DNA of 64,000 bases from Prauserella halophila. Its GTDB lineage: Bacteria > Actinomycetota > Actinomycetes > Mycobacteriales > Pseudonocardiaceae. The position numbers and the translations under genes are program-made. The notes under the pieces were generated by a model. The model was not told the DNA's origin. It ran no database searches and saw only the letters and a list, made by a program, of their open reading frames with translations. Shown in pieces: positions 1 to 64,000 of the stretch. Each line of letters starts with the position of its first letter. The stretch's first letter is position 1. The stretch lies in the NCBI RefSeq assembly GCF_024171895.1, contig NZ_JAMTCQ010000014.1, positions 62,001-126,000 on the forward strand. Direction: 5' to 3'.

Positions 1-182
1 CGAACGCGCTGCTGCCGACGTGTCTCGTCGTCGTCGCGGTCGTGTTCGTGTCCGCGGCGTACGTGTTCGGCGTCCTGCGGGGTGACCGCGACACCCCGCG
101 CGGCGGCTGGCGCACCCTCGGCATCGTCCACGTGCTCGTGTGGGTCCTGATCACCGCGGGGCTGGCGATACTCGTCGGCTGA
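1..182 (+). CDS. C-terminal end of a membrane protein (partial)
   Basis: The reading frame is open from base 3 and ends at the TGA at 180-182, giving the last 59 residues of a protein whose start lies outside the window. Two hydrophobic stretches, one rich in Val and one ending in LITAGLAILVG, flank a short charged loop (RGDRDTPRGG), as expected for two transmembrane helices joined by a cytoplasmic loop. No family can be named from this fragment. It is too short for most ORF cut-offs, but the codon usage and hydrophobic pattern are coherent. Confidence 0.6.
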   Translation, partial: NALLPTCLVVVAVVFVSAAYVFGVLRGDRDTPRGGWRTLGIVHVLVWVLITAGLAILVG

Positions 183-196
183 GCGCCGCCGCACGC

Positions 197-747
197 CTAC
201 GTGAGTTCGCCTTCGAGGAGGCTCATCAGGACCGTGTCGTACCAGCAACCGTCGCGGCGGAACGCATCGCGGCCCCGGCCGTCGGTGCGAAAGCCGACCT
301 TCTGATACGACCGGATGGCCGCGTCGTTGTCGGCCACGACCCACAGCCGGATCGAGTGCAGTCGCATCGTGTCGAAGCCGTAGCGGCAGATCGTGCGCAC
401 GGTGTCGGTGCCGTAGCCGTGACCGCGATAGCGCTCCTCGCCGAGGTAGACGTCCAGCTCGGCGAGCGCGGTCTCGGGTGTCGCATCGCGGAGCGCCACT
501 GTTCCGATCAGCGTGCGGTCGGCGAGGGTCTCCACCGCGAACACCGCTGACGAGTACGAATTGACCGGCCGCTCGGTGAAGCGGTTGCGGATCTGCGCCA
601 GCGATTCGTCGTAGTCGTGTGCGAGCCACCGGGTGACGGCTGGGTCGCGATGCCAACGCCAGTACGTGTCCGCGTCCTCGGGTTCGATCGGCCGCAGTGT
701 TTCGATCGGCCGCGTGTGACGAGGTCGCCAGTGATCATCCCCGACAT
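197..747 (-). CDS. GNAT-family N-acetyltransferase with an apparent frameshift near its start
   Basis: The body is a RimJ/RimL-type GNAT acetyltransferase of about 170 residues (RPIEPEDADTYWRWH, then an acetyl-CoA loop in YRGHGYGTDTVRTICRYGF and ADNDAAIRSYQKVGF). Such proteins transfer acetyl groups from acetyl-CoA to amines or protein N-termini; the substrate is unknown. The natural beginning, ATG at 747 after a GAGGG ribosome site, encodes MSGMITGDLVT but is in another frame. At 683-713 a 13-bp sequence (TTCGATCGGCCGC on +) occurs twice, 18 bp apart, and one copy lacks a base, which shifts the frame. An in-frame GTG at 784 could still give a product with an unusual N-terminus. Whether the gene is dead, rescued or affected by a base error cannot be decided here. 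Confidence 0.6.
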
Positions 748-947
748 TCTGCGGCAGCCCTCGAACCGGTGGAAGTGCGTCCACGTGGTCGTGTCGGCGC
801 TGCTCACCACGGGACCGGCGATCACGGTGGTCCGTCGGCCGACGAGTACGCACGCCGGTCCTCGGTTCCGGCTTCCGGTCGCGGCCGAATGCAGTACACG
901 CGAGAAGGTGCAGTCGCGCGTCGACGAGGGGAGCCGGTCGGGCGACG

Positions 948-1010
948 GGGGTGCGCGCAGGACACGCGTGTTTGAACGCAGAACACGTGGTGCCGAGTGC
1001 AGGACACGTG
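948..1010 (-). repeat. 21-bp CGTGT repeats, ACTCGG subtype (three units)
   Basis: Read on the minus strand, units at 990-1010, 969-989 and about 948-968 each begin with CACGTGT or CGCGTGT followed by YCTGC. The first unit carries the CTGCACTCGGCAC body seen again near 16.06, 20.29, 49.6 and 50.1 kb. The period is 21 bp. Confidence 0.75.
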
Positions 1011-1279
1011 GTGCCGGAACGGTACCGGCGCGGCAGGGGCGTCAATCCGTCGACGATCCGTCGGCGCGCGAGGCGCACGCGGTGGTTGACAGCGAGGTCC
1101 TGGCTGGGCCGTGGCGGGATGGTGGCGCGGCTCCGGTGCGAAGATCAGCGCATGTCCGTATCCCGAGTCGAATCGCTGACCACCAGGCGATGCACCCGAG
1201 TCGCTGGTGACACGGTGCCGCCGGCCGGCACCAGCGCGGCCTCGGCCTTACGGCACGACGCTGCGGCTTCCCCGGGGGC

Positions 1280-1363
1280 TGCAACACGGGCCCTGGAAAA
1301 CGCAACACGGGCTCCGGAACCCGCAACACGGGCCCCGGAAAACGCAACACGGCGGGCTTCGGG
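1280..1363 (-). repeat. 21-bp CGTGT repeats, TTCCGG subtype (four units)
   Basis: On the plus strand the units start at 1280, 1301, 1322 and 1343 as (C/T)GCAACACGG followed by GCCC(T/C)GGAAAA-like tails; the minus strand reads CGTGTTGCG. The spacing is exactly 21 bp. The array lies 212 bp upstream of doxX and does not follow the stop codon of any gene. Confidence 0.85.
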
Positions 1364-1406
1364 TGGCGAGGGGCCAACCGGGTTTTACATCGTGCCTGCC
1401 ACAATG

Positions 1407-1420
1407 GTTGAAGGTTCAAC
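1407..1420. promoter_or_regulatory. Inverted repeat GTTGAA-N2-TTCAAC upstream of doxX
   Basis: Perfect 6-bp arms separated by GG. This TTGAA/TTCAA form resembles operators of MarR/HxlR-type repressors that often control DoxX-family genes in actinobacteria (family knowledge). No such regulator gene is present in the window. Confidence 0.4.
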
Positions 1421-1442
1421 ATCAAGTCACGGATTCAACGAC

Positions 1443-1483
1443 GCCATGACTTCGACACAGCCATGACCTCGATAAGTCATGGC
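1443..1483. promoter_or_regulatory. 10-bp inverted repeat GCCATGACTT / AAGTCATGGC upstream of doxX
   Basis: Arms at 1443-1452 and 1474-1483 are perfectly complementary with 21 nt between them, and a third partial copy (GCCATGAC) lies at 1460-1467. It may be a second operator or an RNA hairpin in the leader. The sequence alone does not separate the two. Confidence 0.4.
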
Positions 1484-1574
1484 CGCGGTGAGCCGTGAAC
1501 TCGACAAGCATGGACGCGCGCGGCTGTGCGGTCGGCCGACCGACAGTCGTTCGAACAACCGGCGGAGGCCAAGT

Positions 1575-2003
1575 ATGTACGCACGTATCCAGGACGTTGC
1601 GGCGCTGATCGGGCGCATCGCGGTCGGTGTCGTGTTCCTCGCCCACGGGCTCGACAAGTGGAACGCCGGCATCGACGGGACGGCCCAGATGTTCGAGGCC
1701 GTCGGCATTCCGCTGCCCACCGTCGCGGCGGTCTTCGTCATCGCCGTCGAGGTCATCGGCGCGATCATGTTCATCGTCGGCTTCGCGACGCCGTTGGTCG
1801 GTATCGGCTTCGCGATCGTCGGGCTCGGCGCGACGTTCGCCGTCCACCTCGACGCCGGGCTCACCGGCGACGGCGGTTACGAACTCGTCCTCCTGCTCGC
1901 CCTCGCCGGTCTCGCGTTGGGCTTCAACAGCGGCAGGCTGGCACTCGACCAGGTGCTCGTCGGTCGTCGCCGCAGCAGCAAGGAGGCCGAACCGGTCAGC
2001 TGA
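1575..2003 (+). CDS. DoxX-family membrane protein
   Basis: 142 residues with four predicted transmembrane helices and the DoxX family signature near the N-terminus (RIAVGVVFLAHGLDKWN, with the HGxxK core). DoxX proteins are small membrane proteins. In mycobacteria a relative associates with superoxide dismutase and a thiol oxidoreductase in membrane redox defence; the exact role here is unknown. The start ATG at 1575 has GGCGGAGG seven bases upstream, so the in-frame ATG at 1479 is not preferred. The stop overlaps the end of the convergent downstream gene by 8 bp. Two palindromes about 100-170 bp upstream suggest repressor control. Confidence 0.85.
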   Translation: MYARIQDVAALIGRIAVGVVFLAHGLDKWNAGIDGTAQMFEAVGIPLPTVAAVFVIAVEVIGAIMFIVGFATPLVGIGFAIVGLGATFAVHLDAGLTGDGGYELVLLLALAGLALGFNSGRLALDQVLVGRRRSSKEAEPVS

Positions 2004-2697
2004 GGTCGACGGTCGCCGCCTCGGCGGCGCGGTGCGCATCCAACTTGGCCGGGCTGGACACCTGCACCACGTGCGCACCCGCCGCCAGCGGCGCGACCAG
2101 AGCATCGACGACGCCGCCGGGCAACGTCCACGGGCGCGTGGACAGCACCCGGTCGCCCGCCCCGATGCCGAGTTCGGCTGCGCGCGTCGCGGCGGTGGCC
2201 AGTACCTCGTCGACCGTCGACCCGAGCAGCGCAGGCGTGTCACCGGGTACGGGGATCAGTGGCGTGAAGTCGTCACCCGCGGTGCGCGCATCCGACAGGT
2301 AGTCGAACGCACTGTCCGGCGCCCCCTGCGGTCCGAGGCCGCGGCCGAGCGGGTCGAGCGCGACGACGGCCGTGTCGTCGGCGGCCCCGGTCGCACCGTC
2401 CGGTCCGGTGAACGCGACCCGCGCACCGTCGGCGCCGGCGACCACGTGCCCGCCGCACCACCACGTGCCCAGCAGCACGCCCGCCGTCTGCCAGTGCGCG
2501 GGCAGGTCGACGGCCACCGGGTCGCCCGGCTCGACGTCGAACTCCTCGACCAGCCAGTTCGCCGTCTTCGCCGCCCAGTTGGCCAGCGTCGCCACGGACA
2601 ATTCCACGCGGCTGCCCGCGGCGTCGTCGTAGTGCGTCACCGCCGGACGCGCGGACGAGGACAGCAACGGGCGCAGCAGCTGATCGGTGAGATTCAC
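1996..2697 (-). CDS. TIGR03089 family protein (acyl-CoA-synthetase-like)
   Basis: 233 residues resembling the TIGR03089 actinobacterial family, which looks like an N-terminal part of AMP-binding (acyl-CoA synthetase) proteins without the full adenylation motifs. Visible features are LANWAAKTANWLVEEFDVEPGDPVAVDLP, typical of the AMP-binding fold, and the later GIGAGDRVLSTRPWTLPGG. No P-loop-like TSGTTG motif is present, so enzymatic activity is doubtful. In M. tuberculosis the equivalent gene lies beside an LCP protein, as here (known order). Start GTG at 2697, with AGGGGAG upstream. Confidence 0.7.
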   Translation of the reverse strand: MNLTDQLLRPLLSSSARPAVTHYDDAAGSRVELSVATLANWAAKTANWLVEEFDVEPGDPVAVDLPAHWQTAGVLLGTWWCGGHVVAGADGARVAFTGPDGATGAADDTAVVALDPLGRGLGPQGAPDSAFDYLSDARTAGDDFTPLIPVPGDTPALLGSTVDEVLATAATRAAELGIGAGDRVLSTRPWTLPGGVVDALVAPLAAGAHVVQVSSPAKLDAHRAAEAATVDLS

Positions 2698-2723
2698 GCC
2701 CGCGATTCTCCCCTGCCGGGGCG

Positions 2724-4532
2724 TCAGTTGACGCAGGGGACCTGGCTGGGTGTCTGGCCGGGAGCACGGCGGGGTGCGTCAGTGCCGGCGCCACCGGGTG
2801 CCGCACCGCCACCGGGTGCCGCACCGCCACCGGGTGCCGCACCGCCACCGGCGAGCGCACCGCCACCGGGCGCCGCACCGCCACCGGCGAGGCCACCGCC
2901 GTCGGCCGGGGCCGCACCGCCGCCACCGGCGGTGTTCGTCGTGGCAGGGGCTGCACCGCCACCGCCGCCGGACGGGTCGTCGCCGGTCTCTCCGCGTTGC
3001 CCGCGCACCAGGCCGCGGACGAACGAGCGCACCTGCTGCAGATCGACGGTCACGATGCTCTGGCCGTCGTCGCTGCGGGCGGTGATGTCGGTGACCGGGA
3101 TCGTCTCGAAGTCCAGCCCGTCGCCGAGCAGGTCCTTGGCCTGTTGCGCGAACCCGAGCACGTCGAGGTCCGGGTCGAGTACGAGCGAACGGCGGACCGT
3201 GTCGATGAGGTTCGACAACTTCTCCGGATCCGTGAGCGTGCCCGTCGACATCGCTTTGTCCAGCGCCGACGACAGGAACGTGTGCTGCCGGACGATCCGG
3301 TCGAGGTCGCCGTTGGGGAGGTTCTTGCGCTGCCGGACGAACGAGAGCGCCTCACCACCGGTCACGGTCTGGACCCCGGCCTCGAAGTCGGCGCCCGAGT
3401 CCTTGTCCTTCGTCGGCGCGTTCAGGCACACCTCGACGCCGCCGATCGATTCGGTGAGCAGGTAGAACCCGAGAAGATTGATCTCGGCGTAGTGGTCGAT
3501 GTGGATCTGCGTGAAGTCCTGCAGCGTGCGCACCAGGGCGCGCCTGCCCGACTGGTTCGAGTCCCGCTCGAGTTGTGCCCGGTCGGTGACCCCCTCGGCC
3601 TGCAGCCGCTGCCACTCGTCGCTCTTCGCCTGACCGTAGGCCGAGTTGACCTTGTCCTTGTCGCCGTTCGGCACGTCGACCCATGTGTCCCGCGGAACGG
3701 ACACGCCGACCGGGTCGCCGCCGTCCTTCGGGATCCGCAGGATGATCATCGTGTCGGTCCTGATGCCGCTCGTGCTCTCCGTGCGCAACGCCTTGAGCAC
3801 CGAGAGCGGCAGCGGGTTGCCCTGCATGTCCGTGCGGGAGTCGGCGCCCACCAGCAGGATGTCCGTCGCGCCGTCGTCCTTCGGGGGTGGCGGCGGAGCT
3901 TCCTCGTCGCCGTTCGACTCGTAGTGCCAGTCGTCGAGCGCATCCGTGGTCTGGATCGCATCGTGGAGCTGGTCGAGCTGCGCGTACGCGTAGCCGGTGA
4001 TGCCGAGGGCGATCACCGACAGCAGCGCGACGAACGTGCGCCCCGCCGCCCGGCCGGTGCGGCGGAGCCCGCTCCGGCGAGACGCCCCGGCAGGGGTCCC
4101 GGTCGGGGAGGCTGCGGGAGGTGCTGCCGACGTCGTGGCCGCCGCGCTCGACGCAGTGGTCGTGGCGTGGGACGCAGTGGTCGTGGTGTCGGGTGCTCCG
4201 GCTGTGGCGTGGGGCTCGGTGGCCGCGGCCGACGTGCGTCGATGCGGCGTGGGCCGCGGTGTGCCGCTCTGCGACTCCGCGGCGTGCTCCTCGTCGTCGA
4301 TGCCGTTTCCGGTGGGATCGTCGCCGGCTTCGGAGCCGTCGTCGGCAGTGCCGTCGTCGTAGGCAGTGCCGTCATCGTCGGTGCCGTCGGCGCCGACTGC
4401 CCCGGTGCCGGCACCCGGCTCCGCGTCGCTGTCCTCGGAGTCCCGGTCTGCTGTGGAGCCCTGTTCTGCTGCGGGGCTCTGTTCTGCTGCGGGGCCCCGG
4501 CGCTCGGCGTCCCACTCCTCGCGCTCGTCCAC
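2724..4532 (-). CDS. LytR-CpsA-Psr (LCP) family cell-wall glycopolymer ligase
   Basis: 602 residues: a long acidic Ser/Thr/Ala-rich cytoplasmic N-terminus (about 150 residues), one transmembrane helix (FVALLSVIALGITGYAYAQ), then an extracellular LCP domain with ATDILLVGADSRTD, RTDTMIILRIP, VSVPRDTW and the FVRQR motif. LCP enzymes transfer lipid-linked glycans such as arabinogalactan or teichoic-type polymers onto peptidoglycan. The C-terminus is a Gly/Ala/Pro tail made of six 18-bp DNA repeats (2791-2898) and ends in PCVN. I chose GTG 4532, which has GGGGAGGGG just upstream, over ATG 4547, which has none. The next gene upstream is a second LCP gene. Confidence 0.88.
   Translation of the reverse strand: MDEREEWDAERRGPAAEQSPAAEQGSTADRDSEDSDAEPGAGTGAVGADGTDDDGTAYDDGTADDGSEAGDDPTGNGIDDEEHAAESQSGTPRPTPHRRTSAAATEPHATAGAPDTTTTASHATTTASSAAATTSAAPPAASPTGTPAGASRRSGLRRTGRAAGRTFVALLSVIALGITGYAYAQLDQLHDAIQTTDALDDWHYESNGDEEAPPPPPKDDGATDILLVGADSRTDMQGNPLPLSVLKALRTESTSGIRTDTMIILRIPKDGGDPVGVSVPRDTWVDVPNGDKDKVNSAYGQAKSDEWQRLQAEGVTDRAQLERDSNQSGRRALVRTLQDFTQIHIDHYAEINLLGFYLLTESIGGVEVCLNAPTKDKDSGADFEAGVQTVTGGEALSFVRQRKNLPNGDLDRIVRQHTFLSSALDKAMSTGTLTDPEKLSNLIDTVRRSLVLDPDLDVLGFAQQAKDLLGDGLDFETIPVTDITARSDDGQSIVTVDLQQVRSFVRGLVRGQRGETGDDPSGGGGGAAPATTNTAGGGGAAPADGGGLAGGGAAPGGGALAGGGAAPGGGAAPGGGAAPGGAGTDAPRRAPGQTPSQVPCVN
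2791..2898 (-). repeat. Six 18-bp tandem repeats inside the LCP gene
   Basis: On the plus strand the unit is CCACCGGGTGCCGCACCG with small variants, six contiguous copies from 2791 to 2898. It encodes the Gly-Gly-Ala-Ala-Pro-Gly type tail of the LCP protein. Three copies are identical, which indicates recent expansion. Confidence 0.9.
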
Positions 4533-4578
4533 GCGGCCCCTCCCCATCCGGCGTGTGCTGCTCAGGCCTGCCGTAAGC

Positions 4579-6249
4579 CTAGTTCACGCACGGGATGTCA
4601 CCGGCGGTGATGGGGTCGGACGGGTCATCGGATTCGTCCGATTGCACCTGTGCCGGTTGGAGCGACCGTTGCAGGCCCGCCCGATCGGCTACGGAGGGTC
4701 CGGGCAGCGACGCCGGTGCCACCGATCCGGGGGTGTCCATGCCGCCTGCCGGTTCGTCCGGGATGAATCCGGGGTCGACGTGCACCTCGAGCCTGCCCGC
4801 GGGCAGTGCCGGGGCCTCCTCGATGCCGACGTCGGGGCCGAGCAGTGCTGCGACGGCCTCCGCGGCGCCGGCCTCGCCCGGAGCGTGACGGACCAGCGGT
4901 TCGGCCACACTATCGACAATGGCTGCACCTTCGCCCTGGAAGCCGTTGTCCCGCAACAGCGACCGCACGGACTCGCCGTGTGCCGGATCCGCCGATCCGC
5001 TGTAGACGTCCACGGTGTACTCGCCGGTGTCCACATCGGGCGTTGCGGTGTCGTCGTGCCCCTCGTCGCCGACGATCTCGTCGATGAACGAGCGCACCTC
5101 GTCGACGTCGATCTCCAATGCCGAGGCGTCGCCGAATCTCGCGTTGCCCTCCACCGGAATGGTGCGGAACTCGATGTTGCCACCCGACATGTTCCGCATC
5201 TGAGTGGCGAACTGCATCAGGTCCCAGCCCTCCGACAGCACGACCGACGACTGCACCGCCTCGACGACCTCGCCGATCTTGCCCGGGTCGAACAGCACGT
5301 CCGACGACAGCATCTTCCGCGCCAGGCCGGACAGGAACGCCTGCTGGCGCGCGATCCGGTCCAGGTCGTTGCCGGGCAGGTCGTAGCGCTGCCGTACGAA
5401 CGACAACGCATCAGCGCCCTTCAACGTGTGCCTGCCCGCACTGAGGTCGAGGCCGGACCGCTCCTCCTCGACGTCGTTGTTCAAGCACACCTCCACGCCG
5501 CCGAGTGCCGAGGTGATCTCGTAGAAGCTGGCGAGGTTGACCTCCGCATAGCGGTCGATCATGCCCGGCCGATCGATGAGCTTCTCGACGGACGCGATCA
5601 GGTTCTTCCGGCCGGTGACCTGCGCACGGTCCTCGATCTCCTCCTGGTCGAGCTCGCCGCGGGCGTGCAGCTGCTTCGACGTATAGGTGTAGGCACGGCC
5701 GAACGCGCTGTTGAGCTTGTGTGTGCCGTACTCGTTGGCGAGGTCGACCCAGGCGTCGCGGGGGAACGAGATCGCCGAGGCGCCCCGTCCGTCCTGCGGG
5801 ATGTGCACCAGGATCATCGTGTCGGTTTGGCGCTGGCCGTCGGCGTCGCCCGCGTGCAGTTTGTCGAGGACTTCGCGGGGCAGCGGGTTGCCGTGGGCGT
5901 CGGTGCGGCTGTCCTGGCCGACGAGGAGGATGTCGATCGCACCGTCCATGGGCGCGGCGCCGGCCCGGTCGTCGCCGAAGACGTCGGTGGTCGACAGGCC
6001 CGAGTTGACGTCGCCGATGAACTGCCAGCCGTACCACGACACGACCATGACCATCGCCGACACGAGCGCGACGACGCTCTTGCCGCCTCGCCTCGTCCAC
6101 GTGGCCGCGCTGCGCCGCCGCGCGGCGTTCGTGTGTGCACGCGACGGACCGTCGTCGCGATGGCCGTCCTGCCGCCGGCGGCGTCTCCTCCGCTGACTGC
6201 GCCGTCGGCGGGAGCCGACCACGACCGCTGTCCCCGGCCAGTCGGTCAC
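4579..6249 (-). CDS. LCP family protein with C-terminal LytR_C domain
   Basis: 556 residues. An Arg-rich N-terminus precedes one transmembrane helix (VVALVSAMVMVVSWYGWQFI), the LCP catalytic domain (IDILLVGQDSRTD, QTDTMILVHIP, ISFPRDAW, LSFVRQRYDL), and a LytR_C region from about residue 390 (EYTVDVYSGSADPAHGESV...VDSV). It probably ligates a cell-wall polymer to peptidoglycan at the outer membrane face. Start GTG 6249 has GGGAGGAG seven bases upstream. It lies 46 bp upstream of the other LCP gene and is divergent from rmlB. Both LCP proteins end in the same four residues, PCVN. Confidence 0.9.
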   Translation of the reverse strand: MTDWPGTAVVVGSRRRRSQRRRRRRRQDGHRDDGPSRAHTNAARRRSAATWTRRGGKSVVALVSAMVMVVSWYGWQFIGDVNSGLSTTDVFGDDRAGAAPMDGAIDILLVGQDSRTDAHGNPLPREVLDKLHAGDADGQRQTDTMILVHIPQDGRGASAISFPRDAWVDLANEYGTHKLNSAFGRAYTYTSKQLHARGELDQEEIEDRAQVTGRKNLIASVEKLIDRPGMIDRYAEVNLASFYEITSALGGVEVCLNNDVEEERSGLDLSAGRHTLKGADALSFVRQRYDLPGNDLDRIARQQAFLSGLARKMLSSDVLFDPGKIGEVVEAVQSSVVLSEGWDLMQFATQMRNMSGGNIEFRTIPVEGNARFGDASALEIDVDEVRSFIDEIVGDEGHDDTATPDVDTGEYTVDVYSGSADPAHGESVRSLLRDNGFQGEGAAIVDSVAEPLVRHAPGEAGAAEAVAALLGPDVGIEEAPALPAGRLEVHVDPGFIPDEPAGGMDTPGSVAPASLPGPSVADRAGLQRSLQPAQVQSDESDDPSDPITAGDIPCVN

Positions 6250-6441
6250 CTGTAGCTCCTCCCGGATCGCTGCCTCTTCTCACCCTACTGATCGGTGTGT
6301 GTAACGCTTGTTCGGCCGCGAAGCTGTTGTCACCTTGTTGTCGATTTCCCTTCTTCGGAGGGTGCGAATCGCCCGGATGCGGAGTACGGAGCGGTGGTGC
6401 GGGCGGGCACGTCCGCACCGGTCACGGGTACGGGAGGACAC

Positions 6442-7416
6442 ATGCGGGTGCTGGTCACGGGCGGCGCCGGGTTCATCGGGTCGCACTTCGTCCGGCAGAC
6501 GCTCGGCGATGCGTATGCGGAGCTGGCCGGCGCCGAGGTCGTCGTGCTGGACAAGCTGACCTACGCCGGTAACCAGGCCAATCTGGATCCCGTCGCCGAC
6601 AGCCCGCGGCTGCGGTTCGTGCGCGGCGACATCTGTGACGCCGGTGTGGTCACCGACGCCATGCGTGGTGTGGACCTCGTCGTGCACTTCGCGGCCGAGT
6701 CGCATGTGGATCGTTCGATCGCCGGATCGGCCGACTTCGTGCTCACCAACGTGGCCGGCACGCAGACCCTGCTGCAGGCGGCGCTCGAGGCCGGTGTCGG
6801 CCGGTTCGTGCACGTCTCGACCGACGAGGTGTACGGCTCGATCGAGGCCGGATCGTGGCCGGAGGATCACCCGGTGCAGCCGAACTCGCCGTACTCGGCG
6901 TCCAAGGCCTCGTCCGACCTGCTCGCCCGTTCGTTCCACCGCACCTACGACCTCGACGTGTGCATCACACGGTGTTCGAACAACTACGGGCCGTATCAGT
7001 TCCCGGAGAAGGTCGTCCCGCTGTTCGTGACGAACCTGCTCGACGGCAAGCAGGTGCCGCTGTACGGCGACGGCCTGAACGTGCGCGACTGGCTGCACAT
7101 CGACGACCACTGTCACGGCATCGCTCTCGTCGCCGCGTCGGGACGGGCCGGCGAGATCTACAACATCGGCGGTGGCACCGAGCTGACCAACCGGGAGCTG
7201 ACCGAACGCCTGCTCACAGCCGTCGGCGTCGGGTGGGAGAGGGTGCAGCCCGTCGAGGACCGTAAGGGTCACGACCGCCGGTATTCGGTCGACATCTCCA
7301 AGATCAGTACCGAACTGGGTTATCGTCCCCGGATCGATTTCGAGACCGGACTCGCCGACACGGTGCGGTGGTATGCCGAGAACCGTGCGTGGTGGGAGCC
7401 GCTGAAGAACCGGTGA
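6442..7416 (+). CDS. rmlB: dTDP-glucose 4,6-dehydratase
   Basis: 324 residues. It converts dTDP-glucose to dTDP-4-keto-6-deoxyglucose, the second step of dTDP-L-rhamnose synthesis. It is a short-chain dehydrogenase/reductase with an NAD-binding TGGAGFIGS (residues 6-14), the catalytic TDE at 127-129 (STDEVYGS) and YSASK with Tyr151 and Lys155. Length matches the family. Start ATG 6442 is six bases after GGGAGGA; the frame extends further upstream but those codons are not conserved. It is followed 44 bp later by rmlD. The rhamnose is needed for the arabinogalactan linker and other glycans. Confidence 0.95.
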   Translation: MRVLVTGGAGFIGSHFVRQTLGDAYAELAGAEVVVLDKLTYAGNQANLDPVADSPRLRFVRGDICDAGVVTDAMRGVDLVVHFAAESHVDRSIAGSADFVLTNVAGTQTLLQAALEAGVGRFVHVSTDEVYGSIEAGSWPEDHPVQPNSPYSASKASSDLLARSFHRTYDLDVCITRCSNNYGPYQFPEKVVPLFVTNLLDGKQVPLYGDGLNVRDWLHIDDHCHGIALVAASGRAGEIYNIGGGTELTNRELTERLLTAVGVGWERVQPVEDRKGHDRRYSVDISKISTELGYRPRIDFETGLADTVRWYAENRAWWEPLKNR

Positions 7417-7460
7417 CGCGCCGGCGTCGCCTGCCGTCTGTCGTTGTTTGAGGTGATCGG

Positions 7461-8375
7461 ATGAGCCGCCTCGCGGTGCTGGTGCCCGGAGGATCGGGCC
7501 AGCTCGGGAAGGACCTGTCGGCCGTCGGCGCGGAGCGTGACGCCGCTGTGCGAGCTCCCGGGTCGGCGGAACTGGACGTCACCAGCCCGGGCGCCGTGCT
7601 GGAGGGCGTGTCCCAGCTGGTGGACCAGGCGCGAGCCGAGGGGCGGGTGCCGGTGGTGATCAATGCGGCGGCCTACACGGCCGTCGACGCCGCCGAGGAG
7701 GACGAGCACCGTGCGTTCGCGGTCAACGCCGACGGGCCACGCGTGCTGGCCGCGGTGTGTGCGTCACGGCGGGTGCCGTTGCTGCACGTGTCGACGGACT
7801 ACGTGTTCGGCGGGGACGGCGACGTTCCCTACGAGCCGGACACGCCGCCGGGGCCGCGCACCGCCTACGGGCGCACCAAGGCCGCAGGCGAGGACGCCGT
7901 GCTCGGCTCGGGTGCGCGGGCGTGGATCGTGCGGACCGCCTGGGTCTACGGCGTGGGCGGCGGCAACTTCGTGAGGACCATGGCGCGACTGGCTTCCGAG
8001 GGAGCGAACCCGTCCGTCGTGGATGACCAGCGCGGCAGTCCGACGTGGACGGCCGACCTGGCGTCGGGCCTGCTGGAGCTGGCGTCGGCGGTGACCGGCG
8101 GCACCGCCCCGGAGCGGCGGGTGCTGCACTGCACGGGCGGCGGCGAGACCACGTGGTACGAGTTCGCGCGTGCGGTGTTCGAGGAGCTCGGCGCCGACCC
8201 CGACCGGGTGTCGCCGTGTACGACGGCGGAGTATCCGCGCCCCGCGCCGCGGCCCGCCTACTCGGTGCTGTCCAACGCCGCGTGGCGCGAGGCGGGTTTG
8301 ACGCCGTTGCGCCCGTGGCGGGAAGCCCTGTCCGCCTTCGCCGCCGACCCCAGGAGCGCCCTGGTCGGCAGCTGA
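7461..8375 (+). CDS. rmlD: dTDP-4-dehydrorhamnose reductase
   Basis: 304 residues. It catalyses the last step of dTDP-L-rhamnose synthesis, reducing dTDP-4-dehydrorhamnose with NAD(P)H. It shows the Rossmann motif GGSGQLG (10-16), NAAAYTAVDAAE, STDYVFGG (111-118) and the catalytic YGRTK (Tyr136, Lys140). ATG 7461 has GAGGTG six bases upstream. It probably forms an operon with rmlB. In mycobacteria wbbL follows rmlD directly, whereas here five other glycosyltransferase genes intervene. Confidence 0.94.
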   Translation: MSRLAVLVPGGSGQLGKDLSAVGAERDAAVRAPGSAELDVTSPGAVLEGVSQLVDQARAEGRVPVVINAAAYTAVDAAEEDEHRAFAVNADGPRVLAAVCASRRVPLLHVSTDYVFGGDGDVPYEPDTPPGPRTAYGRTKAAGEDAVLGSGARAWIVRTAWVYGVGGGNFVRTMARLASEGANPSVVDDQRGSPTWTADLASGLLELASAVTGGTAPERRVLHCTGGGETTWYEFARAVFEELGADPDRVSPCTTAEYPRPAPRPAYSVLSNAAWREAGLTPLRPWREALSAFAADPRSALVGS

Positions 8376-8380
8376 CCCGC

Positions 8381-8401
8381 CCGCGTGTTCTGCGCCCGCC
8401 C
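8381..8401 (+). repeat. Single 21-bp CGTGT repeat after rmlD
   Basis: CCGCGTGTTCTGCGCCCG starts 5 bp after the rmlD stop codon and reads on the same strand as rmlD. It is followed (8402-8460) by a segment related to 13270-13330 and 20301-20360, with CGCCCGACCACCACTCC and a TGACGCACGACTGCGTC dyad. Confidence 0.6.
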
Positions 8402-8480
8402 GTCGCCCGACCACCACTCCCCACGGCCGCGCTGACGCACGACTGCGTCTTCGCGGCCGGGAGGGCGCGGCACGGGCTGG

Positions 8481-9617
8481 TCAGGTGGTGCCGGCGGCCG
8501 TGCGGTAGGCGGCGAGGGTGGTTTCGGCGCAGCGGAGCCAGGTGAAGTTGCCGGCGTGGGCGCGGCGGGTGGCGGCGGCCGATGCCGCGTCGGGTTCGTC
8601 GACGGCGGCGCGCAGCTCGGCGGTGAGCGCGCCGACGTCGCCGTACGGCGCGAGGTGCGCCAACCCGCCCGAGACCTCGCGGAGTGCGGGGACGTCCGTG
8701 CACACCACGGGAGTGTCGCACGCCATGGCCTCGAGTACCGGCAGTCCGAAACCCTCGTCGCGCGACGGCAGCACGAGCGCGGACGCGCCCGCCACCACGC
8801 GCTGCAGGTCCACATCGGACAGATAGCCGACGTGGTGGCGCCGCTCGCCGCGCGGAAACCGGCCGGGGCCCGCGAACACCAGCGGCGGCAGCGACGGGTC
8901 GGCGGCATGCGCCTTCAGCAGCCAGTCGAGGCCCTTGCGCGGGCCCGGTGCACCCGCGAACAACAGGTAACGCGACGGCAGGCCGAGCCGCTGGCGGGCC
9001 CGCGGGCTCGGCGGACGTCCGGTGAACCAGCCCGCGTCGACACCCAGCGGCGTCACGACGATCTTGCCGCGGTCGACGTCGAGCCGCTGCGCGACGGCGT
9101 CGGCGACGGCCTCGGTCGGCGTGCAGATCACGTGCGCCCGCGCGGCGCCCCGGCCTACGAGTTCCGGCAGTTCGGCGTCGCTCGGAGCCAGCTCCTCCGG
9201 GGCGTCGAGGAACGCCAGGTCGTGGATCGTCAGCACGCCCGCGCCGCGGATGCTGGCCGGCAGTACGAAATTCGTGCCGTGCACGACGTCGTAGCGGCCC
9301 GCGAACAGGCCCACGGGCGGCAGCGGCGAGCGCACCCACAGCTTGCGCAGGATCCGCGCGGGGACAGGCATACCGCGTGCGGCGACGTCGTGCGGCAGCA
9401 CCGTCCGCAGCTTCCGCCATCCCCGCAGCGTGAACGCGACGGCGCGCAGTTCGACGTCGTCGGCCAGCGACGCCAGTTCTTCCGACAGCGACGCGGTGTA
9501 CCGGCCGATGCCCGTGCGGTCGCCCAGCAGCGGGGTGCCGTCGAGCAGCACCCGCAACGGCTTGCCGCCCCGCTTCCCGCGCGACGTCCCGCCCGGCAAC
9601 TCGTCCGACTCAGCCAT
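8481..9617 (-). CDS. Glycosyltransferase, family 4 (GT-B)
   Basis: 378 residues, a two-domain GT-B retaining glycosyltransferase. The N-terminal half has the acceptor-side GDRTGIGRYTASL; the C-terminal donor domain has FAGAPGPRKGLDWLLKAH and the family-4 sugar-nucleotide signature LPSRDEGFGLPVLEAMA with its Glu-x7-Glu. The sugar and acceptor cannot be told from sequence. It is the last gene of a minus-strand group of three glycosyltransferases, and its ATG overlaps the stop of the upstream gene by 8 nt (ATGGCTGA), which suggests translational coupling. Confidence 0.88.
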   Translation of the reverse strand: MAESDELPGGTSRGKRGGKPLRVLLDGTPLLGDRTGIGRYTASLSEELASLADDVELRAVAFTLRGWRKLRTVLPHDVAARGMPVPARILRKLWVRSPLPPVGLFAGRYDVVHGTNFVLPASIRGAGVLTIHDLAFLDAPEELAPSDAELPELVGRGAARAHVICTPTEAVADAVAQRLDVDRGKIVVTPLGVDAGWFTGRPPSPRARQRLGLPSRYLLFAGAPGPRKGLDWLLKAHAADPSLPPLVFAGPGRFPRGERRHHVGYLSDVDLQRVVAGASALVLPSRDEGFGLPVLEAMACDTPVVCTDVPALREVSGGLAHLAPYGDVGALTAELRAAVDEPDAASAAATRRAHAGNFTWLRCAETTLAAYRTAAGTT

Positions 9618-12123
9618 GGCCCAGCCTCGTCCGTACGACCTTGCGTACCCGTCCGGCCGCTCTGCGGGTCAGCTCGGCAGGCCCGCCGTCGGCGAGGTAC
9701 TCCTTGAACAGGGCCACGTCGCGGCGCACCTTCTGCACCCGGTTCAGTGGCGGTTCCGTCGTGAGATCGGCCGAGCCCGCCAGCCGATCGGCGGCCGGAC
9801 GCGGATCACGGACGAACGTCACGAGCGGGTCGAGCACGTTCGGCCACGTGTACCGCTCCGCGACCGTCGCGATGCGCTCGCGGCAGCCGTCGGCGAACTC
9901 GGTGTCGTACAGGCACTTCTCGAGCGCGTCGGCGAGCGCGTCGGTGTCCTCGGCCGGTACGACGACGCCGAGCCGCTCGCTCCGGACCAGGTCGGCGAAC
10001 GCGTCCCCGTCGGTCGTGACGATCGGCAGACCCGCCCACAGATAATCCAGCACGCGGGTGCGGAAGGCGAACGTCGTCTCGATGTGCTCGAAGTGCGTGG
10101 TGACGCCGCAGTCGGCGTCGAGCAGCCAGTTCTGGCGGTCGTCGTAGGGCACCCACTGCTCGTTGAAGAACACGTGTTTACCGGTCAGGCCGAGGGAATC
10201 GGACAGCCGCATGGTCTGCGCGCCGATGTCCATTTCGGTCACCTCGGGGTTCGGGTGCTTCATGCCGAGGAAGACCAGGCGTGCGTCGTCGCGGCGGGTG
10301 CTGAGGCGCTCCACGGCACGCACGAGCGTCAGCGGGTCGAACCAGCTGTACACGCCGCCCGCCCACAGCACGACGTGGTCGCTTTCGGACAGTCCGAGCG
10401 AGGCGCGCAGACCGGCGCCGGTGCGCTGCGGCGGCCGGGTCGACAGTCCGAACGGGACGACCGACAGCAGTGACTCCGTCGTCGGATCGGCGTCGTAGAG
10501 CCGCGGGGTGAGCCTGCCCGTCGCGGCGAGGTGGCCGAGCCACAGGTGCCGTTGCCGCTCGGAGGCGCACAGGAAGAAGTCACCGCGTTGCAGCTGGGCG
10601 TCCAGCACGCGGGTGACGCCGTCGAGATCCGCGGCGCGGCGGTCGTCGGGCACGTCCTTGGTCTGCTCGAGCAGTTCGAGGTGCATCGGGTCGTACAGAT
10701 CGCACACGACGATCTTGTGCGCGTACTCGGCCTTCAGCGCCGGTGCCATCTCCAGCACGTGGCCCTGCAGGATGACGACGTCGGCCCACCGGATCGGTTC
10801 GCTGAGGTCGCGCCGGCGTGCGGCGCTCACGGGGAACGGTGCGGGAGGCGGCTCGGCCAGCGGGTTGACCGTCACGAGGCGGACGTCGTGTTCGCCGGAG
10901 AGGACCTCGGCGATGTGCCACGCGCGGATCGCCGGACCCGCCATGCGCTCGGTGATCGCGTCGCCCGTGAGCACCAGCACCTTGCGCCGGGTGCCGAACG
11001 CCCGCTCGATGCCGAACGCCTCGACGAGGAGGTCGTGCGCGGCGAGGTAGCGGGGGAGCGGGTAGGCCGGTTCGAGTGCGTTGCGCAGCAACGGCAGCAG
11101 GTCGGCGTCGGTGCGTACGCGCGCGGATTGCTCGGCGGCGCGGGACTCGGCCAGCGACGGCAGCTGTTCGACGAACTGATCGATCGCCAGTACGCCCGCG
11201 AGCGTGCTGCGTGGCACCGGTACGGCCGCTGTCTCCGCGGGGCCAGTGCCGTGTTCGAGATCCAGCCGCGTGGGGTCGAGCTCACCGCGGGCGGTGGCGC
11301 GGCGCACGGTGAGCGCCAGCGCCGCGGGCAGTGCGCGGGCGAGCGTCTCGTCGGAGGCGTTCTTGTACAGCGCGGCCAGGGCGTTGCGCTCGAGCAGGAA
11401 CGTCTCCCTGCCGCTGTCCGGTGCGTCCACTTCGGACATCGTGGCGTGATGCCGGTGGTAGGTCAGCGATTCCGGCACGTAGCGCACCCGCCACCCGCGC
11501 AGGTTCAGTCGCCAGCCGAGGTCGACGTCCTCGTAGAACATGAAGAAGTGCTCGTCGAACCCGCCGAGTTCGGCGAACACCGACGAGCGCACGAACATCG
11601 CCGACCCGGTCGCGAACAGCACGTCCTTGGCGAGTGCGTGCTCGGCGTGCGGCACGTCGGCGATCGGGCCACCCGCGTGGCGTTTGTAGCCCATGCCGAA
11701 CCAGGTGAGCCCCGCGTCGACGAAGTCGGTGCCCGTGCCCTCCCAGTCGAGGACCTTGCTCGCGACCGCGCCGACGGCAGGCTCGGCCCGCAGCGTCGCC
11801 ACGGCGGCGCCGACCCAGCCGGGCGCGGGCCGGGCGTCGTTGTTGAGCAGGGCCAGCACGGTGCCGTTCGCCTCGCGCGCGCCGAGGTTGCAGCCGCCCG
11901 CGAATCCGCGGTTCGTCGCCGACGTGACGAGCCGGGCCCCCGGCACCGCGTCGCGGATGCGCGCCACGTCGTCGCCGCCGGAGGCGTTGTCGACGCAGAT
12001 GACCTCGAGGTTCGGGTAGTCGTGTTCGGCGAGTGCGCGCAGGCACGCGATCGTGTCGTTGGCGCCGCGATAGTTCACCACGACGACCGAGACCAGCGGT
12101 GCTGCCGGGTCCTGCTGCGACAC
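9610..12123 (-). CDS. Two-domain glycosyltransferase (GT2 fused to GT4)
   Basis: 837 residues. Residues 1 to about 290 form a GT-A family 2 transferase (VSVVVVNYRGANDT, VICVDNASGGDD, ALLNNDARP, FMFYEDVDLGWRL), resembling rhamnosyltransferases. From about residue 370 a GT-B family-1/4 transferase follows (LVLTGDAITERMAGPAIRAW, WAGGVYSWFDPLTLV, FRTRVLDYLWAGLPIVTTDGD). Such fusions occur in polysaccharide clusters and may add two sugars in succession to a membrane-linked glycan; the products here are unknown. Start GTG 12123 has GAAGGAG upstream. It lies 30 bp after the GT2 gene upstream and is coupled to the GT4 gene downstream. Confidence 0.88.
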   Translation of the reverse strand: MSQQDPAAPLVSVVVVNYRGANDTIACLRALAEHDYPNLEVICVDNASGGDDVARIRDAVPGARLVTSATNRGFAGGCNLGAREANGTVLALLNNDARPAPGWVGAAVATLRAEPAVGAVASKVLDWEGTGTDFVDAGLTWFGMGYKRHAGGPIADVPHAEHALAKDVLFATGSAMFVRSSVFAELGGFDEHFFMFYEDVDLGWRLNLRGWRVRYVPESLTYHRHHATMSEVDAPDSGRETFLLERNALAALYKNASDETLARALPAALALTVRRATARGELDPTRLDLEHGTGPAETAAVPVPRSTLAGVLAIDQFVEQLPSLAESRAAEQSARVRTDADLLPLLRNALEPAYPLPRYLAAHDLLVEAFGIERAFGTRRKVLVLTGDAITERMAGPAIRAWHIAEVLSGEHDVRLVTVNPLAEPPPAPFPVSAARRRDLSEPIRWADVVILQGHVLEMAPALKAEYAHKIVVCDLYDPMHLELLEQTKDVPDDRRAADLDGVTRVLDAQLQRGDFFLCASERQRHLWLGHLAATGRLTPRLYDADPTTESLLSVVPFGLSTRPPQRTGAGLRASLGLSESDHVVLWAGGVYSWFDPLTLVRAVERLSTRRDDARLVFLGMKHPNPEVTEMDIGAQTMRLSDSLGLTGKHVFFNEQWVPYDDRQNWLLDADCGVTTHFEHIETTFAFRTRVLDYLWAGLPIVTTDGDAFADLVRSERLGVVVPAEDTDALADALEKCLYDTEFADGCRERIATVAERYTWPNVLDPLVTFVRDPRPAADRLAGSADLTTEPPLNRVQKVRRDVALFKEYLADGGPAELTRRAAGRVRKVVRTRLGHG

Positions 12124-12153
12124 GGGCGCTCCTTCCCCTCGGATCGTCCCAGC

Positions 12154-13143
12154 TTATCCGCCGGTCCAGTGCCGCCAGAGGGAGCCTCGGCCGACCGTGG
12201 AGCGGCGCGTGATGTCCCGTCGGGTCCGCCGTGTCCAGGGCGTTCTGCGGGTGACGTCGGCCAGGACCCGCAGGCGCAGTCGCGGGTCGAAGTTCGCCGC
12301 GTCGGGTACGGCCGGGCCGGGCCGGACGCCGGGTCGCCGGCGTGCGGCGAGCGTGCGCAGCGGCAGCACTGCGGTGAGGACAGTGAACCGGGCGAGCTCG
12401 CGCAGCGCGACCCCGGCGGGAGCACAGCGCAGGAGCATCAGCAGCCGGTTGCGCTCGTTCCACCGGTGGAAGGCCGCCGAGCCCGGCCGCGTGCTGGCCC
12501 CGTGGCGGTGGTGGACGTCGGTCGCCGCCGCCGCGACGTCCCAGCCGGCCAGACGCAGCCGCCAGGACGTGTCGGTGTCCTCGTAGTAGCAGAAGAACTC
12601 GGCGGGGACCCCGCCGACGTCGCGGAGCGCGCGTGTGCGCACGAGCGCGGCGCCGCCGCAGAACCCGAACGGTGCCGGGCTCGGCGTGAACGGGGCTGGG
12701 GTCGCCCCGGGCGACGTTGCGGCGGGTTCGGCGAGGTCGCGGCCGTGCCCGTCGGCCGTCAGCTCGACGCCGGTGGACTGCACCGTGCCGTCGGGGCGGA
12801 GCAGCCGGGAGGTGACGGCCGCGGTGGCCGGGCCTGCGGCCGCTTCGAGGTCGGCGAGCCAGCTCGGCGACGGTACGGCGTCGTCGTTCAGCCAGGCCAC
12901 GAACTCGGTGTCGACGTCGTCGAGCGCTGCCGCGATGCCGCCGGCGTAGCCCGTGTTGCGCTCGAGGCGGAGCACGTCGGGTGCGCTCGGGTGCTCGGCG
13001 AGGATCCGCCGGGTGTCGACGTCGGCCGCGTTGTCGACCACGAGTATCCGATGTGGACGTGTCTGTGCGGCGAGTCCGTCGAGGCAGTCGCCGAGGTGGG
13101 CTGCACCGCGCCACGTCACGACGACGACGGTGGTGGCGGGCAT
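12154..13143 (-). CDS. Glycosyltransferase family 2
   Basis: 329 residues. A GT-A fold with TTVVVVTWRGAAHLGDCLDGL at the N-terminus, the VDNAADVD nucleotide-binding loop, FVAWLNDDAVPSP (the DxD-type metal site) and FFCYYEDTDTSWRLRLAGWD, as in rhamnosyl- and galactofuranosyl-type transferases. The longer open frame to 13689 is repeat-derived, so I start at ATG 13143. No ribosome site precedes it, but TACGGT lies exactly 7 nt upstream, as in a leaderless transcript. First gene of the three-gene minus-strand glycosyltransferase group. Confidence 0.85.
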   Translation of the reverse strand: MPATTVVVVTWRGAAHLGDCLDGLAAQTRPHRILVVDNAADVDTRRILAEHPSAPDVLRLERNTGYAGGIAAALDDVDTEFVAWLNDDAVPSPSWLADLEAAAGPATAAVTSRLLRPDGTVQSTGVELTADGHGRDLAEPAATSPGATPAPFTPSPAPFGFCGGAALVRTRALRDVGGVPAEFFCYYEDTDTSWRLRLAGWDVAAAATDVHHRHGASTRPGSAAFHRWNERNRLLMLLRCAPAGVALRELARFTVLTAVLPLRTLAARRRPGVRPGPAVPDAANFDPRLRLRVLADVTRRTPWTRRTRRDITRRSTVGRGSLWRHWTGG

Positions 13144-13201
13144 GGGTAGCACCGTAGCGAGTGCGGCGGTGCTGTGGTGCTGTGGTGCTGCGGTGGGCGG
13201 G

Positions 13202-13253
13202 AGGTCGCCGTGGTCGGGCATGATCAGAGGTCGCCGTGGGCGGGCATGATCAG
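13202..13253 (-). repeat. Two 26-bp direct repeats containing CATGATCAG upstream of a GT2 gene
   Basis: Copies at 13202-13227 and 13228-13253 differ at one base. Each contains a TGATCA palindrome. They lie 60-110 bp upstream of the minus-strand GT2 start and could be operator sites; no regulator is known. Confidence 0.7.
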
Positions 13254-13327
13254 GGGAAGAATCGGGGCGCCCCCGCGGGCCCGACCACCACCCTTCACTG
13301 ACACGCTGGCGCGTGGCTGTGTTCCAT

Positions 13328-13380
13328 GCCCCGAAGGGACCCTTGGGGGCGCTCAACGCCCCGAAGGTGCCCTTGGGGGC
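13328..13380 (+). repeat. Two copies of the palindromic GCCCCGAAGG...CCCTTGGGGGC element
   Basis: Copies at 13328-13350 and 13358-13380, 30 bp apart, each with GCCCC-x-AAGG and CCTT-x-GGGGC arms that can pair. The second ends directly at a CAGAAT hexamer that precedes the GTG start of the next glycosyltransferase by 6 nt. The same element occurs at 16274-16296 (upstream of wbbL) and 44733-44755. Confidence 0.8.
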
Positions 13381-13391
13381 AGAATGGCCGC

Positions 13392-14681
13392 GTGCGGGAG
13401 TTGACGGTCGTGGCCGAGCAGTTACTGGCGCCGGTACCGGGTGGAACGGGCCGGTACACGGCGGAACTGCTGCGCGCGCTGGCCGAGACCGCACCGGACG
13501 GGTGGCGGGTGGGCAGTGTCGTGGCGCGGCACGCCGACGTCGGGGCCGCCCGCATCGACGGTGTCGCAGGTCCGCGGGTGCTGCCGGTGCCCCGCCGCGT
13601 GCTGACCGAACTGTGGCGCCGCGGACTGCCCTGGTGGCCCGGCGGCGACGCCGTCCACGCACCGACGCCCCTCGCGCCGCCCCGCGCACCCCGCGGTCGC
13701 ACGCTGTCGGTGACCGTGCACGACACCGTCCCGTGGACCCACCCCGAGACGCTCACTCCGCGCGGCGTTTCCTGGCACCGCGCCGCGATCACGACAGCGC
13801 TGCAGCGTGCGGACGCCGTCGTCGTGCCCACCCGCGCGGTCGCCGGCGACCTGGCACGCCACGTCGCCGGACCGGATCCCGTGCAGGTCGTCGGCCACGG
13901 CACGACGACCTGGCCCCACCCCGCACGGCCGGACTCCGCACGGCCGGACTCCGCACGGCCCGAGTCGGAACGGGCCGAGTCGGCACGACCCGCGGCACGG
14001 CCCGGAGCGGTACGACCCGACGCGGCACGGCCGGGCCCCGCACCGCCCGAACCGGCGTCGCCCGGTTCCGCGCCGTCCGGTTCCGCGCCGTCCGGTTCCG
14101 CACCGTCCGAATCCGCGCCGGTCGACCTGCCCGAGCGGTACGTGCTCGCGATCGGCACCGTCGAACCGCGCAAGGGCATCGACGTCCTGATCCGCGCGAT
14201 GGTCGGCGTCGACGAGGTGCCGCTCGTCCTGGCCGGACAGTCCGGCTGGGGTGGCCTGGACCCGCGGCGGGTCGCGGCCGACGCCGGCCTGCCGCCCGGG
14301 CGGGTTCGCGTGCTCGGCAGGCTCGCCGACGCCGACCTGGCCACCGTGCTGCGCGGTGCGAGCGTGCTGGCTGCGCCGAGCCTCGCCGAGGGCTTCGGCC
14401 TGCCCGTGCTGGAGGCGATGGCCGAGGGTGTGCCCGTGGTGCATTCGGACGCGCCCGCGCTGGTCGAGGTCGCCGGTGGTGCGGGTGTGTGCGTGCCGCG
14501 CGGTGACGTGGACGCACTGGCGGCGGCGCTACGGGAGGTCCTGACCGGGGGGAAGCGTGCTGCCTCGCTCGCCCGCGCCGGGTACACGCGCGCGCAGGCG
14601 TTCACGTGGCGCCGTGCCGCGGCGGCCGTCTGGCGGCTGCACACGGCAACCGCCACCGCGCCCGCCACGCCGGAGAACTGA
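13392..14681 (+). CDS. Glycosyltransferase family 1/4 with expanded inter-domain linker
   Basis: 429 residues, GT-B fold. The N-terminal domain has APVPGGTGRYTAELLRALAE and SVTVHDTVPWTHPE; the donor domain has YVLAIGTVEPRKGIDVLIRAM and APSLAEGFGLPVLEAMAEGVPVV. Between them (about residues 178-244) lies an Arg/Pro/Ser/Ala low-complexity stretch encoded by 15-bp tandem repeats at 13922-13966 and 14066-14115, which most homologues should lack. GTG 13392 follows CAGAAT by 6 nt, so translation may be leaderless; the open frame further upstream is the palindromic repeat. The sugar specificity is unknown. Confidence 0.85.
   Translation: MRELTVVAEQLLAPVPGGTGRYTAELLRALAETAPDGWRVGSVVARHADVGAARIDGVAGPRVLPVPRRVLTELWRRGLPWWPGGDAVHAPTPLAPPRAPRGRTLSVTVHDTVPWTHPETLTPRGVSWHRAAITTALQRADAVVVPTRAVAGDLARHVAGPDPVQVVGHGTTTWPHPARPDSARPDSARPESERAESARPAARPGAVRPDAARPGPAPPEPASPGSAPSGSAPSGSAPSESAPVDLPERYVLAIGTVEPRKGIDVLIRAMVGVDEVPLVLAGQSGWGGLDPRRVAADAGLPPGRVRVLGRLADADLATVLRGASVLAAPSLAEGFGLPVLEAMAEGVPVVHSDAPALVEVAGGAGVCVPRGDVDALAAALREVLTGGKRAASLARAGYTRAQAFTWRRAAAAVWRLHTATATAPATPEN
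13922..14115 (+). repeat. 15-bp tandem repeats inside a glycosyltransferase gene
   Basis: Two sub-arrays: about three copies of CGCACGGCCGGACTC near 13922-13966, and three to four copies of CCGTCCGGTTCCGCG near 14066-14115, separated by degenerate GCACGGCCC units. The units are codon multiples, so the reading frame is kept. Confidence 0.8.
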
Positions 14682-14877
14682 CCGAGCCCCGGCTCCGGCC
14701 GGGCCCCGGGAACAGGCCGGGCCGGAGAACCGGCCGGGCCGGGATCGACCGTGTCCCGGAACCGACGAACGCCGGGGTGGCCAACAGTACGCTGACCGGC
14801 TGTGATGCACCCGTGACATCGTCGTGACTTTCGCGAACACCCGACACACGTCGGTTGCGGAGTCGTACCCTGCTCGG

Positions 14878-16023
14878 GTGGCCGACCCCAGAGTGTTGAT
14901 CGACGCCACCGCTGTGCCTGCCGACCGCGGTGGCGTCGGCAGGTATGTCGATTCCCTGGTTGCCGCCCTCGATTCCGACGGGGTGGCACTCTCCGTGGTG
15001 TGCCAGCCACGGGACACCGAGCTGTACGGCGGACTCGCTCCGCACGCCGAGATCGTGCCCGCCGCGGAGTCGACGGCCACCCGCACGGCCCGCTTGACCT
15101 GGGAACAGACCACGCTGCCGCGCCTCGCGGGAAGGCTCCGCGCCGATGTCGTCCACTCGCCGCACTACACGATGCCGTTGGCCAGCCGCGCCGCCTCGGT
15201 GGTCACCCTGCACGACGCGACGTTCTTCACCGACCCGATCCTGCACTCGTCGGTCAAGGCGCGGTTCTTCCGCGCGTGGACGTCCACGGCGTTGCGGCGG
15301 GCGGACGTGTGCGTCGTCCCCAGTGAGGCGACCTCCCACGAACTGGCGCGTGCCACCCCCGCATCCGGCGCGCGAATCGAGGTCATCCACCACGGTGTCG
15401 ACGAGGAGCGGTTCCATGTTCCGTCGCCGGAGGAGATCCGGACCGCACGCGAGGCGATCGGCATCGGCGCCACGCCGTACGTCGCGTTCCTCGGAGCGCT
15501 CGAACCGCGCAAGAACGTGCCCGCGCTGGTGCGTGGTTTCGCCCATGCCGTCGCCGACATGCCGGAACCGCCCGCGCTGGTGCTCGCGGGGCAACCCGGC
15601 TGGGACCGGCAGGTCGAGTCCGCGCTCGACTCCGTGCCGCACCGGCTGCGTGTGATCCGTGCGGGGTACCTGCCGTTCGACGGGCTGTCGGGTTTTCTCG
15701 GCGGCAGCGAACTCGTCGCATATCCGAGCCTCGGGGAGGGCTTCGGCCTGCCGGTGCTCGAGGCGATGGCGTCGGGCGCGTGCGTGCTGACCACCCGCAG
15801 GCTTGCGTTGCCCGAGGTCGGCGGCGATTCGGTGGCCTACTGCGGGGTCGGGGCGGGCGACGTCGCGGCCTCGTTGCGGGAGCTGCTCGACGACCCGGCG
15901 CGCCGCTCCCGGCTGGCATCGGCAGCGCAGCGCCGGGCGAAGGACTTCTCGTGGGGCGCCACCGCCGAACGCCACCGCGAGGCCTACGCCAGAGCCGCCC
16001 ACGCCGCCCGCGCGCCGGCCTGA
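14878..16023 (+). CDS. Glycosyltransferase family 4
   Basis: 381 residues, a mannosyl/rhamnosyltransferase-like GT-B protein. Motifs: LIDATAVPADRGGVGRYVDSL, HSPHYTMPL, VVTLHDATFF, VIHHGVDEERF, YVAFLGALEPRKNVPALVRGF and the donor-site YPSLGEGFGLPVLEAMASG. GTG 14878 is chosen because homologous sequence begins at VADPRVLIDA and the hexamer TACCCT lies 6 nt upstream; the in-frame ATG at 14824 is less likely. It probably acts in the same envelope glycan pathway as its neighbours. Confidence 0.86.
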   Translation: MADPRVLIDATAVPADRGGVGRYVDSLVAALDSDGVALSVVCQPRDTELYGGLAPHAEIVPAAESTATRTARLTWEQTTLPRLAGRLRADVVHSPHYTMPLASRAASVVTLHDATFFTDPILHSSVKARFFRAWTSTALRRADVCVVPSEATSHELARATPASGARIEVIHHGVDEERFHVPSPEEIRTAREAIGIGATPYVAFLGALEPRKNVPALVRGFAHAVADMPEPPALVLAGQPGWDRQVESALDSVPHRLRVIRAGYLPFDGLSGFLGGSELVAYPSLGEGFGLPVLEAMASGACVLTTRRLALPEVGGDSVAYCGVGAGDVAASLRELLDDPARRSRLASAAQRRAKDFSWGATAERHREAYARAAHAARAPA

Positions 16024-16040
16024 CGAGTCCGTTCCCGGCG

Positions 16041-16187
16041 CGTGTCCTGCGTCGAGCACCGCGTGTCCTGCACTCGTGCCCCTCGAGGTGCACCTCCCAG
16101 CGCCGTGTTGCGGACTCCGGGGACCGTGTTGCGGATTCCGGGGGTCGTGTTGCGGACTCCGGGGACTGTGTTGCGTTGTGCGGGCCC
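16041..16187 (+). repeat. 21-bp CGTGT repeats of both subtypes (six units)
   Basis: Units at 16041-16061 and 16062-16082 carry CGTGTCCTGC; units at 16104, 16125, 16146 and 16167 carry CGTGTTGCG followed by GA(C/T)TCCGGGG. The array begins 17 bp after the stop codon of the plus-strand glycosyltransferase and reads on the same strand. Both subtypes in one place show they are related. Confidence 0.9.
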
Positions 16188-16273
16188 CTCCGCCGACCCC
16201 GGAGGCATTCCGCGCATGCCCTGCTCCCACCCGTCACCACCGCCACCCGACCGGACACGCTCGGCGCGGCTGT

Positions 16274-16296
16274 GCCCCAAAGGGTCCCTTGGGGGC
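16274..16296 (+). repeat. Palindromic GCCCCAAAGG...CCCTTGGGGGC element
   Basis: Same 23-bp dyad as at 13328 and 44733, here 39 bp before the wbbL start. It could form a hairpin or be a protein-binding site. Confidence 0.75.
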
Positions 16297-16335
16297 ATCG
16301 GGGCCACCCCGGCGCGGCGGGTGCAGAATGTGCGC

Positions 16336-17199
16336 GTGACCGAGCCGAAGACCTACGGTGACGGCGTCGCGGTGGTGACCGTGACGTACTCCCCGGGCGC
16401 GACCCTCGAACGTTTCCTCGACACCCTCGCCACGGCGACCGACCGCGACGTGCAGGTCGTGCTCGCCGACAACGGCTCCGTCGACGGGGCGCCCGAGAAG
16501 GCTGCCGAGCGGGCGAACGTGCGGCTCGCGGCGATGGGCGAGAACCTCGGCTACGGCGCCGCGGCCAACCGGGGTGTGGCCGAGTTCGGCGACGACATCG
16601 GCTGGGTCGTCGTCGCCAACCCCGATCTCGAATGGGACGCCGGTTCGCTGGACGCGCTGCTCGCCGTCACCGAGCGCTGGCCCCGCGGCGGCGCGTTCGG
16701 TCCGCTGATCCGTGAACCCGACGGCTCGGTCTACCCGTCGGCGCGGCTGTTGCCCTCGCCGGGCCGCGGCATCGGCCACGCCGTGTTCGGCAGGATCTGG
16801 CCGTCCAACCCGTGGACCCGCGCCTACCGCCAGGAGAGCGGCGAGCCCACCGAGCGGACGGCGGGCTGGTTGTCGGGTTCGTGCCTGCTGGTCCGCCGCG
16901 AGGCGTTCGACTCGGTCGACGGGTTCGACCCGCGCTACTTCATGTACTTCGAGGACGTCGACCTCGGCGACCGCATCGCCAGGGCGGGCTGGCTCAACGT
17001 GTACGCCCCGTCGGCCGCCGTGATGCACATCGGCGGGGAATCGACGTCGAAGGCCTCGACGACGATGCTCGCCGTCCACCACGACAGCGCCTACCGCTAC
17101 CTCGCCGACCGGCACCGCGGACTCCGGTGGAAGCCGTTCCTGGCCGCCGTCAAACTCGGCCTGAAACTACGCCTCAAACTGGAGACCCGCGGCGCCTGA
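16336..17199 (+). CDS. wbbL: Rhamnosyltransferase WbbL (GT2)
   Basis: 287 residues. The family transfers L-rhamnose from dTDP-rhamnose to GlcNAc-PP-decaprenol, forming the arabinogalactan-peptidoglycan linker on the cytoplasmic membrane face. Motifs: VVTVTYSPGATLERFLDTL, VVLADNGSVDGAPE, VVVANPDLEWDAGSL (metal/nucleotide site) and YFMYFEDVDLGDRI. The identification also rests on position: in M. tuberculosis wbbL lies between rmlD and manB, and manB follows here. GTG 16336 is 6 nt after CAGAAT; GTG 16330 is an alternative. The open frame to 16042 is repeat sequence. Confidence 0.85.
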   Translation: MTEPKTYGDGVAVVTVTYSPGATLERFLDTLATATDRDVQVVLADNGSVDGAPEKAAERANVRLAAMGENLGYGAAANRGVAEFGDDIGWVVVANPDLEWDAGSLDALLAVTERWPRGGAFGPLIREPDGSVYPSARLLPSPGRGIGHAVFGRIWPSNPWTRAYRQESGEPTERTAGWLSGSCLLVRREAFDSVDGFDPRYFMYFEDVDLGDRIARAGWLNVYAPSAAVMHIGGESTSKASTTMLAVHHDSAYRYLADRHRGLRWKPFLAAVKLGLKLRLKLETRGA

Positions 17200-17250
17200 C
17201 CGGCCGGAACGGTCACGCCCACCGGCACGCGGCCGACGGCAGGGCGGCGA

Positions 17251-17340
17251 CCACCGCGACCTCGACCACCGCGACCTACACCACCGCGCTCCTCACCACC
17301 GCGCTCCTCACCACCGCGCTCCTCACCACCGCCGAGCCGC
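17251..17340 (+). repeat. Six 15-bp tandem repeats between wbbL and the next gene
   Basis: Contiguous CCACCGCG(A/C)(C/T)CT-type units at 17251, 17266, 17281, 17296, 17311 and 17326; the middle three (CCACCGCGCTCCTCA) are identical. No gene is apparent in 17200-17445, so unlike most 15-bp arrays here this one appears noncoding. Confidence 0.85.
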
Positions 17341-17445
17341 GGCCCGGCCGGCGCGATCCCCGCCGCCCAGCATCGGCTCTGCATCGCCGCCGGCGACGGC
17401 TGCGCGAGCGGGCCGAGCTCCGGTGGTGGCATCGCCGCTCGGTCG

Positions 17446-18150
17446 TCACAGACCGTCGAGACGGCGGGCGAGCTCGGACGTTCCTGCCCCCGGATCGGCC
17501 TTCGTGGTCGGTACGAACCCACCCTTCGGTGCGTCGTCACCGGCGGCCGCGGCGCCGGAGTCCTCCCTCGTGGGATGGGTCGGGTTCGGTGGGCCACCGG
17601 CCTGCGTCGCAGGGTTGGGGCCGCCGGGCGTCACCGGAACGCCGGTGAACGTCATGTCCGGCGGCGCGTTCGCCGTGTCGACCGGCTGTGCCGCCGCGGT
17701 GTTCAGCGGTTGGGTACGCGCATTCTCCGCCAGCGCGGGAGCAGCGGAACGGGGAACCGAGTCCCGCGAGTCCGGCGTCGGGGAGGCCGCGGGCGGGCCT
17801 GCCGCGGGCCCCACAGCAGCCCCCGGGGAGCCGGAGCCCTGGAAACCGGAGCCCTCGAAACCGGAGCCCTGGAAACCGGCGGCCCCGGACGCGGCCGCCG
17901 CGGCGTCCCGCTGGTTCAACGGCACGGTCGGCGCCGGCTGTGAGAGGTGGCTCTCGTCGTTACGTTCGATCACCGATGCCGGCACCTTCGCGGTCGCGTC
18001 GGGGTCCTGTTCGGCCCCGCGCACGACCGAGGACGGAATGACCTGCGTGTCGGCCGAGTCCATCGGTGACTCCATGTTGTCCGGCGTCACCACGCCCGTG
18101 CGCCGCTGCGCCCGAGCCAGTACGGCGTCCGCTCGATCGCGGGGGTCCAT
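17446..18150 (-). CDS. Hypothetical low-complexity protein of actinomycetes
   Basis: 234 residues, no enzyme motif. The conserved-looking part is the N-terminus (DPRDRADAVLARAQRRTG, then NMESPMDSADTQVIPSSVV); the remainder is Ala/Gly/Pro/Thr-rich and probably disordered, with a Gly-Phe-(Gln/Glu)-Gly-Ser repeat encoded by 15-bp units near 17836-17880. I moved the start to ATG 18150, which has GGGGAGGG about 8 nt upstream, rather than GTG 18213. It is divergent from manB. No signal peptide or transmembrane helix is visible, so it is probably cytoplasmic. Function unknown. Confidence 0.65.
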   Translation of the reverse strand: MDPRDRADAVLARAQRRTGVVTPDNMESPMDSADTQVIPSSVVRGAEQDPDATAKVPASVIERNDESHLSQPAPTVPLNQRDAAAAASGAAGFQGSGFEGSGFQGSGSPGAAVGPAAGPPAASPTPDSRDSVPRSAAPALAENARTQPLNTAAAQPVDTANAPPDMTFTGVPVTPGGPNPATQAGGPPNPTHPTREDSGAAAAGDDAPKGGFVPTTKADPGAGTSELARRLDGL

Positions 18151-18287
18151 GCCCACGCCCTCCCCGATGCTCGACCAGGCCCTCTCGGTGGAAGGGCCGC
18201 CGGATTCTGCCACTAGGGTAGGCCCTCCGGTTCGATACCGTCAGCGTTTCCCCCGGTTTGTCGCCGGCGGGCCACGAGAAAGGGTAG

Positions 18288-19388
18288 GTGCACACTCGAA
18301 TGGGGTCCTCGTCCGGAGGCGGTACGGTCGACGCCGTGGTGCTCGTCGGCGGTAAAGGCACCAGGTTGCGCCCGCTGACCCTCTCCGCGCCGAAACCGAT
18401 GCTGCCGACGGCGGGCGTGCCGTTCCTGTTGCACCTGCTGTCGCGGATCCGCGCGGCGGGGATCACACATGTGGTGCTCGGCACGTCGTATCAGGCCGAG
18501 GTGTTCGAGGAGCACTTCGGCGACGGCAGCGCACTCGGCCTCGAGCTCGAGTACGTCGTCGAGGACGAACCGCTCGACACCGGCGGCGCGATCCGCAACG
18601 TCTACGACCGGCTCCGCGCCGACGACGTGGTGATCTTCAACGGCGACATCCTCTCCGGTACGGACATCGGCGCGCTCATCGGTACGCACCGCACCGCGGG
18701 CGCCGACGTCACCCTGCACCTGCAGCGGGTGGCCGACCCCAGCCGGTTCGGTTCCGTCCCCACCGACGCCGAGGGCCGCGTGACGGGGTTCCTCGAGAAG
18801 ACGCAGAATCCGCCGACCGACCAGGTCAACGCCGGGTGTTACGTGTTCCGGCGCGAGGTCGTCGGCGGGATCCCGGAGGGCAGGCGGGTGTCGGTGGAGC
18901 GCGAGACGTTCCCCGGACTGCTCGAGGCGGGCGCGCACGTGCACGGGTTCGTCGACGACTCGTACTGGCTCGACGTCGGCACACCGGAGACGTTCGTGCG
19001 GGGGAGTGCGGACCTGGTGCGCGGTGTGGCGCCGACGTCGGCGCTGGCGGGGCCGACGGGTGACGCGCTCCGGCTGGCGGGTGCGTCCGTGGCAGCCGAC
19101 GCCGAGGTCGCGGGCGGGTCGACGTTGGGTGCGGACTCCGTTGTGGGCGCCGGTGCGCGGGTCGAGGCGTCGGTCCTGTTCGACGGCGCGGTGGTCGAGG
19201 CGGGAGCCATGGTGGAGCGGTCCGTGCTCGGTGCGGACTCGCGCGTGGGCGAGGGTGCGGTGTTGCGCGGTGTGACACTCGGTGACGGCGCGAGTGTCGG
19301 CGCAGGGTGCGAACTCCTCGACGGGGCGCGCGTGTGGCCCAAGGTGGAGCTGCCTGCGGGCGCGATCCGGTTCTCGAGCGATGCGTGA
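18288..19388 (+). CDS. manB: Mannose-1-phosphate guanylyltransferase / sugar-phosphate nucleotidyltransferase
   Basis: 366 residues. The nucleotidyltransferase domain has VVLVGGKGTRLRPLT with the catalytic Gly-rich/Arg loop and APKPMLP; VIFNGDILSG carries the metal-binding Asp; a left-handed beta-helix of hexapeptide repeats follows (VVGAGARVEASVLFDG...). It most likely makes GDP-mannose from mannose-1-phosphate and GTP, as does the mycobacterial Rv3264c protein next to wbbL; another NDP-sugar is possible. Start GTG 18288, with AAAGGG upstream (ATG 18300 is an alternative). The stop overlaps the next ATG by 8 nt (ATGCGTGA). Confidence 0.85.
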   Translation: MHTRMGSSSGGGTVDAVVLVGGKGTRLRPLTLSAPKPMLPTAGVPFLLHLLSRIRAAGITHVVLGTSYQAEVFEEHFGDGSALGLELEYVVEDEPLDTGGAIRNVYDRLRADDVVIFNGDILSGTDIGALIGTHRTAGADVTLHLQRVADPSRFGSVPTDAEGRVTGFLEKTQNPPTDQVNAGCYVFRREVVGGIPEGRRVSVERETFPGLLEAGAHVHGFVDDSYWLDVGTPETFVRGSADLVRGVAPTSALAGPTGDALRLAGASVAADAEVAGGSTLGADSVVGAGARVEASVLFDGAVVEAGAMVERSVLGADSRVGEGAVLRGVTLGDGASVGAGCELLDGARVWPKVELPAGAIRFSSDA

Positions 19389-20277
19389 ACGCCGCCTACG
19401 ACCCGGATTCGATGTCGACCTCGATGCCGTGCTGGCGCCGCTGCGGCGTGGTCACGCCGATCCGTGTGTGCGGCATGACGGCGGATTCTGGCTGACGGCG
19501 AACACCGCGGAGGGGTCCGCCACGCTGCGGGTGTCGCGGTCCGGAGTGGACGTCCTCGGAACCGCGTGGGGAGACGGTGCCGAGGCGGTCCTCGACGGAC
19601 TGCCCGCACTGCTGGGCGCCGACGACGATGACTCCGGGTTCGTGGCGCACCACGAGGCGGTCGCGAGGGCGCGGCGGAACCTGCCGCGGCTGCGACTGGG
19701 CGCGACGCGGCGGGTGTGGGACGTGCTCGTGCCCGCGGTGCTGGAACAGAAGGTGACCGGGTACGAGGCGCACCGGTCGTGGCGGGAACTGTGCCGGCGG
19801 TTCGGTGAGCCCGCCCCCGGCCCGGCACCGGAGGGGATGCACGTACCGCCGACACCCGCGGCCGTGTTGTCCATTGTGGATTGGAACTGGCATCGGGCTG
19901 GTGTGGATTCCTCGCGCAGGCGGGCGTTGCGGGCCGCGGCGACGGTGGCCCGCCGGCTGGAACGCGCTGCGTCGCTGGGCGGCGCGGAGGGCAGGAAGCT
20001 GTTGCGGACGGTACCGGGCATCGGCGTGTGGACCGCGGCCGAGGTGGCCCAGCGCGCGTGGGGCGATGCCGACGCGGTCAGCTTCGGCGATTTCCATGTC
20101 CCCTCGGTCGTCGGCCATGCCCTGCTCGGCCGCGAACTCGACGACGCCGGTATGCACGAGGTGCTCGCCCCGTACGCGCCGCACCGCCACCGCGCGGTGC
20201 GCTACCTCGAGGCGGCGGGCCACACGCGCCCGCGCTACGGCCCCCGCCACCCGATCCGCGACCACCGCGCCATCTGA
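19381..20277 (+). CDS. DNA-3-methyladenine glycosylase 2 family (HhH-GPD)
   Basis: 298 residues, AlkA-type. The helix-hairpin-helix and GPD signature is in LLRTVPGIGVWTAAEVAQRAWGDAD followed by VSFGDFHV, where the Asp before FHV is the expected catalytic residue. VWDVLVPAVLEQKVTGYEAH matches the usual segment that packs on DNA. It removes alkylated bases in base-excision repair. The ATG at 19381 overlaps the manB stop by 8 nt, so it should be co-translated with manB although the functions are unrelated. Confidence 0.88.
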   Translation: MRERRLRPGFDVDLDAVLAPLRRGHADPCVRHDGGFWLTANTAEGSATLRVSRSGVDVLGTAWGDGAEAVLDGLPALLGADDDDSGFVAHHEAVARARRNLPRLRLGATRRVWDVLVPAVLEQKVTGYEAHRSWRELCRRFGEPAPGPAPEGMHVPPTPAAVLSIVDWNWHRAGVDSSRRRALRAAATVARRLERAASLGGAEGRKLLRTVPGIGVWTAAEVAQRAWGDADAVSFGDFHVPSVVGHALLGRELDDAGMHEVLAPYAPHRHRAVRYLEAAGHTRPRYGPRHPIRDHRAI

Positions 20278-20735
20278 CCCCGCGTGTCCTGCACTCGGCA
20301 CCGCGCGTCGCCCGGCCAACACCCCTCGGGGACGCGCTGGCGCGCGACTGTGTTTGCGGAGCCGTGTTGCGCCGGTCGCCACCCGGCCGGCCCCTCTGCG
20401 ATGCATCGGCACGGGTTGCCGTCGTCCACGGGGCCCGCACCCGGACGCTCGCACTCTGCACCGCGGCCGGTGCCCGGTCGGATTTCCGCCAGTCGTACGG
20501 ATCCTGAGCGCAGTTCGTTACCGTACGGCGAGTTGACGATCACCGCAGCGAAAGTGCGTGGACTCGGGTGAAGGGCAGGAACCCACGGCGCGTGCCGAAC
20601 GCAGAACACGCGCGGCCGAACGCAACACGCGCCCCCCCCCCGGGAAACGCAACACGGCCCCCGGAGAACGCAACACGCGCCCCGGTGAACGCAACACGGC
20701 CCCCGGAGAACGCAACACGCCGGGGAGGGTGTGGG
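20278..20735. other. 458-bp intergenic region between convergent genes, repeat-rich
   Basis: One ACTCGG-subtype unit (20281-20301) starts 3 bp after the glycosylase stop codon on its strand, and a lone CGTGTTGCG unit follows at 20364. A minus-oriented array (20600-20731) runs up to the gntR stop codon. The segment 20302-20360 resembles those after rmlD and before 13330 (GGACGCGCTGGCGCGCGACT). No gene is seen. Confidence 0.7.
20600..20731 (-). repeat. 21-bp CGTGT repeats (six units) with a C10 tract
   Basis: Plus-strand units begin CGCAGAACACG or CGCAACACG at 20600, 20621, about 20648, 20669, 20690 and 20711; read on the minus strand they follow the gntR stop codon after 4 bp. The second unit contains ten consecutive C (20632-20641), which lengthens it and could slip in replication. 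Confidence 0.85.
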
Positions 20736-21446
20736 TCAGGGGAAGGCGTCGAGGAGTTGGTGCTGGGCCGTGGTGAGGTAGTCGTCGAGGGTGCGGGCTG
20801 CGGCGTCGAGGTCGCCGTCGGCCAGCAGGCGCGCGATGCCGCGGTTCAGCTCGATGTACGGCTCGTGGAACCGGCGCAGTGCCGGTGTGGCGTGGAACGC
20901 CAGTCGCAGTTCCGCCGTGAGCTGCTGCATGATCTCGTCGGCCCGCGGGCTGCCGGCGAGTGCCGTGATCGCCTGGTGGAAGCGCATGTTCGCGGTGCCG
21001 ACGTCCAGCCAGCGTTCCTCGGCGGCGGCTTGCTCGGCGGACGTGATCGCCGCTTCGATCGCCGCCAGCCGCTCCGGCGGCACGTCCGACGCCGCCCGGA
21101 TCGCACCCGGTTCGAGTAGCCGCCGCGTGCGGTACAGATCGGTCACGTCGTCGGCGTCGAGCATCCGGACGAACACGCCTCGGTGAAACTCGTGCACCAG
21201 CAGTCGTTCGTGCACCAGCAGGCGAAACGCTTCACGCAGCGTGTTGCGTGACACCCCGAGTGCCTTACCCGCGCTGTGCTCCGAGAGCTGGGTTCCCGGG
21301 AGCAGTCGTCCGTCGATGATCCACTGCCGCAGCGCATCGGCGACCCGCTCGGCCGTACTGGTTCGGTCGAGCAGCGAGCGGTTACCCGCGAGTAGGTCGG
21401 ACCAGGGTTCGGCGTCGGCCTGGCCGGATGCGCTGGGGCTGGCCAT
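20736..21446 (-). CDS. GntR-family regulator, FadR subfamily (FCD domain)
   Basis: 236 residues. The N-terminal winged helix-turn-helix (ADALRQWIIDGRLLPGTQLSEHSAGKALGVSRNTLREAFRLL) is followed by an all-helical FCD ligand domain (DLYRTRRLLEPGAIRAA, MRFHQAITALAGS). It probably represses the divergent oxoprolinase-type operon and responds to a small organic acid. Start ATG 21446; the frame upstream to 21491 has no ribosome site. Two palindromes in the divergent gap are good operator candidates. In Bacillus the comparable operon is controlled by an IclR-type protein, KipR, so the regulator differs. Confidence 0.88.
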   Translation of the reverse strand: MASPSASGQADAEPWSDLLAGNRSLLDRTSTAERVADALRQWIIDGRLLPGTQLSEHSAGKALGVSRNTLREAFRLLVHERLLVHEFHRGVFVRMLDADDVTDLYRTRRLLEPGAIRAASDVPPERLAAIEAAITSAEQAAAEERWLDVGTANMRFHQAITALAGSPRADEIMQQLTAELRLAFHATPALRRFHEPYIELNRGIARLLADGDLDAAARTLDDYLTTAQHQLLDAFP

Positions 21447-21487
21447 CGGTGGTGTCGACCTCCGTGTCGTCGGGCTCTCGAAGTGTA

Positions 21488-21523
21488 GCAATCGGATTGC
21501 CCCCTTGTCGGATTGTTGAACAA
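21488..21523. promoter_or_regulatory. Twin palindromes between gntR and the NRAMP-like gene
   Basis: GCAATC-G-GATTGC at 21488-21500 and TTGTT-G-AACAA at 21513-21523 are both perfect odd palindromes. The second matches the form of FadR-subfamily GntR operators (T-G-T/A-C-A half-sites, family knowledge). They sit 44-79 bp before the transporter start and 42-77 bp before gntR. Confidence 0.6.
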
Positions 21524-21566
21524 CTGGCTACGGTCTTGCGAAACCCCATCGACCCGGGAGACCGAT

Positions 21567-22952
21567 ATGGCCGAGACCGCGGGCAGTGGCGCCGACCGCA
21601 ACGACGTCGGCGACAACGGCGACCGCACCACCGGCGGAGCCGGCACCGGCGGCGACACCGGCGAGGTGAGGACCGGTGGAGACAGCACCGGCGGAGGTGC
21701 CGGTGGCGCGAAGACCGGTGATGCGAAGACCGACGGAGCGAAGACCGGCACGGGCGCGCTGGCGGGCTCCACCAAGCGCGGCGCCCTCGCCGGTGCGATC
21801 TTCCTGATGGCCACGAGCGCCATCGGTCCCGGATTCATCACGCAGACCACCGAGTTCACCGCCCGGCTCGGCGCGGCGTTCGCCTTCGCGATCCTCCTGT
21901 CGATCCTCGTCGACATCGCGGTGCAGCTGAACGTCTGGCGCGTCATCGGCATCTCGGGCCTGCGTGCGCAGGAACTCGGCAACCGGGTGCTGCCCGGCGT
22001 CGGCTATCTGATGGCGGTGCTCGTCGTCCTCGGCGGGCTCGTGTTCAACATCGGCAACATCGCCGGCACGTCGCTCGGCCTGGACGCGCTGTTCGGACTC
22101 GACGTGAAGATCGGCGGCACGATCTCCGCGGCCATCGCGATCGCGGTCTTCCTGAGCAAGCGCGCCGGTGTCGCGATGGACCGGCTCGTCGTCGTGCTGG
22201 GCTTCGTGATGATCGCGCTGACGACGTACGTCGCGATCGTCTCGTCCCCGCCGGTGGGCGAGGCCATGACGCAGGCGGTCGTGCCCGACACGATCGACGT
22301 CCTGGTGATCACCACGCTGATCGGCGGGACCGTCGGCGGCTATATCACGTACGCGGGCGCCCACCGGCTCATCGACTCGGGCGTCAGCGGCCCCGACGAG
22401 GTCGCGCGCGTGTCCCGCAGCTCGGTGACGGCGCTGCTGGTCACGGGTGTCATGCGGGTGGTGCTGTTCCTGGCGATCCTCGGTGTCGTCGCCGGCGGAG
22501 CGGCGCTGACCGGCGGAAACCCGACCGCCGAGGCGTTCGGCCACGCGGCGGGTGAGGTCGGCATGCGCCTGTTCGGCATGGTGCTGTGGGCAGCGGGCAT
22601 CACGTCGGTGATCGGTGCGTCCTACACCTCGGTGTCGTTCCTCGTGTCGTTCTCACCCGCGCTGAAACAGCGGCAGAACTGGCTCGTCGCGGGGTTCGTC
22701 GTCGTCTCCGCGGTGGGGTTCGTCCTGCTCGACCAGGCACCGACGACGCTGCTGATCCTCGCGGGCGCGCTCAACGGGCTGATCCTACCCGTCGGGTTCG
22801 GCGTGCTGATGTGGGTGGCGGCGCGGCGCAGCGACCTGCTCGGCGGGTACCGGTATCCGCGCTGGCTGCTCGTGATCGGCGTGGCGGCCTGGCTGTTGAC
22901 GCTCTACCTCGGGTGGAATTCACTCAGCGGTATCGCGGACCTGTGGGGCTGA
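21567..22952 (+). CDS. NRAMP-like membrane transporter of the oxoprolinase operon
   Basis: 461 residues. A Gly/Thr/Asp/Lys-rich N-terminus of about 70 residues, built from GGTGGA- and GCGAAGACCG-type DNA repeats, precedes about 11 hydrophobic helices starting FLMATSAIGPGFITQTTEFT. It resembles YcsG-type NRAMP relatives. The canonical first-helix metal motif DPGN is replaced by GPGF, so metal transport is doubtful. By position the substrate could be 5-oxoproline or a related organic acid (inference). ATG 21567 has GGGAG upstream. First gene of an operon with pxpB, pxpC and a ycsI-like gene. Confidence 0.82.
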   Translation: MAETAGSGADRNDVGDNGDRTTGGAGTGGDTGEVRTGGDSTGGGAGGAKTGDAKTDGAKTGTGALAGSTKRGALAGAIFLMATSAIGPGFITQTTEFTARLGAAFAFAILLSILVDIAVQLNVWRVIGISGLRAQELGNRVLPGVGYLMAVLVVLGGLVFNIGNIAGTSLGLDALFGLDVKIGGTISAAIAIAVFLSKRAGVAMDRLVVVLGFVMIALTTYVAIVSSPPVGEAMTQAVVPDTIDVLVITTLIGGTVGGYITYAGAHRLIDSGVSGPDEVARVSRSSVTALLVTGVMRVVLFLAILGVVAGGAALTGGNPTAEAFGHAAGEVGMRLFGMVLWAAGITSVIGASYTSVSFLVSFSPALKQRQNWLVAGFVVVSAVGFVLLDQAPTTLLILAGALNGLILPVGFGVLMWVAARRSDLLGGYRYPRWLLVIGVAAWLLTLYLGWNSLSGIADLWG

Positions 22953-22977
22953 CGGCGCGAGGACGAGGGAGGTGCCG

Positions 22978-23724
22978 ATGGACACGACCACGCTGCGGGT
23001 GCTGCCGTGCGGGGACACGGGGCTGCTCGTCGAATCGGCCGGGCTCGACGACGTCCTGGCCCTGCACGCGGCGCTCGACGCCGACCGCCCGGCCGGCGTC
23101 GTGGACCTCGTTCCCGCCGCCCGGACGCTGCTGCTGCGATTCGACCCGGCCCGCACCGGCGCCGTCGCCGTGGAACGGGCCGTCCGGGAGGCGAACCCCG
23201 TGGCGGTGGCGCGGTCCGAGGGCGAGCTGGTGGAGATCCCGGTCGTCTACGACGGGCCGGACCTCGCCGACGTCGCCCACCACACCGGACTGTCCGAACG
23301 CGACGTGATCGCCGAGCACACCGGCTGCGAGTGGACGGTCGCGTTCGGCGGGTTCGCCCCCGGGTTCGGCTATCTGACGGGCGGGTCGCCGCGACTGGAG
23401 GTGCCGCGGCGCGGCGAATCGCGCACGCGGGTGCCGACCGGTTCGGTCGCGCTGGCCGGCACGTTCAGCGGGGTCTATCCGCGTGCCTCGCCCGGCGGCT
23501 GGCAGCTCATCGGCCGCACCGACCTGGTGACCTGGGACGTCGACCGGGACCCGCCCGCACTGCTGCGTCCGGGCGTGCGGGTGCGGTTCGTCGAGGCCGC
23601 AGGACCCGAGGCCACAGGATTCGAGGCCACGGAACCCGAGGCCACAGGATTCGAGGGCACGGAACCCGAGGCCGCGGAACGCGGGGAACCGGGACCGGAC
23701 CGGACGGCCGGAGGCGGCTCGTGA
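22978..23724 (+). CDS. pxpB: 5-oxoprolinase subunit B (PxpB/KipI family)
   Basis: 248 residues. PxpB forms the ATP-dependent 5-oxoprolinase with PxpA and PxpC, opening 5-oxoproline to glutamate. The family signature GGFAPGFGYLTG is present, with PRLEVPRRGESRTRVPTGSVALAG and GTFSGVYPRASPGGWQLIGRT. After about residue 205 the protein carries a Glu/Ala/Thr/Gly tail encoded by six 15-bp repeats (23593-23682), beyond the usual end of the family. ATG 22978 follows GAGGGAGG. The stop overlaps the pxpC GTG by 4 nt. Confidence 0.9.
   Translation: MDTTTLRVLPCGDTGLLVESAGLDDVLALHAALDADRPAGVVDLVPAARTLLLRFDPARTGAVAVERAVREANPVAVARSEGELVEIPVVYDGPDLADVAHHTGLSERDVIAEHTGCEWTVAFGGFAPGFGYLTGGSPRLEVPRRGESRTRVPTGSVALAGTFSGVYPRASPGGWQLIGRTDLVTWDVDRDPPALLRPGVRVRFVEAAGPEATGFEATEPEATGFEGTEPEAAERGEPGPDRTAGGGS
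23593..23682 (+). repeat. Six 15-bp tandem repeats at the 3' end of pxpB
   Basis: GAGGCC(A/G)C-type 15-mers at 23593, 23608, 23623, 23638, 23653 and 23668, alternating GAGGCCACAGGATTC and GAGGCCACGGAACCC. They encode repeated Glu-Ala-Thr-(Gly/Glu)-(Phe/Pro). Confidence 0.9.
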
Positions 23725-24677
23725 CGGATCTCGACGTGCTCGCACCGGGGCCGCTGGCGACGGTGCAGGACCTGGGCAGGCCGGGCAACGCGGGTATCGG
23801 TGTCGGTGCCTCCGGCGCGGCGGACCGCGGATCGCTGCGCTTGGCGAACCGGCTCGTGGGCAACGAGGAGGACGCGGCGTGCGTCGAGGTCACCTTCGGC
23901 GGGTTTGCGGCCCGCACGCGAACTCCGGTGACGATCGCCGTGACCGGGGCGCCGTGCCCGGTCACCGTCGACGGCCGTGGCGCGGCGCCGAACAGCGTGC
24001 TGCGCCTTCCCGCCGGAGCGGAGATCCGTCTCGCGGCTCCCGTCCGTGGCCTGCGCAGTTACCTCGCCGTGCGCGGCGGACTGGTCGTGCCGGCCGTACT
24101 CGGATCGCGATCGACCGACCTGCTGTCCGGCCTCGGCCCGCAACTGCTGCGGGCGGGCGACGTACTGCCCGTCGGCCCGCCGCCTGCGCACTTCCCCGTC
24201 GTTGACGGCGCCCCGGGGAGACCGATCGCCGCCGACGAGGTGACCCTGCGCGTCGTGACCGGTCCCCGCGACGACTGGTTCAGCTCCCGTGCCCTGCATG
24301 CGTTGCTGACCGAGCCCTACACGGTGACGTCCGAATGCGACCGCGTCGGCGTGCGGCTCGACGGCCCGGAGCTGGGCCGCGCGAGCGTGGGAGAACTGCC
24401 GAGCGAAGGCATGGTGGCGGGGGCGCTGCAGGTGCCGCCGTCGGGAAAGCCGACGCTGTTCCTCGCCGACCATCCCGTCACCGGTGGCTATCCGGTGATC
24501 GCCGTTCTCGTCGCCTCCGATGTGGACGCTGCGGCCCAACTGCGCCCCGGGATGCGCGTGCGCTTCGCCCCGGTCCGCGCGCCCGGGAGGCCCGCGCCCG
24601 CCGCTCCGGCCCGGACCGGCCCGCACCGATCCGGGGCGCCGAGTTCCGGGACGCCGAGTTCCGGGAGGTCGTCATGA
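23721..24677 (+). CDS. pxpC: 5-oxoprolinase subunit C (PxpC/KipA family)
   Basis: 318 residues, the carboxyltransferase-like partner of PxpB. Motifs: [37 protein letters not shown] at the N-terminus, [11 protein letters not shown], and the closing [39 protein letters not shown] 23721 overlaps the pxpB stop and is preceded by GGAGGCGG; the long frame upstream is a shadow of pxpB. The C-terminus has an extra Pro/Ala/Ser stretch (about 30 residues). Followed with a 4-nt overlap by the YcsI-type gene. Confidence 0.9.
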
Positions 24678-25471
24678 CCGGATCCGGCACACCGGCCGTG
24701 TTCACCGATCCGCGCGAGGCACGGGCCGCCTACCGCGGCGGACTGCGGACTCCCACGGCGGGACACTGTCCGGGATGGACGCAGGCCAACCTGATCTCAC
24801 TGCCGCAGGAGTTCGCCGAGGACTTCCTCCGCTTCGCGCAGCGCAACCCGCAGGCGTGCCCGGTACTCGGCGTCACCGAACCCGGTGCGGTGTCGCTGCC
24901 GATCTTCGACGGCGACCTGCGGCGCGACCTGCCCGCGTACCGGGTCTACGACCGCGGCGAGCTCGCCGGTGACCGCACCGACGTCGTCGACCTGTGGCGC
25001 GCCGACCTGATCACGTTCCTCATCGGCTGCAGCTTCACGTTCGAGGCCGCGCTGCTGACGGCCGGCGTGCCGGTGCGGCACCTCGAGGACGGCGGCAACG
25101 TGCCGATGTACACCACGTCGGTCGCGTGCCGCCCGGCGGGCCGCATGGCGGGGCCGCTGGTCGTGTCGATGCGCCCGATCCCGGCCGACCGGGTCGAGGA
25201 CGCGATCCGGGTGACGGCGCGTCACCCGAGCGTGCACGGCGCGCCGGTCCACATCGGACGCCCCGAGCTCCTCGGGATCGACGACCTCACCCGGCCCGAT
25301 TTCGGCGATCCGGTGCGCATCGAACCCGGCGAGGTTCCCGTGTTCTGGGCGTGCGGAGTGACGCCGCAGGCCGCCGTGATGCGGTCGAAGCCGCCGCTGG
25401 CGATCGGTCACGCACCCGGGCACATGGCGATCACCGACGCCCGCGACACGGACTACCTCGTCGGCGGCTGA
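24674..25471 (+). CDS. YcsI/DUF1445 family protein (D-glutamate cyclase-like putative hydro-lyase)
   Basis: 265 residues. The family is represented by Bacillus YcsI and by the mammalian D-glutamate cyclase, which converts D-glutamate to 5-oxo-D-proline. Motifs: [80 protein letters not shown] and ITHAPGHM-like [13 protein letters not shown]. Its place after pxpB-pxpC supports a role in D-glutamate or 5-oxoproline turnover (inference). ATG 24674 overlaps the pxpC stop by 4 nt. No pxpA gene lies in the operon. Confidence 0.85.
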
Positions 25472-25500
25472 CACACCGGTCCTGCCTCCGCCGCCGTGCC

Positions 25501-25647
25501 CGCGATTCGGCCCCCGGAGTTCGCAACACGGCCCCCGGAGCCCGCAACACGGCCCCTGGAGCCCGCAACACGGGCCCTGGAATCTGCAACACAGGCCCCG
25601 GAGCCCGCAACACGGGCCCTGGAATCTGCAACACGGGCGCTCGGGCG
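25501..25647 (-). repeat. 21-bp CGTGT repeats (seven units) abutting gntR stop codon
   Basis: Units at 25501 (degenerate), 25522, 25543, 25564, 25585, 25606 and 25627, exact 21-bp period. Plus-strand form is (C/T)GCAACAC(G/A)G followed by (C/G)CCC(C/T)GGA. The last unit ends one base before the stop codon of the minus-strand gntR gene, so on that gene's strand the array follows the stop directly. Confidence 0.92.
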
Positions 25648-26022
25648 TCAGTGGGAGCGGAGGGCGGCGGTGACGATGGCGAGGGCCTCGTCCTCGCTCA
25701 GGCCGAGTTTGCGTGCCGTGTCGGCGTACTGCCGGGCGGCGTCGCGGGCCCGGATCCGTGTGCGGTCGCCGGTGGCTGCCACGAACGTGCCTGAACGGCC
25801 CTTCGTCTCGATCAGCCCGGCTTCCTCGAGCTCCCGGTAGGCGCGCGCGATCGTGTTGGGTGCGATGCCGAGGTCCGCGGCGAGCTTGCGCACGGTCGGC
25901 AGCTTCGTGCCGACGGCCAACGCGCCGTCGTTGATCTGCTCGGCCAGCCCGGAGCGGATCTGTTCGAACGGCGGCACCTTCGACTCCGGGTCGACGCCGA
26001 CCAGCGGCTCCGTCTCACTCAT
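25648..26022 (-). CDS. GntR-family regulator, YtrA-like (small)
   Basis: 124 residues: a winged helix-turn-helix (PPFEQIRSGLAEQINDGALAVGTKLPTVRKLAADLGIAPNTIARAYRELEEAGLIETKGRSGTFV) and a short helical C-terminus, without a ligand domain. Such YtrA/YhcF-type regulators usually control transporter or stress genes and are often autoregulated. Start ATG 26022 has no clear ribosome site. It is the last gene before the repeat array and is read in the same direction as nudix-fbiB-fbiA, 44 bp after the Nudix gene; co-transcription is possible. Confidence 0.88.
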   Translation of the reverse strand: MSETEPLVGVDPESKVPPFEQIRSGLAEQINDGALAVGTKLPTVRKLAADLGIAPNTIARAYRELEEAGLIETKGRSGTFVAATGDRTRIRARDAARQYADTARKLGLSEDEALAIVTAALRSH

Positions 26023-26065
26023 CGCGGGAAACCTTCGCAGGCTCGTGGTGACGTGCGCACAGTCC

Positions 26066-26605
26066 TCACGCCCTGTCGAGCGCGGCCGCCACGAGTTCGG
26101 TCAGGTCCTCGGTGCCGGGCGGCAGCGCGTGTGCCGGCCACCAGCGCAGGTCGTCGGACTCGTCGCTGGCCACCGGCTCGGCACCCGCGGGCGCGCGCAC
26201 GAGGAACTGCACGTCGAAGTGCCGCGTGGGCACGCCGAGCGAGCAGGTGATCGGGTGGACGTCGAGCCGCAGCGGGTCGTCGTCGATCGTCAGCCCGGAC
26301 AGGCCCGACTCCTCGGCGGCCTCGCGCAGCGCCGCCGCGGTCAGCGACGTGTCCTCGGGTTCGCAGTGCCCGCCGAGCTGCAGCCACCGGCCGACCCGCG
26401 GATGCAACGTGAGCAGCACGTGCCCGCCCGTGGAGTCCAGCACGATCGCCGACGCCGTGAGGTGGCCCGCCTCGCACGAGCGCGCACACGCGTCCGGGCG
26501 GGCGGCGAGGAAACCGAGGTAGGCCTGCCGCAGCGATTCCTGTGCGGCCGTGTCGGGCTTCCAGCCGTCCAGAGTGGACGTGGCGGCAGCGTGCAGGGCG
26601 GCCAT
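26066..26605 (-). CDS. Nudix hydrolase
   Basis: 179 residues. The Nudix box is GGHCEPEDTSLTAAALREAAEESGL, with the metal-binding REAAEE core. It hydrolyses a nucleoside-diphosphate derivative; the substrate is unknown. VLLTLHPRVGRWLQLGGHCE and FDVQFLVRAP are typical of the fold. Its ATG directly follows the TAG stop of fbiB (no spacing), so it should be co-expressed with the F420 genes, a pairing seen in other actinomycetes. Confidence 0.88.
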   Translation of the reverse strand: MAALHAAATSTLDGWKPDTAAQESLRQAYLGFLAARPDACARSCEAGHLTASAIVLDSTGGHVLLTLHPRVGRWLQLGGHCEPEDTSLTAAALREAAEESGLSGLTIDDDPLRLDVHPITCSLGVPTRHFDVQFLVRAPAGAEPVASDESDDLRWWPAHALPPGTEDLTELVAAALDRA

Positions 26606-27943
26606 CTACAGCTCCAGGAATCCGTCGTCGACGTCACGGGGCGGGCGCGGCGCGAGGGGCTCGGCCGGATGGCCGACGGCGACGGCGCCGAGCGGCCGCC
26701 ACGACGCGTCGAGTCCGAGGCTCGCGCGCACGATGTCGGCCGCGAAGATGGTCGAGCCGATCCAGCACGAGCCGAGCCCTTCGGCGGCCAGCGCGACCAG
26801 CAGCGCCTGCACGGCCGCGCCCCCGGCGACGGTGAACATCGTGTTCTCGCAGGCATTGCGCCGCTCGTCGGGGTAGGTGTGTGCGCCGTCCGGCACCAGG
26901 AACGGCACGATCACCTCGGGCGCGTCAACGAGGATGTCGCCGCGGCGCAGGCGTTTCTCGATCTGCTCCGCCGTGAAGCCGTCCGCTGTCAGGTCGTCTC
27001 GCCACGCCTCGCGCATCGCCTCGAGCAGCTTCGTCCGCGTGCCGGGGTCGCGCAGCCGGACGAACCGGACCGGGCGGGTGTGGTGCGGCGCGGGTGCCGT
27101 GAGTGCTGCGCCGACGGCCCGGCGCAGCACCTCGGGATCCACGGCGTCACCGGTGAACTCGCGCACCGATCGCCGCGTCAGCACCGCCTCGCGCCTGCCT
27201 TGGGCGATCGACTCGTCCGTGCCGAGCCGGAACAGGTCGTAATCGGCCGACCGCACCAGATCCCGTGCCGTCGACTCCTCGTCGCCGATCTCCAGGCCGC
27301 GCACCACGGCAACCGGGAGGCCGCCGAGCTTGCCCTTGACCAGGTCGGCGGCCGAGGCGATCTCGTCGGCCACCGCGATCTCCGTGACCGCCAGCTCGTT
27401 GCCGTGGTCGTCGACCTTGCCCTCGTAGGCGTGCAGCACGCTCAGGCCGGAGGCGCCGATCGTCTCGTCGGTCTGGCCGTTGCGCCACGCGCGGCCCATC
27501 GTGTCGGTGACCAGTACGGCGACCTCGACGCCGAGGCGCTCGCGCAGGCCGCGCCGCAGCGCCAGCGCCGAGGCGTCGGGGTCGTAGGGCAGCAGTGCGA
27601 TCTCGTCGCGGTTCACATTGGACGCGTCGACGCCCGCGGCGGCCTGCACGATCCCGTTGCGGTTGCGGGTGATCAGGGTCCGCCCGATCTGCGCCAGCAC
27701 GCCTTCGGACTCGGCGTCGATCAGCTCGCGCCGGGCGGCGTCGCGTTCGTCCGGATCGGACGGAACCCGGATCAGTCGTCCCTCCGCTTTGGACACGATC
27801 TTGCTCGTGACCACCACGACGTCGCCGGAACGCAGCCACCGTGCGGCCGAGGCGATCGCGCCCGTGAGGTCGTCGCCCGGGCGGAACTCCGGCAGGCCCT
27901 CGACGGGCAGGACCTCGACGCGCCCTCCCGCGTGGTCAGCCAA
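26606..27943 (-). CDS. fbiB: Coenzyme F420:L-glutamate ligase with nitroreductase-type domain
   Basis: 445 residues, two domains. Residues 1 to about 245 are the CofE ligase that adds gamma-linked glutamates to F420-0 ([51 protein letters not shown]); the remainder is an FMN-binding nitroreductase-like domain ([44 protein letters not shown]) that in mycobacterial FbiB reduces dehydro-F420-0. Length agrees with mycobacterial FbiB. I place the start at TTG 27943, overlapping the fbiA stop by 8 nt (TTGGCTGA), because upstream codons belong to fbiA. Confidence 0.93.
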
Positions 27944-28937
27944 CCTGCACTCCGGCCAGTTCCAGGGCGTCCCGTGCCATCTGCGCCGTGGCGTCCACAT
28001 CGGACATCATGATCGGCACGGCGCGCACCGCGACGCCCGGAACGTCCACGCGCTCGCCCGAGTGCACCAGCCAGCCGTCGAGCAGGCCCTCGTCGGAGGT
28101 CTGCCGTGAGCCGTAGTGGGCGCCCACGGCCTCGGCGGAGGTCTCCACGCCGATCGCGGACAGGCACGCGTCGCCCATCCCGCGCAGTACCTTGCCGCCG
28201 ATGATCGGCGACACGCCGACGACGCCCGCCTCGGTCTTGCGCAGTGCCTCGCGGATGCCGGGCACGGACAGCACCGACCCGATCGACACGACGGGGTTGG
28301 ACGGCGCGAACAGCACCGCGTCCGCCTCGGCGATCGCCTCCAGCGTGCCCGGCGCCGGAGCCGCCTCCTCCGCGCCGACCGGCACGATCGAATGCGCCTG
28401 CAGTTCGGCCCGGTGCCGCACCCACCACTCCTGGAAGTGGATCGCCTTCCGCTTCGTCTCGTCCTCGGGATCGTCGACGACGACGTGCGTCTCCACCCGG
28501 TCGTCCGACATCGGCAGCAGTCGCACGCCCGGTTGCCAGCGGTTGCACAGCGCCTCGGTGACCGCCGACAGCGGATAGCCCGCACGGATCATCCGGGAAC
28601 GAATCAGGTGTGTGGCGACGTCCTTGTCGCCGAGCGAGAACCACGTCGGGTCCGCGTTGTAGGCCTGGAGTTCGGTCATCACCGACCACGTCTCGTCGGT
28701 CTGACCCCAGCCGCGTTCCGTGTCGATGCCACCGCCGAGCGTGTACATGCAGGTGTCGAGGTCGGGGCAGACCCGCAGGCCGTGCATCCACACGTCGTCG
28801 CCGGTGTTGACCAGCGCCGTGACCTCGTGTTCCGACCCGGCGTCCGGTGCTCCCGTCGGCGGCAGCCCCAGTGCGGCTTTGACCCCCAGGAGGAAGCGGG
28901 CTCCGCCCACTCCGCCGACCACGACCACGACCTTCAC
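27936..28937 (-). CDS. fbiA: 2-phospho-L-lactate/phosphoenolpyruvate transferase (CofD)
   Basis: 333 residues. It transfers the lactyl- or enolpyruvyl-phosphate moiety to the deazaflavin FO, forming (dehydro)F420-0. Conserved segments: [20 protein letters not shown] at the N-terminus, [60 protein letters not shown] and [15 protein letters not shown]. Start GTG 28937 with GAGGCAGG upstream; the frame continues to 29123 but runs into the decayed GNAT gene. It forms an operon with fbiB and the Nudix gene. F420 serves oxidoreductases throughout this phylum. Confidence 0.94.
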
Positions 28938-28978
28938 GACCCTGCCTCTTTCGTCTTCGCCCGACCCCTCGTCCGTCC

Positions 28979-29522
28979 TTACCGCGTTCGATCCTCGCAC
29001 GGCGCCCAGTAGCGATAGTGGTGGTGTTCGCGGAAACCGAGCCGTGCGTACAGGGCCAGCGCGGCGGCGTTGTCGGCGGCGACCTGGAGCACGCACGCCG
29101 CGGCGCCGTGGCGCTCGCCCCACGCGCCGATCGCGGCCATCAGCGCCCTCGCCAGGCCCTGCCTACGGTACGCCGGGTGCACGGCGAGCCGGGCGACGAA
29201 CAGCAGGCCGTCGGCGACAGCTCCCCGCACCGCCGCGCGCGTTCCGTCGTGGCCCGTGCTGCACCGTCTGCAGCATCGGCGGGATGGCATGGTGGTGGGA
29301 GAAGTCACAGACCGCAGTGAGGGCGGCGGGCAGCTCCCTGCCGGGGTCGCCGACGGCCAGCGCACTTCCCCCGCCGGCTACGCCCTCATTGGCGGGAGGT
29401 GCCCCATTGGCCCGCCCGGTGAAGTCGCCCGCAGCCCGCAGCCGCCACTCGCCGAGCTGCTCGTCGACGACGGCGGGCCAGGCGTCGGCACAGGCGTGTT
29501 CGATTCGCATCGCAGTCATCAC
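28979..29522 (-). pseudogene. Decayed GNAT acetyltransferase (internal deletion and frameshift)
   Basis: The first part (ATG 29522 or 29510; MRIEHACADAWPAVVDEQLGEWRLRAAG ... CDFSHHHAIPPMLQTVQ) matches the N-terminus of long actinobacterial GNAT proteins. The last part, in another frame (DGLLFVARLAVHPAYRRQGLARALMAAIG ... AADNAAALALYARLGF), is the acetyl-CoA-binding C-terminus. The two frames meet near 29250, where roughly 80-120 residues expected in the family are missing. Both an internal deletion and a frame change are therefore needed to explain it. It lies just upstream of fbiA and ends 41 bp before it. A sequencing error could explain the frame change but not the missing middle. Confidence 0.7.
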
Positions 29523-29560
29523 GCCTACGATGGGTACCGGGAACCGGCGAGAGGAGACGC

Positions 29561-29836
29561 ATGAATATCTCGCGCAGGGACGACCGTCACAACGCCGACC
29601 TCGCGCAGGAGATCTCCGACAGCTTCAACCGCGCACTCGGGGAGCGGAAGACCGCCGCCCCCGGCACCGGCACGGGTCCCGACGGGACGGGGCCCGGCGA
29701 CGAGGAGAACGACGGTGACCACGGTGCCGCGAGTGACGGTGCCGCGAGTGACGGTGCCGTGGGTGACGAGCAGCAACGACCACGGTTCGTGATCACCGGC
29801 GACCGCCGCAGTACCGGACGTAACCGGCGCCCGTGA
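29561..29836 (+). CDS. Small hydrophilic protein of unknown function
   Basis: 91 residues, no recognised family. The N-terminus (NISRRDDRHNADLAQEISDSFNRALGERK) looks like an amphipathic helix; the middle is Gly/Asp-rich with three GAASD-type repeats encoded by 15-bp units (29723-29767); the end is Arg-rich. A good ribosome site (GAGAGGAG) precedes ATG 29561, which argues for translation. It is divergent from the GNAT pseudogene and precedes fdxC by 146 bp. Confidence 0.55.
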   Translation: MNISRRDDRHNADLAQEISDSFNRALGERKTAAPGTGTGPDGTGPGDEENDGDHGAASDGAASDGAVGDEQQRPRFVITGDRRSTGRNRRP

Positions 29837-29982
29837 GCGTTGTTCGTCACGTCTCCGTCGGCCCCGGATAAGGGTGGCCTGGTCTTAGGATGCCTGCCGA
29901 CACCACGTAATGTCCGAAGGCGTCCGCCACCGTGCGGACCGGCCGACCGGCCAGAGGAATACAGCAACAGCAGGAGAGCGCA

Positions 29983-30303
29983 GTGACCTACGTTATCGCC
30001 GAGCCCTGCGTCGACGTGCTCGACAAGTCATGCATCGACGAATGCCCCGTCGACTGCATCTACGAGGGTGACCGGATGCTCTACATCCACCCCGATGAGT
30101 GCGTCGACTGCGGAGCCTGCGAGCCGGTGTGCCCGGTGGAAGCGATCTACTACGAGGACGACGTTCCGGAGGAGTGGGTCAACTACACCAAGGCGAACGT
30201 GGACTTCTTCGACGAGATCGGCTCGCCGGGCGGGGCGGCCAAGGTCGGCAAGGCCTCGCACGACCCGCAGTGGATCAAGGACCTGCCCCCGCAGGGCGAA
30301 TGA
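29983..30303 (+). CDS. fdxC: Ferredoxin with 3Fe-4S and 4Fe-4S clusters
   Basis: 106 residues, a seven-iron ferredoxin of the mycobacterial FdxC type. Cluster ligands are visible in [17 protein letters not shown] and [15 protein letters not shown]; the acidic tail [17 protein letters not shown] is typical. It carries electrons, for example to cytochromes P450 or oxidoreductases. GTG 29983 has AGGAG eight bases upstream; the frame to 29932 is not conserved. The stop overlaps the dapC ATG by 4 nt, the same fdxC-dapC pairing as in M. tuberculosis Rv1177-Rv1178. Confidence 0.95.
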
Positions 30304-31391
30304 CCCGGCTCCAGCTGCCCGGCTTCCCCTGGGACTCGCTGGCCGGGCACACCGCACGGGCGAAGGCGCACCCGGACGGGATCGTCGACCTCTCGGTCGG
30401 CACACCGGTGGACCCGGTGCCCGAGGCCGTCCGGGATGCGCTGGCGTCGGTGTCGGACATCCCCGGCTATCCGGCCACGCACGGCACGCCGGAGCTGCGG
30501 GAGGCCGCCGTTGAGGCACTGCGCCGCAGGCACGGTGTCACCGGCCTCCAGCCGGATGCCGTGCTGCCCACGATCGGTTCGAAGGAACTGGTCGCGTGGC
30601 TGCCGATGCTGCTGGGCGCGGGCGCAGGCGACGCTGTCGTCATCCCGGAACTCGCGTACCCGACGTACGAGGTCGGGGCGCTGATCGCCGGCGCGACGGC
30701 CCGTCGCGCCGACAGCCTGACCGCACTCGGGCCCGAGACGCCCGCGATGGTCTGGCTCAACTCGCCGTCGAACCCCACCGGCCGCGTGCTGGGTGTCGAC
30801 CACCTGCGCAAGGTCGTCGACTGGGCCCGCGAGCGCGGCGTCGTGGTCGTCTCCGACGAGTGCTACCTCGCGCTCGGCTGGGACGCCGAACCCGTGTCGA
30901 TCCTGCACCCCGATGTGTGCGGCGGTAGCCACGAGGGGCTGCTCGCGGTGCACTCGCTGTCGAAATCGGCCAACCTCGCGAGCTACCGCGCCGGGTTCCT
31001 CACCGGCGACCCCGCGCTGATCGCCGACCTCCTGGCCGTTCGCAAGCACGCGGGGATGATCGTGCCGCGTCCCGTGCAGGAAGCCATGCGCGTGGCGCTC
31101 GCCGACGACTCCCCGCTGGACCGGCAGCGCGAGTTCTACACCGCGCGCCGTGAGCTGCTGCGGGAGGCGCTGGCCGGTGCGGGCTTCCGTATCGATCATT
31201 CCGAGGCGGGGCTGTACCTCTGGGCCACGCGCGACGAGTCCGCCGACGACACCGTCGCCTGGCTCGCCGAACGCGGCATCCTCGTCGCCCCCGGCACGTT
31301 CTACGGCCCCGGCGGCGGATCCCACGTCCGCGTCGCCCTGACCGCCACCGACGAACGCGTCGCCGCCGCCGCGAAACGCCTGTCGGAGTAA
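30300..31391 (+). CDS. dapC: N-succinyldiaminopimelate aminotransferase
   Basis: 363 residues, class-I PLP aminotransferase. It forms N-succinyl-L,L-diaminopimelate precursor chemistry in lysine and peptidoglycan synthesis. Motifs: [52 protein letters not shown] and [16 protein letters not shown] with the PLP lysine (SLSKSAN). ATG 30300 overlaps the fdxC stop. Its transcript probably ends at the strong hairpin 31519-31560 shared with dapD. Confidence 0.93.
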
Positions 31392-31401
31392 CCGGCAACC
31401 A

Positions 31402-31464
31402 CCGTGTTGCGCTTTCCGGAGTCCGTGTTGCGGATCCAGGGGCCCGTGTTGCGGGTTCCGGGGT
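31402..31464 (+). repeat. 21-bp CGTGT repeats (three units) after dapC
   Basis: Units at 31402, 31423 and 31444, each CCGTGTTGCG followed by a CC-rich tail; a fourth degenerate unit overlaps GCAACACGG in the opposite sense at 31474. They start 10 bp after the dapC stop and read on its strand. Confidence 0.88.
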
Positions 31465-31518
31465 TCGTGTGGTGCAACACGGCCGACAACACGCGCGGCT
31501 GAGCGCAGGACACGCGCA

Positions 31519-31560
31519 CGAGAAACGCCGCCGGGCCCGCGAGCCCGGCGGCGTTTCTCG
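31519..31560. terminator. Bidirectional hairpin between dapC and dapD
   Basis: A perfect 18-bp inverted repeat: arms 31519-31536 and 31543-31560 (CGAGAAACGCCGCCGGGC and its complement) with a 6-nt loop. The arm ends are A/T-containing (GAAAC/GTTTC), giving short T runs on both strands. It lies 14 bp beyond the dapD stop and 128 bp beyond the dapC stop, as expected for a shared terminator of convergent genes. Confidence 0.85.
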
Positions 31561-31573
31561 TGGCAGGTATCGG

Positions 31574-32560
31574 TCAGTCGTTGGCGTGCAGGGCCTCGTT
31601 GAGCTCGATGCCCGTGCCCTGGCGCGGGACGACCTCCACGGCGCCGGTGGCCGAGTTGCGCCGGAACAGTACGTTCGAGATGCCCGACAGCTCACCGGCC
31701 TTCACGGCTTTGCCGTCGACCAGCACCTTCGTGCCCGCCGTGACGTACAGGCCCGCCTCGACCACCGAATCGTCACCGAGCGAGATGCCGACGCCGCCGT
31801 TCGCGCCCAGCAAGCAGCGCTCACCGAGGGAGATGATCTCCTTGCCGCCGCCGGACAGCGTGCCCATGATCGACGCGCCGCCGCCGATGTCGGAGCCGTC
31901 TCCCACGACGACGCCGGCCGAGATGCGGCCTTCGACCATCGACGCGCCCAGCGTGCCCGCGTTGAAGTTCACGAAACCCTCGTGCATGACGGTCGTGCCG
32001 CTGGCCAGGTGCGCCCCGAGGCGCACGCGGTCGGCGTCGCCGATCCGCACGCCGCTGGGCGTCACGTAGTCGACCATGCGCGGGAACTTGTCGACGCTGT
32101 AGACGGTCACCGGTGCCCGGGCGCGCAGGCGCATGCGCGTCGCCTCGAAGCCCTCCACGGGGCACGGCCCGTGGTTGGTCCACACGATGTTTTGCAGGAA
32201 GCCGAACTGCCCGTCCAGGCTCAGCCCGTGCGGCTGCACGAGCCGGTGGGAGAGCAGGTGCAGGCGCAGGTAGACGTCGTGCCCGTCGGCGGGCGCCGTC
32301 GCGAGGGTCGCCGCCGCGGTGCGCACGGCCACGACCTCGACGCCACGGGCGTCGTCCGTGCCCAGCAGCGAGGTGACCTCGGGGCCGAGCGACTCCGCGG
32401 CCTCCTCGGCCGACAGCCGCACGGTGCCGGACTCGGCGGCGGGCTCGGTCAGCCGCGGGTGCGGGAACCAGGTGTCCAGCACCGTGCCGGACGCCGTGAC
32501 GGTGGCCAGGCCGACGCCGCTCGCGCCGGTCGTTTCGGGATCAGGGGTCTGCTCACTCAC
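31574..32560 (-). CDS. dapD: 2,3,4,5-tetrahydropyridine-2,6-dicarboxylate N-succinyltransferase
   Basis: 328 residues, the actinobacterial DapD type with a left-handed beta-helix. It succinylates tetrahydrodipicolinate in lysine/DAP synthesis. Hexapeptide-repeat segments include [36 protein letters not shown] and [26 protein letters not shown]. Start GTG 32560 has no ribosome site, but TACCGT lies exactly 6 nt upstream, as for a leaderless message. Convergent with dapC across the shared hairpin and divergent by function, not position, from dapE 700 bp away. Confidence 0.93.
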
Positions 32561-32581
32561 GCCGTAACGGTAACCCGCACG

Positions 32582-33052
32582 TCAGCCGCCCTGCCCGGAC
32601 ACCTGGGGCAGCTGCTGTACCCCGGTCTGCACGTCGTCGAGGGCGCCGGCGATGTCCTGCAGCGTCTGCGTGCACTCGTCGTCGTCACCGCTGCCGTCCG
32701 CGCTGCGTCCGCACTGCCCGTTGTTGTACGACGACAATCCCTCCTCGAGGGTGTCGGCCGCCTCGATCAGCCGCGGGCGGTCGTCGCGGCCGTACTGGCC
32801 TTGCGCGAAGTCCCGCGCCGAACCCGGGATACTGCCCAGCTGGGTGACGTACTTCTCGCACGCCGTCGGTTCGATGTCGGCGGGCGAGCGGTAGCACACG
32901 TCCTGGGTCAGGGCCCGCAGTTTCGTCGCCAGTGCCGCGGGTCCGGGGTCCTCGCCGCCGCCGCTCGGCATCGGACCGGCCTCGCGCGAGCACGCCGACG
33001 TCAGCACCACGAGCACGCCTGCCACGACCACGAGCAATGTCCGGATACGCAC
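32582..33052 (-). CDS. Putative lipoprotein
   Basis: 156 residues. The N-terminus [21 protein letters not shown] has a basic start, a hydrophobic core and a lipobox ending at Cys21, so it should be lipid-anchored outside the membrane. The mature part contains four further cysteines in CYRSP, ACEKY, QCGRS and ECTQT, likely two disulfides, and a helical C-terminus. No family recognised. GTG 33052 is 6 nt after TACGGT on the minus strand, suggesting a leaderless transcript; the upstream frame to 33610 is a shadow. It lies 21 bp upstream of dapD on the same strand. Confidence 0.75.
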
Positions 33053-33114
33053 GCGTTCACCGTACGCATCGCCCGCATGTGACCGTCGGCACCCGTGCCG
33101 CCCGCCACCCGGCC

Positions 33115-33177
33115 CGTGTTGCGGATTCCGGGGGCCGTGTTGCGGGTTCGGGGGAGCGTGTTGCGGGTTCCGGGGCG
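33115..33177 (+). repeat. 21-bp CGTGT repeats (three units) in a divergent promoter region
   Basis: Units at 33115, 33136 and 33157 (CGTGTTGCG followed by GATTCCGGGG or variants). This array lies between the divergent starts of the lipoprotein and dapE genes and so does not follow any stop codon, an exception to the usual position. Confidence 0.88.
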
Positions 33178-33245
33178 CGTGCGCCCGCCCGCAGCACCGC
33201 CACCGGACCCCGGTTCGCCGGCGGCGCACGGCTAGTGTGCTCGGC

Positions 33246-34319
33246 ATGGCCACGCTCGATCTGCACGCCGACCCCGTCGACCTGACCGCCGCGCTGGTGG
33301 ACATCCCGTCCGAGTCCACCCACGAGCAGACGATCGCGGACGCGGTCGAGGCGGCGCTGCGCAGCCAGGCGCCGCACCTCGAGGTCGTCCGCAGCGGCGA
33401 CGCCGTGCTGGCCAGGACGAATCTCGGCAGGCCGTCGCGGGTCGTGCTGGCGGGCCACCTCGACACGGTGCCGGAGAACGCGAACCTGCCCAGCAGCCGC
33501 AGCGACGACGGCGCGACGATGTACGGCCTCGGCACGGTCGACATGAAGGGCGGCGACGCGGTGTTCCTGCACCTCGCGGCGACGCTGCCCGAGCCGGAGC
33601 GCGACATCACGTTCGTCTTCTACGACTGTGAGGAGATCGACGCCAGCCGCAACGGTCTCGGCCGCATCCAGCGGGAGGCACCCGAGTGGTTGCGCGGAGA
33701 CCTCGCGATCGTGGGGGAGCCGTCGAACGCGGCGATCGAGGCGGGTTGCCAGGGCACGATGCGCATCGACGTGACGACCTCGGGCGCGCGGGCGCACACG
33801 GCGCGTGCGTGGATGGGCGTCAACGCGATCCACGCGCTCGGCGAACCGTTGCGCAGGCTCGAACGGTACGAACCACGGGTGGTCGACATCGACGGGCTGA
33901 CCTACCGCGAGGGCCTGCAGGCCGTGCGGGTCGGCGGCGGCGTGGCGGGCAACGTGGTGCCGGACGGCGCGGTGCTGGGTGTCAACCACCGGTTCGCCCC
34001 GGATCGCACCGCCGAGGAGGCCGAGGCGCACCTGCGCGAGGTGTTCGAGGGCTACGAGGTGACGGTCGTCGACGTCTCACCGAGCGCGCGGCCCGGGCTG
34101 TCGGAGCCGGCGGCGGCCGAGCTCGTCGCGGCGGCGGGCACCGCGGCGACCGCCAAGCTCGGCTGGACCGACGTCGCCCGGTTCTCCGCGCTGGGCATGC
34201 CCGCGGTCAACTTCGGCCCCGGTGACCCGACGTTCGCGCACACGCAGGCCGAGCAGGTCGCGGTCGCCGACATCACGCGGCACGCCGACGTGCTGCGGCG
34301 GTTCCTCACCGGCAGCTGA
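33246..34319 (+). CDS. dapE: Succinyl-diaminopimelate desuccinylase
   Basis: 357 residues, M20 metallopeptidase. It removes succinate from N-succinyl-DAP. Metal-binding and catalytic segments: [11 protein letters not shown] (His and the Asp two residues later), [25 protein letters not shown] (catalytic Glu-Glu) and [16 protein letters not shown] near the end. ATG 33246 has no ribosome site but TAGTGT lies 7 nt upstream (33233-33238), typical of leaderless actinobacterial genes. Followed by two LOG-type genes, as near the mycobacterial dapE. Confidence 0.93.
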
Positions 34320-34452
34320 CCGGCGACCGGCCGGCGGCCGACCGGCGACCGACCGGCAGCCGGCCGGAGGTCCGAGGCGGCCTGCCGAAACGGGGTCGTG
34401 CCGTGGCCGCCCGAACCGGAGCGCCCACGGGCAGCCTCGTAGGCTTTGCGGT

Positions 34453-35244
34453 GTGACCGACGCCGTGAACAACCCCGGTGACCCGGGCGAGAACGACTAC
34501 CCGTCCGAAGCGTTCCGTGGGCCGATCGTGCTGCGACGCGAGCAGAAGGCCGGCCCCGGCTCGACGACAGACCAGCGCCTGCTCGATTCCCGCGGGCCGA
34601 GCGACTGGGTGCACACCGACCCGTGGCGCGTGCTGCGGATCCAGGCGGAGTTCGTGGAGGGCTTCGGTGCGCTGGCCGAGGTGCCGCGTGCCGTGACCGT
34701 GTTCGGCTCGGCGCGCACGGAACGCGACTCGGCCGAGTGCGTCGCCGGTGCCGAGATCGGCGCGAAGCTGGCGCGATCCGGTTTCGCCGCGATCACCGGC
34801 GGCGGCCCCGGCGCGATGGAGGCCGTCAACCGTGGCGCGTCCGAGGCGGGCGGCCTGTCGATCGGGCTCGGCATCGAGCTGCCGTTCGAGCAGGGCCTGA
34901 ATCCGTGGGTCGACCTGGGCGTGAACTTCCGGTACTTCTTCGCCCGCAAGACGATGTTCATCAAGTACTCGCAGGCGTTCATCTGCCTGCCCGGTGGCTT
35001 CGGCACGCTGGACGAGCTGTTCGAGGCACTCACGCTCGTGCAGACCAAGAAGGTCACGAAGTTCCCGGTGGTGCTGTTCGGCAGCGAGTACTGGGGCGGG
35101 TTGTACAACTGGATCCGCGATACCGTGCTCACCGACGGCAAGATCGGCGCGTCCGACGCCGATCTGCTGTACCTCACCGACGACGTCGACGACGCGGTGG
35201 CGGTCGTTCAGGAGTCGTACCAGGCCTGGGAGGACACGCACTAG
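34453..35244 (+). CDS. LOG-family protein (long, TIGR00730-type)
   Basis: 263 residues. The Rossmann-like fold of the lysine-decarboxylase-like/LOG family shows VFGSARTERDS, AITGGGPGAMEAVNRGA and CLPGGFGTLDELFEALTLVQ, the last being the PGGxGTxxE site. Relatives cleave cytokinin or nucleoside 5'-monophosphates; the substrate here is unknown. An N-terminal region of about 75 residues is extra. GTG 34453 is 7 nt after TAGGCT, a leaderless-type start; the longer frame upstream crosses CCGGC repeats. The stop overlaps the next start by one base. Confidence 0.88.
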   Translation: MTDAVNNPGDPGENDYPSEAFRGPIVLRREQKAGPGSTTDQRLLDSRGPSDWVHTDPWRVLRIQAEFVEGFGALAEVPRAVTVFGSARTERDSAECVAGAEIGAKLARSGFAAITGGGPGAMEAVNRGASEAGGLSIGLGIELPFEQGLNPWVDLGVNFRYFFARKTMFIKYSQAFICLPGGFGTLDELFEALTLVQTKKVTKFPVVLFGSEYWGGLYNWIRDTVLTDGKIGASDADLLYLTDDVDDAVAVVQESYQAWEDTH

Positions 35245-35816
35245 TGCTGCGGCGGATCTGCGTTTTCTGCGGCTCGTCGGCCGGAGGCGACCCGGTGTAC
35301 ACCGAGGCGGCCGTCTCGCTGGGCAAACTGTTGGCAGGCCGGGGTTTCGACATCGTCTACGGCGGCGGCAACGTCGGCTTGATGGGCGCGGTGGCCGACG
35401 CGGCGCTCGAGGCGGGCGGCGAGGTCATCGGCGTGATCCCGGAGCATCTCGTGCGCGCCGAGGTGGCCCACCACGGCGTCACCGAGTTGAAGATCGTCGA
35501 GGACATGCACGAGCGGAAGGCCACGATGGCCTCGCTGGCGGACGCGTTCCTCGCGCTGCCCGGCGGCATCGGCACGCTCGAGGAGCTGTTCGAGATCTGG
35601 ACGTGGGCCCAGCTCGGCCTGCACGCCAAACCTCTCGGCATCGTCGACGTGGCCGGCTACTACGCCAAGCTCGGCGAATTCCTCGACCACATGGTTGATT
35701 CCGGGTTCCTGAACCTGCCGAGCCGGGAGCTGGTGCGGCTCGACTCCGATCCGGAGCGACTGCTCGAGGCGTTCGCGCAGCACGGTGATGTCGTCATCGA
35801 CAAGTGGGACGTGTAG
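35244..35816 (+). CDS. LOG-family cytokinin riboside 5'-monophosphate phosphoribohydrolase
   Basis: 190 residues, type-I LOG. Motifs: RICVFCGSSAGGDPVYTEAA, VYGGGNVGLMGAVADAAL, IPEHLVRAEVAHHG, and LPGGIGTLEELFEIWTWAQLG with the PGGxGTxxE active site. It releases the base from N6-modified AMP or similar nucleotides. GTG 35244 overlaps the stop of the preceding LOG gene by 1 nt (TAGTG), so both are probably translated from one message. Two LOG paralogues in tandem also occur near mycobacterial dapE. Confidence 0.92.
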   Translation: MLRRICVFCGSSAGGDPVYTEAAVSLGKLLAGRGFDIVYGGGNVGLMGAVADAALEAGGEVIGVIPEHLVRAEVAHHGVTELKIVEDMHERKATMASLADAFLALPGGIGTLEELFEIWTWAQLGLHAKPLGIVDVAGYYAKLGEFLDHMVDSGFLNLPSRELVRLDSDPERLLEAFAQHGDVVIDKWDV

Positions 35817-35906
35817 GGGCGAAACCACCGAAAGTCAGACGCGCGCAGGCGTGCGGCGCTCTACCGTTTCCTTCGGACACTGTTGTGCAGGCGAAGGGAA
35901 CGTCGA

Positions 35907-37319
35907 ATGCGCACTCGGATGCGGGGCCTGGCCACCGTGGCTGCGGTCGCCGGCCTGCTGGCGACGACGGTCGCTCCTGCGGCTGCGGTCGATTCTGCGG
36001 TCACGGTCGAACCTGTGGCTGCGGTCGAACCGGTGGCTGCGGTCGAACCTGCGGTCACGGCCGATTCTGCAGCCGATCCACTGGCCCTCGCCAACTTCGA
36101 GCTCCGCCCCAACAGCCTCGGCGGTGCTCTCGGTGACCGGGTGTCGCAGCTGGACGGTGAGCTGCCGAACGTCGGCGTCACGCGCCTGCTGGCCGATGCC
36201 AACCGTGCGGGTGCCGTGTCGTCGGGCGGGTGCAACGGTGCGGCCGCAGGCGACGGCATCGACGGCCTGGCCCGCAGCATCTGCTTCAACGACGGTGACG
36301 ACGACACGCGGCTGTGGTATCCGCAGGGTGTCAGCACGGTGGCCGATGCGCAGGACGACAAGCACTGGGGCGAGACCCAGCCGGTGCTCGTTTCCTGGTA
36401 CGACAGCAGCAAGAAGGACGGCGTCGACGACGGCCAGGACGATCTCGAGAAGGGCGTCCGGGTGTCGTTCGTCGACACCGACACCGGCAGGTACCGGCAC
36501 GTGCTGCTCGCCTACCCGAAGATCAACAGCTACGGCAATCCGACGTACGAGGCGGTGAAGACCTCGCAGACCGCCGACGGCACGTCGCTGCACGGCGGCG
36601 GCATCGTCTGGTACGGCAACTACCTCTACGTCGCCGACACCGACCGGGGTTTCCGCGTGTTCGACATGCGCCACATCTACGACCTCGCCGCTGCCGACAA
36701 CGGTACGACCGGCGATTCGGACCGCATCGGCCGCCGCTACGGCGTCTACTACGGACACGGCTACCGGTACGTCATGCCGCAGGTCGGCTCCTGGACCGTG
36801 ACCGCGGGCAAGGACGGCCGGTGCACGCCGTCGGCCGAGGCGATGAAGTTCTCGTACGCGGGTCTGGACCGCAGCGGCCTCGACCACGTGCTGGCGGGCG
36901 AGTACTGCAGCGGCGACGGCATCGGCAGGGTCGCGGCGTGGCCGATCGCCGACACCGTCGACTCCGACGGTGAGCTGATCATCGATCCCGACCATCGTTG
37001 GCAGGCCGATGCGGCGCACCTGCTGCCCGGCGGTTCCGGCGAGAAGCTGGCCGGCAACGTGCAGGGCGCATCCCGGTTCCACGGCCGGTGGTATCTGAGC
37101 CAGAGCGACGGCGACGTGCGCAACGGCGCATTGCACGTCACACCGGCCGTCGACCCCGCGACCGAGAAGCTGACCGCCGAGACGACGCACCGCGCGTCGA
37201 TCGGCCCGGAGGACCTGTCGCACTGGGAGGACGGCACCGGCGGGCGGAACCTCGGGCAGATGTGGACCGTCGCCGAGCACTACGGCAAACGCATGATCTA
37301 CGCGACCGACCCCGGCTGA
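35907..37319 (+). CDS. Secreted protein, beta-propeller-like, unknown function
   Basis: 470 residues with a clear signal peptide (MRTRMRGLATVAAVAGLLATTVAPAAA). After it comes a Val/Glu/Pro/Ala repeat encoded by 18-bp units (35980-36060), then a large domain with GGGIVWYGNYLYVADTDRGFRVFDMRHI, HGYRYVMPQVGSWTV and VQGASRFHGRWYLSQSDGD. Repeated Tyr-Val-Ala/Trp-Tyr-Leu strands suggest a beta-propeller, but no catalytic site is recognised. Four cysteines could form disulfides. ATG 35907 has GAAGGGAA upstream. Flanking genes give no clue to its job. Confidence 0.75.
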   Translation: MRTRMRGLATVAAVAGLLATTVAPAAAVDSAVTVEPVAAVEPVAAVEPAVTADSAADPLALANFELRPNSLGGALGDRVSQLDGELPNVGVTRLLADANRAGAVSSGGCNGAAAGDGIDGLARSICFNDGDDDTRLWYPQGVSTVADAQDDKHWGETQPVLVSWYDSSKKDGVDDGQDDLEKGVRVSFVDTDTGRYRHVLLAYPKINSYGNPTYEAVKTSQTADGTSLHGGGIVWYGNYLYVADTDRGFRVFDMRHIYDLAAADNGTTGDSDRIGRRYGVYYGHGYRYVMPQVGSWTVTAGKDGRCTPSAEAMKFSYAGLDRSGLDHVLAGEYCSGDGIGRVAAWPIADTVDSDGELIIDPDHRWQADAAHLLPGGSGEKLAGNVQGASRFHGRWYLSQSDGDVRNGALHVTPAVDPATEKLTAETTHRASIGPEDLSHWEDGTGGRNLGQMWTVAEHYGKRMIYATDPG

Positions 37320-37448
37320 CCTCGTCGCGGCTGACCTCGTCGCGACCGAGCGGCGCATCGCGTCGGGCAGGGCCGGCTCGCTGTGGGCCGGGCCGCGCCG
37401 AACCCGGCCCCGGCACCGGTCCCGGCGGACTGGTCCGGACGGACCGGA

Positions 37449-38123
37449 TCAGGCGGCGTCGCTCTCGGGGCGTTTGTGATAGGCGTCGACGTACTCCTGG
37501 CCCGAGAGCTCGAGGATCGAGTACATGATCTCGTCGGTGACGGCGCGCCGGATCGGCGGGGACGCGGCAAGGCCGTCGTAGCGGGTGAAGTCGAGCGGCT
37601 CGCCGAACCGCACCGTGACCTTCACCGGCCGCGGGATCTTCTTGTCGATCGGCAGCAGGTTCTCGGTGCCGGACAGGGCGACCGGTACGACCGGCGCGCG
37701 GGTCGCGAGCGTCAACGCGGCGACGCCGGTGTGCCCGCGGTGCAGCTTGCCGTCCAGCGATCGCGTGCCCTCCGGGTAGATACCGAACGCGCCGCCGGAA
37801 TCGAGCACCTTCTGTGCCGCGCCGAGCGCGGCGAGTCCGGCGGCGGCGTTGCCGCGTTCCACGGGGACGTATCCCAACGCCGACAGGAACGATGCGCGCA
37901 GCCGGTCCTTCGGGCTCGTGCCTTCGAAGTACTCGGCCTTGCCGAGGAACGCCACGGGACGTGGTGCGACGAACGGGATCACGGCCGTGTCGACGGCCGA
38001 ACGGTGGTTGGACGCGAAGATCACCGGACCGTCGAGCGGCACGTTCTCGGCGCCGTAGACGTCCGGTCGCCACAACGTCCTGGCCAGAGGGGCGACTCCG
38101 CGGCGGATCAGCAGGTGCAGCAC
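37449..38123 (-). CDS. 1-acyl-sn-glycerol-3-phosphate acyltransferase (PlsC-like)
   Basis: 224 residues. It acylates lysophosphatidic acid or a related glycerolipid at the membrane. Motif I NHRSAVD (HX4D), motif II around KAEYFEG, motif III YPEGTRS and the later VPVALSG are all present. I start at GTG 38123 (MLHLLIRRGVAPLAR), with GATGCT 6 nt upstream as a possible leaderless -10; the frame to 38192 would collide with the divergent gene's promoter. The 129-bp region beyond its stop holds GGCTGACCTCGTCGC in two copies and no gene. Confidence 0.88.
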   Translation of the reverse strand: MLHLLIRRGVAPLARTLWRPDVYGAENVPLDGPVIFASNHRSAVDTAVIPFVAPRPVAFLGKAEYFEGTSPKDRLRASFLSALGYVPVERGNAAAGLAALGAAQKVLDSGGAFGIYPEGTRSLDGKLHRGHTGVAALTLATRAPVVPVALSGTENLLPIDKKIPRPVKVTVRFGEPLDFTRYDGLAASPPIRRAVTDEIMYSILELSGQEYVDAYHKRPESDAA

Positions 38124-38201
38124 CCCTCCAGCATCGCACGACGCGGCAAGACGATGGTGAGGTCCGCGCGATCGACGCGGCGACTGTGCCACGATCGACC
38201 C

Positions 38202-38642
38202 GTGACCACCGCGCTCATCTACCTGCTCGTCATGCTGCTTGTGGCGGCGGTCGTGTTCCTGCTCTCGGCGCTCGTGTTCGGCCGTGGCGAGGAACTCGCG
38301 CCGTTGGCACCGGGCGGTTCGCCGACGAGGCTGCCCGCCGGGGACCTCGCGGGTGACGACGTGACGGCGGTGAAGTTCCAGCTCACGGCCCGTGGCTATA
38401 AGATGTCCGAGGTGGACTGGGTGATCGCACGGCTCGGCGGTGAGATCGACGGCCTGCGCGCGCGGATCGCCGAACTGGAGACCGAACTCGACGCGCGGTC
38501 CGCACGCACCGGGCAGGCCGCGGGCGTGGGACCGGGCGTGGGACAGAGCGCCGGGGCGGAGCAGAGTACCGGGGCGGAGCAGGCCATCGGTGCGGAGCAG
38601 GCCACCGGTGCGGAGCCGCGCACGGACAGGGGGTCGCAGTGA
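38202..38642 (+). CDS. DivIVA-domain membrane protein
   Basis: 146 residues: an N-terminal transmembrane helix (LIYLLVMLLVAAVVFLLSALVFG), a DivIVA-like segment (FQLTARGYKMSEVDWVIARLGGEIDGLRARIAELETEL) with coiled-coil character, and an Ala/Glu/Gln-rich tail from 18-bp repeats (about 38535-38625). It resembles the mycobacterial protein encoded just upstream of tagA. A role in polar growth or septum placement is only suggested by the domain. The stop overlaps the tag GTG by 4 nt. GTG 38202 lacks a ribosome site. Confidence 0.82.
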   Translation: MTTALIYLLVMLLVAAVVFLLSALVFGRGEELAPLAPGGSPTRLPAGDLAGDDVTAVKFQLTARGYKMSEVDWVIARLGGEIDGLRARIAELETELDARSARTGQAAGVGPGVGQSAGAEQSTGAEQAIGAEQATGAEPRTDRGSQ

Positions 38643-39238
38643 GCACGGACGGGGCCGGGGAGATCGTGGCCGGTGGCGAGGGGCTGACCGGACCGGACGG
38701 GGTGGTCCGCTGTTCGTGGGGCAACACCGCCCCCGATTACGCCGAGTACCACGACACCGAATGGGGCGTCCCGCTGCGCGGCGAGACGGCGCTGTTCGAA
38801 CGGCTGTCGCTCGAGGCGTTCCAGTCCGGCCTGTCGTGGCTGACGATCCTGCGCAAACGGGAGGCGTTCCGCAGCGCGTTCGCCGGGTTCGAGCCGCGGG
38901 CCGTCGCGGCGTTCACCGATGACGACGTGGCGCGGCTGCTCGCCGACGCCCGCATCGTCCGCAACCGCGCGAAGGTCCGGGCCACGATCGGTAACGCTCG
39001 CGCGATCGCCGAGCTGGACACCCCGCTGGACGAGCTGCTGTGGTCGTTCGCCCCGGACCGGCACGACCGCCCGGCGACGATGGCCGACGTGCCCGCGGTG
39101 ACGCCCGAGTCCACGGCGATGGCCAAGACACTGAAGAAGCGCGGATTCACGTTCGTCGGGCCGACGACCTGCTACGCGATGATGCAGGCCACCGGCATGG
39201 TCGACGACCACGTCGCGGGCTGTCACCGCGTCGGGTGA
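38639..39238 (+). CDS. tag: DNA-3-methyladenine glycosylase I
   Basis: 199 residues, the Tag family, which removes 3-methyladenine from DNA. VRCSWGNTAPDYAEYHDTEWGVP contains the first zinc-binding Cys and His; LFERLSLEAFQSGLSWLTILRKREAFR holds the catalytic Glu region; GPTTCYAMMQATGMVDDHVAGCHR supplies the remaining His and Cys zinc ligands. GTG 38639 overlaps the end of the DivIVA-like gene. The order matches mycobacterial Rv1209-tagA. Confidence 0.93.
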   Translation: MSTDGAGEIVAGGEGLTGPDGVVRCSWGNTAPDYAEYHDTEWGVPLRGETALFERLSLEAFQSGLSWLTILRKREAFRSAFAGFEPRAVAAFTDDDVARLLADARIVRNRAKVRATIGNARAIAELDTPLDELLWSFAPDRHDRPATMADVPAVTPESTAMAKTLKKRGFTFVGPTTCYAMMQATGMVDDHVAGCHRVG

Positions 39239-39299
39239 CCGGCGGCCCGCACCGCCGACGGACGTGACCGGTGCGCGTCCCCGGTGTAGACCGGGGACG

Positions 39300-39359
39300 C
39301 GCAACACGGCCCCTGGAATCCGCAACACGGCCCCTGGAATCCGCAACACGGCCCCTGGC
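39300..39359 (-). repeat. 21-bp CGTGT repeats (three units) beside the echA stop
   Basis: Plus-strand units CGCAACACGG-CCCCTGGAATC at 39300, 39321 and 39342 are nearly identical. Read on the minus strand they follow the enoyl-CoA hydratase stop codon after 10 bp. Confidence 0.9.
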
Positions 39360-39369
39360 GCTGCCGGTA

Positions 39370-40170
39370 CTACTTGCCGGTGAAGACCGGCTTGCGCTTG
39401 TTGACGAACGCGTCGACCGCCTCGGTGTGGTCGGCGGTGCCGCCGAGCACGGTCTGCGCCGCGTCCTCGGCGGCCAGCGCGTCGGCGAGCGTGCCCTCGG
39501 CGGCCGTTGCGAGAGTCGACTTGATCTTGGCGTAGGCGACCGTCGGGCCGGCTGCCAGTTTCAGGGCGGCCTCGTGGACCCGGGCGGCCAGCTCGTCGTC
39601 GGCCACGACCTCGCCGACCAGGCCGATGCGCAACGCCTCCGTGGCGTCGACCGTGCGCGCGAGCATCATCAGTTCCATCGCGCGCCCGTACCCGACGAGG
39701 CGCTGCAGCGTCCACGAGGCGCCGCTGTCGGGGCCGAGTCCGACGTTCGCGAACGCCATCAGGAAGTTCGCCGACCCCGCGACGATCCGCAGATCCGACG
39801 CGTACGCCAGCGCTGCACCCGCACCGGCGGCGGGCCCGTTCACCCCGGCGATCACGGGCTTGGCCATGCCGGTGATCGCCTCGATGATCGGGGTGTAGTG
39901 GTCGGCGACCGTGCGCAGCGGTGCGTCGTCGCCCGACTGCAGCAGGCCGACGTGTTCCTTCAGGTCCTGGCCTGCGCAGAACGCCTTGCCCGCCCCGGTG
40001 AGTACGACGGCCCGTACCCCGTCGTCGGCCGCTGCCTCGCGCAGCGCGGTCAGCAGGCGCTCCTTCAGCTCGACCGTCAGCGCGTTGTAGGCCTCGGGGC
40101 GGTTGAGCGTCAGCGTCCGCACACCGGGGTCGCCACTGTCGGTCACCTGCAGGACGTCGTCTGTCGTCAC
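39370..40170 (-). CDS. Enoyl-CoA hydratase/isomerase family protein
   Basis: 266 residues, crotonase fold. RPEAYNALTVELKERLL, GKAFCAGQDLKEHVG (oxyanion-hole Gly) and PAAGAGAALAYASDLRIV are present; the second active-site loop reads VGLGPDSGASWTLQRLVG, with Asp instead of the two-Glu hydratase arrangement, as in PaaG-type isomerases. It may therefore act as an isomerase in phenylacetate-type or fatty-acid catabolism; the substrate is not known. GTG 40170 has GGAGG upstream. Confidence 0.9.
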   Translation of the reverse strand: MTTDDVLQVTDSGDPGVRTLTLNRPEAYNALTVELKERLLTALREAAADDGVRAVVLTGAGKAFCAGQDLKEHVGLLQSGDDAPLRTVADHYTPIIEAITGMAKPVIAGVNGPAAGAGAALAYASDLRIVAGSANFLMAFANVGLGPDSGASWTLQRLVGYGRAMELMMLARTVDATEALRIGLVGEVVADDELAARVHEAALKLAAGPTVAYAKIKSTLATAAEGTLADALAAEDAAQTVLGGTADHTEAVDAFVNKRKPVFTGK

Positions 40171-40369
40171 GGGAAAGCCCTCCGAATCGTTGTCTCGGCC
40201 GCGAGTCTGTCAGTCCTGTGAAGCGCATACCAGCGCCTATGCTCCGGGGCTAAGATCGGTCCGGCGTTCGCCGCCAACTGCTGATGGGGGACAATGGTGG
40301 TGAGGTGCTTGACCCGGAGCATGACGCGAACGCGAGCCGGGTGCTGGCTGAAGATGGAGGGAGCACGCT

Positions 40370-40537
40370 ATGGCGGCCATGAAGCCCCGGACCGGAGATG
40401 GTCCCCTCGAGGTTGCTAAGGAGGGACGGGGCCTCGTGATGCGTGTACCGCTGGAAGGCGGCGGGCGCCTCGTCGTCGAGCTGACGGCCGAGGAGGCCAA
40501 GGACCTCGGCGCCGCCCTTCAGGAGGCCACGAGCTAG
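40370..40537 (+). CDS. DUF3117 small protein
   Basis: 55 residues (starts MAAMKPRTGDGPLEVAKEGR, ends AALQEATS), a small, highly conserved actinobacterial family of unknown function. It corresponds to mycobacterial Rv1211, which also follows tagA. ATG 40370 has GGAGG eight bases upstream. The 200-bp region before it contains TAAGAT at 40251-40256 and GACAAT near 40290, either of which could be a -10 element, giving a leader of 75-110 nt. The amphipathic beta-strand/helix pattern suggests a compact cytoplasmic domain. Confidence 0.9.
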   Translation: MAAMKPRTGDGPLEVAKEGRGLVMRVPLEGGGRLVVELTAEEAKDLGAALQEATS

Positions 40538-40619
40538 TCAACCGTCCCCGTTGTCCCCACTGCCGGTCGGGCGGACGAGCCCGGCCGGCCGATCTTCTTG
40601 TGCCTGGAGGGTCCCACAC

Positions 40620-42262
<1,643 letters not shown>

Positions 42263-42266
<4 letters not shown>

Positions 42267-42318
42267 GGAGCTGTCACTGAGGAGCTGTCGCTGAGGAGCT
42301 GTCGCTGAGGAGCTGTCG
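42263..42318. repeat. Four 14-bp tandem repeats beginning in the aminopeptidase stop codon
   Basis: CTGAGGAGCTGTC(A/G) at 42263, 42277, 42291 and 42305. The first copy contains the TGA stop of the aminopeptidase gene. The unit is not a codon multiple, as expected outside coding sequence. The remaining 70 bp to the LysR stop show looser TACTG/ACCGGGCGG repeats. Confidence 0.9.
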
Positions 42319-42388
42319 CTGAGCGGCAATTACCGGGCGGCTACTTGCCGCTACGGCTGTTACTGAGGGGCTACTGCCGAGCGGGCTA

Positions 42389-43348
42389 TTACCGGGCGGA
42401 TCCCGTGCCCGTGCCGTCTGCCGAGGTGGGTGCGGGCGGGAGCGGCGCGCGGGCGCGTACGTGATCGCGGAACGCGGCCACCGCGGGCGGCAACGGCCGG
42501 TCGCCGTGCCAGGAGAATCCGACGGTCCTGCTCACCCGCGGGCGCAGCGGCACCTCGACGACGCCCGCAGGCGTGCCGGGCTCGAACTTCGGCAGCAGCG
42601 CCACGCCCATACCCGCTGCGACCAGGCCGCGCACCGTCTCCGACTCCTGGCCTTCGAACGCCACCACCGGGGCGAATCCCGCCTGCGCGCACAGGTCATC
42701 GGTGATCTGCCGTAGGCCGTAGCCGTGCTCGAGCATCACGAACACCTCGCGTTCGAGTTCACCGAGGCGGACGTGCGCGTTGCCGGCGAGCCGGTGACCC
42801 TGCGGTACGGCGACGAAGAGCTCCTGCTCGGTCAGCGGCAGCGAGCCGAGGCCGGGCCCGTCGGCGACCGGCGCGACGAGCGCGAGGTCGAGCTCGCCGG
42901 AGCCGAGCCTGCCGACGATGTCCTGCCGCGATCCCTGGACCAGCGTGAACCGGATGTGCGGCCGGTCGCGGCGGAATTCGCTCAGCAGACCGGGTACGAG
43001 CGATCGGCCGAGCAGGTGCAGAAAGCCGAGCGCGATGTGCCCGCGTTCGGGGTCGACCTCCTCGCGCAGCCTGCGCACGCCGTGGGCCAGTTCGGCCTGC
43101 GCGCGTTCGGCGGCGTCGGCGAGCAGCACGCCCGCGCGGGTGAGGCGGATGCCGCGGCCGTCCGGTTCGGTCACCGGGGTGCCCAGCAGGTCCGTCAGCG
43201 TGGCCAGCCTCCTGCTCGCCGTGGGTTGCGGCACGCCCAGTTCGGCGGCCGCGCGGGTGAGGTTTCCGGTGACCTTGAGCACCCGCAGCAGCGCCACGTG
43301 CGGTGCCAGCTCCGCGGTGACCCGCAGATCCTCGTACTCATCCATCAT
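42389..43348 (-). CDS. LysR-family transcriptional regulator
   Basis: 319 residues. The N-terminal helix-turn-helix (LRVLKVTGNLTRAAAELGVPQPTASRRLATLTDLLGTPV) and a periplasmic-binding-like effector domain (HIALGFLHLLGRSLVPGLL, LVAPVADGPGLGSLPL) are complete. It probably controls the divergent MFS exporter gene and itself. ATG 43348 has no ribosome site; GATAAT lies 7 nt upstream (43356-43361 on +), indicating a leaderless transcript whose -10 overlaps the palindrome AATCGATT. Confidence 0.92.
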   Translation of the reverse strand: MMDEYEDLRVTAELAPHVALLRVLKVTGNLTRAAAELGVPQPTASRRLATLTDLLGTPVTEPDGRGIRLTRAGVLLADAAERAQAELAHGVRRLREEVDPERGHIALGFLHLLGRSLVPGLLSEFRRDRPHIRFTLVQGSRQDIVGRLGSGELDLALVAPVADGPGLGSLPLTEQELFVAVPQGHRLAGNAHVRLGELEREVFVMLEHGYGLRQITDDLCAQAGFAPVVAFEGQESETVRGLVAAGMGVALLPKFEPGTPAGVVEVPLRPRVSRTVGFSWHGDRPLPPAVAAFRDHVRARAPLPPAPTSADGTGTGSAR

Positions 43349-43413
43349 TGAATCGATTATCCATCAGTTCTGCATTAGACGTATCGGTCTGTGGATTCTT
43401 AGCGTCGGAAACC
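43349..43413. promoter_or_regulatory. Divergent LysR/MFS control region
   Basis: 65 bp with the palindrome AATCGATT (43351-43358) overlapping the presumed lysR -10 (GATAAT on minus). This is a suitable LysR autoregulatory site; the MFS gene start has only a weak GGAA before it. A T-N11-A box cannot be assigned with certainty. Confidence 0.45.
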
Positions 43414-44619
43414 ATGTCCGTTCGTTCGTCCGAGCCGGTCGGATCCGTGCCGGTGGCCGCCGCTGCTGCGGTCCCGGTCCGTCGCGTGAGGCTGGCGGTG
43501 ACCACGGCCGGGCTGTGTTCGTTCGCGCTGCTGTACGCGCCGCAGCCGCTGTTGCCCCAGCTCGCCGAGCACTACGCGCTCGATCCGGGTGGTGCGTCGC
43601 TGGCGATCAGCGTGGCGACCGGCGCTCTGGCCGTCGCCGTGCTGCCCCTGGCCGTGCTGTCGGAGATCGTCGGGCGCAAACCCGTGATCGTCGCGTCGGT
43701 GCTGGCCTCGGCCGTACTGGGACTGCTGCTGCCGCTCGCGCCGTCGTTCGAGGCGCTGCTGCTGATGCGCGGGGTGCAGGGCGTGGCCATCGCCGGATTC
43801 CCGGGGGTGGCGGCCGCCTATCTGGCCGAACGCCTCGGCGCCGCAGGCGTGGCCGGTGCCGTCGGGGCGATGATCGCGGGAAACACGCTCGGCGGGCTGT
43901 CCGGACGGCTCAGCGTCGGCTTCACCACGGACGCGCTCGGCTGGAACGGGGCGCTGGCCGTCGTCGGCGGGATCGGCCTGGTGTGTGCGCTGATCACCGC
44001 GGCGACCCTGCCCGGCCTGCCGGCCCGCACCGCGCGTCCGACGTTCGCCGACGTGGGACGCGGACTCGTCGCAGCGGCCTCGGACCGCGTGCTGCTCGCC
44101 CAGTACGTCGTCGCCACGGTCGCGATGGGCTCGTTCGTCGCGCTGTACAACGTCGCCGGATTCCGGCTCACCGGTGATCTCGGTCTGCACCCGGCGGCCG
44201 CCTCGCTGGTGTTCCTGGCCTACGCGGGTGGGGCGGTCGCCTCGAGCAGGGCGGGACGGCTGGTGGCGCGATTCGGGCGCGTGCCGTCGGCGTGCGCGGG
44301 GCTGATGCTGACGATCGCCGGCGCAGTACTGACACTGCCGGATTCGGTTCCGCTGGTGGCTGCCGGCTTCGTGGTGCTCACGCTGGGATTCTTCACCGCG
44401 CACTCGGTCGCGGGCGGGTGGGCCGCCGCCGAGGCACCGGCGGCGGGCCGTGGGCAGGCGGGCGGGCTCTACAACGCCTGCTACTACCTCGGCAGCAGTG
44501 CCGGGGGAGCGGCGGGCGCCGCGCTGTACGGCCACGCCGGCTGGGGCGGCCTCGTGGCGGCGGTCGCGGGCTGGCTCACCGTCGGGATCCTGGCCGTCCT
44601 GTCCGTACGGCGACGCTGA
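43414..44619 (+). CDS. MFS transporter, YnfM-like
   Basis: 401 residues with about 12 hydrophobic helices. LYAPQPLLPQLAEHYAL at the first loop and the inter-helix motif VLSEIVGRKPVIV are typical of drug/arabinose-efflux MFS proteins related to YnfM. ATG 43414 is preferred to the frame start at 43348, which overlaps lysR. Its divergent LysR neighbour probably regulates it. Substrate unknown; export of a toxic compound is likely from the family. Confidence 0.88.
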   Translation: MSVRSSEPVGSVPVAAAAAVPVRRVRLAVTTAGLCSFALLYAPQPLLPQLAEHYALDPGGASLAISVATGALAVAVLPLAVLSEIVGRKPVIVASVLASAVLGLLLPLAPSFEALLLMRGVQGVAIAGFPGVAAAYLAERLGAAGVAGAVGAMIAGNTLGGLSGRLSVGFTTDALGWNGALAVVGGIGLVCALITAATLPGLPARTARPTFADVGRGLVAAASDRVLLAQYVVATVAMGSFVALYNVAGFRLTGDLGLHPAAASLVFLAYAGGAVASSRAGRLVARFGRVPSACAGLMLTIAGAVLTLPDSVPLVAAGFVVLTLGFFTAHSVAGGWAAAEAPAAGRGQAGGLYNACYYLGSSAGGAAGAALYGHAGWGGLVAAVAGWLTVGILAVLSVRRR

Positions 44620-44732
44620 CCGAGACGCCCGTACCCCGGTGTCCTCGGGGCAGGTATCGAGCCGGCGGGTGGGCCGGGCCGGCACGGTGCGACTGCGGTG
44701 TGGGCGTGAGGGGAAGATCTGGGGCGTCGAAC

Positions 44733-44755
44733 GCCCCGAAGGTGCCCTTGAGGGC
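44733..44755 (+). repeat. Palindromic GCCCCGAAGG...CCCTTGAGGGC element
   Basis: Third locus of the 23-bp dyad, between the convergent MFS and methyltransferase genes; it is preceded by a small GGGGCGTCGAACGCCCC hairpin at 44721-44737. Here it could act as a terminator. Confidence 0.65.
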
Positions 44756-44774
44756 ACGCACGCGGCGGCACGCG

Positions 44775-45440
44775 TCAGGTGGCAGGGCCGACCACGGCGG
44801 CGGCGAGCAGGCCGCCGCCCAAGGGCAGTACGGCGGGGCGGAGGCGGTCGTCGTCGCGCATGGTCCTGGCGACGTCGCGCAGGGCCAGCAGCTCCGGGTC
44901 GCGCCTGCCGTCCTCGCCGATGTGCACGTCGGCGAGGACGTTGTGCAGGACGATCACCCCGCCGGGTCGCAGCAGCTGCACGCCCTGGTCGAAGTACCCC
45001 CGGTACTCGACGAGAGTGGCATCGGCGAACACCAGGTCGTAGCCGCCCGCGGTGAGCCGCGACAGCACGTCGAGAGCCCGCCCGGTGATGGTGCGCACGC
45101 GGCCGGACGGGTACCCCGCGGAGGTGAACACGCGACGCGCGGCCCGGTGGAACTCCGGCTCCCAGTCGATGGTGGTCAGGACTCCGTCGGCGGTCATGCC
45201 GCGCAGCAGGTGCAGCCCGCTCACCCCGGTGCCGGTCCCGATCTCCACGACCGACCTCGCCTGCACCGTCGTGGCCAGCAGCCCGAGTGCGGCGCCCGTG
45301 GCGGGGGACACGGCCGGACAGCCGAGTTCGCGCGCGCGGCCGCGGGCTCCGGTGATCACGTCGTCTTCGGCCGCGAAGCCGTCGACGAACCCGCTGACGG
45401 CGTCGGCGAGCGCCGCAGTGGGATCGGTTTCCGAGGTCAC
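44775..45440 (-). CDS. O-methyltransferase
   Basis: 221 residues, SAM-dependent class-I methyltransferase of the CCoAMT-like family. The SAM site is VVEIGTGTGVSGLHLLRGM with VLTTIDWEPEFHRAAR; YDLVFADATLVEYRGYF and VIVLHNVLADVHIGED are conserved metal-site regions. It corresponds by position to mycobacterial Rv1220c upstream of sigE. I start at GTG 45440, with TAACCT 7 nt upstream (leaderless type), not the frame start 45485. The methyl acceptor is unknown. Confidence 0.88.
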   Translation of the reverse strand: MTSETDPTAALADAVSGFVDGFAAEDDVITGARGRARELGCPAVSPATGAALGLLATTVQARSVVEIGTGTGVSGLHLLRGMTADGVLTTIDWEPEFHRAARRVFTSAGYPSGRVRTITGRALDVLSRLTAGGYDLVFADATLVEYRGYFDQGVQLLRPGGVIVLHNVLADVHIGEDGRRDPELLALRDVARTMRDDDRLRPAVLPLGGGLLAAAVVGPAT

Positions 45441-45506
45441 GCGCGAAAGGTTAGCGCGACGCACGCGAGCAGACCGGAGCACCACGGCACCGCCGGGGCC
45501 GGCAAG

Positions 45507-45524
45507 TTCTCAGGTCCTTCTCAG
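45507..45524 (+). promoter_or_regulatory. Direct repeat TTCTCAG-N4-TTCTCAG upstream of sigE
   Basis: Two identical 7-bp half-sites at 45507-45513 and 45518-45524, 11 bp apart, the arrangement used by OmpR/PhoB-type response regulators. In mycobacteria MprA controls sigE through comparable direct repeats (established knowledge). Weaker TCTCA copies follow at about 45567 and 45583. Confidence 0.5.
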
Positions 45525-45661
45525 TCGCACCTCATGGAATCCGTAAGGAAACCGACCAGACTGCGTCTCAGTCACAGGATGTCTCATCCGTGGCCGCGTC
45601 CGGCCTGCGAAGGGCAGGCCGATCCCGCGAACTCGGCTCACGAGGGACATACCGCTCCGGC

Positions 45662-45688
45662 GGGAACATGTGGACCACGCCGAACGTT
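45662..45688 (+). promoter_or_regulatory. ECF-type promoter for sigE
   Basis: GGGAAC at 45662-45667, a 17-nt spacer, then CGTT at 45685-45688. This matches the GGAAC/GTT pattern recognised by extracytoplasmic-function sigma factors, so sigE is probably autoregulated. Transcription would start near 45696, which supports the sigE ATG at 45716 rather than the ATG at 45668 inside the promoter. Confidence 0.7.
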
Positions 45689-45715
45689 GAACGGCTAACG
45701 AAGGGGATCAGGCCG

Positions 45716-46471
45716 ATGGAGGTGCCTCAGCTGTCTCGGAGCAGCACGACGCAACCCACACAGGAGCACGCGAGCGTGCCGGTCGTCGAGCGGGCCGGCG
45801 GTGACGCCGCGCCCGCAGCATCTGCAGTGTCGGCAGCGCCCACGGCAGCCACGGCGCCTGCAGCAGCTGCCTCGGAGGGTGCGGCGCCGGCGGGCACCAC
45901 GTCGCCCGGAACCGCGTCGCCCGGCGACGACGTTGCGGCGAGCTGGACCCCGCCGACGTGGGACGAGGTCGTCCGCGAGCACGCCGACCGTGTCTACCGG
46001 CTGGCCTACCGGCTCTCGGGCAACGCCCACGACGCCGAGGACCTCACGCAGGAGACGTTCATCCGCGTGTTCCGTTCCCTCGCCTCGTACAAGCCCGGCA
46101 CGTTCGAGGGCTGGCTGCACCGCATCACGACGAACCTGTTCCTCGACATGGCCCGCCGCCGCTCGCGCGTGCGCATGGAGGGCCTGCCCGACGACACCGA
46201 CCGCATCGTGGGCGACGATCCGAGCCCGGAGCAGGTCTACTCCGAGACTCACCTCGACCCCGATCTGCAGGCCGCGCTCGCCGAGCTGCCGCCGGAGTTC
46301 CGCGCCGCCGTCGTGCTGTGCGACGTCGAAGGACTCTCGTACGAGGAGATCGGCGCGACGCTCGGCGTCAAGCTCGGCACGGTGCGCAGCAGGATCCACC
46401 GCGGCCGCCAGGCGCTGAAGGCGTCGCTCGAGCGCGCGTCCGCGACACGTCAGCGGGAGGCGCTCGGATGA
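45716..46471 (+). CDS. sigE: ECF RNA polymerase sigma factor SigE
   Basis: 251 residues. After an Ala/Thr/Pro-rich N-terminus of about 75 residues come region 2 ([63 protein letters not shown]) and region 4 ([44 protein letters not shown]). The sequence is very close to mycobacterial SigE, which directs the envelope-stress response. Upstream lie an ECF promoter and an OmpR-type repeat. ATG 45716 follows AAGGGG. The stop overlaps the anti-sigma gene ATG by 4 nt. Confidence 0.92.
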
Positions 46472-47334
46472 GCCGTCACCACGGGTCCGGCGGGTTCGGC
46501 CTTCCCGAGTCGCACCTGCTGCCGGACGCGGTCGTGGCGTTCGTCGACAACGAACTGTCGACCGGTGCCACCGAACGCGCCGCCGAACACCTCGCGCACT
46601 GCCCGTGGTGCGTGGCCGACGTCGACGCCCAGCGGCAGGTGCGCTCGGCCGTGCGCGATGCGGACGAACCGTCCATGTCGGCGGGTTTTCTGGCCAGCCT
46701 GCGGTCGATCCCTCAGGACACCGAACTCGACGAGACGCCGGACAACCTCGCGATGACCGAGGACGGACAGCTCGTCGCCGTGCAGCGGCCCGACCGGGTG
46801 GCAGGCCTGCGCGGGAATTCCACGGGCACGAGCGCCGTGGGCGGACCGGAGCCGCTCGGCGGTTCGGAGCCGCTCGGCGGTGCGACACCGCTGGGCCGTT
46901 CCGCCAGTGTTCTCGGCGGAGACGCCGCAAACGGCAGGCGCCGCGCCGCCCAGGGCGCGGGTGTGGTCGTGTCCGGGCTCGTCCTGAGCGCACTCGCGCT
47001 CGTGACGACGACGGGTGGTACGGCCGCCGACCCGGAGCGGCCCCGTCCCGGCGGGGGCCAGACCAACACGGATGTACTGCGCGCGCAGTTCGGCGGCGAC
47101 GGCTCGTCGGGTTCGGCCGCAGGATCGCGGACGAGCACGAGCACGAGCACGCCGACGAGCACGACTGCGCGGACGAGCACGAGCACGCCGACGAGCACGA
47201 CGACGGGCGCTCCGGCCTCCGGCGCGCCGGCCGCAGGCGAAGCTGCGGGGGCGGCGGTACCCACGGGCACGGCATCCCGCGGTTCCGCGGCGGCCACCAC
47301 TCCCGAGCTCACCCCGGCCTCGAGCGGACGCTGA
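46468..47334 (+). CDS. rseA: Anti-sigma factor of SigE (zinc-binding)
   Basis: 288 residues. The N-terminal zinc-associated anti-sigma domain shows [31 protein letters not shown] with the H-x3-C-x2-C motif. A hydrophobic segment near residues 164-181 ([19 protein letters not shown]) may span or touch the membrane, followed by a long Ser/Thr/Ala-rich outer part encoded by short DNA repeats (about 47130-47205). Mycobacterial RseA is shorter and cytoplasmic, so the membrane segment and tail are unusual. ATG 46468 overlaps the sigE stop. Confidence 0.88.
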
Positions 47335-47522
47335 CCGGTGCCGGACCGCCGGTCCCCGTGACCGGGTCGCGGGAGCAGAGGCCGGAAGCGGCCCACGCCC
47401 ATTTCACCGGTGCCGCGACAGGATCGTCCCGAGATGCCTCATGGTGCGTCGGTGCGACGCGCCGCACACGCGTACTCTGCGTGCGAGGCACGAGCACGCG
47501 ATGAATCGGATGCCGGGGGAAG

Positions 47523-49070
47523 ATGAGCCAGCCACCGACCCCGTCCCACGAGGGCGACGAGGAGCAACGGCTCCGGCCGCGGCCCATCGCGCGCCCGTCC
47601 GTGGACTCGGCAGCCGCTTCGGCGTTCGGCAGGCCGCGCGGCGTGGAGGGCTCGTTCGATGCGCTGTCCCACCCCGGATCGGCCACGGGCAACGGCAACG
47701 CACCCGGCAACGGGGCTGCGGGCCCCGTGCTCGCACCGCCCACCCCGGAATCGCTGGCCCAGGCGTTCGGCCGCCCTCCCGGCGCGGACGACGTCGTGCT
47801 GCAGCGAGCCGACGGCACCGACGGCGGTGAGACGGGCGCGGCCGACACCGACGAGGCTCCGTTGTGGACGTCGGAGGCAGATCCCTGGCGTGACCCCGGC
47901 GCGCCCGCCGTGCTCGGCAGGCCCGCCGTCACCGGGTCCGACGCCGGAGCCGAGGCCGCCACGGCACCGGGAGCGCAGCTGAGCCTGCCCGAGGTGCTGT
48001 TCGGCAGGCGCGTCAAGCCGGCCGCACTGGCGATACTGGCCGTGATCGCCGTGCTGCTCGGCGGCGCGGGCGGCCTCGTCGGCTGGGCCGTGGCCACCAC
48101 GGGGGACGAACTCACCGGTGAACTCGACGTCGCCGAGGCCGACGCCGCGAAGGAACGCCCCGCCGGGTCGATCGCCGGTATCGCGAAGCGCGTGGCGCCC
48201 GCGGTCGTGTCCCTCGAGGTCACGTCCGGCCGCAGCGGCGGTGTCGGCTCCGGCGTGATGATCGACTCCGACGGCTACGTGCTCACCAACCACCACGTGG
48301 TCTCGCAGGCCGCCGAGGCCGACGGCGCCGACATCGCCGCCGTGTTCATCGACGGCACGCGGGCCGGTGCCGAGGTCGTCGGCACGGACCCGAAGACCGA
48401 CCTCGCGGTCATCAAGGTGAACGTGTCCGACCCCGTCGTGCTCGAGGTCGGCAAGTCCTCCGACATCGCTCCCGGCGACGGCGTCGTGGCCGTCGGATCC
48501 CCGTTCGGCCTCGAGAACACCGTCACCGAGGGCATCGTCAGCGCCGTGGGCCGCCCGGTCACCGCCCCCGGCGAGAACGGCGACGCCAACGTCACCTACG
48601 ACGCCATCCAGACCGATGCCGCGATCAACCCGGGTAATTCCGGAGGCGCGCTCGTCGACTCCCGCGGCGCGCTCGTGGGCATCAACTCGATGATCCGCAC
48701 CGTCGGTGAAGGCGAGGGTGGCAGCATCGGCCTCGGCTTCGCGATCCCCGTCGACCAGGCCATGCGTATCGCCGAGGACCTGATCAGCGACGGCGAGGTG
48801 CAGCACGCCGACATCGGCGTCAACGCCGCGTCGGTGTCGGCCGGCAGCTCGGAGGGCGCTCAGGTGCAGCACGTGCAGGGTCAGGGGCCCGCGGGGAAGG
48901 CGGGTGTCCAGGAGGGCGACGTGATCACCAAGGTCGGCGAGCGGCAGGTGCGCAACGCCGCCGAACTCACCGTTGCCGTCCGCGAACACGAGGTCGGCGA
49001 CACCGTCCCGGTGCGGCTCGTGCGCAGCGGACGAGCACTTACCGTCGATGTCACCCTGGGTTCAGACTGA
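47523..49070 (+). CDS. htrA: HtrA-type trypsin-like serine protease with PDZ domain
   Basis: 515 residues: a cytoplasmic, disordered N-terminus of about 160 residues, one transmembrane helix (about 166-190), a protease domain with His258 (LTNHHVV), Asp293 (KTDLAVIK) and Ser373 (NPGNSGGAL), and a C-terminal PDZ domain (VQHVQGQGPAGKAGVQEGDVITKVG). It degrades or refolds misfolded proteins outside the membrane. The order sigE-rseA-htrA-tatB is that of mycobacteria. ATG 47523 follows GGGGGAAG. TACTCT near 47471 may be a promoter -10. Confidence 0.92.
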   Translation: MSQPPTPSHEGDEEQRLRPRPIARPSVDSAAASAFGRPRGVEGSFDALSHPGSATGNGNAPGNGAAGPVLAPPTPESLAQAFGRPPGADDVVLQRADGTDGGETGAADTDEAPLWTSEADPWRDPGAPAVLGRPAVTGSDAGAEAATAPGAQLSLPEVLFGRRVKPAALAILAVIAVLLGGAGGLVGWAVATTGDELTGELDVAEADAAKERPAGSIAGIAKRVAPAVVSLEVTSGRSGGVGSGVMIDSDGYVLTNHHVVSQAAEADGADIAAVFIDGTRAGAEVVGTDPKTDLAVIKVNVSDPVVLEVGKSSDIAPGDGVVAVGSPFGLENTVTEGIVSAVGRPVTAPGENGDANVTYDAIQTDAAINPGNSGGALVDSRGALVGINSMIRTVGEGEGGSIGLGFAIPVDQAMRIAEDLISDGEVQHADIGVNAASVSAGSSEGAQVQHVQGQGPAGKAGVQEGDVITKVGERQVRNAAELTVAVREHEVGDTVPVRLVRSGRALTVDVTLGSD

Positions 49071-49118
49071 ACCTTGTAGGCTCGGTCACGTCGGCAGTAC
49101 AAGGCGGAGGTTTCCCAG

Positions 49119-49598
49119 GTGTTCGAGAGCATTGGCTGGTCCGAGATCCTCGTCATGCTCGTGGCTGCCCTGTTCATCCTCGGTCCCGAGCGGCTGCCGG
49201 AGGCAGCGGCGTGGATGGGCCGGTCGGTGCGCAAGGTCCGGGATTTCGCCACCGGCGCCCGGCAGCAGCTCAAAGACGAGATGGGCCCGGAGTACGAGGA
49301 GTTCCGCAAGCCCATCGAGGATCTGCGCGGGCTGCGTGACTTCGACCCCAAGCGTGCCGTGACCCAGCACCTGTTCGACGGCGACTCCGATCCGGCAGGC
49401 CTGAACAACCTCAACGGCAGCCGCCCCATCGGCGGCGACGGCGCGCAGACCACGCCGAATGCGAGTGACAGGAGCGGCGACACGGGTGGTGCCGGCGTCG
49501 GCGGTATCGGCGCCGGAGGTGCGGGAACCGCGGCCAAACCGCGCCAGGATCCGCTCACGTCCGGCGAGAAACCCCCGGTCGACCCGGACGCCACCTGA
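49119..49598 (+). CDS. tatB: Sec-independent protein translocase TatB
   Basis: 159 residues. The N-terminal helix and hinge [32 protein letters not shown] are diagnostic, followed by an amphipathic helix ([19 protein letters not shown]) and a charged, partly Gly-rich tail. TatB receives folded twin-arginine substrates and passes them to TatC. GTG 49119 has GGCGGAGG seven bases upstream. It follows htrA by 48 bp and probably shares its transcript. Confidence 0.93.
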
Positions 49599-49617
49599 CC
49601 TGACCGACGGCCCCACC

Positions 49618-49701
49618 CCGCGTGTCCTGCACTCGGCCTGCCGAGATTTGTACTCGGACCCGCGTGCTCTGCACTCAGACCCGCCGAGATCTGCACTCGG
49701 C
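49618..49701 (+). repeat. 21-bp CGTGT repeats, ACTCGG subtype (four units)
   Basis: Units at 49618, 49639, 49660 and 49681; the first and third begin CCGCGTG(T/C)(C/T)CTGCACTC, the second and fourth are diverged at the head (CCGAGAT(T/C)TG) but keep the ACTCGG tail and the exact 21-bp phase. Confidence 0.85.
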
Positions 49702-50109
49702 CCGCCGTCCGATCCGCTGATCACTCACTCGGGGGACGGCTCGTGCCTGGTGAATCCTACTTTCGTCGGATTCTTCGTCCCGGCGAGGCAACTATCGTCG
49801 CGGCTACCGCGTGAGCCTCGCGTCCGGGCCGTCGGCCCCGAACGTGGACCAGGATGGCGGGGCGCTGCACCGTCGGCGGTGATACCGGCTGCCGGACCGG
49901 GGATCGGTACCGGCGGGCGGTGTTCCGGCAGGGAACGCATGCGCGGGTCGTGTCCGCGCCGGTGGTCCCGAGGCATCCCTCGCACTGGGGGTGGAGGCCT
50001 CGGGATCACGGCTCACGCCGTCGGGCACCGGCGCAGTGGTCGTCGCAGTGGTCGGCGCGGTGACCGAGCGGTCCGTGGGCGCGTCAGCACAGTCACCGCG
50101 CGCCCACGG

Positions 50110-50155
50110 CCGCACGAGTGCGGAACACGCGGTGCCGAGTGCAGGGACACTCGGG
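50110..50155 (-). repeat. 21-bp CGTGT repeats (two units) beside the mrp stop
   Basis: On the minus strand CGAGTGTCCCTGCACTCGGC is followed by ACCGCGTGTTCCGCACTCG. The array starts about 5 bp after the mrp stop codon and reads on the same strand. Confidence 0.75.
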
Positions 50156-50159
50156 TCGG

Positions 50160-51305
50160 TCAGCTGCCTGCCGGGGAGACGTTCAGCATCATTCCCGCGA
50201 GGCCGCGGGCCCGGACCGACAGCTTGTCCGCTGCCGCACGCATGACCTCGGAGGCGGTCGCGTCGGGCGCGGACAGCACGAGCGGCGTACCCGCGTCGCC
50301 CTGTTCGCGCAGCCGCGGGTCGAGCGGCACCTGCCCCAGCAGCGGCACCTCGGCGCCGACGGACTTCGACAGCGACTCGGCGACCGTCTGCCCGCCGCCG
50401 GAACCGAAGAGCTCCATCGTCGACCCGTCCGGGGCTTCGAACCACGACATGTTCTCGATCACGCCCGCCACGCGCTGCCGCGTCTGCAGCGCGATCGCGC
50501 CCGCACGCTCGGCGACCTCCGCCGCAGCCTGTTGCGGCGTGGTGACGACCAGGATCTCGGCGTTCGGGATGAGCTGTGCCACGGAGATCGCGATGTCGCC
50601 CGTGCCCGGGGGCAGGTCGATCAGCAGAATGTCGAGGTCACCCCAGAACACGTCCGCGAGGAACTGCTGCAGTGCGCGGTGCAGCATCGGGCCACGCCAC
50701 ACGACCGGGGTGTTGCCGGGCGTGAACATGCCGATCGAGATCACCTTCACGCCCTGCGCCTGCGGCGGCATGATCATCGACTCGACCTTCGTGGGCTTCT
50801 CGTCGGCGCCCAGCATGCGGGGCACCGAGTGGCCGTAGATGTCGGCGTCGACGACACCCACCTTGAGCCCGCGCTCGGCCATCGCCGCGGCCATGTTGAC
50901 GGTGACGCTGGACTTGCCGACCCCGCCCTTGCCGGACGCTACGCAGTACACGCGCGTCATCGAGCCGGGCTGGGCGAACGGGATCACCGGCTCCTCGGCG
51001 TCGCCGCGGAGCTGTTTGCGCAGCTCGGTGCGCTGCTCGTCGCTCATGACGTCGAGCTCGACCTGCACCTCGGTCACACCGGGCAACTCGGCCACGGCGG
51101 CCTTGGTGTCCTTGGTGATCGTGTCCTTCATCGGACACCCGGCCACCGTGAGGTACACCTCGACGGTGACGACCCCGCCGTCGCCGACGGTGATGTCCTT
51201 GACCATGCCGAGCTCGGTGATCGGCTTGTGGATCTCCGGATCCTGCACCGAGTTCAACGCGGTGCGGACGGTCTCGACACTGGGCTGTTCTTGCATGGTG
51301 GTCAC
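50160..51305 (-). CDS. mrp: Mrp/NBP35 family iron-sulfur cluster carrier ATPase (ApbC)
   Basis: 381 residues. An N-terminal MIP18/DUF59 domain (VQDPEIHKPITELGMVKDI, TVAGCPMKDTI) is followed by a deviant Walker A P-loop (VASGKGGVGKSSVTVNMAAAMA), VGVVDADIYGHSVPRMLG and LLIDLPPGTGD. It carries and inserts Fe-S clusters. Start GTG 51305 overlaps the DUF1003 stop by 4 nt; ATG 51296 is an in-frame alternative. The usual CxxC near the C-terminus of many relatives is not obvious here. The neighbours match mycobacterial Rv1229c-Rv1232c. Confidence 0.92.
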   Translation of the reverse strand: MTTMQEQPSVETVRTALNSVQDPEIHKPITELGMVKDITVGDGGVVTVEVYLTVAGCPMKDTITKDTKAAVAELPGVTEVQVELDVMSDEQRTELRKQLRGDAEEPVIPFAQPGSMTRVYCVASGKGGVGKSSVTVNMAAAMAERGLKVGVVDADIYGHSVPRMLGADEKPTKVESMIMPPQAQGVKVISIGMFTPGNTPVVWRGPMLHRALQQFLADVFWGDLDILLIDLPPGTGDIAISVAQLIPNAEILVVTTPQQAAAEVAERAGAIALQTRQRVAGVIENMSWFEAPDGSTMELFGSGGGQTVAESLSKSVGAEVPLLGQVPLDPRLREQGDAGTPLVLSAPDATASEVMRAAADKLSVRARGLAGMMLNVSPAGS

Positions 51306-51844
51306 TGCTCGGGCACCGACCTTCTGTCGCTGGCGGACTGCGGTTGCCTCCCCATGCTACGTGGCGTCCCGTCGAGGTCTTCGCGTAACTTGTCCAGCTC
51401 GCTGCGCAGGTAATCCCGGGTCGCGACCTCGCCGACGGCCAGTCGCAGCGCGGCCAGTTCCCGTGCCAGGAACTCGGTGTCGGCCTTCGTCTGTGCGGCG
51501 CGGGCCCGGTCCTCCTCGAGCGAGACGCGGTCGCGGTCGTCCTGCCGGTTCTGTGCCAGCAGGATCAACGGGGCCGCATACGCCGCCTGCGTCGAAAAGG
51601 CCAGGTTGAGCAGGATGAACGGGTACGGGTCCCAGCGCAGCGTCACTGCGGTGAGGTTCAGCGTGATCCACACGAGCACCGTCAGCGTCTGCCAGAACAG
51701 GTAGCGGCCCGTGCCGAGGAACCGGGCGAGTCGTTCGGCCATGCTGCCGAACGACTCCGAGTCCAGGTTCGGCGTGAGGCGCCCGAGCCGGTGCGAGTGC
51801 TGCCGGGGCTGGTCGAGACGCCTGCGGCCGGTCGGTTCAGGCAT
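51302..51844 (-). CDS. DUF1003 membrane protein
   Basis: 180 residues. Two transmembrane helices (YLFWQTLTVLVWITLNLTAV and YPFILLNLAFSTQAAYAAPLILLAQ) followed by the DUF1003 hallmark NRQDDRDRVSLEEDRARAAQTKADTEFLARELAALR, a long cytoplasmic helix. Function unknown; the family often sits beside MgtE or CBS-domain genes. Its ATG overlaps the stop of the MgtE-N gene by 8 nt (ATGCCTGA), and its stop overlaps mrp by 4 nt. Confidence 0.9.
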   Translation of the reverse strand: MPEPTGRRRLDQPRQHSHRLGRLTPNLDSESFGSMAERLARFLGTGRYLFWQTLTVLVWITLNLTAVTLRWDPYPFILLNLAFSTQAAYAAPLILLAQNRQDDRDRVSLEEDRARAAQTKADTEFLARELAALRLAVGEVATRDYLRSELDKLREDLDGTPRSMGRQPQSASDRRSVPEQ

Positions 51845-53255
51845 GGTCGTTCTCCGCTGTGGTGCCGGGGGACGCTGCGGTGCCGGGGGACGTCGGCGTG
51901 CCGGGGGACACTGCGGTGTCGGGAGGGGCTGCGGTGTCGGGAGGGGACGCGGTGTCGGAGCGGGGATCGGGACCGTCCGGGGCGGCGGGGTCGAGGTCGC
52001 GCAGACCGGTCTCGCGCCAGCCGTCGGGCAGCAGGTGGTCGAGCACGTCGTCGACGGTGACGGCGCCGAGCAGGTGATCGCGGGTGTCGACGACCGGTGC
52101 GCAAGTGAGGTTGTAGGCGGCGAAGTAGCGGGTCAGCTGCGTGAGCGGGGCGCCCGGCGGCAGTGGCGGCAGGTCCGTGTCGGCGACGGAGGCGACGAGC
52201 TCGGCGGGTGGCCTGCGCAGGAGCCGCTGGAAGTGGACACAGCCGATGTAGCGGCCCGTCGGGGTGGCCTGCGGCGGCCGGCACACGAACACCATGCTGG
52301 CGAGCGCCGAGGTCAGGTCGGGATTGCGGATGTGGGCCAGCGCTTCGGCGACCGTGGCGTCCGGGGCGAGCACGACCGGTTCCGGGGTCATCAGGCCGCC
52401 CGCGGTGTCCGGCGAGTAGGCCAGCAGCCTGCGCACCGGCCCGGATTCGTCGGGGTGCATGAGTTCGAGGAGCCGGGTCTGTTCGGTGGGCCCGAGTTCG
52501 GCGAGCAGGTCGGCGGCGTCGTCGGGGCTCATCGCTTCGAGCACGTCGGCCGCGCGTTCGTCGGTGAGGTAGTCGACCAGCTCCTTCTGGTCGTCCTCCG
52601 GCAGCTCCTCGATGACGTCGGCGAGCTTCTCGTCGTCCATCGCGTCGGCGACCTCGTGGCGGCGCTTGAGCGGCAGGTCCCGCAGTGTCGCGGCGACGTC
52701 GACCGCGCGCATCGTGTCGAACAGCATCAGCAGCTGCCCTGCGCCCTGCGGCTGGGCGCCGAGGTCGGCCAGGCCCAGTCCGGACACGTCGTCCCAGCTC
52801 AGCACCTGCAGTTCGCCGCGGCGGCCGGTGAGTTTCAGTGGTGCCGTGCGCTGCCGGACCGCCAGCTTGGCGAGTACCCAGTCGCGCGTGCGGGTCGGTT
52901 CCATCGCCGCGTCGACGACCGTGAGCCGCGTGCCCTCCGACGCCAGGTGTGCGCGGGCGTCGAGGAGCTGTCCGAGCACCAGGACTTCGTTGGGCCGCTG
53001 GTGGAACCGCCGCATGTTCACCGACCCGGTGGCGAGGGTGACGGCTTTCGATTCGATCGAGGTGACACGCAACATCGGGACGAACACGCGGCGACGGGTC
53101 GAGACCTCCACGACCAGGCCCAGCACTCGCGGCGGCTGCCGGTCCAGCCGGAGGCCGGCGACGAGGTCGCGCACCTTGCCGATCGACTCGCCGTCGGGCC
53201 CGAAGACCGGTAGTCCTGCCAGCTGAGCTGCGAAAACCCGGTTGACGGCCGCCAT
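51837..53255 (-). CDS. MgtE N-terminal and CBS-domain protein (no membrane part)
   Basis: 472 residues. PRC-barrel-like start (GLPVFGPDGESIGKVRDLVAG), the MgtE intracellular N domain (DLPLKRRHEVADAMDDEKLADVIEELPEDDQKELVDYLTDERAADVLEAMSPDDAADLL) and two CBS motifs (MTPEPVVLAPDATVAEALAHI; LTQLTRYFAAYNLTCAPVVD). The MgtE channel helices are absent, so this is probably a magnesium or nucleotide sensor working with the DUF1003 protein. The C-tail repeats (Ser/Pro-Gly-Thr) come from 18-bp units. ATG 53255 is 6 nt after TACGCT (leaderless type). Confidence 0.88.
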   Translation of the reverse strand: MAAVNRVFAAQLAGLPVFGPDGESIGKVRDLVAGLRLDRQPPRVLGLVVEVSTRRRVFVPMLRVTSIESKAVTLATGSVNMRRFHQRPNEVLVLGQLLDARAHLASEGTRLTVVDAAMEPTRTRDWVLAKLAVRQRTAPLKLTGRRGELQVLSWDDVSGLGLADLGAQPQGAGQLLMLFDTMRAVDVAATLRDLPLKRRHEVADAMDDEKLADVIEELPEDDQKELVDYLTDERAADVLEAMSPDDAADLLAELGPTEQTRLLELMHPDESGPVRRLLAYSPDTAGGLMTPEPVVLAPDATVAEALAHIRNPDLTSALASMVFVCRPPQATPTGRYIGCVHFQRLLRRPPAELVASVADTDLPPLPPGAPLTQLTRYFAAYNLTCAPVVDTRDHLLGAVTVDDVLDHLLPDGWRETGLRDLDPAAPDGPDPRSDTASPPDTAAPPDTAVSPGTPTSPGTAASPGTTAENDHA

Positions 53256-53292
53256 GGGCCCAGCGTAGGCGTGCCGTGGCCACCCTGCCCAC

Positions 53293-53340
53293 CGATGATC
53301 ACCACACGGCGCGTCGCGGAGCGGTGTCCGGTGATCATCG
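53293..53340. promoter_or_regulatory. 11-bp inverted repeat upstream of the MgtE-N gene
   Basis: CGATGATCACC (53293-53303) and GGTGATCATCG (53330-53340) are perfectly complementary, 26 nt apart. The dyad is 38-85 bp before the minus-strand start and 220 bp before the plus-strand stress gene. It may be an operator or a hairpin. Confidence 0.45.
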
Positions 53341-53475
53341 CTCCGCCGAGGGACGTATGGTTGTGGTGGGTCCTGTCGGCGTGAGCAGGCATGACGGCAG
53401 ATCGCCGCGGGTATCCGGGCATGTGGGTCGCTGCCTACAGTGCTGACAACGCAGAGCAGCCGAGAAGCTGACAAC

Positions 53476-53555
53476 GCAGAGCAGTCGAAAGCACAGCAGA
53501 GCAGCCGAAAGCACAGCAGAGCAGTCGAAAGCACAGCAGAGCAGTCGAAAGCACA
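53476..53555 (+). repeat. Four 20-bp tandem repeats before the YflT-like gene
   Basis: GCAGAGCAG(T/C)CGAAAGCACA at 53476, 53496, 53516 and 53536, with two more diverged copies upstream (from about 53447). The array ends 4 bp before the start codon region of the next gene, so it occupies the position of a promoter or leader. Confidence 0.92.
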
Positions 53556-53559
53556 GGTG

Positions 53560-54081
53560 ATGATCGTGACCGGTCCACTGTCGTCAGGCCGTCAGGCGCC
53601 GGGGCAGCCGCGGCTTCCCACTCCGCCGACCGGGTGGCCGATCGGTTCGTACAACACCTACGAGGAGGCACAGCGCGCCGTCGACCACCTCGCCGATAAC
53701 GACTTCGCCGTGCGCGACGTCACGATCGTCGGGGTCGACCTGATGCTCGTGGAACGCGTGATCGGGCGGTTGTCGTGGGGGCGCGTGCTCGGGACCGGCG
53801 CGGCGTCCGGCGCGTGGTTCGGTTTGTTCGTCGGTCTGTTGCTGAGCATGTTCAGCAACGCGGAGGGGATGGCGCTGGCGCCGATCCTCATCGGACTTCT
53901 CGTCGGTATCGGTTTCGGTGTCGCGTTCGCGGCGGTGAGCTACGCCTCGACCCGTGGTCGCCGGGATTTCTCGTCGTCGAGTCAGCTGGTGGCCGGTCGC
54001 TACGACGTGCTGTGCCAGCCGCGCAACGCCGAGCAGGGGCGCGACATGCTCGCCAAGCTGAGCATGGGCACCCACGGCTGA
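53560..54081 (+). CDS. General-stress YflT/17M-like membrane protein
   Basis: 173 residues. The N-terminal domain WPIGSYNTYEEAQRAVDHLADNDFAVRDVTIVGVDLMLVERVIG resembles the general stress protein 17M (YflT) fold; a hydrophobic hairpin (GAASGAWFGLFVGLLLSMF, APILIGLLVGIGFGVAFAAVSYA) follows. Function unknown. It corresponds in position to mycobacterial Rv1234. I start at ATG 53560 (or GTG 53557); the frame continues upstream only through the 20-bp repeats. No strong ribosome site is visible. Confidence 0.78.
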   Translation: MIVTGPLSSGRQAPGQPRLPTPPTGWPIGSYNTYEEAQRAVDHLADNDFAVRDVTIVGVDLMLVERVIGRLSWGRVLGTGAASGAWFGLFVGLLLSMFSNAEGMALAPILIGLLVGIGFGVAFAAVSYASTRGRRDFSSSSQLVAGRYDVLCQPRNAEQGRDMLAKLSMGTHG

Positions 54082-54106
54082 CCTGCCCGGCGACCGCGGG
54101 CGTGGT

Positions 54107-54223
54107 TCAGTGCGTCACCGCGGCGGCGTCGGGGTTCACCGCGATGAACGCGATGACCAGGACGAGCCAGGCGATGCCGAGCGTGACGCCCCAGAACTTC
54201 AGGTCGGTGAGCTTGCGGATCAT
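54107..54223 (-). CDS. Single-helix small membrane protein (38 aa)
   Basis: Starts MIRKLTDLKFWGVTLGI, continues with a hydrophobic helix (AWLVLVIAFIAV) and ends NPDAAAVTH. GGGGAG lies 5-6 nt before ATG 54223. A basic start, one transmembrane helix and a short outer tail are visible. It is on the same strand as corA and 66 bp downstream of it, convergent with the YflT-like gene. It may be a small regulator or subunit associated with CorA (inference). Too short for ordinary ORF cut-offs. Confidence 0.65.
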   Translation of the reverse strand: MIRKLTDLKFWGVTLGIAWLVLVIAFIAVNPDAAAVTH

Positions 54224-54289
54224 GACGTCTCCCCATGAATGATCGGTCGAAACCGGACGGTGCCCCTCAGCGCCGGCTCGAGCGGGTGC

Positions 54290-55387
54290 TCAGAGCCAGC
54301 GGTTCTTCCGGAATATTCGATAGAGCAGCAGGCAGAGGCCGAGAATGATCGCGAGTACGAGCGGATAGCCGTACTTGAAGTTCACCTCCGGCATGTACTC
54401 GAAGTTCATGCCGTAGATGCCCGCGATGGCGGTCGGCACGGCGATGATCGCCGCCCAGGCGGTGATCTTGCGCATGTCCGAGTTCAGCTGCAGCGTGATC
54501 TTCCCCAGCGTGGCGTCGACCAGTGTGGTCAGCAGCTCGTCGAATGATTCGACGCGTTCGGCGACCGTCGTGACGTGGTCGTGCACGTTGCGGAAGTACG
54601 AGCGCACGTCCTCGGGCACGAGCCGGGTGTAGCCCTCGGAGAGCCTGCGCAGCGGCGTCGCCAGCGGTGAGACCGCACGCCGCAGCTCCAGCACCTCACG
54701 TTTGAACAGGTAGATCTGCTCCGACGTGACGTTGCTGCGCGGGGCGAACACCTCGGACTCCATCTCGTCGATGTCGTCCTCGATCTTGTCGGTGACGTCG
54801 AGGAAGTGGTCGACGACGTGGTCGGCGATCGCGTGCAGGACGTCGGCCGGCCCGTTCTGCAGCCGTTCCGGATCGGCGTCCAGCTCGCGCCGCAACTGCG
54901 CCAGTCCGATGTGGTTCCCGTGCCGCACCGTGATGATGAAGTGCTTGCCCAGGAACGCCATGAGCTCGCCGGATTCGACGATCTCGTTGGCCGTCGTCGG
55001 CGAGGAGTGCTCGACGTAGCGCACGGTGCGGAACACCATGAACAACGTGTCGTCGTAGCGTTCGAGCTTCGGGCGCTGGTGGGCGTGCACGGCGTCCTCG
55101 ACGGCGAGCTCGTGCAGGCCGAACGTCTCGGCGATGCCCTGGATCTGGGGTTCGGTCGGCTCGTGGAGGCCGATCCACACGAAGCCGTCGTCGCGGTCGC
55201 GGACCTCGTTGATCGCCTCTTCGTGCGTCCAGGTTCCGGGCTTGCGCTCGCCGCCGATGTAGACGCCGCAGTCGACGACGGACGCCGACAGCGGCTGCGG
55301 CCGGCGCTGCGGTGCCGGCGCCGGTGTGCGGCGGCCGCCTTTGCCGCCGCGGCCTCGCAGGCTGCCGAAGGAGGGGATCGCAGGCAT
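54290..55387 (-). CDS. corA: Magnesium/cobalt transporter CorA
   Basis: 365 residues. A large cytoplasmic funnel (DGFVWIGLHEPTEPQIQGIAETFGLHELAVEDAVHAHQRPKLERY) and the long stalk helix precede two C-terminal transmembrane helices; the first ends in the signature GMN (IAGIYGMNFEYMPE), the second in LVLAIILGLCLLLYRIF. It forms a pentameric divalent-cation channel. It matches mycobacterial corA (Rv1239c) in the same neighbourhood. The 521-bp gap upstream contains only doubtful small ORFs. Confidence 0.94.
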   Translation of the reverse strand: MPAIPSFGSLRGRGGKGGRRTPAPAPQRRPQPLSASVVDCGVYIGGERKPGTWTHEEAINEVRDRDDGFVWIGLHEPTEPQIQGIAETFGLHELAVEDAVHAHQRPKLERYDDTLFMVFRTVRYVEHSSPTTANEIVESGELMAFLGKHFIITVRHGNHIGLAQLRRELDADPERLQNGPADVLHAIADHVVDHFLDVTDKIEDDIDEMESEVFAPRSNVTSEQIYLFKREVLELRRAVSPLATPLRRLSEGYTRLVPEDVRSYFRNVHDHVTTVAERVESFDELLTTLVDATLGKITLQLNSDMRKITAWAAIIAVPTAIAGIYGMNFEYMPEVNFKYGYPLVLAIILGLCLLLYRIFRKNRWL

Positions 55388-55908
55388 GGCTTCTCCAGGC
55401 TGGGTGTCGCCGGATCATCACTGAGGTGCCCGGGCGAACCGGTGTGCTGCCGGCTCGCGTGGGCCGATACTCATGACCGCTTCCGCGCTGGAACGAAGGA
55501 TGGCCCGCGGCGAGCGGAGGCTCGCCGCCTACGACCCCTGGCGCATGCCGCTCACGGCAAGGGGAGTGCGGTGTCCGACACCGTCGAAGACCGCCGCTCG
55601 CCGGAGGGTCAGGCTGATTCGGACCGGCGTGAGGAAGCGGTGCCCGTACTGAGCGGGCTGGGGGTACTGAGCGGATTCGACGTACTGGGCGGATTCGACG
55701 TACTGGACGGACTGTCGTCACTGCTCATCTGCATCCCTCACCTCCTCCGGCCGGCCTGCGCGCGACGTGGTGTTGCTCGCGTTGACGCATCGTGCGCCGA
55801 TGGTCAAGGGTACCCCTAAGGTTGTCTCGCACCATCGCTGGGGGATCTTCGAGGAGGGCTCTGACGTGCGGTTCGGATCGTGGGTACTGGTCGGGTTGGA
55901 GCGGTTGC
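55388..55908. other. 521-bp region with competing small ORFs and 18-bp repeats
   Basis: Three short frames exist: a minus ORF 55609-55734 with an excellent ribosome site, a plus ORF 55571-55819 (GTG, AAGGGGAG upstream, 82 codons) over the same repeats, and a plus ORF 55473-55652 (MTASALERRMARGERRL...). None has recognisable homology. Three to four 18-bp units (GTACTG(A/G)(G/A)CGGATTCGAC) lie at about 55649-55711. Confidence 0.4.
55609..55734 (-). CDS. Possible 41-residue Ser/Thr/Pro-rich peptide
   Basis: ATG 55734 is preceded by AGGAGGTGAGGG, close to a perfect ribosome site with 5-nt spacing. The product (MQMSSDDSPSSTSNPPSTSN...) is Ser/Thr/Pro/Asn-rich, encoded by 18-bp repeats, and stops after 41 residues. 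It could be a real small protein, the remnant of a longer one, or a chance ORF. The opposite strand also carries an open frame over the same repeats. Confidence 0.35.
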   Translation of the reverse strand: MQMSSDDSPSSTSNPPSTSNPLSTPSPLSTGTASSRRSESA

Positions 55909-57018
55909 ATGGTTGACACGGATGCGGCCAAGGAACGCCTGCGCCGGTTCGCCGAGCACGAAGCGGCCGGAATCTCGCCGCTGTACTCCCATCTCGCGGG
56001 CTGCGCCGCCACCGACGACGACGTCGCCGCGCTGCTGTCGGAGGCGGGTACCGGCGGCGACGCGCACCCGACGCTGTTGCTGGCGGCGGCCCACCGGCTG
56101 ATCCAGGCGGAACCGATCCATCCGCTGTCGCGGTACTACCCGTCGCTCGGCGGGATGGACGGCGTGGACGCCGCGACGTGGCCCGAGTTCCGCACGTTCC
56201 TGCTCGAGCGCAGCGAGCGGGTGAAGGAACTCCTCCGCACGCGGTTCACCCAGACCAACGAGGTCAACCGCGCCGCCGTGCTGTACCCGGCCGTGACGCG
56301 CGCGGCGAAGCAGGCCAAGGGCAAGGTCGGCCTGCTCGAGGTCGGCTGCAGCGCGGGGTTGATGCTGGGTATGGACCGGTACGCCTACCAGTACCGGTTG
56401 CCGGGCGGGGAACAGCTCACCGCCGGGCCGAAGAAGACGCCCGTGGGACTGCACTGCGCCGTCGAACTCGCCGAAGGGGCGGAGCCGCCGACCGTTCCCA
56501 CCAAGCTGAACGTCGGCGCGAAGGTCGGCCTGGATCGCAACCCGGTCGATGCGCAGGACGACGAGGAGCTCGCGTGGCTCGAGGCGTGTGTCTGGGCCGA
56601 TCAGCCGGACCGGATCCGCATGCTGCGCACCGCCGCGGCCGCACAGGCCAAGGACGTGCCGGACCTCGTCACGGGCGACGCCGTCGACGAGTTGCCCCTG
56701 GCGGCCGGGCGGGTACCCGAGGAGCTGCCGCTCGTCGTCTTCACGAGTCACGTGCTGATGTACATGGCCGCCGAGCGACGCGATGCGCTCCTCACTGCGA
56801 TGGGTGAACTCGCCGGGCGGCGGCCGTTGTGGTGGGTGTCGCTCGAGCCGTACGAGGCGGGCCTCGACGCGGTCCTGCCGGGCCGGGACGATGTGGCGTA
56901 CCGCACCACGGCCCGTCCCACTCTCGGTCTTGTGACCTGGAAAAACGGCACGCCGAACGGGCAGGCGCTCGCGCTCGCCGACCCGCACGGCCAGCGGATG
57001 ACCTGGCTCGGTGCGTGA
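55909..57018 (+). CDS. DUF2332 family protein
   Basis: 369 residues. The family has a methyltransferase-like core: VGLLEVGCSAGLMLGMDRYAYQY looks like a nucleotide/SAM loop, and LPLVVFTSHVLMYMAAERRDALLTAM like the following strand. IHPLSRYYPSLGG near the N-terminus is typical. Activity has not been established for the family to my knowledge. ATG 55909 has GGAG eight bases upstream. The nearest gene downstream, a Nudix hydrolase, is convergent. Confidence 0.85.
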   Translation: MVDTDAAKERLRRFAEHEAAGISPLYSHLAGCAATDDDVAALLSEAGTGGDAHPTLLLAAAHRLIQAEPIHPLSRYYPSLGGMDGVDAATWPEFRTFLLERSERVKELLRTRFTQTNEVNRAAVLYPAVTRAAKQAKGKVGLLEVGCSAGLMLGMDRYAYQYRLPGGEQLTAGPKKTPVGLHCAVELAEGAEPPTVPTKLNVGAKVGLDRNPVDAQDDEELAWLEACVWADQPDRIRMLRTAAAAQAKDVPDLVTGDAVDELPLAAGRVPEELPLVVFTSHVLMYMAAERRDALLTAMGELAGRRPLWWVSLEPYEAGLDAVLPGRDDVAYRTTARPTLGLVTWKNGTPNGQALALADPHGQRMTWLGA

Positions 57019-57073
57019 GGCGCCGCCCGCTCCGGGCGCCGGCGGCGATCGCCATGACACCCGTCACAACTCC

Positions 57074-57478
57074 TTACGGAGAGTCGTGAGGCAGAACACC
57101 CCATTCACGTAGCGTGTCCATCAGGGTATCCGTCAGCTCGCCGTGAACGTCCATTCGGGTGATCTCGGTGTGGTCGACCCAGCGGGCGTCGGAGGCGTCG
57201 TCACCCGGGGTCAGTCGTCCGCTGCGGACGCCGCAGCGGTAGTCGTTGATCAGGTACGGCTCGCGCGTGATGCTGCCGACGAGTGCGCCGGCCTCGACGG
57301 TCAACCCGGTCTCCTCGGCGAGTTCACGCACCACCGCGGCGTGGTCCGTCTCGCCCGGTTCGACGCGCCCTCCCGGTAGTGACCAGCGGTCCCGGCCGGG
57401 ATCGTTGACTCGCCGGATGAGCAGCAGCCTGCCCGCGGCATCGTGCACGATGCCGCCGACACACCGGATGTGATCCAT
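57074..57478 (-). CDS. Nudix hydrolase (MutT-like)
   Basis: 134 residues. The Nudix box GGRVEPGETDHAAVVRELAEETGL is complete, preceded by RWSLPGG. It hydrolyses nucleoside diphosphates linked to another group, possibly oxidised nucleotides; the substrate is unknown. ATG 57478 has GGCGGGG upstream. It is a second Nudix gene in the window, shorter than and not closely similar to the one at 26.1 kb. Confidence 0.9.
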   Translation of the reverse strand: MDHIRCVGGIVHDAAGRLLLIRRVNDPGRDRWSLPGGRVEPGETDHAAVVRELAEETGLTVEAGALVGSITREPYLINDYRCGVRSGRLTPGDDASDARWVDHTEITRMDVHGELTDTLMDTLREWGVLPHDSP

Positions 57479-57569
57479 GACCGCCCCGCCTTTCGCTGCC
57501 TCGTCTCCCGTCGCGCGGGACCGCCGCGCGACGGCGTTCCGGCGGTACGGAATCGGCCGCCCCTGCGAT

Positions 57570-57725
57570 TACAATGGGTAGCCATCGCGCTACGATCGCC
57601 GTGCGTACTGCCCCAAGCGCAGGACTTACCTCCCGTAGCGATAGGTAGTGCGGTACAAACTTAGTGGCACCTCACCCAACAGGTCCAAGCAACTGGTCTG
57701 CACTCGAGAGACGGGATTGATCGCC
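57570..57725 (+). promoter_or_regulatory. Promoter -10 and long leader of the small membrane protein gene
   Basis: TACAAT at 57570-57575 is a near-consensus -10. The leader to the start codon would be about 145 nt and contains complementary arms CGCTACG (57588-57594) and CGTAGCG (57634-57640). A structured 5' UTR is possible; it fits no riboswitch class that I recognise. Confidence 0.35.
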
Positions 57726-57887
57726 GTGAACGCGAAGAAGCTCGCAGGAATTGCCGCTGTCGCGTTGGTTCTGTTCTTCGTGATCGCGCAGCCAGGTCAA
57801 GCTGCGGGTTTTGTCAACAACATCATCGGTTCCCTGCGTGACGCCGCCGAAGCCGTGATCACGTTCGTCAGCAACATCTTCAGCTGA
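57726..57887 (+). CDS. Small membrane protein (53 aa)
   Basis: 53 residues: NAKKLAGIAAVALVLFFVIAQPGQAAGFVNNIIG forms a signal-like or membrane helix, followed by an amphipathic helix (SLRDAAEAVITFVSNIF). Similar short proteins occur in Pseudonocardiales in front of a PH-domain gene, as here (from memory). I chose GTG 57726; TTG 57717 with GAGAG upstream is an equally possible start, while the frame to 57648 is unlikely. It lies 19 bp before the PH-domain gene. Confidence 0.7.
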   Translation: MNAKKLAGIAAVALVLFFVIAQPGQAAGFVNNIIGSLRDAAEAVITFVSNIFS

Positions 57888-57906
57888 CGCGCGTTACCCT
57901 CGGTCT

Positions 57907-58467
57907 ATGTTCGCGCCACGCGACCCGGACGAGTACCTCCTCGACACCGAGCGACGGGTGATCCGCATCCGACGCCACTGGGCGTGTCTCGGGTGGAACG
58001 TCTTCGAGGCCATCGCCATGATCGCGATCTGTGTGATGATCTCGTACATCCTCCCGCCGTCGATGTGGGTCGTGCAGAACCTGCTCTGGTACGCCGCGCT
58101 CGGCGTTGTGCTCTGGTTCGCGTACAAGGTCGTCGAGTGGTGGGTCGAACGGCTCGTCGTGACCGACAAGCGGTTCATCATGACCACCGGCGTCTGGACC
58201 ACGAAGGTGCTGATGATGCCGATCACCAAGGTCACCGACCTGACCTATGAGCGGACCTTCGGTGGGCGCATCTTCGGCTACGGCACCACGGTCATCGAAT
58301 CCGCCGGTCAGATCCAGGCTCTGAACAGGATCCGGTACCTGCCCGCGCCCGAGGACTTCTACGACACGATCTCGGAGCTCGTCTTCGGCGACAAGCAGAA
58401 GCAGGCCGAGCGGTTCTCCATGATCAAGGCTCAGCGCGCTGCGCGGGGCAAGAAGGTCCGCGGCTGA
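57907..58467 (+). CDS. Bacterial PH-domain (bPH2) membrane protein
   Basis: 186 residues. Two transmembrane helices (NVFEAIAMIAICVMISYIL; LLWYAALGVVLWFAYKVVEWW) precede a bacterial PH domain of the YdbS/YdbT type (RLVVTDKRFIMTTGVWTTKVLMMPITKVTDLTYERTFGGRIFGYGTTVIESAG). Function unknown. ATG 57907 has no ribosome site but TACCCT lies 6 nt upstream (57895-57900), a leaderless-type start. The C-terminus is basic. Confidence 0.88.
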   Translation: MFAPRDPDEYLLDTERRVIRIRRHWACLGWNVFEAIAMIAICVMISYILPPSMWVVQNLLWYAALGVVLWFAYKVVEWWVERLVVTDKRFIMTTGVWTTKVLMMPITKVTDLTYERTFGGRIFGYGTTVIESAGQIQALNRIRYLPAPEDFYDTISELVFGDKQKQAERFSMIKAQRAARGKKVRG

Positions 58468-58564
58468 ACCGAGGGATCTCCTCGGGTGCGCGATCGCGCA
58501 CCGCTGACCGCTCCGCGGCGCCTGCCGTGGGCTCGCCACGCGTGCGTGTTGGACAATGGTCGCC

Positions 58565-59428
58565 GTGCGCATCGACCTGCATACCCACTCCACCGTCTCC
58601 GACGGCACGGACGACCCGGGCGAGCTCGTGGCCGAGGCGGCCGCCGCCGGGCTCGGTGTCGTGGCACTGACCGACCACGACACGACCGCGGGCTGGCGGC
58701 CTGCCGCCGACGCGCTGCCGTCGGGGATGCGGCTCGTGCCAGGGGCGGAGCTGTCGTGCGAATCCGACGACGGCCGAGGTGGGCGGGTCAGCGTGCACCT
58801 GCTGGCCTACCTGTTCGACCCCGAGGCACCTGCGCTCGTGGCCGAGCAACGGCGGCTGCGGGAGCAGCGGCGGTCGCGGCTGCGGACGATCGCCGACCGG
58901 ATGGCCGCCGACGGGCTGCCGGTGGACGCCGACGAGATCCTGGCCGGGCTCGGTCCGGACGCTCCGGCGGGCAGGCCGCATCTGGCACAGGCGCTCGTGC
59001 GGGCGGGGTTGTGCGCCACGGTCGACGAGGCCTTCGCGAGCTATCTGGTCGGCGGCCGCGGGTACTCGGTGCCGCGACGGGACACTCCGGTCGAACATGC
59101 TATCGACATGATTACCGAGGCCGGCGGCGTGACGGTGCTGGCACATCCGTTCGCGTTCCGGCGCGGTCCGACCGTGACGGCCGACGTCGTCGAGACGCTG
59201 GCGCGCCGCGGGCTGACCGGCGTCGAGGTCGACCACCCCAATCACGACGAGCGCACCCGCGGTGAGCTGCGTGCGCTCGGGAAGGACCTCGGCCTCGTGC
59301 GCACCGGCTCGAGCGATTATCACGGCACGAACAAGTCGATCCGGATCGGCCAGGAGGTCACGCCACCGGAGGAGTTCGATGCCCTGGTCGCGCAGGCCAC
59401 GGGCGCCGGCGTCGTGGTCGGCGGCTGA
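58565..59428 (+). CDS. PHP-domain metal-dependent phosphoesterase
   Basis: 287 residues. Metal ligands of the PHP fold are visible: IDLHTHSTVSDGT, ALTDHDTTAG, PGAELSCE, VLAHPFAF and SSDYHGTNK. Relatives hydrolyse 3',5'-nucleoside bisphosphates or the 5' ends of RNA; the exact substrate is uncertain. GTG 58565 is 7 nt after GACAAT (58552-58557), so the transcript is probably leaderless and the upstream ATG at 58556 is inside the promoter. It lies 9 bp upstream of marC. Confidence 0.9.
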   Translation: MRIDLHTHSTVSDGTDDPGELVAEAAAAGLGVVALTDHDTTAGWRPAADALPSGMRLVPGAELSCESDDGRGGRVSVHLLAYLFDPEAPALVAEQRRLREQRRSRLRTIADRMAADGLPVDADEILAGLGPDAPAGRPHLAQALVRAGLCATVDEAFASYLVGGRGYSVPRRDTPVEHAIDMITEAGGVTVLAHPFAFRRGPTVTADVVETLARRGLTGVEVDHPNHDERTRGELRALGKDLGLVRTGSSDYHGTNKSIRIGQEVTPPEEFDALVAQATGAGVVVGG

Positions 59429-59437
59429 GGCGGGCGG

Positions 59438-60055
59438 ATGGACTACTTCAACCTGACGATCTTCGTCGAAGCACTCATCACGCTCGTGGTCATCATGGAC
59501 CCGCCGGGCACGGTGCCGGTGTTCCTGAGCCTCGTGGGCCGCAAACAGCCACGGGCGCGGGCGCGGGCGGCGTTGCAGGCCGTACTGGTGTCCTTCCTGG
59601 TCGTGGCGCTGTTCGCGGTCGCAGGACAGGCGATCCTCGCTTATCTCGGTATCGGCATCCCGGCGCTGCAGGGCGCCGGCGGGCTGCTCCTGCTGCTCAT
59701 CGCGCTGGAACTGCTCACCACCAAGGGCGGCAACGAACCCGAGGCGGCCGAGGACGTCAACGTCGCACTGGTGCCGCTGGGGACACCGCTGCTGGCCGGG
59801 CCGGGTGCGATCGCGGCGACGATCGTGTTCGTCCGCGAAGCCGACGGCGATCCCGGCGGATACCTCGCGCTGGCGTGCGCCATCGTGGCCGTCCACGTGA
59901 TCCTGTGGGCGTGTATGCGCTACTCCGGTGTGCTGATCAAGGTGCTGCGGGAGAGCGGTATCACGTTGCTCGCGAAGATCGCCGGTCTGCTGCTGGCCGC
60001 GATCGCGGTGCAGCTCGTGGCCGATTCGATCCGCGGCTTCATCACCGGCGCGTGA
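59438..60055 (+). CDS. MarC family integral membrane protein
   Basis: 205 residues, six hydrophobic helices. IMDPPGTVPVFLSLVGRK is the first family signature; VPLGTPLLAGPGAIAATIVF is the second. MarC proteins are multi-helix membrane proteins once linked to multiple antibiotic resistance; their transport role is unproven. ATG 59438, 9 bp after the PHP gene, with GAGGCGGGCGG upstream, suggests an operon with the PHP gene. Confidence 0.9.
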   Translation: MDYFNLTIFVEALITLVVIMDPPGTVPVFLSLVGRKQPRARARAALQAVLVSFLVVALFAVAGQAILAYLGIGIPALQGAGGLLLLLIALELLTTKGGNEPEAAEDVNVALVPLGTPLLAGPGAIAATIVFVREADGDPGGYLALACAIVAVHVILWACMRYSGVLIKVLRESGITLLAKIAGLLLAAIAVQLVADSIRGFITGA

Positions 60056-60086
60056 GGTGTCGGGGACCGGCGGTACCGTGCGCGGA

Positions 60087-61049
60087 ATGGAGCAACTGGG
60101 GTTCGACTTCGGCGTGTCGCCGCGTCGCCTGATGAAGGTGACGCCGGCGCGGTTGTCGACGTTCGACGACTGTCCGCGCCGGTACCGGCTGGCCTACGTC
60201 GACCGGCCCACCCCGCAGCGCACCGGGCCGTGGGCGCACAGCACGCTCGGCGCGGTGGTGCACAACGCCCTGCGCGCGCTGTTCGACCTGCCCGCCGCCG
60301 AGCGCACGCCGGCGCGTGCCGCTGCGCTCGTGGGGCAGCATTGGAAGGATGCCGGGTTCGCCGACCCCGAGCAGGCCGCGGAGTATCGGCGGCTCGCGAA
60401 GGACTGGGCCGCCCGTTACGTGGCCGAACAGGACCTGAGCGACGATCCCCGCGGAGTCGAGCGGTGGGTCTCGGCGCCGGCGGCAGGCGGTGACGGACCG
60501 GCGTCGATGATCGTGGAAGGCCGCGCGGACCGGATCGACGAGCGCGACGGCGAGCTCGTGGTCGTCGACTACAAGACCGGCAGGCGGCCGCCCGACGAGC
60601 ACGAGGCGCGCTCGTCGCAAGCGCTTGCGCTGTATGCCGTCGCGGCCGAACGGACGTTGCACACCTCGTGCCGGCACGTCGAGCTGCACCACCTGCCGAG
60701 CGGCACGGTGGCGGCCGCCGAGCACACGTCCGACAGCCTGCGCCGGCAGCTCACCCGCGCCGAGGAGACCGCCACCGAGCTGCAGCAGGCCACGGACGAG
60801 CTGGCCGACGGCGGCGACCCGGACGAGCTGTTTCCCGCACGGACCGGTCGCCGCTGCTGCTGGTGCGACTTCCGGCCGAGCTGTCCGGCAGGACAGCAGG
60901 CGGGACCGGCGGCGCGGTCGTGGGACCTGCTCGCCCCGCTCCCCGGGACCACCGCCGACGGCGACCCGGCCGGCGGCGGTCAGGTCGGTGGCGGTCACGC
61001 TGGTGGCGGTCAAGCCGGTGGCGCCGGGCACCGGGCAGGACGAGTATGA
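60087..61049 (+). CDS. RecB-family PD-(D/E)XK nuclease with Fe-S cysteines
   Basis: 320 residues. LSTFDDCPRRYRLAYVDRP gives the first Cys and the family N-terminus; GAVVHNALRALFDL the conserved His; IVEGRADRIDERDGELVVVDYKTGRRP the D-x(n)-E/D-x-K nuclease core; and CCWCDFRPSCPAG the other cysteines of a likely 4Fe-4S cluster, as in Cas4/AddB-type nucleases. The C-tail is a Gly-Gly-(Gln/His)-rich repeat from 15-bp units (about 60972-61022). ATG 60087 follows TACCGT by 7 nt. Function probably DNA end processing. Confidence 0.88.
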   Translation: MEQLGFDFGVSPRRLMKVTPARLSTFDDCPRRYRLAYVDRPTPQRTGPWAHSTLGAVVHNALRALFDLPAAERTPARAAALVGQHWKDAGFADPEQAAEYRRLAKDWAARYVAEQDLSDDPRGVERWVSAPAAGGDGPASMIVEGRADRIDERDGELVVVDYKTGRRPPDEHEARSSQALALYAVAAERTLHTSCRHVELHHLPSGTVAAAEHTSDSLRRQLTRAEETATELQQATDELADGGDPDELFPARTGRRCCWCDFRPSCPAGQQAGPAARSWDLLAPLPGTTADGDPAGGGQVGGGHAGGGQAGGAGHRAGRV

Positions 61050-61375
61050 CCATGGCCACCGATCGCACCGAACCACTGGAGACGCCCGTGACCGAGCAGA
61101 ATGCAGTGGGCACGGGTGGCCGCGTGTGGCGGGGCCTCACCGGCTCGGTCGCCGCGGGGTTCGCGTTGCTGGCGGCCGTGGTGCTGGTGGTGGCGCTGGT
61201 CAGCGACAGCGGGCCCGGCACCGCGGTCGCTGTGTGGCACGTGCTCGGTGCGCTGGCGGCACTCGCCCTGCAGGTCCTGCTGGTCGACCGGGGACGGGGC
61301 CCGGTCGCCGGGCTGGCGGGTGCCGGTGTGGTCGGCCTCGCCGGTGCCGTGTTGTGGACCTGCTGGTGGGCGTGA
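61046..61375 (+). CDS. Small integral membrane protein
   Basis: 109 residues with three hydrophobic segments (GFALLAAVVLVVALV; AVWHVLGALAALALQVLLV; AGLAGAGVVGLAGAVLWTCWW). No family recognised. ATG 61046 overlaps the stop of the nuclease gene by 4 nt (ATGA), so it is co-translated with it; ATG 61052 is an in-frame alternative. It could be a membrane partner of the nuclease, but nothing in the sequence shows that. Confidence 0.75.
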   Translation: MTMATDRTEPLETPVTEQNAVGTGGRVWRGLTGSVAAGFALLAAVVLVVALVSDSGPGTAVAVWHVLGALAALALQVLLVDRGRGPVAGLAGAGVVGLAGAVLWTCWWA

Positions 61376-61546
61376 GGCGGGTCGGACAGTGCTGCGAACG
61401 CGGACAGGAAGAACGTGCGTCGAACGTGCCGTCGGCACAGCAGGTCGGTCGGGCTTCGCGAGCACACGACATCTGTCGTATCAGACGGTGGCGGTGTTCG
61501 GCGTCGGGCGGATGTACGGGCAGGGTGAGCTGACCAGACTGGGCGC

Positions 61547-62842
61547 ATGAACGTGGATGTCGTCGTCGGAGCCGGCGTGATCGGAGCGTCGATCGCGCTC
61601 GAACTCGCCCGTTCCGGCCGGGAGGTGCTCGTCGTCGACAAGGCGAGCGGGGTGGGGCACGGCTCGACGAGCTCGTCGAGCGCGGTGGTGCGGTTCAACT
61701 TCTCCACCCGTGCCGGCGTCGCCACGGCCTGGGAGGCCCAGCACCGCTGGCAGCACTGGGGTGAGCACCTCGGATGCGATGTCGGCGAGACGGTCCGTTT
61801 CGAGCGTTGCGGGCTCGCGATGCTCGACGTGGAACTCGCGCCCCGTGCCGGGTACGTGCGCCTGTTCGACGACGTCGGCGTGCCCTACGAGGAGTGGGAC
61901 AGCGCCACCCTGCGGGGCCGGATCCCGGGTATCGACGCCGGCCGGCACTGGCCGCCCAAGCGCATCGACGACGAGCGGTTCTGGGACGAGCCGAGGGGCG
62001 AACTGGGTGCGGTGTACACACCGGACGCGGGCTACGTCGGCGATCCGCAGCTCGCCGCCCAGAACCTGGCCACGGCTGCGGCCCACCACGGTGCGCAGTT
62101 CCGGCTCCGCACCGCCGTGGTCGGGCTTGACACCGAAAGCGGACGGGTGACCGGCGTCCGGCTCGACGACGGCAGCACCGTCCCGTGCCGCACCGTGGTC
62201 AACGCGGCCGGGCCGTGGTCGGGAGCGCTCAACGGGCTGGCCGGTGTCGGCTCGGACTTCACGATCGGCGTGCGCCCATTGCGACAGGAGGTGGCGTACG
62301 CCACCGCGCCGGCCGGATTCGCCCCGGCCGGTTCACCCGGCATCAGCATCGCCGACATGGACCTCGGCACGTACATGCGGGGCGAGGCCGGAGGTGGCCT
62401 GTTGATCGGGGGCACCGAACCCGAGTGCGATCCTCTGGACTGGCTCGACGATCCCGACGAGGCGCACCCCCACGCCACGGCAGCTGTGTTCGATGCGCAG
62501 GTGACGCGGGCGGCCCGGCGCCTGACCGAACTGGCCGTCCCGAGCCGGCCCCGCGGTGTGGTGGGCGTCTACGACGTCGCCGACGACTGGGCCCCGATCT
62601 ACGACCGCACCGAGCTGGACGGCTTCTACGTCGCGATCGGCACCAGCGGCAACCAGTTCAAGAACGCGCCGCTGGCCGGGGAATTCCTGGCCGCGATCAT
62701 CGAACAGGTCGAGAGTGGACGCAACCACGACGCCGATCCGGTGCAGTTCCGGGGGCAGTACACCAGCCAGACGATCGACCTGGGCGCCTTCTCCCGGCGC
62801 CGCAAGGTCGCCACCGGGACCTCCGGCACGGTGATGGGCTAG
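61547..62842 (+). CDS. FAD-dependent oxidoreductase (DAO family)
   Basis: 431 residues. The N-terminal FAD-binding motif is VVVGAGVIGASIALELARSG with VLVVDKASGVGHGSTSSSSAV. VNAAGPWSGALNGL and IAIGTSGNQFKNAPLAGEFLAAII close the fold. It resembles sarcosine oxidase/D-amino-acid oxidase relatives that oxidise C-N bonds; the substrate is unknown. ATG 61547 has CAGACT 6 nt upstream, a leaderless-type start. The convergent PucR-type regulator behind it could be related in function. Confidence 0.88.
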   Translation: MNVDVVVGAGVIGASIALELARSGREVLVVDKASGVGHGSTSSSSAVVRFNFSTRAGVATAWEAQHRWQHWGEHLGCDVGETVRFERCGLAMLDVELAPRAGYVRLFDDVGVPYEEWDSATLRGRIPGIDAGRHWPPKRIDDERFWDEPRGELGAVYTPDAGYVGDPQLAAQNLATAAAHHGAQFRLRTAVVGLDTESGRVTGVRLDDGSTVPCRTVVNAAGPWSGALNGLAGVGSDFTIGVRPLRQEVAYATAPAGFAPAGSPGISIADMDLGTYMRGEAGGGLLIGGTEPECDPLDWLDDPDEAHPHATAAVFDAQVTRAARRLTELAVPSRPRGVVGVYDVADDWAPIYDRTELDGFYVAIGTSGNQFKNAPLAGEFLAAIIEQVESGRNHDADPVQFRGQYTSQTIDLGAFSRRRKVATGTSGTVMG

Positions 62843-62866
62843 GACGGGCGTCCGGGTCGGACGTTC

Positions 62867-64000
62867 TCAGGTCTGACGCCGGTATGCCGCGGCGAGAGCG
62901 CGCAGCTTCACCCCCAGGTGCAGTGTCAGCCAGTCGTCTCCGCGGCCCAGCCGGTAGCCGGTGTGCGTCTCGATGCGCTTGAGGCGGTGGTAGAGGGTTG
63001 CGCGGTGCACGCACAGCAGATCGGCGGTACGGCGGACGTCGCCCGCGTGGTCGAAGAACGCCTCGAGCGTGTCGATCAGCACACCGTGCGGATCGCGGCG
63101 TTCCAGCTCGGCCAGGGCGGGTACCTGCGAGGCGAGCAGGAGATCCTCGACCGGAAGCCGGAGCAGGACCTCGTAGGGGCCCAACTCGCCCCACCGGGCC
63201 ACGGTGTCGACCGAGGGCACGAGCAGGGCGGCACGGGCAGCCAGGAACGCGTGGCGATGGGAGTCCACCACGGACTCGAGGTCCTCGACCGAGGAGCCGA
63301 CGCCGATCACCACCCGTGCCCCGTCACCGGCCAGGGACCGGAACCGGGCGAGGATCCGGCTGCTGAGGGCGTCGACCGGCACCTCGCTCGGGCGTGCGGC
63401 GTAGAGGATCCAGGCCCTCGAACGGTTCGTCACGGTGAGGGCAACGTCGTCGCGGGCGCGCACGCCCTCCTCAACGGCGGACTCGAGCGCGACGGCCGAC
63501 GCGTCGTCACCTCCCTCGACCTGGACGCCCAGGACGAGAAACGACGTGCGGCGATCGGAGAACGGGTTCTCCGCACGCAGGTTCTCGGCGGCACGGACGC
63601 GGGCCGAACGGTCGGACGAGACCAGTTCGCGCAGGAACGTCTCGTGGCGCGCCTTGGAGCGCTCGTGCAGGATCAGTCGCCGGTAGAGCACGACCCCGGC
63701 CCTGGCGGCGGCGTCCTCGGTCAACGCGATCTTGTCCGGGGCGAGCGTGCCGGCAGTGTCGATCAGCCACAGGTAGCCCAGCAGCAGACCGTTGCAACGC
63801 ACCGGAGCGCACAGCCTGGGCAGCGTGTTCTCGGCCGGGATGACCACGTGTCCCGGCCGCGTCCAGGTCGCGATACCGTGACCGAGCACCTCCTCGGTGA
63901 GGTCGGGGCTCACCGACCGGTTGAGGACCGAGGTCACCCGTACCGGGTCCTCGTCCCCGAAGTGCCGGCTCGCGGCCAGCAGGCGGATCGCCGGATCGTC
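62867..64000 (-). CDS. PucR/CdaR-type transcriptional regulator (partial)
   Basis: The frame is open to the window edge (at least 377 residues seen), so the start lies outside; GTG 63937 is internal, because the codons before it are coherent (DDPAIRLLAASRHFGDEDPVR). Visible are a GAF-like region (LCAPVRCNGLLLGYLWLIDTAG), a central GGDEF-related domain, and the C-terminal helix-turn-helix of the family (LIDTLEAFFDHAGDVRRTADLLCVHRATLYHRLKRIETHTGYRL). Such proteins activate catabolic genes in response to substrates such as purines, proline or amines. It converges on the FAD oxidoreductase gene. Confidence 0.88.
   Translation of the reverse strand, partial: DDPAIRLLAASRHFGDEDPVRVTSVLNRSVSPDLTEEVLGHGIATWTRPGHVVIPAENTLPRLCAPVRCNGLLLGYLWLIDTAGTLAPDKIALTEDAAARAGVVLYRRLILHERSKARHETFLRELVSSDRSARVRAAENLRAENPFSDRRTSFLVLGVQVEGGDDASAVALESAVEEGVRARDDVALTVTNRSRAWILYAARPSEVPVDALSSRILARFRSLAGDGARVVIGVGSSVEDLESVVDSHRHAFLAARAALLVPSVDTVARWGELGPYEVLLRLPVEDLLLASQVPALAELERRDPHGVLIDTLEAFFDHAGDVRRTADLLCVHRATLYHRLKRIETHTGYRLGRGDDWLTLHLGVKLRALAAAYRRQT

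Follow-up and report, generated by a model that had tools for sequence, protein, structure and literature searches.

Phased 21-bp CGTGT repeat arrays at gene 3′ ends in Prauserella and related genera

Iterons of plasmid and phage origins consist of several direct repeats of about 17–22 bp, i.e. one unit per two helical turns, and the arrays described here, with 255 adjacent CGTGT motifs at 21 bp, resemble them in being direct repeats at helical spacing. However, iterons cluster at origins and rep genes, whereas the present arrays are dispersed at the 3′ ends of unrelated genes, and no replication domain was found among the ten array-owning genes checked in the window (the whole 64-kb stretch of DNA that was analysed). 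The DUS dialects of the Neisseriaceae likewise represent a dispersed motif, often near gene ends, with a conserved core and species-specific dialects, but they are single 10–12-mers or inverted pairs rather than phased arrays. REP units are palindromic, whereas the present arrays repeat directly in tandem with an exact period of 21 bp and, in Prauserella, have non-palindromic units; the likeness to REP/BIME elements lies in the many dispersed extragenic copies, often at 3′ ends (see also the available part of PMC12306157). According to the accessible sections of the source, the actinobacterial protein BldC binds 9-bp AATTXXXX(C) direct repeats of varying number at promoters in a polar head-to-tail manner, whereas the present arrays are GC-rich, have 21-bp units and lie at gene ends (PMC5859096). 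The TAACTGA repeats of marine Beggiatoaceae also form many intergenic direct-repeat sets in distantly related lineages, but their units are 7 bp long and the accessible text notes no 21-bp phase or CGTGT core (PMC4679880). Prokaryotic satellites are bacterial tandem repeats as well, and Amycolatopsis mediterranei is among the species tabulated, but in the available part of that source no 21-bp stop-linked family was found described and transposed satellite families are reported only in Leptospira and Methanocella (PMC6749651). A previous sequence-only reading of the window knew of no described family with the properties of these repeats, and our literature search found none either.

Arrays in the 64-kb window

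All of the twelve loci proposed in that reading were found where it had placed them, with the 21-bp phase of the arrays confirmed, and both of the unit subtypes that it distinguished, here termed A and B, were recovered. The window contains 26 matches to CGTGT-N16-CGTGT, compared with 0.61 expected, and none of 100 shuffles contained as many; the observation is genuine and more extensive than first described. The features, with genes called by our own simple caller rather than taken from annotation, are as follows.

880-900: weak extra B unit, in the same divergent-called region as 946..1008
946..1008, minus strand: three type-B units (PWM scan and sequence) in a region called divergent; exception
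1289..1351, minus strand: three type-A units sharing the divergent-called region with 946..1008; exception
8384..8404, plus strand: single B unit, 8 nt past the stop of 7461-8375 (RmlD-like), then a longer composite repeat
16041..16187, plus strand: mixed array BB-x-AAAA, 17 nt past the stop of 14893-16023 (glycosyltransferase); B-to-A spacing 42, i.e. 2×21
20283..20303, plus strand: B unit, 5 nt past the stop of 19468-20277 (without Pfam match)
20590..20719, minus strand: AAAA followed by A/B units, 16 nt past the stop of 20736-21446 (GntR/FCD); the orthologous end has arrays in six of seven genomes of the genus
25510..25635, minus strand: six type-A units, 12 nt past the stop of 25648-26022 (GntR); the orthologous end has arrays in six of seven genomes of the genus
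31403..31465, plus strand: three type-A units, 11 nt past the stop of 30300-31391 (aminotransferase)
31494..31514, minus strand: B unit in the sense direction of the converging gene 31574-32560, 59 nt from its stop
33115..33177, plus strand: three type-A units with divergent genes either side; exception
39288..39350, minus strand: three type-A units, 19 nt past the stop of 39370-40170 (enoyl-CoA hydratase)
49621..49705, plus strand: degenerate type-B array, 22 nt past the stop of 49119-49598 (TatA-like)
50109..50129, minus strand: B unit, 30 nt past 50160-51296 (NUBPL-type ATPase); a further degenerate unit lies closer to the stop

Ten arrays (8384, 16041, 20283, 20590, 25510, 31403, 31494, 39288, 49621 and 50109) lie behind stops on the strand of the gene ending 5–59 nt upstream, in agreement with the earlier claim that the repeats read on the same strand as the gene with the nearest stop. 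The claimed exceptions, at 946, 1289 and 33115, do lie in regions called divergent, although with our gene calls antisense and divergent cases may partly reflect missed genes, and some ‘coding’ arrays false ones. The array at 25510-25635 was said to abut the gntR stop, which is not the case, as its first unit begins 12 nt past the stop of the GntR-domain gene. Weak single-unit matches at 10154 and 51120 fall within called genes and are probably due to chance.

Period, placement and dialects of the arrays

The 255 adjacent CGTGT motifs at 21 bp compare with 17 at 20 or 22 bp. A repeat search that was not seeded with the motif placed lag 21 at the top of the intergenic lags, or level with 42, in ten of ten array-bearing genomes, and phased CGTGT was present in 39/56 of the lag-21 intergenic regions of the Prauserella genome G000, and in 3/8, 5/10 and 8/15 of those of G169, G226 and G009 from other genera. 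Unseeded middle units from three data sets retain GTGT (0.96–1.0), C14 (0.91–0.99) and G17 (0.92–0.96); in the B units of G000, C17 (0.50) is commoner than G17 (0.30), and the unit of genus g16, which we take to be Amycolatopsis, has T17. Length changes (spacings of 19, 20, 22 and 23) numbered 29 per about 1146 substitutions, compared with 218 indels per 2708 substitutions in array-less orthologous intergenic regions, a baseline in which only similar, alignable pairs were kept and the indel rate is thereby lowered; when spacings of 15–18 and 25–30 were also counted, 55 length changes were observed against about 92 expected, and the depletion shrinks. At A/B junctions the distance was 21 or 42 in 8/17 cases in G000 and 21, 42 or 63 in 7/9 cases in relatives, and no peak at 31 or 52 bp, which we sought at these junctions, was seen. 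In-frame coding units (21 being seven codons) were dropped by eye, as the would-be third positions appeared equally conserved.

In 864 kb of G000, 58 of 73 arrays were intergenic and 15 lay inside called genes; 37 of 71 intergenic arrays began no more than 30 nt from a sense stop, whereas random placement gives 10.6 (S.D. 2.5, maximum 22 in 5000 draws) and a strand flip gives 4. An equal share of arrays inside coding sequence or ahead of start codons would have spoken against the original claim, but these 864 kb displayed no such pattern. Copies are dispersed, with 194 triple-phase matches in the G000 genome. Divergent intergenic regions held 9/106 arrays in Prauserella and 2/90 in the other sets, although they make up 26–34% of intergenic bases in the contiguous sequence of G000, G009, G226 and G169, and 35% of those in the Prauserella stretches when pooled. 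Convergent regions were over-represented in every contiguous set, e.g. with 7/13 arrays in G009 compared with 13% of intergenic bases. The exceptions in G000 comprise 8/58 arrays in divergent regions and 10/25 tandem-region arrays that are antisense. Across genera, the arrays generally sit at 3′ ends, for the most part between convergent genes.

Across seven Prauserella genomes, orthologous gene ends carry arrays that differ in unit sequence and number, the six relatives having been compared across syntenic stretches and not being mutually independent. Among 54 gene ends compared in at least four genomes, 12 had an array in one or more genomes and nine in three or more, with differing unit sequences, and the unit-number variation raised as a check on the first reading proved wide between orthologous sites. 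One genome without A or B pairs has a third unit, CGTGTCAGCA. CGTGT at a 21-bp period with other spacers reaches several other genera of the family, including a palindromic unit variant in g16, and is at control level in a class-wide sample. No match was found in 277/390 genomes of the family, nor in 32/80 g16 genomes and whole related genera, and with so many relatives lacking them the arrays are not essential to gene-end function. The A pair had no match in IMG/VR contigs and one A array had none in phage records; the array at 25.5 kb matched a Burkholderia stagnalis plasmid, but this match was rejected as an unrelated 7-bp repeat.

Orientation and folding

At convergent gene ends in Prauserella, 54 arrays had the polarity of their own gene and nine the other. 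In the other genera (G009; G226; G169; G148/G154/G160) the counts were 25 and 32, on loci that in all but G009 were chosen by pattern matches, the polarity sets of G226 and G169 comprising eight of ten and nine of ten picked loci respectively, plus 200 kb each, with overlapping loci left out. The fixed orientation originally claimed thus holds in Prauserella, where it departs from 50% over 864 kb and in relatives, but the four data sets from other genera show no preference. This absence of polarity outside Prauserella weakens a purely RNA-level reading.

Folding was compared with array-less ends (70 convergent from 151 and 70 tandem from 208). Among arrays on one strand, 18% (G000) and 22% (G001-6) had z<−2, compared with 16–19% of array-less gene ends; mean z was −0.9 (G000), −1.0 (G001-6) and −0.2 (G009), and −0.85 and −0.79 for the array-less ends. 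Arrays of at least three units in G000 reached z<−2 on the sense strand in 8/25 cases, with a mean of −1.28 against −0.43 for the antisense strand. Two-strand arrays are predicted to form very strong hairpins (mean z −5.7 to −11.1 in G226, G169 and G148/154/160); in G148/154/160 folding extends to the one-strand arrays (mean z −2.82, with 8/10 below −2). Within the 60 nt after arrays, 8% of 36 had z<−2, compared with 19% of convergent and 16% of tandem array-less ends, a small contrast between sets that differ in distance from the stop. A hairpin terminator is probably not what the arrays have in common, given that the folding of most one-strand arrays barely exceeds that of array-less ends. 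Rfam gave no match at gathering score in the window.

Explanations for the arrays

The first reading had suggested an RNA-level function or, alternatively, a protein contacting two helical turns. The sense polarity in Prauserella agrees with the former, which gains no clear folding support in that genus and no polarity elsewhere; the latter looks likelier, and the rigid 21-bp pitch and kept positions approximately one turn apart fit it. Building on the observed arrays, their period, location, polarity in Prauserella, kept positions and dialects, we propose, as a possibility that we rate below an even chance, that they are phased DNA sites for a predicted protein that would act at gene ends as a transcription barrier. 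That a protein binds the arrays we infer; their function as a barrier is a guess. The predicted DNA-binding protein, which Prauserella, Haloechinothrix and several related genera presumably share, would make a first contact in each 21-bp unit with GTGT (positions 2–5) and, in most unit types, a second with TC..G (positions 13–17), approximately one turn away on the same helix face; B units and the g16 unit break G17, so the second contact is not universal. A multimer might line up over up to about ten units, as on an iteron array. Behind stops, chiefly between convergent genes, the arrays would most probably halt or insulate transcription, acting as a roadblock to read-through and to polymerases arriving head-on. 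This barrier would be polar in Prauserella, its units reading with the gene, and in other genera it may often be an inverted pair facing both directions; lineage dialects of the unit would track changes in the protein.

A serious rival to this protein-site reading is a tolerated minisatellite, selfish or neutral, that spreads by copying or conversion, is kept in the least harmful 3′ ends and acquires dialects by within-genome homogenization. We regard it as possible but rather doubtful: harmlessness predicts the avoidance of divergent regions, and the wide differences in unit number at orthologous sites and the g16 genomes and whole genera without a match also suit it, but it does not predict the 54 to nine polarity at convergent ends in Prauserella, array starts within 30 nt of the stop, the same ends holding different unit sequences, or the retention of GTGT in genera whose units otherwise differ. 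Polarity also counts against a BIME-like site for DNA topology or chromosome organization (loading of gyrase, condensin or a nucleoid protein) where positive supercoils gather between convergent genes, as does the non-palindromic consensus in Prauserella; helically phased units and the excess in convergent regions of each contiguous set are as it expects, but we consider it unlikely.

An RNA-level 3′ UTR element, whose transcribed repeats bind a protein or stabilize or terminate mRNA, appears similarly improbable. Its arrays in Prauserella would be sense-polar and near the stop, as observed, and folding is seen in the longer G000 arrays (8/25), in two-strand arrays and, in G148/154/160, in one-strand arrays as well, but polarity is missing in other genera, the one-strand form usual in Prauserella and G009 folds near the array-less level, exact 21-nt spacing has no obvious RNA reason and Rfam is silent at gathering score in the window. 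DUS dialects and TraB recognition repeats are exchange tags with species dialects, and an uptake or conjugation recognition sequence of this type would account for dispersed intergenic copies genome-wide and for dialects with a kept core; it leaves the stop-linked polarity unexplained, IMG/VR contigs and phage records lack matches to the A pair and to one A array, respectively, the single plasmid match is unrelated, and we give it very little credence.

To our knowledge, how transcripts end and how convergent genes are separated in GC-rich actinobacteria is largely open, and an element with a defined pitch, core and place, and with natural dialects, would provide a direct handle on this question, since the sites predict the protein and the dialects lend themselves to swap experiments. 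Should the arrays turn out to be neutral, concerted evolution of a dispersed bacterial repeat, homogenized across the genome yet occupying the same gene ends in differing forms, would still be unusual. More speculatively, and in our estimate doubtful, a dedicated multimeric protein on phased arrays at the 3′ ends of many genes, above all convergent ones, may form a DNA-level transcription boundary in an actinobacterial clade. The recognized unit would have been replaced throughout the genome on several occasions, with GTGT and the 21-bp pitch preserved; such a system, if real, would parallel in bacteria the orientation-dependent arrays of terminator boxes.

Unit types and the 21-bp period

In the window (bases 62001-126000 of contig C7), CGTGT-N16-CGTGT occurs 26 times against 0.61 expected, and all 12 loci listed by the sequence-only reading were recovered, with both of its unit subtypes present among them, i.e. 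unit A, CGTGTTGCGgnTTCCGGGGcc, and unit B, CGTGTYCTGCRYTCggcaccg. In the whole genome (G000; 5.05 Mb, 16 contigs) we found the strict A pair 118 times and its reversed pattern not once. Scoring 864 kb by position weights with a 12-bit cutoff yielded 172 matches to A and 89 to B, compared with 4 A and 6 B on reversed sequence.

The 21-bp period is no artefact of seeding with CGTGT. In a search confined to intergenic regions for identical 9-mers recurring at lags of 10 to 60, lag 21 ranked top, or shared that rank with 42, in each of the ten array-bearing genomes analysed; among 5-mers, ACACG/CGTGT was first or tied for six of the seven Prauserella sets and lay outside the top eight in G169, from another genus. 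No lag-21 repeat turned up in 17 intergenic regions (50 kb) from five array-poor genomes, a sample too small to exclude other cores.

Middle units chosen solely by their neighbours, from G000 (85), its six same-genus relatives G001-G006 (85) and three genomes of other genera, G009 (Haloechinothrix halophila), G169 and G226 (27), kept GTGT at 0.96-1.0, C14 at 0.91-0.99 and G17 at 0.92-0.96, the remaining positions being less constant across the three sets. The B units of G000 break G17 (C17 0.50, G17 0.30), and the unit of genus g16 has T17 instead. Neighbouring units differ on average at 3.9-5.2 of 16 spacer bases, and adjacent CGTGT are spaced at 21 in 255 pairs, at 20 in eight and at 22 in nine. 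Array length changes (19, 20, 22 and 23) number 29 per approximately 1146 substitutions, where approximately 92 would be expected, the baseline, from 144 orthologous intergenic pairs that lack arrays, being 218 indels to 2708 substitutions; adding spacings 15-18 and 25-30 raises the changes to 55 and places the depletion at 1.7- to 3.2-fold. Length variants might also have been lost through homogenisation of units.

A longer repeat, CCCGTCGCCCGRCCRCC...CGACGCGCNGRCGCGCGAC, comes after B units (window 8384-8470, 20283-20370 and, on the minus strand, 875-965), in places with B cores on both sides, spaced 71-72 bp from each other. Eleven matches to it in 864 kb of G000 have a B core upstream of them; its 15-mer alone is unspecific (248 matches vs 289 on reversed sequence).

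Placement at gene ends in Prauserella

The scan matches in 864 kb of G000 resolved into 71 arrays in intergenic regions, counting single units, and 17 in called genes. Of these 71, 50 run sense to an adjoining stop, and 37 have their first unit within 30 nt of a sense stop (one overlaps it), against 10.6 by chance (S.D. 2.5, maximum 22, 5000 draws) when placement and strand are drawn within each array's own intergenic region; flipping strands leaves four. Unit centres 1-75 nt past stops number 89 sense vs 19 antisense, those at 76-150 nt 53 vs 40, and no G000 unit is centred 1-150 nt after a start. Requiring two or more phased CGTGT, of which there are 74 chains compared with 6 on reversed sequence, left 58 intergenic arrays and 15 within called genes, the former comprising 25 convergent (own stop nearer in 21), 25 tandem (15 sense) and eight divergent. 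The stop-linked orientation claimed previously holds in G000 as an excess over random placement, and ten tandem antisense and eight divergent arrays depart from it.

Three arrays or units lie within 1 kb at window 544-1575 without a good gene call, and the exceptions there may reflect a gene that was missed or has decayed. At G000:C5:290844-293430 (L041), an array-dense, gene-poor 2.6 kb, six arrays occupy both strands, and three fall within weakly called genes.

The ends of window genes were compared with their orthologues in the six relatives, 54 being comparable in at least four genomes. Twelve ends had a sense array no more than 120 nt away in one genome or more, and nine had one in three genomes or more. 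At the end of 20736-21446, five genomes carry mainly A-type arrays and G005 a B array, in every case at 8-16 nt from the stop; G001, with 4 bp between the converging genes there, lacks an array. A and B pairs are both missing from G001, where the compared ends yielded just three isolated A-like cores; five of those ends carry 21-bp units of its own, which begin CGTGTCAGCA.

Distribution and orientation across the family

The core pair CGTGTTGCG-N12-CGTGTTGCG was found in six of the seven Prauserella genomes (P. salsuginis, P. alba and P. aidingensis are among the relatives) and once in the remainder of a 390-genome sample of the family, Pseudonocardiaceae; the B pair, among 41 genomes searched, in G000, four of six relatives and one further genome, G009 (57 copies). 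Three CGTGT at 21-bp phase occur in 113 of the 390 genomes, at tens to hundreds of copies in genera g1 (7/7) and g4 (4/4), several g25 and g27 genomes and single genomes of g10, g21 and g56. In g16, 27 of 80 genomes have at least ten matches (maximum 76) and 32 none; g5, g54, g55, g8 and g26 have at most five in every sampled genome. The reversed control was mostly near zero, exceptions being 20 in G372 and 29 in array-less G399; it also gave 6 in G097 and 15 in G177, and G097, G177 and G399 may hold other 21-bp tandem repeats. Spacers are CGTGTCGTCCGTCCAATCACG in g16, CGTGTTTGCCGTTCCGGGCAT in g27 and CGTGTCCTGCACTCCCGACGC in G009. In a class-wide draw of 246 genomes (two from this family) G000 alone stands out, 17 others having 1-3 matches, about the reversed-control level. 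At a g16 gene end (L192, G148:C1:2603200-2609200) a palindromic variant, ATCACGCGTGAT, recurs every 21 bp, which makes the junction between units symmetric in that lineage.

Placement at 3' ends and between convergent genes is general among the genomes examined, and polarity is a Prauserella trait. Pooled Prauserella arrays lie nearer their own than the other stop by 54:9 in convergent regions, are sense rather than antisense by 23:11 in tandem ones and are divergent in 9 of 106; for other genera these figures are 25:32, 19:12 and 2 of 90. The proposed fixed orientation is therefore upheld within Prauserella and fails outside it. Inverted array pairs are frequent in G226 and g16 genomes, in minus-plus order in 8 of 11 convergent G226 regions.

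What the arrays may be

Hairpin formation was considered as a shared principle and rejected, since one-strand arrays mostly fold weakly, though some do fold. Their mean z is -0.9 in G000 (n=38), -1.0 in G001-G006 (n=27), -0.2 in G009 (n=11), -1.3 in G226 (n=6), -0.6 in G169 (n=3) and -2.8 in G148, G154 and G160 of other genera (n=10); inverted pairs show very strong folding (mean z -5.7 to -11.1). Among G000 arrays of at least three units, 8 of 25 have z<-2, vs 16-19% of array-less ends, and 3' of arrays hairpins are rarer than at those ends (8% of 36). A tolerated minisatellite under concerted evolution would account for array place and dialects, but leaves polarity and the kept contacts without explanation; we consider it a serious alternative.

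The kept core, a second position often conserved roughly one turn further along, the pitch of two turns and strand independence outside Prauserella point to the arrays being double-stranded DNA sites for a putative multimeric protein. Such binding exists in actinobacteria: BldC forms polar multimers on direct repeats, although its units are 9-bp and AT-bearing, whereas those here are 21 bp. No earlier description of such arrays appeared among the top-ranked matches in open PubMed Central papers. The position of the arrays behind genes and in convergent regions, away from promoters, together with the rarer hairpins 3' of them, suggests that they may act as transcription boundaries.
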